In this document: piece by piece, positions 1-27,405 of the stretch
Numbering within the stretch: the stretch's first letter is position 1
How the letters are laid out: each line of letters opens with the position of its first letter
NCBI GenBank assembly: GCA_027603945.1
Contig: JADIIU010000153.1
Coordinates: 1-27,405 of the forward strand
DNA: 27,405 nt
Source of the DNA: Terramyces sp. JEL0728
Lineage: Eukaryota > Chytridiomycota > Chytridiomycetes > Rhizophydiales > Terramycetaceae
Reading direction: 5' to 3'
The notes under the pieces: generated by a model
Database searches by the model: none
The model's input: only the letters and a program-made list of their open reading frames with translations
Told to the model about the DNA's origin: nothing
Program-made: the position numbers and the translations under genes

Positions 1-4
1 AAAC

Positions 5-76
5 AGCCCGACGGGGGACTCGAACCCCCAACCTTGAGATTAAAAGTCTCACGCTCTACCATTGAGCTAGCCGGGC
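5..76 (-). tRNA. tRNA-Lys(UUU), copy 1
   Basis: A complete 72-nt cloverleaf reads on the minus strand. The 7-bp acceptor stem pairs GCCCGGC with GTCGGGC (one G-U), the D arm carries GCTC/GAGC, and the anticodon loop CTTTTAA gives anticodon UUU. The T arm GGGGG-TTCGAGT-CCCCC supplies a canonical B box. No intron is present and CCA is not encoded. It is identical in sequence to the copies at 2047-2118 and 2496-2567, but its 5' flank differs from theirs. Only four bases (a short T run on its own strand) are visible downstream before the window ends. Confidence 0.96.
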
Positions 77-277
77 TCGGAAAGCCTACAAAATTGTACT
101 ATATAATTCAGCCCTATGTCTTAAAGTTGGAGGAATTGGCAGTCTGTCATTGAACCGCAATTTCCGATAATTATGGCTTTCAAACAAGAACCGTATTCAA
201 TCAGGCACAGATTATGATTGTGCTTTTTGGTGTTGCATGGTTTTTAAACCACAACAAGAAAAATTAAACAAAAAACC

Positions 278-1919
278 ATGAAACTAGTTTACACCTGCGA
301 TTACTGCAAGAAGAGGGTAAGTGATCAGCTCACGATTAGAAAAGGAAATGTGATCGACAAAGGCCTTGTGCCCTATGCAGAGAAAAGAAAATAGTGTGCA
401 AATACACCCAGCAAGAAAATATTATACAGGATTATAATAGGATGGAGGACAGGATAAGAGATTTGGAAATGATATTAATAATGCCATTTAAATATCCGTG
501 GGAAAACAAGGGCCGATTCAAACAGCCTGCTCAAAAATACCAGCTTCCAATTCACTTGGAGCACTACTTATTCGATTTGAATCACGACTACCTGATCAAA
601 CTACGCTTTGAAAAAATACCTGCCATATTCTCTTACATGACTGAAGAATACTTTATTGAATCCGCAAGGCAGTTTTGGCCACTTAGGTTTACATTGTACT
701 CTACTGGAACACTGTACCTGGCGGATAATCAGATTCCAAAAGGATTGAATGATAGGGTAGAAATAGCCAATGCATACCTGGAAAAAGCAGCAACATTCAA
801 TTTCTTTGAAAATAACAATGCCGTAACTGTGCTTACCTTGGCACAGCTAGCCTTCTCGTTTCTTCGTAACCAGTATTTGATGTAGGAGTAGATAGAAAGG
901 AAGCGTATTTGTATGCGAACATGGGGCTGGTGTTTGCAAAGTACTTGGGAATCAATACCGAGGAAGGGATTGCAAAACTGACACCATTTGATTATGAAAG
1001 GGAGAATATTAGGGGCACATGGTGGCTATTGTACAATCTATACAGTATTAACCCAAAGAAATTTGGCGACGGAGCCGTTATTACAGACGCAGACAACCAG
1101 ATATTCCTGCCTTCAAACATATATTTTGAATCAAACAGCGATATCGATTACTATGGAATTGAAGTCATGTCAAATGCAGAGTGGTATGTGCCATCACTTC
1201 CAAATATGAGCTTCCAGGCTTATCGAATAGTCTTGCACAAAATCACGCATAAAATTTTGAATTATGTACACTTGGAGTTGCTTAATGAAACTGAAAATAT
1301 AAGATATATAGCAGGGACACTGGATGCTTCTTTAAAGGAATGGCATTGTGAAGCTATCCATCTTGTAAACTACCACGCGGCGCAAGTCAGGTTTGGAAAC
1401 GTTAAAGATCCGCAAACTACATGGCTAGTGTTATCCTTATTCATCATGTACAACAACGCCAGAGTAGAATTAATAATACCAAATTTCATGAAGAATATTA
1501 TTAGATGCAAAAAGATTGAAAATTCGCTTTATTTCAAAGCAGCACTATCGGCAGCGATTAACAATGTATTTGTATTGCAATTGATCAAGAGCTACAACCA
1601 GAAATTTGAACATTTGCACGCGTACATTATCTACCTCTTGTTTGTATGTGCATTTTTGCTACAGTGCTGTATAAAGCTCCCCTTTATCTGTAACAGTGAA
1701 ATCATCGCGGCATACGAAATGCATGTTGAATTGCTAGCACTCCACGGCAAGGTGTTTCAACGGACCGCGCTGTACTATCAGCTAATATTACAATTGAACG
1801 AGTTGGATATTCATCAAGCAGTCTTGGCTTATGGAGAGTTTAGGGCGAACGGGTTTTCACCATTAAGTAAGCCAACAACGTCGCATGTCGAATTGTTTGA
1901 CAACCTATCAATAAAATAA
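278..1919 (+). CDS. Zn2Cys6 (Gal4-type) fungal transcription factor, three exons
   Basis: This is a nuclear zinc-cluster transcription factor of 532 aa, joined from 278-316, 340-865 and 886-1919. Removing the 23-nt intron gives the binuclear cluster C7-x2-C10-x6-C17-x5-C23-x2-C26-x6-C33, which is textbook Gal4 spacing with a basic KKRKRK stretch between C10 and C17. A short helical linker (ENIIQDYNRMEDRIRDLEMI, about residues 39-58) resembles the usual dimerisation coiled coil. The middle matches the fungal-specific regulatory domain: LTLAQLAFSFLRVDRKEAYL, then NMGLVFAKYLGIN, then RENIRGTWWLLY. Without the introns the frame ends at TAG 392-394 and again at TAG 883-885. The ATG at 278 is the only in-frame Met before the cluster. 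Target genes cannot be inferred. Both splice joins are predicted, not observed; the cysteine spacing makes the first very secure and the regulatory-domain match supports the second. Confidence 0.9.
317..339 (+). other. 23-nt intron (Zn2Cys6 gene, intron 1)
   Basis: GTAAGT donor and GATTAG acceptor, phase 0, between R13 and K14 of the zinc cluster. Retention puts TAG in frame before the last cysteine; removal restores C-x2-C-x6-C-x5-C-x2-C-x6-C. A CTCAC stretch is the best branch candidate. Confidence 0.88.
866..885 (+). other. 20-nt intron (Zn2Cys6 gene, intron 2)
   Basis: GTAACC donor and GATGTAG end, phase 1. TTGAT supplies a branch A five bases before the intron end. Splicing joins AFSFL to RVDRKEAYLYANMGL, continuous with the fungal transcription-factor domain; retention stops at TAG 883-885. 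Confidence 0.82.
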
Positions 1920-1988
1920 AAGTAACGACACTTGGAGGTATCTCACGCTTGCAAAAAACTACCCTACTAACTGCACCAAAAACCAAAA

Positions 1989-2046
1989 ATAAGAAACCAA
2001 AAACAAAAAATAAGAAACCAAAAACAAAAAATAAGAAACAAAAAAC
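1989..2046. repeat. A-rich 21-bp tandem repeat beside tRNA-Lys copy 2
   Basis: Units of 21 bp beginning ATAAGAAACCAAAAAC start at 1989, 2010 and 2031 (the last partial and slightly changed), with a degenerate half unit before them. On the minus strand the array is the T-rich 3' flank of the tRNA at 2047-2118, so its T runs (for example GTTTTTTG) can serve as an RNA polymerase III terminator. Confidence 0.8.
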
Positions 2047-2118
2047 AGCCCGACGGGGGACTCGAACCCCCAACCTTGAGATTAAAAGTCTCACGCTCTA
2101 CCATTGAGCTAGCCGGGC
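2047..2118 (-). tRNA. tRNA-Lys(UUU), copy 2
   Basis: All 72 nt are identical to copy 1, with anticodon UUU in loop CTTTTAA, intact A and B boxes and no intron. Its 5' flank is shared, in inverted orientation, with copy 3 at 2496-2567. Transcription runs leftward into the T-rich array at 1989-2046. Confidence 0.96.
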
Positions 2119-2495
2119 TTTGTTGCGATTTTCTGATTGTCCCCATTGAAATTGTTCTTGTATTATTGAATGGATTTATGATTAATAAAACTACTTGATT
2201 GGAGTCTTTCATTACCATATTGTACAATCAAAGAAATGGTAGTGTCTTGCTAAGAACGAAATATCGTACCATATCTTACAGAACGATACCAAGTAACGGG
2301 TTTGAATAAAGAGTATTTCTGATATGAAGAGATATTGACACTGGCCTCGGTCAGAAAGAATATTATTTGAAGCATTTCCTATAAATACTTTCTATAGAGC
2401 ACTTGCGAAATACTCAGGTAATGGAGCTGCAAAAATTATACCAAACAGTTTACAAGAAACAATTTCAATGGGGACAATCAGAAAATCGCAACAAA

Positions 2496-2567
2496 GCCCG
2501 GCTAGCTCAATGGTAGAGCGTGAGACTTTTAATCTCAAGGTTGGGGGTTCGAGTCCCCCGTCGGGCT
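2496..2567 (+). tRNA. tRNA-Lys(UUU), copy 3
   Basis: The same 72-nt tRNA on the plus strand: acceptor stem GCCCGGC/GTCGGGC, anticodon loop CTTTTAA, T loop TTCGAGT. It lies head to head with copy 2 as the right arm of the inverted repeat and is followed within 3 nt by a T-rich terminator. Confidence 0.96.
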
Positions 2568-2569
2568 GT

Positions 2570-2580
2570 TTCTTTTTTTT
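2570..2580 (+). terminator. RNA polymerase III T-run terminator
   Basis: TTTC followed by an uninterrupted run of T begins 2 nt after the tRNA-Lys at 2496-2567. A T run directly after a tRNA is the standard Pol III termination signal. It ends only about 10 nt before the start codon of the next gene. Confidence 0.75.
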
Positions 2581-2590
2581 TCATCTTTAT

Positions 2591-2851
2591 ATGACGAATG
2601 GTTTGGTGGAGATTGTGGTGAACAATCTTGCATTTTTACAATATAAAACAGTCATTAGCGTTCAGGACACTATTATTACTACGGCGGAATATAAAATCAA
2701 AGTGCTGCCCTACAACACAACAATCAAATTTGAAGAAATAAAGAAACTACGGGTGGATATGCTTGCGATAGTATCGCTAGATAGCTCCGTTGTGTATTAC
2801 AAAGTTGGAACTGATTTAAATGATTTCTCAACCAATCCCAAACTCCAATAA
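2591..2851 (+). CDS. SEN15: Probable tRNA-splicing endonuclease subunit Sen15
   Basis: An 86-aa protein. The C-terminal half has the Sen15 pattern: a beta strand KIKVLPYNTTIKFEEIKKLR, then DMLAIVSLDSSVVYYKVGTD, matching the conserved [A/L]I..DS[T/S][I/V]VYYK block of fungal and animal Sen15. The family forms the structural Sen15-Sen34 half of the tRNA intron endonuclease; no catalytic residues are expected. It is short because Sen15 N-termini are variable. The ATG at 2591 is the first in-frame Met after the tRNA; the upstream open frame only reads through the tRNA and is not coding. The stop codon falls inside a 24-bp tandem repeat. The start lies 23 nt after a tRNA gene, so its Pol II promoter must overlap or lie beyond the tRNA. 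The identification is by remembered family pattern. Confidence 0.62.
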   Translation: MTNGLVEIVVNNLAFLQYKTVISVQDTIITTAEYKIKVLPYNTTIKFEEIKKLRVDMLAIVSLDSSVVYYKVGTDLNDFSTNPKLQ

Positions 2852-2895
2852 ACACTTATCAGCAAACTCCAATAAACACTTATCAGCAAACTCCA
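2841..2895. repeat. 24-bp tandem repeat across the SEN15 stop codon
   Basis: The 24-bp unit beginning AACTCCAATAAACACTTATC occurs at 2841-2864 and 2865-2888 without mismatch, followed by AACTCCA. The first unit contains the TAA stop of the preceding gene plus an AATAAA-like signal, so the duplication also doubled the potential polyadenylation signal. Confidence 0.9.
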
Positions 2896-3015
2896 AGTTG
2901 TGACCCTGGATTGATTTTAGTAATAAAGCAGGCATTCGTTTTTAATATGTTTTGGTTCACTTCTCTTTATGGAAATCCCTGCCTTTTTCAGCTTGTTCAG
3001 AAATTTTCACAAAAA

Positions 3016-4230
3016 ATGTCCTTGGATAACCTAGTGGAAGAGTTGCATATAATTGCAAAGTATTTAAACATTCTGGATTACCATGAGCTGCGCTTTTCAT
3101 TCCGCAACTCTATCAATTCGTTCGCAACTCTGCACTGGCCAGCCTACAAGGAAACTTGCTTCCTCTTTAAGCATGCCTATCCATTCTACGACCTATCAAT
3201 ACATATGCAGCTATCTCATGCGGATTACTGCAAGCCAACATTAAGGGCGGTAATTAAAGCAAAGCACCACGAACAGCTCAAACGAATGATAGACAACCCA
3301 AAGTTCAACAGCAAAACGCTTGTTGATGGGCTATGTACAATGATTATGAACAAAACTTACCATGAATACGACCCGAAAATGGTTTTACTACTAGCCCAAA
3401 AAACCAACCCTGTTGACGAATTTCCAAACTATGCTAACGTTCTTCAGAACTTATTGCAAATGGCCTGCGCTCTTAATTGCCCCGAAGCGGTAAGGTATGT
3501 CCTGAACCATCCCAGTTTTGTTTACGATTTTCACTATGCTCAGGCCCTCAGTGATGGTGGCAGGTATGATGGTGTAGATGCCATTGCTGTAATGCTGGAA
3601 GAACCTAGAATCAATATTAGATATCAGCAGAGTATATTGATGCGGCAAATTGGGACTTTTAATGCTTATAGAACACTAAAGTACATGCTTGAAACTCGAA
3701 GGTTAAAGACTGATGTTATGCAAGAGAACCAAGAAGGATTCACAAAGGCTGCGCAGTTTGGGCACCTGGAACTAGTCAAGCTATATACCAGACATCCACG
3801 CACAAAAGTTGGGCATTCTGATGATATTGCATTCAGACTTGCTTGTGAAGAGGGCCATCTGGAAGTTGCGCAGTATCTTTACGACTCTGGCAGAGTGAAG
3901 CCAAACTCTTGGAAATGCTCTGCAGCGCAAGGCGCGATGGCTAATGGTCACATTGTAGTTGTTGAATGGCTTCAAAAGCTACCCAGAGTTCAAATATGGG
4001 CAGAGAACTGCAAAGGATTCAAACGTGCGTTAGACAACAATCAATTAGATATGGTAGAGTGGAGCTTACGACAACCAGAGTTTGATCCAAACTTTGAAGA
4101 TGGAATCTTTTTAAAGATGACGGCCAAAAAGAAATTCCAAAGGCTATTCCATGCCATTGCGCGCCATCCCAAAACTGATCAGGATTTGGTTGATTTCCAT
4201 TGGTATGGAAGCCAAGATTTCTTGTACTAG
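3016..4230 (+). CDS. Ankyrin-repeat protein with F-box-like N-terminus
   Basis: A 404-aa protein. The N-terminus LVEELHIIAKYLNILDYHEL resembles the helical F-box-like segment of large ankyrin families in chytrids and amoebae. The body is a run of degenerate ankyrin units such as ALNCPEAVRYVLNHPSF, AAQFGHLELVKLYTRHPRTK, ACEEGHLEVAQYLYDSGRVK and AMANGHIVVVEWLQKLPR. I chose ATG 3016 because it aligns with the start of the paralogue at 13248-14474 (IAKYLNILDYHELRF against ISQYLSLIDYHNFRF) and gives nearly equal length (404 and 408 aa). An upstream in-frame ATG at 2947 would add 23 residues. The likely role is a substrate- or partner-binding scaffold; if the F-box is real, an SCF ubiquitin ligase receptor. 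The partner is unknown. No intron is needed. Confidence 0.8.
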   Translation: MSLDNLVEELHIIAKYLNILDYHELRFSFRNSINSFATLHWPAYKETCFLFKHAYPFYDLSIHMQLSHADYCKPTLRAVIKAKHHEQLKRMIDNPKFNSKTLVDGLCTMIMNKTYHEYDPKMVLLLAQKTNPVDEFPNYANVLQNLLQMACALNCPEAVRYVLNHPSFVYDFHYAQALSDGGRYDGVDAIAVMLEEPRINIRYQQSILMRQIGTFNAYRTLKYMLETRRLKTDVMQENQEGFTKAAQFGHLELVKLYTRHPRTKVGHSDDIAFRLACEEGHLEVAQYLYDSGRVKPNSWKCSAAQGAMANGHIVVVEWLQKLPRVQIWAENCKGFKRALDNNQLDMVEWSLRQPEFDPNFEDGIFLKMTAKKKFQRLFHAIARHPKTDQDLVDFHWYGSQDFLY

Positions 4231-4323
4231 ACTTTAATATAATGAATTAGATTTGTTCTATGCTCCATCACAGTTTGCACGTAATAAAAAGTGCGAAAAC
4301 CAGTTCATTATAAAAGATATTTA

Positions 4324-6666
4324 TTAGAAGGAAGATGGTTTACCATCCCAGGTTTGTCCATAACAGTAGAAATCATAAGGACCAGACGGACTGAACAAGC
4401 CTTGTTGAGCAGCAGTAGAATCGGTAAGTACATACGTTTGGAGTAATGTGCCAATAGCAGAAACCAATGGAGCAGCAGTATCCATGGCAATTTGAATAGA
4501 GAATACATACTTGTCCCAAAAGTCTCTTTGGTATTTGAACAAGTACCATTGGACAAAGACTTGAACAATGATAATATTGATGAAGCCAGCATTGACAGCT
4601 CCAGTACCTGGTGCCATGGAAGCGACAACGATATACATATTGACATAGTTCCAGAATCCTGATGGGTAGATCTTCTTCATCAACCATGGGATGAATGGAG
4701 CCAAGAACCCAATTACATAACCAAGGTTAAGAACAAAGTATGGCGAGGTTGGGCCAAATGATCTGACTGGCCCTAAAGCACCCCAAATACCACCGGCAGA
4801 AGCAAAGACTTCGTAACTTTGGGCACCCCATGGAGTATCAGGATCAGTCAAATTGACAATATTAGCAATGGTGTAGAAAGAACCGGCAGTGTTGATGATA
4901 GATCCATAGAGAGTACCAATGAACTGCGCAGCAACCATAGCAATAGGAGAAATGTGCATGTAGTGACCCAGTTTCAAATCAGACATCAAAGTAACGGCTT
5001 GGAACATAATGTTGGTACCAAGAGACTTGAAGCACATGACAGTTACAGTGTGTCCAGGGAAGATTAAACCAGCAATCAATTCAGAAATAATGTTCAAGTA
5101 TGGCTGAACACCAGTAATACCAGTGATGGTACCAATAGGGAAAATACCAGCAATCGAAATAAAGATGGTCAAAATAGTACCCCAGAATGGCAGGTAGAAG
5201 ATACCGACTTGCAAGTAGACAATAGTAATCAGAGTCAAGACACCAAAGAAGATCAAGTAGTTGGCTTCGGAAATATCCGGGTAGTTCTTCATGATCTTGT
5301 AGTGAGGGTCCTTGGCATCAAGGTCAGATTCAGTTTGTGCGAGAGCTTCCTTCAATTGACGGTAGACATCCTTACCATAGAACAAGAAAGTTTGCGAGAA
5401 CATGGCACCAAAAGTCATGAATGAAGACAGGTAGGAGAAAGCGAAACCGGTGGACAAGTAGATTTTGCTTCCAGCCATTTCATAAACAGTAACGTTCAAG
5501 TTGTTGTCTGCGTCCAGCAAATGTGGATATGCATCACCTTGAGACATGGTAAGTCTGTAACCTTCAGAGTCATACAAGTAGTTGGAAGAGTACATTGGCA
5601 ATGGATCGTAAGCAATGGTAGCGTTTTTCCAGTCGGAGTGAGTGCTGATCTCACCTCCTCCATAGTTCATGTCAGGTTGCAAAACTGGAGTTCCGAAAGC
5701 ACCCAAGTAGTATCCAAGAGGAGCAATGATCCACATACCAAGAATGTTACCAAAGATAGAGTTCCAGTTGACATACATTGGAGCATAAGCACCGTTGATA
5801 TAAGTCCAGTCAAAGTTGAATGCCATGATACCAGGACCTTCGTTGTACCAGGCAGATCCCAAGAAACGAACAGTTCTGTTTCTGGTCAAGAAACACAAGA
5901 GGGAAACAGAGGTCAATGTGGTAGCAAAGAAGGAAGGAATCCATTGGTAGATAAACATGAATCCAAATGCAAGCCAGAAGGCAGTGTATCTAGACATGCC
6001 ATGGTAGTACTTGTTATCTGGGTTTTCCAAACCTTTGCTTTCGTGGAAAGAGTTGAAGAAACCAACCTGTCCCAAAACAGTTGGCCACAACATCGCAGTT
6101 GGTTTAATAAAGAATCGTCTTCCAAGACCAGCGAGACCATAGCCCAAGAATTGTGTGCAGAAAATAAACAAGTAAGAGTTCCAAAAGTTGACTCTGTCGT
6201 CACCAAAGAACAGTTTTTGAGCAACAACGTTATCAATACCGTAAGGGGAGGATGAAGAAGCGGAAACGATGACGTTAATCAAAACGTGTTCCTTAACAGA
6301 GAAAGGACCTGGGTTCAAGCTGAGTCCGAAAATGCTGACATCAGGCAATACAGCAGCAAAGAACACACCCATAGGATATGCCAGGATATTGGCAATGGTA
6401 GATGGAATAGCGTAAGGGTTGTTTCTGAACGAAGCCATTGTGTTGATGAATGTCAGTGGAATGGAAAACAAGGTAGCAATGAACAATCCACGGATGGTGA
6501 ACGCAGGAATGTTTACGTCATCTTCGGTAGACAACAAACCACCAGTAAAGTCCAAAGCCAAGTCACCAAACTGTTTTTCAAAATCGTCATCGGACAATTC
6601 CGTGAGTGCATCCAAGTCAATGTTCTTTTCAAGGTCTTCGACCTTTTCTATTTGCTTTTCAGACAT
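4324..6666 (-). CDS. OPT-family oligopeptide transporter
   Basis: A 780-aa polytopic plasma-membrane transporter expected to import small peptides (or glutathione or metal-peptide complexes) with protons. The acidic cytosolic N-terminus (about residues 1-52) is followed by roughly 14-16 membrane segments. Family motifs include NPGPF at 118-122 with KEH at 125-127, SPYGIDN just after, and MSDLKLGHYMHISP in the C-terminal half. The family often carries KIPPR after LKLGHYM; here it reads HISPI. The length is typical and no intron is needed. Codon use is much more biased than in neighbours (TTC, AAC, GTC, ATC, TTG, GGT preferred), which suggests high expression and explains the long spurious antisense frames. 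It converges on the ankyrin gene ending at 4230, with 93 bp between the stops. Start ATG 6666 is preceded by a TATA box. Confidence 0.95.
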   Translation of the reverse strand: MSEKQIEKVEDLEKNIDLDALTELSDDDFEKQFGDLALDFTGGLLSTEDDVNIPAFTIRGLFIATLFSIPLTFINTMASFRNNPYAIPSTIANILAYPMGVFFAAVLPDVSIFGLSLNPGPFSVKEHVLINVIVSASSSSPYGIDNVVAQKLFFGDDRVNFWNSYLFIFCTQFLGYGLAGLGRRFFIKPTAMLWPTVLGQVGFFNSFHESKGLENPDNKYYHGMSRYTAFWLAFGFMFIYQWIPSFFATTLTSVSLLCFLTRNRTVRFLGSAWYNEGPGIMAFNFDWTYINGAYAPMYVNWNSIFGNILGMWIIAPLGYYLGAFGTPVLQPDMNYGGGEISTHSDWKNATIAYDPLPMYSSNYLYDSEGYRLTMSQGDAYPHLLDADNNLNVTVYEMAGSKIYLSTGFAFSYLSSFMTFGAMFSQTFLFYGKDVYRQLKEALAQTESDLDAKDPHYKIMKNYPDISEANYLIFFGVLTLITIVYLQVGIFYLPFWGTILTIFISIAGIFPIGTITGITGVQPYLNIISELIAGLIFPGHTVTVMCFKSLGTNIMFQAVTLMSDLKLGHYMHISPIAMVAAQFIGTLYGSIINTAGSFYTIANIVNLTDPDTPWGAQSYEVFASAGGIWGALGPVRSFGPTSPYFVLNLGYVIGFLAPFIPWLMKKIYPSGFWNYVNMYIVVASMAPGTGAVNAGFINIIIVQVFVQWYLFKYQRDFWDKYVFSIQIAMDTAAPLVSAIGTLLQTYVLTDSTAAQQGLFSPSGPYDFYCYGQTWDGKPSSF

Positions 6667-6696
6667 CTAAAGTTGGCAGCTGTACGATCGTAGTTG

Positions 6697-6705
6697 TATT
6701 TATAG
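6697..6705 (-). promoter_or_regulatory. TATA box of the OPT transporter gene
   Basis: CTATAAATA reads on the minus strand about 31-39 nt upstream of the OPT start codon. The position implies a very short 5' leader, in keeping with a strong, compact promoter for a codon-biased gene. Confidence 0.55.
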
Positions 6706-7819
6706 TGGGTGTCAGTTTTCGTAACAGTTTGGGACGGATCGAGTACCGCGTGAAGTGCGAAAAAGGAAATGTTTTGCCTCCTCTATTTCCTGAAAAAGAA
6801 AGCCTGGCAAAAAGTAGAATTGCCAGCCAAGTTATAAAGTTGGTTCTTCCTATCAGTGCTCTGCAATTCACAACATTTATCAGACCTCCCTGCTTTCCCC
6901 CTTTAAATTTGTTTATCTGGATTTTTTTGTCGGGGCATTCCCGGTCAGGGTATCCAGCTGGTTAAGGAAGCCCATTGTCAAAAATAGAAAAATCATATGG
7001 TTGATAAACCGATTTGATTTGCAACAATAGCCAAAGTATAATGCCGGCCTCTTTTCCATTTTCTGTGATCTCCTTTCTCCGGAATTTATTCTTTTGGTGC
7101 ACCTAACATGCTGGAAAAAGGCAGTGTAATTTCTGGTCAATGGCTTGTAGCACGGCATTTTACAAACAATGTTGTACAGACGTTTCTAGTGGAATTTCAA
7201 CAACTTTTTAGTTCTAGTGCATCTTGATCTCTCTCTTTGGTTTCATGTAATGCGGAATGAATGTTTCAAAATCCCAATGGGGAATACACAATAATTCGTA
7301 ATTTGTGGCATTACTGATACAATGTCTGTGCTATCAATATCTGTGTTTGGCCGCAAGATTTGTTATCAATTTTCATTTAGCTGGAATAGTCTGTTTATTC
7401 CGTGGTTGCTCTCAATGGCAATCAATCAATCAATTGCCGGTTGGATAGTCCTTTTGGTTCATGACCACAAACTGGTAGAGGGGCCAAGTTACTGGTTGCA
7501 TGGAAACCCATCATGAGGTCGAGTTCGACCGGGTAGTTTCTTACGCAAGACATTCCAGCGATTCTTTGCAAGACATTCCTGTGATTCTTTTTTAATAGCC
7601 TATTCTACGCAGATGAAATATCGTTGCTTAATACAAGGAATTTCTCTGCTACTTTATCGCTTAGAGTTTTGCTGCTTTTTATTCTTGAAAGTAGCAACAT
7701 GTAGGGAACCAACCATGTTCAAATGATGAGAGCAAGATAAGCGCCGATTAATGGCAAGCACTTTAGAATTGCAAAAATGACTCACTTGAGGATTGTCATG
7801 TTTTTCAACTAATCTAAAA
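6706..7819. other. Long intergenic region upstream of OPT
   Basis: About 1.1 kb with no convincing gene. Short frames exist (for example ATG 7322, 64 codons, and a minus frame ending near 6913), but none shows family features or joins to a neighbour through a plausible short intron. It holds a GGTCGA-GT-TCGACC palindrome near 7518-7531 and a 23-bp tandem duplication at 7545-7590. It is the largest non-coding block in the window and probably holds the regulatory region of the OPT gene. Confidence 0.5.
7545..7590. repeat. 23-bp tandem duplication
   Basis: GCAAGACATTCC..GATTCTTT occurs twice in a row (7545-7567 and 7568-7590) with two differences. It is non-coding and has no recognised function. 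Confidence 0.8.
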
Positions 7820-8260
7820 ATGCGAGTTTTACAACCCAAGCCGGTAAATATACCACAAAAGAAGAGTAGAAAAGCACCGTTGAAAAAACAAAAGAAACTC
7901 GAAACCCCAGTCAAGAAAGATATACAAGAAACACCAAAGAAACTCAAACTAAAGGAAAAAGAACCAACGGAAATTGCTGAATACGACGACCCGTGGGGAA
8001 TACTACAAGCGACACGGGAAACAAAAGAAAAGTCACACATCAATTCGGTATTAATACCAGAGGAACCAACCTCAGCACCAGTAAAAACAAATTCCGATTC
8101 AGAAGAAAGCGAAACAGAAGTTACCACTGATGTCCGTACAGACAGCCAAAGCACTAGTCCAGATAGCTCTCCCATTGATAATTCGGTGTTTAACATTATG
8201 AAAAGAGTCCAAGCTAATGTTGAGCAGATACAACAAAAACACAAACGAAGAAGGAAATAA
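7820..8260 (+). CDS. Small basic, disordered protein, unknown function
   Basis: I do not recognise this 146-aa protein. The first 45 residues are very lysine-rich (KKSRKAPLKKQKK, PKKLKLKEKE) and the C-terminus ends KHKRRRK, so nuclear or nucleolar localisation signals are likely at both ends. The middle is acidic and serine/threonine-rich (SDSEESETEVTTDV...SQSTSPDSSP), typical of a phosphorylated disordered linker, and a short amphipathic helix (NIMKRVQANVEQIQQKH) precedes the basic tail. The ATG at 7820 is the first in-frame Met; a 12-codon upstream ORF starts at 7774 and could lower translation. The opposite strand has a longer open frame, but its composition looks like a shadow. A ribosome-biogenesis or chromatin role is only a guess. 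Confidence 0.6.
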   Translation: MRVLQPKPVNIPQKKSRKAPLKKQKKLETPVKKDIQETPKKLKLKEKEPTEIAEYDDPWGILQATRETKEKSHINSVLIPEEPTSAPVKTNSDSEESETEVTTDVRTDSQSTSPDSSPIDNSVFNIMKRVQANVEQIQQKHKRRRK

Positions 8261-8400
8261 AGTTGTATTTTATTGTTTTGCATAAAGTTTGCAGTATTTA
8301 GTACAAGAGTCAGTCAAGGTTTAACTTAATTGAATATAAATAGTGGCGAATGTTAGTGTCGATTAAATCCCTTCAAATCAGTTTAATTGTAATCTGAAAA

Positions 8401-9066
8401 ATGAAATCTCAAATTCCAATTGAATCCATTTATACATTCAACCCAGACGACCACTTGATATCCTATCCAATCAAGAACGGAATAATTAATGACAAAACAA
8501 ACATTATCCTCTTACAACCAGAAATAGAACAAAAGTTCACCATTGAACCAAAGTATAGAAACCAATCACTGAATTGGATTTATTTGGGCGCTAAAGAAGC
8601 TTATGAATTGAAATTGTTTGAAAATGATTTGATAATGCTCCTTCCCACAAAATTAATTGTTCAAGTGAAAATAATCGACTTTGGGATATATCTGGATTAC
8701 AACTACAGTTCCCAGAAGCAATATTACTACAAAAAAGTAGATTGTGAATTCAACGAATGTGGAAAGCTTCTTGTTTATTCACTGTCTAATAATGTTGATT
8801 TGGAAGAATTGTACACTAAAATCAATAATGAAGTAGTGTTTAACGGAGCAATGGTATTCACTTCTAGTAATGGATATAAGCTAAAAACTAAAACCCAATC
8901 ACTGGTTACAAAGAACACTGTGTTGGAATACAAAGGAGTACTTAAACCGCAAAAGTATTTGGGACTGGTTGTTGGGTACTTTGAAGAACCTAAACAAAAG
9001 ACTCTAATTTACAAAAAGGCAAGTATTGATTTGGTGTTTGGTTTAATAGAACGAAATATACAATGA
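8401..9066 (+). CDS. PEX6: Probable N-terminal domain of PEX6 (5' part of the gene)
   Basis: A 221-codon open frame. The segment NWIYLGAKEAYELKLFENDL resembles the substrate-recognition N-domain of type II AAA proteins (VAT, p97, Pex1, Pex6), where ..S...A..LGL..GD is typical, and a second N-lobe appears to follow. It lies immediately upstream of, and in the same phase class as, the PEX6 ATPase part, so I read it as the 5' part of one gene. The join is unresolved: TGA at 9064, TAA at 9073 and TAG at 9079 block the frame, and no 19-23-nt GT-AG segment removes them. It could instead be an independent gene. A TATA-like ATATAAATAG lies about 60 nt upstream of ATG 8401. Confidence 0.6.
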   Translation: MKSQIPIESIYTFNPDDHLISYPIKNGIINDKTNIILLQPEIEQKFTIEPKYRNQSLNWIYLGAKEAYELKLFENDLIMLLPTKLIVQVKIIDFGIYLDYNYSSQKQYYYKKVDCEFNECGKLLVYSLSNNVDLEELYTKINNEVVFNGAMVFTSSNGYKLKTKTQSLVTKNTVLEYKGVLKPQKYLGLVVGYFEEPKQKTLIYKKASIDLVFGLIERNIQ

Positions 9067-9081
9067 ACAGATTAATGGTAG

Positions 9082-10641
9082 ATTAATTGCTACTTGATAT
9101 TAAAGGACACAATTGAAAAGACTGTGCAACACTTGAAAACTATTTTACTCCCAAATCACTATATAGCTCTTGAACATTTTGAAGCATTCCAAGAATCATG
9201 GAGTGGGTAAACCAAATTAATTTCAGTAGCAAACTGGATGGTAAATATCTATTGGAAAAGGTGTTTAATGAAACTCAAGCACACGTTATCTGTCATTTAG
9301 AACGGATAGATTTGATTGAGAAAGAGTACTTGAGTCTGTTTGATGAAATTATTGAAAAAAAAGTCCCAGACCAAAACAAAAGAGTAGAGATATTGCAGGA
9401 TTTGATTGATTATATAGATTATAAAAAGATTGCTATTCAAACGGCTGGCATGACGGAAAAAGATTTGAAAAAGTTGATTGAAACATCACAAATCAATTTA
9501 AAAAACAGGATCTTGTCAAAATACAAACCAACAGTAGATATTGCTGCTGACTGTGCAATTTCACGCCATTTGAAAACCAATCAAGAGTATTCAGAGTTTA
9601 TTAAAATGATTGAGCCAGTGCCAACAACTGCAGATATAATTAACTCTGCAATAGAATTAAAACAAAGTAGTCAGACAGCAAAAATACCAAATGTGCAATG
9701 GAAAGATGTAGGTGGATTGGAACACGTTAAAAACACTATTATTGAAACTATAAAATTACCACTAGAAAACCCACAATTCTTTGACGGGATGCAAAAGAGG
9801 AGTGGGATATTGTTGTATGGACCGCCTGGAACCGGTAAAACGCTAATAGCAAAAGCAGTAGCGACCACACTACAATTGAATTTCTTTTCAATTAAAGGGC
9901 CCCAGCTGCTTAACCAGTACGTTGGCGAAAGTGAAAAAAATGTACGGATGGTGTTTGAAAGGGCTAGAGCAGCTAAACCGTGCATCATCTTTTTTGATGA
10001 GCTGGATTCATTAGCGCCTAAAAGAGGTGGGTCTGGCGATGGTGGTGGTGTGATGGATAGAATTGTGTCTCAACTTTTGGCAGAGCTGGATGGATGTGGT
10101 GGTTCAGATGTATTCTGTATTGGCGCTACAAATCGACCTGATTTACTGGATAGCGCTTTATTAAGACCAGGCAGATTTGATAAACTAGTGTATCTTGGAC
10201 CAAGCACAGACAAAGCATCACTCTTGAAAGCATGCATAAACAAGTATTTTTCACTAATGTAGATTTGATATCGGCGAATTTAACTTGGAGTCATTCACGG
10301 AGACTATTCCAGATGGCTTCACTGGTGCAGATTACTATGCTTTGTCATCACGGGCATTCATGAATGCAATCAAGAGACGTATAAAAGAAATCGATTTGAA
10401 ACGTGGTGACGTTAGTGCCAAGAAATATATGGATATGGCTAATGATGAGGGAAAAGTCACCGTCCAACAAGTGGATTTTGAAGAGGCACTTGTTGGCTTG
10501 GAGCCTAGTGTTGGAAAGGAAGAAATGAAGAGGTATGAGAATATACGGAAACAGTTTGAACCTCCTCAAGAAAACAGCACTGGTAAAAAGGTTCCTACTC
10601 TTAAAAAGAAAGACAAGGGCAAGAAGCCAATGGTACAATAA
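9082..10641 (+). CDS. PEX6: PEX6 AAA-ATPase (D1 remnant, D2, C-terminus)
   Basis: Peroxisomal AAA ATPase that with Pex1 extracts ubiquitinated Pex5 from the peroxisomal membrane. Exons are open frame 9082-9206, then 9227-10243 and 10263-10641. The D2 domain is intact: [11 protein letters not shown], Walker A GPPGTGKT, Walker [16 protein letters not shown], then [20 protein letters not shown] and the sensor/arginine-finger region [19 protein letters not shown]. This matches PEX6 closely, more so than Pex1 or Cdc48. After the second intron the lid continues [20 protein letters not shown] and the helix ending [20 protein letters not shown] is PEX6-like. D1 is severely reduced, with no Walker A visible between LLPNHYIAL and the helix before [12 protein letters not shown] separate start at ATG 9198 is possible if the first intron is not used; the true 5' end depends on the unresolved join upstream. 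Confidence 0.85.
9207..9226 (+). other. 20-nt candidate intron (PEX6)
   Basis: GTAAAC donor and TTAATTTCAG end; the branch A lies six bases before the intron end. Removal joins a 9082-9206 open frame (LLPNHYIAL...ESWSG) to [12 protein letters not shown]. The alternative is that ATG 9198 starts a frame that reads through it, so support is weaker than for the other introns. Confidence 0.55.
10244..10262 (+). other. 19-nt intron (PEX6, D2 lid)
   Basis: GTATTT donor, CTAAT branch, GTAG end, phase 2. Splicing joins LLKACINK to [12 protein letters not shown], as expected for the PEX6 D2 lid; retention stops at TAG 10260-10262. Confidence 0.92.
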
Positions 10642-10714
10642 ACACTCCATCCCACTTTAATTTTTGGTTAGCTGCATTGAATTGCAAGTTCAGACCTTGA
10701 AAAATTCAATCACG

Positions 10715-13133
10715 ATGGCAAGCTGTGCAACTTGCTCATTCCCCGTTCTCACTAAAACAAAAGACACCGGCTTGAACTGCTACGCATGTACATCCAACGT
10801 AACTATAACTAACCAAGATCGAAATATGCGACGTCTGCGGTGCTCTATCCCAAATGAACCACCAACAACCACCAGAACTAGTTACAACCCCGCTAAAACT
10901 ATGTACCACCTGTTTATCTGAAAAATCATCCCGAAAATTCAGTATCTGGATCGACTCTACCTCTGGTATAAAGAAAGAACGGATAGAAAAAATACTTCGA
11001 AACCCACATGTTATACAAGTTTATCAGCAAGAACTTTACGAACAGATCAGGAATATGATTCAGGAGGAACAAGAAGATGAAGAGTGTAGTGCTGGTATGA
11101 TGAAGGAGTTGCCTTTTCGGTATGCGGATGAAGAACCTATGGATTTGGATGAACCCGTTATACCCACACTTAAACCAACTGCGACAATTGGAAAAATGGA
11201 GGCGGCAGAGGAAATTGCAGAGATTGTATCGGAAATAGTCAGCAAAGCGCTTGAACCACAAGAGAGAATTTCAGATGTTCAACCAATTAGAAATCTACAA
11301 GAGCAAATATCTGAAACCTTTATTGACCAAAACATGGAAATTGATCAGCCAGAGGTGCAGATTGCGCCAGCACACCAAGAACTACAGATTGAGTGTCCAG
11401 AGGATGAAGACGACATGGATACATCTAGCGACGTATTCAAAGAAACTGTTGCGCCGATCACTTATCCATTGCCCGCGCTTGATCGCGATATCACTGTTGA
11501 AACGATTATGGATGATTACCAAAGCAAAAATGAAGGCTTCTCTGAAAAGAATGAAATTATAATGGATAATGTAGCTAAAAAGCGTGACGCTATTCAAAAG
11601 CTTGTTGGCGGTGTATCAGTCCCAGTTCCAGTTTCTATCTCACAGCCAGAACAAGATGTTCCTACACCAATCATTTCAGTTGAACCATCCAGATCTCCGA
11701 AACGCACAGTTCAAACTGAACCCCAGCAATCTCCCAAGAAATCCAAAGTGGATGTAGATACACTGTTGAATCCTGGTATGACCTTTGTTGGGATAGGGCA
11801 AAAAGGCGAAGCTCAGGCAGGAGTGGAAATTGAAAATAAGTATCACGTAGAAATGGATTTAAATGATGATACTGACCATTCTATCGTTATTGAACAGGAA
11901 GAAACCAACAAATCTCCAGAAACTATTTTGTTTGGAATTGATCAGAAAAGCAAGTCTAATCAAAATGAAAACAGTGAAACGGATATTGCACATATTATTG
12001 CGCAAAAAGCCAAGAATCAATCTTCAGACGCCTCAAAATCACCTGAAAATAAGCAGACGGTATCGTTTGTAATCCGAGACGGTAATCAGAAGGGATTTTT
12101 ACAGTCAATTACCAGACCAGCCAGCAACACTCCTTCGATTTTGGATTTGATTGACAAAAAGAAAGAGTCCATTGGAATTCTTTCTGCGCTTGACGGATCA
12201 CACAAATCAGATGGCCAATCAGTTACATTAAAACCCTCAAGTATCCCAAAGAAAGCTGAACCTGCAAAGCAAGCCTCTGATGAGGACATTCAATTCATAA
12301 GATCTGCTCCAAAGACTCCAGAGCTTAAAAATGATTCGTCAAAGGGTAAAAAACGAGATGCTTTCAAGACTAGTGAAGAGTTTATCCACATAGGGTCTGA
12401 TGATGATGATTTAGTTAAAGTTTCCAAAAAACCTGCAAAGACGACTACTCCAGTACCCGCTGTGCCTGTAGTGTCAGCAAAAGACAGTCAAAGTCCTGTT
12501 AGTACTGCTAATATCACTCAAATTGCTCCGAAACAGCCTCCGAAAAGCACTCCTTCAGCTGTTGCCACTGCTTCCCCAAAGATTAACACTCCCACCAAAC
12601 AAACAATGAACGAACGAGTTGTTCCTACCCCATTAAGCAACACTTTCAACTATCAAACAGCACTGCCAAGTTTGCAACTATCCAATAATGCTCCGGCACC
12701 CCAGCAGGTAGCTGTGCCAAGTACGCCAGTAAATCCAACTCTTACGACGCCGACAAATAACACTCCAGATGTTACCTCAGATCCGGCATCAAAAAAGCCA
12801 TCCAGTGTGAAAAAACCTGTAAAGAGTCTATTCCCAATGCTCACTCGATCCAACCACAATAAGGAAAAGAATCACGGAATTTGTTACTATTGCCAAAGCT
12901 ATGAATACCTCAAATACACAAACATTGTCCAAGATCCAAAATGGAGACTGATACCAATTTGTAAAACCTGTCACAAAGATAAAGGTAAAAAGCCAGTTCT
13001 TAGCTGGGCAAATACTTTACCAACTCATCAAAAGCAGTTTATTTGGAGTGTGTTTAATCTACCTGAAAATTCAGTTTTGAAAGCCGAAGCACTGAAAGAA
13101 GCCGCTGGATTTGATAAAAGCCAAACCAGCTGA
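10715..13133 (+). CDS. Large disordered zinc-binding protein with SUMO-interacting-like motifs
   Basis: I do not recognise the family. Joining 10715-10798 to 10818-13133 gives 799 aa. The N-terminus has four CxxC knuckles, C4/C7, C22/C25, C32/C35 and C57/C60, of which the third appears only after splicing; they could form two treble-clef or ribbon sites. About residues 90-700 are low-complexity Ser/Pro/Thr/Lys/Glu sequence with basic clusters such as SPKKSKVD. Three hydrophobic cores next to acidic runs resemble SUMO-interacting motifs: SIVIEQEE (383-390), DEDIQFI (ending 522) and FIHIGSDDDD (550-559). The C-terminus has a fourth zinc-like site, C717-x2-C720-x22-C743-x2-C746, followed by a conserved-looking helix-rich tail (FIWSVFNLPENSVLKAEALK). 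A nuclear scaffold or chromatin role linked to SUMO is an inference from composition only. Confidence 0.72.
10799..10817 (+). other. 19-nt intron (zinc protein)
   Basis: GTAACT donor, CTAAC branch, CAAG end, phase 0. Splicing joins CYACTSN to IEICDVCGAL, completing a CxxC that pairs with CTTC downstream. Confidence 0.88.
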
Positions 13134-13247
13134 ATAAATTCCTCTTAATTTATACTCAAGGCGGCATTTCCGTTTTATTTAAAATTCGGTGATTTTGATC
13201 TGGCACAAACGGTCATGGACAAGATCTGTGATCTTTCAAACTTTTAA

Positions 13248-14474
13248 ATGTTCAGATCGATCGTCGCAGAAACATATCTAATATCGCAATACCTATCGCT
13301 AATCGACTACCATAATTTTAGGTTTGCATCAAGGGAAATCAATCTCACAATATATCCCATTTTATCATGGCAAGCTTATCTGCAATCATCTCAACTCGCC
13401 CACCAAGACATATCTGAATTTATGACAGTCGCTCCATCTTCAATTACAGATGAAAAGTTTCTATACATTGTAGAAAAGCGTCATATCCAGCAATTATCCA
13501 AGTCTTTCACATCTGCGATTTCATTCTCCACCACAATCCGAGTATTTCGACAGAACCTGTATGACATTCACTCATTTCAGCCTGAAATAGTGCTGGAGTT
13601 GTTGAAACATCTAGATCTCAAATCTATTAGTGTCTGTGAAGTTGACCGATTATGGCATAGATCCGTAGATACTTGCAGTTTAGAAATTGTCGACTTGATG
13701 CTAAACCAAAAGTTAATGCTGGATCTAGACTATGGAATATACACTGCTTGTCAAGAAGGTTCTTTCGACCTTGTAGAATTGCTGATTTCCTATGGAGTGG
13801 ATCCTAGCGTCAATGATTCTGAATGTTTGGTTGCCGCATGTAGATATGGATATGACAAAATAGTTCAATTGCTATTGACTGATCCCAGAATCAATCCTAG
13901 TGGCAAAAGCAACCAGGCGCTAGTTTGGGCATGCAAAAATGGAAATACTAAAATAGTTTGTGGGCTGCTGCACAATTACAAGCTGAATGCTACAATGGAA
14001 TTAAAGAACGAATGTTTCCTGTCTGCTGCTATTCGTGGCCATGACGAAATAGTTGGGCTCCTGATGGACGACGGCGGGATAGATCCGCATATACAGTCAA
14101 GTGGGTTATTACACGCAGCGAAATGGGGGCATTTGTCGGTTATAGAGTTGCTGATAGATATCTATAGGGTAAATTTGATGCATTTTGGAGATTTGGCATT
14201 TACCGCTGCTTGTGCGAACGGTTACTTTATGGTAGTGGAATACATGCTAAAGATTAATGGAATTGACCCCAATTTTGACAACAACAGACCTCTATGTCTC
14301 GCTACTGAGAATGGCCATTTAAAAGTGGTAGAGGTTTTGGCAAACGACAACAGGGTAGGAATAACGCAATCTGCGATACGCAGCGCAAAGAAATGTAGGC
14401 ATTTAGATATTTACAAAATCTTGTCAAACAGAACAAGTAGTTTATTATTCTGGTGGAATGTGCTGGTTTTTTAA
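13248..14474 (+). CDS. Ankyrin-repeat protein with F-box-like N-terminus, paralogue
   Basis: A 408-aa protein related to the one at 3016-4230. The N-terminal block IVAETYLISQYLSLIDYHNF matches the paralogue's F-box-like start. From about residue 150 there are some eight ankyrin units that are better preserved here: YTACQEGSFDLVELLISYG, AACRYGYDKIVQLLLTDPRI, WACKNGNTKIVCGLLHNY, SAAIRGHDEIVGLLMDDGGI, HAAKWGHLSVIELLID, TAACANGYFMVVEYMLKING, LATENGHLKVVEVLANDNRV. It is probably a cytosolic binding scaffold of unknown partner. ATG 13248 follows an A at -3, and no intron is required. The two relatives are separated by about 9 kb, so this is a dispersed rather than tandem pair within the window. Confidence 0.85.
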   Translation: MFRSIVAETYLISQYLSLIDYHNFRFASREINLTIYPILSWQAYLQSSQLAHQDISEFMTVAPSSITDEKFLYIVEKRHIQQLSKSFTSAISFSTTIRVFRQNLYDIHSFQPEIVLELLKHLDLKSISVCEVDRLWHRSVDTCSLEIVDLMLNQKLMLDLDYGIYTACQEGSFDLVELLISYGVDPSVNDSECLVAACRYGYDKIVQLLLTDPRINPSGKSNQALVWACKNGNTKIVCGLLHNYKLNATMELKNECFLSAAIRGHDEIVGLLMDDGGIDPHIQSSGLLHAAKWGHLSVIELLIDIYRVNLMHFGDLAFTAACANGYFMVVEYMLKINGIDPNFDNNRPLCLATENGHLKVVEVLANDNRVGITQSAIRSAKKCRHLDIYKILSNRTSSLLFWWNVLVF

Positions 14475-14794
14475 TATAATGTAGCTATTTTACTTTTCTA
14501 GCAAAGTGCCTTGGATTAACCATTTTCTTGATAGTCGCCATATGTTGATTGTGACAGATAGGCTGCTTATACCTTCTGTTGTTGGATAATAGAATATTCT
14601 GTTTCTAGCGTATCACTTGGCAAGTTCATCCTATTTCAGATAGGTGTGCAAATTTCAGTCAGATTCGCTCATAAGGAATGCAAACCAAATATGGAGGCTG
14701 TTAAAGTTTATAAATCAACTATCGCCAAATTTGTCAGAATGCTATCTTACTGAAAGTAAGCAATAGAAAAGTAGATTCAACCAACGGCCTTTAT
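14475..14794. other. Convergent intergenic region
   Basis: About 320 bp between the ankyrin gene and the convergent 7-TM gene. It is AT-rich and presumably holds both polyadenylation regions. I see no RNA gene or repeat in it. Confidence 0.4.
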
Positions 14795-15838
14795 TCAAAG
14801 ACGAACAGTTGAAGTAATATTAGTAATTTCGGGATGGCTTGCTACTGCTGCAGCAGAACTCTTTGAACTTTCGTGAGGAATATTGACTCTTGCAGGATAA
14901 CTCTTTGTAATAACTTCAAACATCACCTTGAGAAATCTCCCAAATATCGGGACTTTTGGATAAATATTCTTGTGCGCTCCATTTCCGATGAATCCAAGAA
15001 GCGGTGTAGTTGAGGATACAATCATCCCGAAAATGCCATAGTATAAATTCAGAGATGAAGGGTTGTACCACATTAAAAGTTCAAATCCTTTGGTAAAACC
15101 AATAATTGGCAGGGTATATCCGATCTGCAGAACTTGGTATACGACGTAGTTGGGAACATGGGACTTTTTTGCAGCAGCAAACATCCTTTCTTTGTTTGCT
15201 TCCAAAAGCCTGATTGACTTTAAAGATAAAATACAAGCCATAATCGTAATCGATATTCCAACTAAATACATTATTTTGATTGTATAAAAGTTGATGTTTG
15301 GAACAATGTTTACACCTACGATACTGTAAAACCGTTTTGATGGAGTAAACGTACTTTCGACTATAAACCCAGCAAGGAAAATAGGGCCAGGTAAATATCC
15401 TAGTCCAAATACGAAATTCGGCCTTTCTACAATCATTCGTCGGGCAAAGTTGTCGTTTTCGTCAAGTATCTTCCCCATGACATATATTTGCAGCAGTGCA
15501 GCCATGTATATAGGAACAAAACACATTGTAAAACAAATACACGAAATATAGCTGATTATTTCGCAATTGCTTGTCTGGATATCAATCTGGTCGTAGTACA
15601 GCACTTTGTCTTTCCAGCTGGTATAAATTGTCATTGATTTCCCCATAATCGAATACAGTCCAAGTCCAATTGTGACTGTTATTTGAAGTAAACCACTGTA
15701 CTGCATCGCTTGAAATGAATAACTGTGGTATGCTCTGACGAATCCAACAAGCAAACAAAGATAAGCGAAAATCGAAACGTAATCCACCATCAAAGTCCCC
15801 AATACTAGATAGACTGAAAGTGATTGATGGAATGGCAT
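14795..15838 (-). CDS. Seven-transmembrane protein, orphan family (copy A)
   Basis: A 347-aa membrane protein with seven hydrophobic segments, starting near residues 10, 45, 94, 144, 187, 230 and 267, and a short polar C-terminal tail (KSSAAAVASHPEITNITS). Blocks shared with the neighbour at 16073-17119 include LLQIYVMG, GYLPGPI, ERMFAAAKKSHVPNYVV, GF-ELLMWYNP and NGAHKNIYP.VP.FGR. I know no named family with these motifs, although the topology is receptor-like. The AAAKKS loop between segments 5 and 6 is where fungal and animal 7-TM receptors usually meet G proteins, so a receptor role is possible but unproven. The start at ATG 15838 aligns with that of its paralogue (SLSVYL/ALSVYI). No intron is needed. 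Confidence 0.8.
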   Translation of the reverse strand: MPFHQSLSVYLVLGTLMVDYVSIFAYLCLLVGFVRAYHSYSFQAMQYSGLLQITVTIGLGLYSIMGKSMTIYTSWKDKVLYYDQIDIQTSNCEIISYISCICFTMCFVPIYMAALLQIYVMGKILDENDNFARRMIVERPNFVFGLGYLPGPIFLAGFIVESTFTPSKRFYSIVGVNIVPNINFYTIKIMYLVGISITIMACILSLKSIRLLEANKERMFAAAKKSHVPNYVVYQVLQIGYTLPIIGFTKGFELLMWYNPSSLNLYYGIFGMIVSSTTPLLGFIGNGAHKNIYPKVPIFGRFLKVMFEVITKSYPARVNIPHESSKSSAAAVASHPEITNITSTVRL

Positions 15839-16072
15839 TTATGAAAGAATCTATTCTGGCAACTCTTGTGTTTGACAGTGATGTCATTGTGGCATGGCCT
15901 ATAATTACCGCTTAGCAGAAAACTACAAATCTTTAAAAACAAGCAACGATAGTTTTCTATTTTGGCTTTGATTTATTCTTAATTTGTATGTATTGTGCTT
16001 GGTTGCGATAAACTCTGGCTGATCCCTCTTTTGTTCGTTTATTGGTGGGTAATCGATCAAAGAACTATTTGT

Positions 16073-17119
16073 CTATATTCTAATAGTGCTTCCGTCGACA
16101 CAATTCTTGCTGGAGGTTAATCCACCTTCTGGTGGTCCTTCCATCGCGGCTACTTGTTTTTGCACCGCCTGTTTCATTTCCTTTTTAATAATATTTTTAT
16201 ATGCTTTCTCCAATATCCATCCAAAGAATGGAACGTAAGGATAAATATTTATGTGAGCCCCATTAGAAATGAAACCTCCGAACGGACTGATTGTTAATAG
16301 GATCATGCAAAAGGTTCCGTAGTATATGTTTGCAGGTGTAGGATAGTACCACATTAGTAGTTCCAGGCCCTTGCTTAGTCCTACGATTGGCATCCCGTAA
16401 CCAACCTCCAGAACTTGAAAAACTACAAAATTTGGTACTTTGGATTTCTTTGCTGCTGCAAACATATTTTCTCTATTCCAGCTGAGGGCTTTGTAGCATT
16501 TCATTGACATTGAACATGCATATAGCGTAATTAGAATCCCTCCCCCATAAATGAATTTAATAGTAAAGGTGTTGATATTGGGGACAACTTGGTATCCTAT
16601 TACTGATGCGATTTTTGTAATGTTACTGTAATTGACTTCGAGAAGAAAGGCTATTAAGCAAATTGGACCAGGGACATATCCCAATGAAAAGACAAACCAA
16701 GGGTTTTTCAAAACGAATCTCCTAGACCTGCTATCGCTGCCCTGCAATATCAACCCCATAACATATATCTGCAAGAATCCGGCTGTATATATTGATAATA
16801 CACACATTGTAAATAGAATCACTGCCGTGTAATTCACAATGATGTTTTCGCTAGAGATAACATCAATTTGGCTAAAATAGATTGCTTTCCCTTCCCATCC
16901 ATGGTATATCACCACAATTTTCCCCAGCATTGCCAATAAGTTCAGTCCGAAAGTTAAGAGTGTTTGAAGCACCGCGCTGTATTGCAACGGCTGGAAGCTG
17001 GATTTCATATATGTTCGATACATGCCAATTAACAAACAAACGAGAGCGAAAACTGCAATAAAGTCAACTATCAGCGTTACTAGGGGAATGTATACTGAGA
17101 GTGCCTGGCTGTTTGACAT
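16073..17119 (-). CDS. Seven-transmembrane protein, orphan family (copy B)
   Basis: A 348-aa paralogue of copy A, in tandem on the same strand 234 bp upstream of it. It shows the same seven-segment pattern and conserved blocks: FLQIYVMGLI, GYVPGPICL, ENMFAAAKKSKVPNFVVFQV, LSKGLELLMWYYPTPANIYYG and SNGAHINIYPYVPFFG. The second half (segments 5-7 and the following loop) is much more conserved than the first, which suggests that the AAAKK loop and NGAH.NIYP loop are functional surfaces. The C-terminal tails are unrelated (basic KKEMKQAVQKQ here). It is divergent from the ABCG gene at 17393, with 273 bp between starts. Confidence 0.8.
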   Translation of the reverse strand: MSNSQALSVYIPLVTLIVDFIAVFALVCLLIGMYRTYMKSSFQPLQYSAVLQTLLTFGLNLLAMLGKIVVIYHGWEGKAIYFSQIDVISSENIIVNYTAVILFTMCVLSIYTAGFLQIYVMGLILQGSDSRSRRFVLKNPWFVFSLGYVPGPICLIAFLLEVNYSNITKIASVIGYQVVPNINTFTIKFIYGGGILITLYACSMSMKCYKALSWNRENMFAAAKKSKVPNFVVFQVLEVGYGMPIVGLSKGLELLMWYYPTPANIYYGTFCMILLTISPFGGFISNGAHINIYPYVPFFGWILEKAYKNIIKKEMKQAVQKQVAAMEGPPEGGLTSSKNCVDGSTIRI

Positions 17120-17392
17120 TAGTGACGTAGGATAGTTAGAGAAAATTATAATGGTAATTTTATTTATTCTGGATGATTATCGGTGAGATATCGCTAGCTG
17201 TCCTTGGAGAGTCATCAAACCATGGAATGGATGGCCGCAATTATTTTTCGTTGGATAGAGCATTACTTTACAAGTATTAATTTAATGCCAAGGTCTTGCT
17301 TTGTCTGTATCTGCAATCAATATCCGAAATAACACCCGGGGTTATATCCGAGATGCCAGCAAGGCAAATCCTTGACGCGTTTAATTCAACTC

Positions 17393-19301
17393 ATGACAGA
17401 CGTTAAAGTAGATATCGAAGATATCCCAGCCGTTCCAAACGCTCCCAAAAAGTTCTCTTGGAGAAACGTCAATCTAGCTGTAACTGTTAATAAAAACAAA
17501 AAGCAGTTATTGACTAATGTATCCGGAGAAGTCAATGCTGGAGAAATGATTGCCATTATGGGTGGTTCAGGTGCAGGAAAATCAACTCTATTAAACACAC
17601 TGGCTGGCCGAATTGGTCCTGGAGAGTTATCCGGCGATATTTTGTTGGATGGTAAAAGAAGGTCACCACGCAACTGGACACTCCAATGTGCATATGTAGA
17701 ACAAGACGACATTTTATTCAAGCAACTTACAGTGTTTGAAACTTTGCGTTATTCAGCCTTGCTCAGATTGCCACAAACAATGACAATTGCCGAAAAAGAA
17801 GCAAGAGTAAATAGCGTGATTTCGCAATTGGGGTTGACTGGTTGCAAAAATACGCCAATTGGAGATGAGCTGGTGCGTGGTATTAGTGGCGGTGAACGTA
17901 AGCGAGTGTCAATTGGGATCGAGCTGGTTACAAATCCACATATCTTGTTTTTGGATGAGGTGCGTTTCAATTAATCTTAGCCAACTTCCGGGCTTGATGC
18001 GTTCAACGCGTTCAACACTATTCAGAGTATTAAAGAATTGGCCAAAAAAGAAAACAAGGTAATCGAATTTGATTCTAGTTGGTGTTGATGACTATCCATC
18101 AACCTAGAACGGACATTTTAGAGTTGTTTGACAAAGTCATGCTTCTAAGTGTTGGCAAAGTAATGTGGTTTGGATCTACTCCAGGTATTATATTTCTAAT
18201 TAAGATGCGATTGTTCATTTTGACAAATTGGGATTCAAGCTTCCAAAGAATACCAATCCGAGCGACTACTTTATTGATATTATTACCATCGACCAACGTG
18301 ACGATGCTAGAAGAGAAGAGTCGCTTAAAAGAATTGCACTATTCCAAGAAGCATTTGCAAAAGTTACATCTGCGGAAACAAAGGATAAGGCCGCACCTGA
18401 TACAACTGGCGATGTATCAACAAAAGTTGCTTGGCCGTCACTGTGGATCAATGAATTCTTTATCATCTTGCACAGATATATAATCAATATGACACGAGAC
18501 AAAGCAGTAGTATTCGCAACCCTCGGCCAGGCGTGTGTCAATCTATTAATCGTATGTATCCTATATTACAACGTTACAGATGACATTGCTGGTATTCAAA
18601 ACAGAATCGGGGTCTTCTTTTTCCTTACGCTGAATATGACATTTGGTAATGTAATGCCAACTGTAAATGCATTTCCAGAAACAAAGAAATTGTAAGTATA
18701 TAGTAATTGTAGGATTAAACGAGAACGAGCTGCTGGGTCGTATCGTGCTACTTCTGCTTATCTGGCTAAAGTCGCTTCAACTGTACCTCTAGTATTTGTC
18801 GTAGTGATCATCCTTGGAACTCCGTTGTACTGGGTTGTAGGGCTATACAATAACGTAGCGAATTTCTTTACTTTTCTTTTAATTTTGCTGATTCAAGCCC
18901 TCGTTGCTAATCTGCTAGGTTTAATGATTGGTTCGGCAGTTCCAAGTGCCACTGTAGGCCAAATCGTAACTCCACTGGTATTGATTATCTTTGTGCTGTT
19001 TTCTGGATTGCTATTGAATTTGGATACTGCACCAGTTTTCTTGCGCTGGATTCAATGGATTTCCTTCCTCACTTACACAATGAAAGCATTTGTGCAAAAC
19101 GAATTCAATTCCAACGCGGTATTTTCTTGTACCAAGCAGCCTTGTTTCCCGGATGGCCCTAGCGTTGTGAATTCGTACGGGTTTGGTACTCCCGACTTGT
19201 GGGGATCGATTGCTGTTAATGCTGGATTAGGGGTTGCATTTTTAATATTGGGTACTTTAGTATTCTCTAGAACCTCAAAACCGTTGATGAGATTAAAATA
19301 A
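17393..19301 (+). CDS. ABCG-type half-transporter, five exons
   Basis: Exons 17393-17959, 17981-18058, 18079-18184, 18205-18691 and 18713-19301 join without frame error to 608 aa, the normal length of an ABCG (White/ABCG2-like) half-transporter that works as a dimer to export lipids or hydrophobic compounds. The N-terminal nucleotide-binding domain has Walker A GGSGAGKST (57-65), Q-loop Q104, signature ISGGE (164-168), Walker B ILFLDE (184-189) followed by PTSGLD, and H-loop H222 in MTIHQP. The WFGSTPDAIVHFDKLGF and NPSDYFIDII blocks are also ABCG hallmarks, and several are cut by introns. The C-terminal half has about six membrane segments and the RERAAGSYRATSAYLAK block. An upstream in-frame TTG exists but ATG 17393 is the natural start. 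All four introns interrupt conserved motifs, so the splice sites can be placed exactly. Confidence 0.95.
17960..17980 (+). other. 21-nt intron (ABCG, intron 1)
   Basis: GTGCGT donor, TTAAT branch, CTTAG end, phase 0. It splits the Walker B/D-loop: LFLDE joins PTSGLDA. The length is a multiple of three, but retention reads TAA in frame. Confidence 0.95.
18059..18078 (+). other. 20-nt intron (ABCG, intron 2)
   Basis: GTAATC donor, TTGAT branch, TCTAG end, phase 0. Joins KENK to LVLMTIHQPR, restoring the H-loop. Confidence 0.94.
18185..18204 (+). other. 20-nt intron (ABCG, intron 3)
   Basis: GTATTA donor, CTAAT branch, TAAG end (an AAG acceptor), phase 1. Joins WFGSTP to DAIVHFDKLGFKLP, an ABCG hallmark. 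Confidence 0.94.
18692..18712 (+). other. 21-nt intron (ABCG, intron 4)
   Basis: GTAAGT donor, GTAAT branch, TGTAG end, phase 2. Joins FPETKK to LIKRERAAGSYRA. The length is a multiple of three, but retention gives TTG TAA. Confidence 0.94.
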
Positions 19302-19311
19302 TCTTGAAATT

Positions 19312-20678
19312 TTATTGAAGTTGTGTGTATCCCTTTTTTTTGTTTCTGTTTGAATATTTGTGAGAGCATTTGATTAGCAGAACTGCAAATCCAAATACAA
19401 CACTAGTGAATAGATGATCTTTAAATATTTGATTGCTGTCAGATGAATTGGTGATGTCGATCAATGTTGAAAAAGTAAAAGACATTGGTTCCCACTGAAG
19501 TAATTGCCTTATCAAACCAAATCGCGATCCAAAATCAAGCACAACTAATGAAACCAACCCAGAAGCAATTTTGATTCCAAATAGTACGAGCAAGCAGTAA
19601 TATAATGAGCCAAGTGTGAGATTCTGAGCAACCAGTAATATCGAGCACACCAATGGTTGTGTAATTCCTTGAATCTGGAATAATGGCAAGGTGAGTATCA
19701 GTGATCCAACTATCGTTTCAAAGAAAGATTGCGCGGCGGAATTGGCACTTATTCTCTTAATATGCAGGGCAAAATTAGCAATGGATTGAAGGGCATTCAC
19801 CAAAGTCAAAGTGTGTAGTAAATCGGTAACATCCATACCACTTCCAAAATACCATACATATAGAATAGTAGCAAGAGGTATAATAATTGAAGGATGATAT
19901 TTGGCATCCTGGTTTCTCTCTTTGGCAACTTTTTCAAAGCTGTATTCGCTGGCAAGGTAGCTGATCCTGCCCGACTCCTTTTGCGAATCTTTGTTTGAAA
20001 TCAAGTTTAGTATAAAGTCTCCTGGATTGGTTCTTGGAGGCAATGGATATCCCAACTTTGCAAAGTGTACTAGCGCACCTTTGTCAATCAAAATATACCT
20101 TCCACTGTGCCGTACCAGAAAACATTTCCATGGCCCAATAAAATGATTTTATCAACCTTTTGCAGGTACTCGAGCTTTGGATTGTCGAGCGCAACAAGAG
20201 CAATGTTTCCATTGTCCTTGGCCAATTTTCTAGCGCAATCTAGCAGCTGGACAGTAGGTGCATGCAGCAATATCAATTCTGGGTTAGTAGCCATTTCCTG
20301 TGCGAGCAACACCATCTTGCGATTGGTATTTTTGATTTTGTCTGCTCCCTTTAATCCAAACTTATAAATCAACGATTCAACTATACTTTGCTTTTGCTTT
20401 AGTGCGATTGAACAAGGGTATTTTAACTGTACGGTGAACATGAGCGTGTCGTATACGGTGCTTGTTTCAGATAATAAATCATCTTTGATTTGGGCATAAT
20501 CATTCCTTGTGATAATCTTGCTGTGTAATTTGGATTTTGTTATTTCTTGCATGAAGAGCGAGTGCTCACCAATCACTGCTATCAAATCGCCGGGTTTTGC
20601 TTCACTTTGGAATACGCATTTCCCTAGCTGCATATCCCACTTTAATGTATTTTCCAGGGATAGAATTGTGTCCTTCAT
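19312..20678 (-). CDS. Catalytically dead ABCG-like protein
   Basis: Exons 20678-20099 and 20078-19312 give a clean 448-aa frame. The architecture is ABCG: an N-terminal domain followed by WYGTVEGALVHFAKLGYPLP and TNPGDFILN, the exact block after the H-loop in ABCG proteins, then five or six membrane segments. Every ATP-binding motif has decayed. Walker A is replaced around IAVIGEHSLFMQEIT, the ISGGE signature is missing at KMVLLAQEMATNPELILLHA, Walker B lacks its DE (LILLHAP), and the H-loop histidine is gone (VALDNPKLEY). It is about 150 aa shorter than the intact neighbour. The open frame and a correctly phased 20-nt intron argue against a simple pseudogene; it may be a regulatory partner of a half-transporter. 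Its stop lies 10 bp from the stop of the convergent ABCG gene. Confidence 0.8.
20079..20098 (-). other. 20-nt intron (dead ABCG gene)
   Basis: Minus strand: GTATAT donor, TTGAC branch, AAAG end (an AAG acceptor), phase 1. Joins WYGTVE to GALVHFAKLGYPLP. Confidence 0.92.
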
Positions 20679-20735
20679 TTTGCTTTCTGAAAAATTTCAA
20701 AAGTTGTAATTGGCACAACAAACGGACAGTTCTTT

Positions 20736-21203
20736 TTATTTGTAAACTGATTGCTCCTTGGCAAAGCAAGCCTTGCAAAATGGTTTCTTGTCTTTGGATT
20801 CGTATTCGGCCTGAGGTATGATCTTGCTGCACTTTGAGCACACAAAGCACTTTGAGTGGTATATATTACCCATCGCATTGCTTTTATCAACATCAGCTAC
20901 TGGCTTTTGGCAGTGGAAACACACTGCCCCACCGCTGGTCACTGTAGGAACGTTGACTTGATACCCTTGTCCCCCCAATTTATTCTTTGGGTTGTGTTTA
21001 GGAAGTAGGAGGGTTTTGCATGGTTCGCAAACGATTGCTCCTTCTCGAGACTTGTCTGGATGTTTAAAAAACTTTGCCGACATTTCAATGTACTGTTTGC
21101 AGTTGGAGCAGTTGAAACATTTAGGATGGAAATACCAGTCGCCTACTTGCTTGTCTGTTATTTCATTTGCAGGTTCGTTGCATGCGATACACTTTACTGC
21201 CAT
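20736..21203 (-). CDS. Two-LIM-domain (CRP-like) protein
   Basis: A 155-aa protein with two LIM zinc-binding domains and almost nothing else. LIM1 is C5-x2-C8-x17-H26-x2-C29-x2-C32-x2-C35-x23-C59-x2-C62. LIM2 repeats the pattern from CFHCQKPVADVDK through YHSKCFVCSKC to FCKAC. LIM domains bind proteins, often actin-associated or nuclear partners, and stand-alone double-LIM proteins of this size resemble cysteine-rich proteins. The linker (about 63-95) is glycine- and basic-rich. The gene is read without introns. It is divergent from eS7 with 238 bp between start codons, and its stop lies 57 bp from the start of the downstream ABCG-like gene on the same strand. Confidence 0.93.
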   Translation of the reverse strand: MAVKCIACNEPANEITDKQVGDWYFHPKCFNCSNCKQYIEMSAKFFKHPDKSREGAIVCEPCKTLLLPKHNPKNKLGGQGYQVNVPTVTSGGAVCFHCQKPVADVDKSNAMGNIYHSKCFVCSKCSKIIPQAEYESKDKKPFCKACFAKEQSVYK

Positions 21204-21441
21204 TTTTGAAAAATATCCACGGCAGACTTTTGCACAGTGGTATCTCTATTTTCTCATTCGCACTCTGCACCGTCCACCATAGTATTTGAGCTTGAATAAT
21301 AACACCAAATTGAAGCTCACTAGAAAGTCTCATTTGCAATTTTATCCGGAGAATTTCAAAAATCCAGCCAATAAACAGGTGTGGCGTAAATGCAAAAAAT
21401 CAAAGAGAAAAAATGACAACAGTCGAGTTCACTTTTCAACG

Positions 21442-22045
21442 ATGAGCGTCCGCACTAAAATCATCAAACCAGCAGGTCAACAACCAGACGATTTAGAACT
21501 TTCAGTCGCTCAAAACATTTACGACCTTGAACACAATGTCGCTGAACTTAAAACTGACCTCCGTGGACTTCAATTCACTTCCGCAAAAGAAGTAATCATA
21601 GTTAATATAGGTTGAAATTGGACATGGACGTAAAGCAATCATTATTTTTGTCCCAGTACCACAACTCCGTTCATTCCACAAAGTTCAAGCAAGACTTGTT
21701 CGTGAATTAGAAAAGAAATTCTCTGATCGCCATGTTCTTTTAGTAGCTCAACGCCGTATTCTTTCAAAACCATCTCACAAATCTCGTCTTACCCAAAAAA
21801 GACCACGTTCACGCACTCTTACTTCAGTTCATGAACAATTATTGGAAGATATGGTTTACCCAACTGAAATTGTTGGAAAGAGAACCAAAGTCAAGGTTGA
21901 TGGAAGTAAAGTTATCAAAGTCTTTTTGGATCGCAAAGACCACACTGCACTTGAATACAAATTGGATACTTTCTCATCTGCTTACAAAAAGTTGACTGGA
22001 AAAGATGTTGTATTTGAATTCCCAGCTGCTACTTTACAAGAATAA
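21442..22045 (+). CDS. RPS7: 40S ribosomal protein eS7
   Basis: Exons 21442-21591 and 21611-22045 give 194 aa, the usual eS7 length. The sequence matches throughout: [20 protein letters not shown], then [40 protein letters not shown] and the C-terminal [20 protein letters not shown]. It is a component of the small cytosolic ribosomal subunit. The single intron lies at AKE|VEI. Codon use is strongly biased (CTT, GTC, CGC/CGT, CCA), consistent with high expression. The upstream open frame from 21286 is not part of the conserved protein and is probably 5' leader. It shares a 238-bp divergent promoter with the LIM gene. Confidence 0.98.
21592..21610 (+). other. 19-nt intron (eS7)
   Basis: GTAATC donor, TTAAT branch, ATAG end, phase 0. 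Removal gives [13 protein letters not shown], which is conserved in eS7 across eukaryotes; retention stops at TAG 21601-21603 or soon after. One of the firmest ultrashort introns in the window. Confidence 0.97.
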
Positions 22046-22200
22046 GCAATGAATACATTACTATATTGAATTTTTTTGTTTTTTGTGGGATTGTAAGAAT
22101 CCAGAGTGTGTGGTAGATTCGCAAGGCACGATCTCATGAGTGTGTCTACGGATGATGAGACTAGAGCAGAAAGATAGGTTAAATGATCAAGTAATCTATT

Positions 22201-22658
22201 TTATTCCAATTCCACAACAGCGAGACCACTTGTCTGCTTTGCTCGTTGTTTCCTGAACATTAAAATAGCAAACGACAACCCAAAAACAACTGCAATGATA
22301 TTGACAAACAACCCAATCACAAACCGAACATTATCCAAAGTCCCAAACGTTGAAATGACCATTATACAAAAAACATAGTACAATAGTAAATTCGCTGTCC
22401 ATAAAATACAAAATATAAACATGTAGAGCGCGTAATTCAAATAAATAGTTAGTAATGCCGATAGGAGGAGTGCGAGGTTAATTGATTGCAGGATAGTAAA
22501 TACTAGGACTGTTTGGACAAAATAGATCTGAATGCTTGGTTACTATGTTTTACCTGGGTTAGTTTAGAGTACCTCGCAAGGATTAAGTTCAGTATTAGTA
22601 CTGTGAGGACGTATTTCTGGTTATGAGTAATCGCTCGGAATGTTTTTACCCGTTCCAT
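22201..22658 (-). CDS. Small four-TM membrane protein, unknown family
   Basis: This gene appears only after splicing. ATG 22658 (directly preceded by an in-frame TGA) opens MERVKTFRAITHNQKYVLTV, and a downstream exon ending at TAA 22201-22203 adds several membrane segments: FVQTVLVFTILQSINLALLL, then NYALYMFIFCILWTANLLLY, then RFVIGLFVNIIAVVFGLSFA and the tail MFRKQRAKQTSGLAVVELE. The gap can be closed in two in-frame ways. A 26-nt intron (22528-22553) gives 143 aa with a polar loop ARYSKLTQ. Two abutting 19-nt introns (22554-22572 and 22535-22553) give 139 aa with ASIQ instead. I know no matching family. It converges on eS7, with 155 bp between the stops. Confidence 0.7.
22535..22572 (-). 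other. Two abutting 19-nt introns, or one 26-nt intron (22528-22553)
   Basis: On the minus strand two GT...AG segments of exactly 19 nt lie end to end: 22572-22554 (GTACTC donor, CTAAC branch, CCAG end) and 22553-22535 (GTAAAA donor, GTAAC branch, CAAG end). In both the branch A lies five bases before the end, as in the single introns. Removing either alone leaves a stop in the continuing frame; removing both keeps it open. The rival is a single 26-nt intron, 22553-22528, ending ATTCAG, also in frame. Confidence 0.6.
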
Positions 22659-22823
22659 TCAAGATCTGGAAAATTATTGATTTCGGTAGTTGGTTTTCAT
22701 CCTTGAATCAATTTGTTGCAACGCTTGCAGATATGCCAGCGATTCTCGCACTCTTCAAGCAACTGGGGATTCATGCCAGATAAAGTTACAATGGAATAAA
22801 GTCAAAGTATTTATTACGAAAGA

Positions 22824-23581
22824 TTATAAAGAGACGATACAGGCTTGCTTTGCATTTGACCAAATCTTTTGAACAGGATAATTTATCCCATCAGTACCCT
22901 TGATAGTTCCCAACTGCCAGGCGCAAATATCCCCAATTTCATCCTGAACATCTGAAGTGCCGGCATACCACCCAGTAGCTGCATTAGCAATAGTTACCGG
23001 TATCAGGGTTGGTGATAGCCTCAACCAATTCATGGCTAGCCATCATCCCAAAGTTGTTGTAGTTATTGTAAAATCCACCGCATAAGGCACAGTCAGTATC
23101 TGGGACTACAGAGTAAATCAATTGCGATCCGTCGTCCAAGCCCATGTTGGAATGGTAGGCGCAAAAAGTCTTGCAGGATACCATTCCTGAAAACGTAATT
23201 GCAACTCCTGGTGATGCATGTACAGCGTAAATCGTATTTACAGATGGAGTAATCTGGCCGCTCTTGACCATTGCTCCCAACGCATTCATGATATCATTAT
23301 CATCATACGTATTTTGGTTGGTAATAATATACTTTGGCTGCCATGCTTTGCCTACATTAACTACCCTAACCTCTAATAATCTTTGTTTTGTTGTTATATT
23401 CATCCAACATGTCAATGTACTTTGAATTCAAGACTTGTGAATAGTATTTTTGGATAGTGTTGTAGTAGGGGAAAGATGTCTGTGTTGGACCGATGAGGAC
23501 TGGGACTACTTGTGCTGAATGGATTACTGGGCCGCCATGGTAAGCTGCGTGTGTTATTGCTTGGACTACTGGGAATAGCAT
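22824..23581 (-). CDS. Secreted HExxE-motif protein, three exons
   Basis: Exons 23581-23371, 23351-22998 and 22978-22824 give 239 aa. It belongs to a family of secreted bacterial and fungal proteins that I recognise by pattern but that lacks a firm function: GGPVIHSAQVVPVLIGP at the mature N-terminus, YSQVLNSKYIDMLDEYN, CKTFCAYHSN, MASHELVEAITNPD, GWY, EIGDICAW and the end YPVQKIWSNAKQACIVS. HELVE with surrounding acidic residues looks like a metal site. Five cysteines fit an extracellular fold. The short N-terminal MLFPVVQAITHA could be a signal peptide; the same frame continues upstream as hydrophobic CASILYAL without a Met, so a first exon may be missing. A relation to plant EXORDIUM-like proteins or metallopeptidases is possible but unsure. 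Confidence 0.75.
22979..22997 (-). other. 19-nt intron (secreted HExxE protein, intron 2)
   Basis: Minus strand: GTAACT donor, CTAAT branch, GCAG end, phase 1. Joins SHELVEAITNPDT to ATGWYAGTSD; retention stops two codons later. Confidence 0.9.
23352..23370 (-). other. 19-nt intron (secreted HExxE protein, intron 1)
   Basis: Minus strand: GTTAGG donor (the only GTT donor seen), TTAAT branch, GTAG end, phase 1. Joins YNNKTKIIRG to KAWQPKYIITN; retention reads TAG at once. Confidence 0.9.
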
Positions 23582-23881
23582 TAACGCGTAAAGAATGGAC
23601 GCGCAGGTCTAGCGAATCGGAAATTATTGGCTTGTTTGTTTTTTCGATTGATTGATTCATGTAACTTAATTGAGGTGTTGCGGTTATTTGAACAAGGACA
23701 GAGTCATGGGCTTTTACTGCAAATTCATTTTTGTTTCGGCTGGAGTGCTCCAAACTATCATATGTCTGTGCTCATCATATACAATTAACTGAATTCTTAA
23801 AGTTCAACAAAATACAAAACTGCCGAAACATTTCCGTATTTTATCCGGTGTAGTTAAATACCCAGCCATTTTGAGAAATGC

Positions 23882-24365
23882 ATGCTGGAACCAATTGTAA
23901 AAATCGCTGTTTGGATTAGTGACCGTAGATGGACAGAGAGAGATGTCCCTGGCGGATGGGAAGTACTTGACAAGGACATTAACGCAGGTAATCAAGCACT
24001 AACCCCAAGGACTAGGAGGTAAATTCATATATCTCTTTTATGAAAGATTACGCTGTCCTGCAGAAGCACATCACAGAATAACAGAAATCAGCGTCTTTGC
24101 ATCTGAACATCAGCTCTCTGGTTATCTACATGGCTGGGAATTAATCCCAGGTGATTTAAATACGGGAGCAGGCGGAAAGTATATTTACCTTGGAGTCAAG
24201 CGAGATAATGGGTATGGCATTACAATGTTGGATGTACACGATGGCGAATGCCATATTGAAGGGTGGATTAGACATCCTACTGATTTGAATAGCGGAGCAG
24301 GTGGTAGTTATAGGTATTTGTACTATCGAACTCTGTTCAAAGACGGGCTACCTTGTTACCACTAA
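23882..24365 (+). CDS. Three-repeat MABP-like beta-prism protein
   Basis: The complete frame appears only after splicing: exons 23882-23987 and 24010-24365 encode 153 aa. Three repeats carry the motif D[LI]N.G.GG.[YF][IR]YL: DINAGLGGKFIYLFYER (32-48), DLNTGAGGKYIYLGVKR (84-100) and DLNSGAGGSYRYLYYRT (127-143), each preceded by a W-containing strand (WEVL, WELI, WIRH). This is the signature of the MABP (MVB12-associated beta-prism) fold, three such units making one prism. In MVB12 the fold binds acidic membranes; other MABP proteins vary. The first repeat is cut by the intron. There is no signal peptide, and no other domain is fused. The start ATG 23882 has a stop upstream at 23855, though an earlier exon cannot be excluded. 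It is divergent from the secreted HExxE gene, with 300 bp between them. Confidence 0.75.
23988..24009 (+). other. 22-nt intron (MABP-like gene)
   Basis: GTAATC donor, CTAAC branch, CCAAG end, phase 1. Completes the first DINAGLGGKFIYL repeat, which then matches repeats two and three. Confidence 0.9.
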
Positions 24366-24432
24366 TAAAACATCATACTAGATACACTACATACTTGATA
24401 ATCCGCAGTGGTATTTCTGTGTGATGAATTGC

Positions 24433-24488
24433 CTATTTCACAGTTACTCGAATTGCACTATTTCACAGTTACTCGAATTGCACTATTT
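24433..24488. repeat. 25-bp tandem repeat upstream of mitochondrial uL1
   Basis: The 25-bp unit CTATTTCACAGTTACTCGAA... occurs at 24433-24457 and 24458-24482 without mismatch, followed by CTATTT. It ends about 33 nt before the uL1m start codon, so it lies in the promoter or 5' leader. Confidence 0.88.
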
Positions 24489-24521
24489 CTCGAAAATATT
24501 TTTTTTCATCCACAATAATAA

Positions 24522-25297
24522 ATGTTCAGACTGCTGCAACCATTCAAGCAAACAATAAAACAGGTTCGATTCTACGATAGAAACCGATATTTAAAAGAAA
24601 AAAAGAAATTGAAAGCAAGTTTGTCTGACGAGAAAATACCACTCACTCAAGTATTTGACTTGATAAAAATCTATTCTCTAGGACAGCCATTGAATTTGAA
24701 GTTGCATTTGGAAATTGAACAGCAGAAACAGCCTATCAGGTACCTTTAGCTAATGTAGATGTCTAGTTGCATTACCACATTCTATTGAAATGGATAAACC
24801 AAAGATTCTGGTATTCGCTACTGGAAAAGACGCAGAATTGGCAAAGGAATTAGGAGCAGATATAGTGGGCGGAGTGGAATTGCTAGACCAAATTACTCAA
24901 AACCAATTACAGTTCGATCGCTGTTTATCTACAAAACAAATGTTTCCAAATGTAGTGAAAATTGCAAAAATCTTGGGTCCAAAAGGATTAATGCCATCAC
25001 CAGCCAAAGGAACTGTGGGAGATGACTTGAGGAAAATGATGGGCGAAACAAATTCAACAATCAAGTTGGAGATTCGAGATCAATTGGATATGTTGATTGG
25101 TAGTACTGCTTGGGATAACGAGAAGTTAGAATCGAACATCAAGGAAGTGATGAAAACAGTTTTTACTAATACCAATCATAAAGGTATTTTATTTTAACGT
25201 AGATGAGAAATTTATACAAAAGATTGCTGTTTATGGAGATAATATTCCTGGATTCCTGTTGCCAAAGAGACCATTCAGATCGTTAATAAACAAGTGA
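24522..25297 (+). CDS. MRPL1: Mitochondrial ribosomal protein uL1m, three exons
   Basis: Exons 24522-24739, 24759-25183 and 25203-25297 give 245 aa. The core is uL1: PKILVFATGKDAELAKELGA, then the hallmark KILGPKGLMPSPAKGTV and the C-terminal FLLPKRP. The N-terminus MFRLLQPFKQTIKQVRFYDR is basic and amphipathic with no acidic residue before D19, as for a mitochondrial targeting peptide, so this is the organellar rather than the cytosolic (uL1/RPL10A) protein. It forms the flexible L1 stalk of the mitoribosome. Both introns fall in conserved blocks (PIR|CLVALPHS and NTNHK|DEKFIQK), which fixes the splice sites. It precedes the Ofd1/Tpa1 gene by 87 bp on the same strand. Confidence 0.93.
24740..24758 (+). 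other. 19-nt intron (uL1m, intron 1)
   Basis: GTACCT donor, CTAAT branch, GTAG end, phase 2. Joins QQKQPIR to CLVALPHSIEMDKPKILVF. Confidence 0.94.
25184..25202 (+). other. 19-nt intron (uL1m, intron 2)
   Basis: GTATTT donor, TTAAC branch, GTAG end, phase 1. Joins TNTNHK to DEKFIQKIAVYGDNIPGFLL. Confidence 0.92.
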
Positions 25298-25384
25298 GAT
25301 AGTAGTCTTGATTTGAGATTCGCACTGGATAATACCATGCTATCCGCATAGATTAAACAGGAAGCCACTTAGATTTTTTATTTC

Positions 25385-26862
25385 ATGCCAACACCAAAAA
25401 AATTAAAACACTCTGCATTTCAAATCAATTTGGACAATACAGAGAGCATCAAACAGAAATATAACGAATCGCAACCATACAAACATGTCGTAATCCCGTC
25501 AATTATCAATGACGCATTACTTGGAAAAGTACGCAAAGAAATCCTATCAAACTTGTCCTACAAACGTAAAGAAACTGATATTTACACATTGAACCAGTCG
25601 GGTGATTTGGCCAACTTGAAAGGATTAAAAAGTAGCGAATTGTCGCAATTGGAATCTGTGGTTGAACTGTACAATGGAATCTATTCAAAGGAATTTCGTA
25701 ATTTTGTTCAAGAAATAACTGGATGTGAGCCACTATCTGGTGAAAAAGTAGACATGTCGTTCAATAATTATACTCGGGGCTGCCATTTGTTGGTTCACGA
25801 TGATATGATTTCAACCAGAATGATTTCTTTTATTTTGTATTTGGTTGATGGTGATTGGCAACCAACTGATGGAGGTGCATTGGAACTATATGGAGAAAAG
25901 AATGGCGTACCTGATATTGAACCAAGTAGACGAATTGATGTTGAGTGGAACAAGATTGTGTTTTTTGCTGTTGAACCTGGAAAGAGTTTTCATTCTGTTG
26001 AGCAGGTGGTTGTGGATAGAGAACGATTATCTTGTCAAGGATGGTACATTTACTTTGATTTAGGTTCCATGTTGCTCAAAAAGGAGAGGAAGGATACACA
26101 ACTGGAAAAAGAAACCTGGTAAATTCAACATTATCGGAGCTGACGAGAGCTAAACCTGTTCCATTCAAGGAATTCACTGATATCCATTCTGATTTAAGGA
26201 AATCCGTCAATGAAAAGTATCTATCAAGCTCATTCATCAAATCTATGAGTGAAAAGTTTGTCGAAGATTCTGCCATTTTATTGCAAGACTTTTTGGAGCC
26301 TAAACTAGCAGAGAAAATCAAAAGGATACTCGAGCAAAGGGACTCTGTCTTTAAAAAAGACACTATGCCTGCTCATGGAACAAAAACAGATGGATGGGAA
26401 ACAATCGGCCCTATCCATGTCCAACGAATACAAGTGCTCGCAGATGAAACTAAAGAACCTGAACTATTGCAACTTTTGCAGTTTTTCAAATCAACTGAAT
26501 TCAAAGAGTATATATCAAAGATTACAGAGATGGCAATCAACAAACATGCTGTACAAGCACGTAGATTCAGACCAGGACTTGATTACACACTAGCCACGGT
26601 CAAAGAATGTCTATCAGTTACTCTAAACCTCTCCTATGGCGAATGGAGAGATACAGATGGCGGATACCAGATCTACATGAGCAAAGACGATGGCGAAGAT
26701 GAAACTATTTATCAAGAAGGCGGTGACGATGTTTTACTAGATTTACCAGTTGCATTTAATAATTTATCTATAGTGCTTCGAGATGATATACTTGAATTTG
26801 TAAAGTACGTTGGGACTGGTGCGGGAAAGAGTAGATGGGATATTGAATGTTTTTATGAATAA
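25385..26862 (+). CDS. TPA1: Ofd1/Tpa1-type prolyl hydroxylase
   Basis: Exons 25385-26043 and 26064-26862 give 485 aa. It is a 2-oxoglutarate/Fe(II) dioxygenase of the Ofd1/Tpa1/OGFOD1 family, which hydroxylates a proline of ribosomal protein uS12 (Rps23) and in fission yeast links oxygen level to Sre1 control. The N-terminal catalytic double-stranded beta helix contains the iron triad H138-x-D140...H203 and the 2-oxoglutarate arginine R214, eleven residues after the second histidine, as in Tpa1. FILYLVDGDWQPTDGGALEL is also typical. After the intron, GWFHVAQKGEEGYTTG joins the non-catalytic second domain (SVTLNLSYGEWRDTDGGYQI, RWDIECFYE end), which lacks the metal residues, as in known members. 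Full length, with start ATG 25385. Confidence 0.95.
26044..26063 (+). other. 20-nt intron (Ofd1/Tpa1)
   Basis: GTACAT donor, TTGAT branch, TTTAG end, phase 2. Joins RLSCQG to WFHVAQKGEEGYTTGK, the conserved GW[FY]H..Q.GEEGY block of the family. Confidence 0.96.
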
Positions 26863-27253
26863 ACTGTTATTGCTTGATCCTCATTAGTGAATATGACTTG
26901 CTCGACGCAGTTTTAACGAAAAGGATTTGAATTAAAAGTCAAATTGGATTTTAAATAATCCACTATTTATTATTCACCATCTACGTCGTGTATTAGTCCT
27001 CCAACTACCTCCATCCATTCTTCCAAACTTTTCAACCTTAATTTCGTTGTTTACAATCAACCTTGAATCGCTGTAGATTGGGGGGTTTCAAAGTTTCACA
27101 AATATTAAATTGTACTGTAAAAGAATGTGCCAGTAAAAACTGAAAACAATAAATTACAGACAAACATTTGTTTCCCTCCTACACAACAGATTATCTTTAT
27201 TTTTGCTTCATAGTTGGAGTTTGATGGCTTGATAAGTTTGATCGTAGGCTAGA
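26863..27253. other. Intergenic region at the right edge
   Basis: About 390 bp of AT-rich sequence after the Ofd1/Tpa1 stop, with several AATAAA-like signals. I found no RNA gene, repeat or supported exon in it. Confidence 0.4.
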
Positions 27254-27405
27254 TTAGTGTTTTCTGACTAGATATGAATCCCGCTGAGGGCTTCTATTCA
27301 ATGGTCGGTTGAACGATGGCGGTCCACTCCCAATGTCTGTGTATCGTCAATAGTCGAAGAGTTATCATTTACTTTCCTTTATCTGCAACATTTGACTGGT
27401 ATTGG
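27254..27405 (-). CDS. Possible C-terminal end of a gene entering from the right
   Basis: On the minus strand, joining 27404-27373 to 27336-27254 would give NTSQMLQIKENIGSGPPSFN followed by RPLNRSPQRDSYLVRKH and a stop. The composition (Arg/Ser/Pro-rich) would suit the tail of an RNA-binding or translation factor. The intron needed is 36 nt (27337-27372), outside the size range of the others, and no family is recognised, so this is only a candidate. Confidence 0.2.

Follow-up and report, generated by a model that had tools for sequence, protein, structure and literature searches.

Introns of about 20 nt have been described in ciliates, in mikrocytid parasites and in the reduced nuclei of endosymbionts. 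The chlorarachniophyte nucleomorph, a reduced endosymbiont nucleus, is described as having introns of 18–21 bp in about 300 genes, and the mikrocytids, reduced obligate parasites with 17–19 identified spliceosomal proteins, as having introns of 16–17 bp (PMC10245619). Stentor coeruleus introns are 15–16 nt long, with the branch A at position 10 or 11 but without a strong consensus for the branch site (PMC9505925), while Paramecium and Nyctotherus possess only ultrashort introns, of around 25 bp (PMC5014332). In the fungus Cryptococcus neoformans introns average 56 nt, the term "ultrashort" being applied to those under 60 nt, and introns under 40 nt form a small, poorly spliced group (PMC11913375).

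The window analyzed here is a whole contig (27,405 bases) from the chytrid Terramyces sp. JEL0728, of the Terramycetaceae, whose 15 Mb genome is available as a draft in 231 contigs. From sequence analysis I propose, with a probability of about 0.94, that this chytrid carries U2-type spliceosomal introns shortened genome-wide to a near-fixed scaffold, at which splicing is predicted. Support comes from a length class, a consensus, proteins that stay intact where exons are joined, and the presence of spliceosome genes in this genome. At about 20 bases, these introns appear to be among the shortest known, and the literature matches listed, including those for Terramyces with intron, held no earlier report of a ~20-nt-intron genome in a free-living fungus.

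Introns of the window and their proteins

Seventeen introns were placed in eleven genes of the window (Table 1), with lengths of 19 nt (seven, including that starting at 22535), 20 nt (six), 21 nt (two), 22 nt (one) and 23 nt (one). This reproduces exactly the tally of an earlier sequence-only reading, and it is from the matching lengths that the two sets are taken to be the same. The intron at 23352–23370 lies beyond this tally. The ranks in Table 1 are positions among 813 GT-AG stretches ordered by motif score; they involve some circularity, the window having contributed 12 of the 163 introns used for training.

Table 1. Predicted introns of the window, with the evidence for each (motif-free and learned: the two decoders described in the text).
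Feature	Positions	Strand	Evidence
Zn2Cys6 transcription factor gene, two introns	278–1919	+	PF00172, 30.9 bits, across first junction; joined frame open
23-nt intron GTAAGTGATCAGCTCACGATTAG	317–339	+	Cx2Cx6C Zn-cluster spacing restored; rank 184/813; missed by learned decoder
20-nt intron, Zn2Cys6 gene	866–885	+	Motif-free and learned decoders; rank 5/813
20-nt intron candidate near PEX6 start, weak	9207–9226	+	Rank 9/813; unspliced frame open; decoder's gene chain fuses neighboring gene
19-nt intron, PEX6 D2 domain	10244–10262	+	PDB AAA+ alignments continue through junction; rank 4/813
19-nt intron, gene 10715–13133	10799–10817	+	Two open frames joined into one protein; rank 17/813; missed by learned decoder
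ABCG intron 1, 21 nt	17960–17980	+	LFLDE|PTSGLD restored; deposited P0241 identical, 608 residues
ABCG intron 2, 20 nt	18059–18078	+	Learned decoder; matches deposited protein
ABCG intron 3, 20 nt	18185–18204	+	Learned decoder; matches deposited protein
ABCG intron 4, 21 nt	18692–18712	+	Motif-free and learned decoders; deposited protein; Boothiomyces model P0247 ends here
20-nt intron, ABC-like gene 19312–20678	20079–20098	-	Learned decoder; rank only 50/813
19-nt intron GTAATCATAGTTAATATAG, eS7 gene	21592–21610	+	Gap-free eS7 alignment; deposited P0121 identical, 194 residues
Two tandem 19-nt GT-AG segments (22554–22572 then 22535–22553) or one 38-nt intron	22535–22572	-	139-aa frame
19-nt intron, gene 22824–23581	22979–22997	-	Rank 8/813; missed by learned decoder
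19-nt intron GTTAGGGTAGTTAATGTAG, gene 22824–23581	23352–23370	-	Joins two exons in one frame; unusual GTT donor
22-nt intron, MABP-like repeat gene	23988–24009	+	Join gives DINAGLGGKFIYL; rank 236/813, poor; missed by learned decoder
uL1m intron 1, 19 nt	24740–24758	+	PF00687, 109.9 bits, across junction; rank 7/813
uL1m intron 2, 19 nt	25184–25202	+	PF00687 across junction; rank 2/813
20-nt intron, Ofd1/Tpa1 gene	26044–26063	+	Gap-free alignment to PDB TPA1 through QGW|FHVAQKGEEGY

That these introns restore recognizable proteins, as had been claimed, holds for eS7, ABCG, PEX6 D2, Ofd1/Tpa1, Zn2Cys6, uL1 and the MABP-like gene, and the evidence is weak for 9207, 20079 and 22535; the first of these, which that reading had also called weaker, has an unspliced frame that is open too. 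The Pfam domains of Zn2Cys6 and uL1 score above cut-off and run across the junctions, and the spliced eS7 product aligns without gaps to an eS7 in the PDB. The MABP-like gene had no match in a Pfam search; its join creates the third copy of a repeat, D-[IL]-N-x-G-x-G-G-x-[FY], the internal copies of which are DLNTGAGGKYIYL and DLNSGAGGSYRYL. The introns at 317 and 23988, with their poor motif scores, rest on the protein join. The gene at 22824–23581 (minus strand) perhaps encodes a secreted protein, as judged by eye.

At 22535–22572, only one of four options, the removal of both segments, yields a continuous frame, and 22535–22553 (motif rank 105/813) is usable only if the adjoining 22554–22572 is also removed. 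A pattern search of 326,945 bases found one tandem of this type; an enrichment of tandem introns was considered and rejected, as one of six control patterns likewise gave one.

Deposited JEL0728 proteins splice all five introns that were compared (one in eS7, four in ABCG), and introns of ~20 nt in this organism are therefore already implicit in public data. In view of the same proteins, the expectation that gene finders would mispredict most multi-exon genes here is not supported. In the relative Boothiomyces, gene mis-modeling is suggested: the end of model P0247 coincides with ABCG intron 4, and at intron 1 a paralogue carries two additional residues. Caution is warranted with the gene models of sister chytrids, which may end prematurely at introns of this kind.

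Distribution of intron lengths

Two decoders were employed, covering introns of up to 300 nt. The first, a motif-free one that knew only "GT...AG", was run on 277 kb with 35 other dinucleotide pairs as controls, and called 29 GT-AG introns of 19–23 nt, against 1–8 (mean 3.3) for the control pairs. At 24–30, 31–60, 61–100 and 101–200 nt, GT-AG counts were within or below the range of the control pairs. Sensitivity is low in a first, motif-free pilot, which recovered only two of the 17 window introns (866 and 18692), along with four other calls in the window.

The second decoder used learned signals and was run on 307 kb of the 15 Mb with seven permuted controls. The 19–23 nt class dominates its output, with 163 of 207 called introns (permuted controls, 7–70), a mode of 20 nt and no intron of 24–30 nt; the 24–30, 31–60 and 61–120 nt bins all fall below the permuted-control means. 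Alone, the learned decoder recovered 12 of the 17 window introns, and the other five (the four marked as missed in Table 1, and 22535) were placed by eye. A 48-nt call at 9034–9081 was dropped, as it fuses two neighboring genes. Some of the permuted controls were as high as 70. The decoding requires a strong coding signal and is blind to stop-free 21-nt introns, for which reason a deficit test for such introns was left unused.

The 20-nt introns could be accompanied by conventional, longer ones that a frame-based decoder misses. The dependence on coding signal and the coverage of about 307 kb would leave room for these, some longer calls have good donor and acceptor scores, 22535–22572 may be a single 38-nt intron, and the branch motif described below also occurs, above background, in 15 of 50 motif-free introns of other lengths. 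Some of these motif-bearing calls may result from the fusion of short introns, of which 17964–18204 is an example, or may be real longer ones. Against two classes stand the longer bins of both decoders, within or below the control range in the one and under the control means in the other, and I consider this explanation unlikely.

A genome-wide shortening of U2-type introns, the preferred reading, fits a narrow length class below about 25 nt, with few or no longer introns (one possible 38-nt case), which is how an ultrashort-intron genome is recognized here. The earlier wording that the introns are "uniformly" ultrashort is supported for the 19–23 nt class and, to the extent that the window was tested, no conventional intron of 50–100 nt is needed there; both points are qualified by 22535–22572, where there may be one longer intron.

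Consensus and spliceosome components

A TRAY motif, with its A 5–6 nt before the intron end, is present in 25 of the 29 motif-free introns of 19–23 nt, compared with 209 of 1,725 background stretches (12%). The sharp geometry seen in the learned set is partly built in, since introns bearing the motif served to train the weights of the acceptor, and the TRAY count in the motif-free set provides the independent check. The shared pattern is GTA...TRAY..TAG at near-fixed positions. Position +5 of the donor is U in 49% and G in 23% of introns called by the learned decoder, and a +5 U donor is a poor fit to standard U1.

The proposed scaffold would consist, in order, of a GTA donor, a spacer of about half U extending to position 11–12, TRAY, 2–3 nt, and AG. 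The A of TRAY, mostly at +14 or +15, is the putative branch point, and splicing of the RNA at the sites of Table 1 would produce a lariat ring of ~14–15 nt with a 5–6-nt tail. The usual recognition by SF1/U2AF65 and U2 would presumably operate, although the distance from branch to AG is too short to hold a polypyrimidine tract.

The segments might instead be removed or skipped without a spliceosome, by translational bypassing or, in the manner of HAC1/XBP1, by a tRNA endonuclease with subsequent ligation, and lengths of ~20 nt do lie outside the usual fungal range. However, the excess is gone with the 35 other end pairs, and the segments share a positioned GTA...TRAY..TAG that neither process is known to need, which makes such removal very improbable. 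Assembly indels or decayed genes could also mimic introns, given the many frame interruptions and the draft state of the assembly, but errors would not start with GT, end in AG and contain a branch motif, and in genes like eS7 and U2AF65 they would be unexpected; this explanation is scarcely credible.

Components of a spliceosome, as expected for U2-type introns, were identified in the JEL0728 genome. U2 snRNA (140.2 bits, with the branch-binding GUAGUA) and U5 snRNA (85.9 bits) were found, and Slu7 and SF1 score above their cut-offs, as does U1-C, a family also matched in one bacterial control genome. U2AF65 reaches 251.7 bits when read through its introns, under the cut-off of 310.3, and the joined product matches U2AF65 in the PDB; the predicted gene has four introns of 19–20 nt, and an alignment with the U2AF 65 kDa subunit in the PDB covers two of its junctions, both of them free of gaps.

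An Rfam search gave no match for U1 RNA, nor did any control match, and neither of two patterns points to U1, given their backward-control counts (four matches against 31 in the control, and 24 against 20). No convincing copy of U6 was found by Rfam or by an 18-nt core search: two near-identical 27-bit loci, below cut-off, were discarded on account of an altered AGC triad, and the core gave two matches with two mismatches each, neither with ACAGAGA (backward control, 0). With gathering cut-offs applied, Rfam scans over 277,405 bases returned nothing beyond the three tRNAs of the window. With a detectable excess confined to 19–23 nt, a spliceosomal consensus, and components of a spliceosome encoded by this genome, the earlier proposal of a fungal nuclear genome with ultrashort introns is supported.

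Relation to other minimal introns

An intron of ~20 nt seems to offer too little space for U1 and U2 next to each other. Being a fungus in culture, with a genome of 15 Mb, the JEL strain would be tractable for studying how a spliceosome acts on such introns. JEL0728 would also separate intron minimization from parasitism or genome erosion. I would give even odds to the broader proposal that the whole family Terramycetaceae has independently reached a minimal spliceosomal intron (~20 nt, with a 14–15-nt lariat ring) while keeping ordinary splicing factors, the +5-U donor perhaps reflecting an altered U1, and back-to-back minimal introns perhaps being removed successively in places.

Compared with the systems introduced above, JEL0728 shares nearly the same narrow length range with the chlorarachniophyte nucleomorph, but the latter is an endosymbiont-derived remnant nucleus, whereas JEL0728 has a 15 Mb fungal genome, its contig and proteins being those of Chytridiomycota. 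Like those of mikrocytids, its introns are uniform and conserved in sequence; on the side of JEL0728, U2AF65, SF1, Slu7 and U1-C are present, these four being the proteins surveyed. The introns of Paramecium and Nyctotherus are longer, and their hosts are ciliates. Cryptococcus neoformans is, like JEL0728, a fungus rich in short introns, the commonest length in JEL0728 being 20 nt. Stentor coeruleus shares with JEL0728 a near-fixed length, AU-richness and a branch A lying 5 nt upstream of the intron end (in JEL0728, the A of the motif); unlike Stentor, JEL0728 has this A mostly at +14 or +15, within a strong TRAY motif.

Introns of the window and the deposited proteins

Seventeen introns were placed in the window, with the same lengths as the sequence-only reading had tallied (seven of 19 nt, six of 20 nt, two of 21 nt, and one each of 22 and 23 nt), together with an eighteenth. 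A decoder with trained donor and acceptor weights (the learned decoder) called 12 of the 17 on its own; the eighteenth and the remaining five, at 317, 10799, 22535, 22979 and 23988, were located by eye. The predicted junctions with the strongest support are those in conserved proteins, and the lesser standing already given to the intron at 9207 is warranted, as its unspliced frame is open.

Introns and other features discussed in the text (window coordinates unless a locus is named)
Feature	Position	Standing	Observation
ABCG introns			join restores LFLDE-PTSGLD
eS7 intron			alignment gap-free across joined protein
PEX6 D2 intron			alignment continuous through junction
Tpa1 intron			alignment continuous through junction
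Zn2Cys6 gene junction			spanned by Pfam domain
Ribosomal L1 gene junctions			spanned by Pfam domain
MABP-like gene intron			join yields complete third copy of internal repeat; no match in Pfam search
Intron	9207	weak	frame also open when unspliced
Intron	20079	weak	motif rank only 50 of 813
Intron	22535	weak	needs neighbouring 19-nt segment removed too
Adjacent 19-nt segments	22554-22572 and 22535-22553 (-)	candidate	two complete minimal introns, zero exon between
Eighteenth intron	23352-23370		placed by eye
tRNA-Lys(TTT) genes	4-77(-), 2046-2119(-), 2495-2568(+)		all within 2.6 kb
Ankyrin or ankyrin-like protein	3016-4230(+)		judged by eye; no called intron
Ankyrin-repeat protein	13248-14474(+)		strong Ank_2 matches; no called intron
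Adjoining proteins	14795-15838(-), 16073-17119(-)		apparently related and membrane-spanning (by eye); no Pfam match at E 0.01
U6-like stretches	L035 1501-1606, L036 1501-1605	below cut-off	near-identical, 27 bits

Terramyces sp. JEL0728 is a chytrid (Chytridiomycota, Rhizophydiales, Terramycetaceae) whose genome comprises 231 contigs totalling 15,016,339 bases, the window being positions 1-27405 of contig C153. After joining, the eS7 (194 aa) and ABCG (608 aa) products match the deposited JEL0728 proteins P0121 and P0241, respectively, with 100% identity from end to end. The short introns are already implied by deposited proteins of this strain, and are present, unremarked, in public data.

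At 22535, four options were tried, and a continuous frame of 139 aa was obtained only with both adjacent 19-nt segments removed; the site therefore holds a 38-nt intron or else a tandem pair. In 326,945 bases a pattern search turned up this back-to-back pair and no other; it is a candidate for stepwise removal, or for a single 38-nt intron.

The intronless, minus-strand OPT transporter of the window shares 91% identity with one from Boothiomyces sp. JEL0866, of the sister genus. The JEL0866 ABCG model P0247 (413 aa) has the C-terminus FPETKKL, exactly at the start of intron 4, and Terramyces ABCG left unspliced there reads K-L-stop at the same end point; in the ABCG alignment, the JEL0866 paralogue P0245 is longer by two residues where intron 1 lies. 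These two models suggest that Boothiomyces shares the introns, or their positions at any rate, and that they are sometimes mis-modelled there. By eye, a segment resembling the two adjoining, apparently membrane-spanning proteins of the window also seems fused to P0245. Elsewhere in the window, the second and third tRNA-Lys genes face each other, and with ∼45 more flanking bases form an inverted repeat (by eye).

Short introns against chance, and their signals

A motif-free decoder was applied to 277,405 bases, made up of the window and 250 kb drawn from seven further contigs. It was informed by the usage of codon pairs and by start and stop codons; the obligatory dinucleotides at the intron ends were its sole splice signal, and any length from 6 to 200 nt was treated alike. 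It placed 79 GT-AG introns, 29 of them of 19–23 nt, against 1–8 (mean 3.3) in this class for 35 other dinucleotide pairs. The remaining GT-AG length classes fell inside the control range, except 61–100 nt, slightly under it (6 vs 7–16). Sensitivity was low: under slightly different settings, a previous run recovered 2 of the 17 introns of the window. The presumed branch motif TRAY, with its A 5–6 nt before the intron end, occurs in 25 of the 29 short introns, compared with 15/50 of those of other lengths and 209/1,725 GT-AG 20-nt stretches of the sample; a signal unused by the decoder therefore emerges by itself.

The learned decoder, whose weights were trained on such short introns, called 207 introns in 306,911 bases. 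None measured 24–30 nt and 163 measured 19–23 nt (28, 90, 31, 13 and 1 in order of length); seven runs with permuted weights gave 7–70 (mean 36), some permutations retaining much of the motif. The 14 calls at 31–60 nt and the 24 at 61–120 nt fell short of the permuted-weight averages of about 19 and 30. At least one intron was called in 88 of 141 decoded genes. Reading through any of the 163 yields a frame shift or an in-frame stop, a case towards which the decoder is biased. On a simple motif score, 147 of the 163 have their presumed branch A at +14 to +16, and in 148 it is followed by 5 or 6 nt, a geometry less independent than the 25/29 count since this set was chosen with the motif. Donor position +5 is usually G; the 163 introns of this genome sample have U there in 49% of cases and G in 23%, a hint that the 5′ end of U1 is altered.

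Spliceosome components and a proposed compressed scaffold

U2 snRNA is intact, GUAGUA included, and U5 snRNA was also found. U1-C, Slu7 and SF1 score above their family cut-offs, the U1-C family also matching one bacterial control. U2AF65 was found, scoring under its cut-off when the gene is read through its introns, of which four are predicted (20, 20, 19 and 19 nt); the joined protein aligns to the PDB U2AF 65 kDa subunit, gap-free at the two of four junctions covered by the printed alignment. U1 RNA was not identified by profile or pattern search of the genome, the profile matching no control either, nor was U6 RNA by profile or core-pattern search. U6 is presumed present, possibly concealed by an internal intron, divergence or an assembly gap. 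The U6-like stretches of two loci (L035 and L036) contain ACAGAGA and lack the AGC triad; a similar minus-strand gene lies near both.

The intron features are most likely explained by ordinary U2-type splicing, its two steps acting on a compressed scaffold. This scaffold would run from the donor through a spacer up to position 11–12, then TRAY, 2–3 nt and AG, giving a lariat ring of 14–15 nt and a tail of 5–6 nt. Because a polypyrimidine tract would have no space downstream of the branch site, U2AF65 would have to act upstream of that site, or bind other than in the usual way.

Comparison with known short introns

Ultrashort spliceosomal introns are known as a kind. Among the literature matches listed, in a search with subscription journals mostly outside it, there was no report of ∼20-nt introns as the main class in Terramycetaceae or any free-living fungus; the lineage and geometry of these introns, whose splicing is predicted, look new. 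The fungus Cryptococcus neoformans, known for its short introns, averages 56 nt, and its few introns under 40 nt are poorly spliced, according to PMC11913375. PMC10245619 gives 16–17 nt for mikrocytids and 18–21 nt for nucleomorphs, and the latter range, like the 15–16 nt of Stentor in PMC9505925, agrees with the figure in the sequence-only reading. In that account of Stentor the branch A is mostly at position 10 or 11, compared with +14 to +16 for the presumed branch A of most called Terramyces introns.
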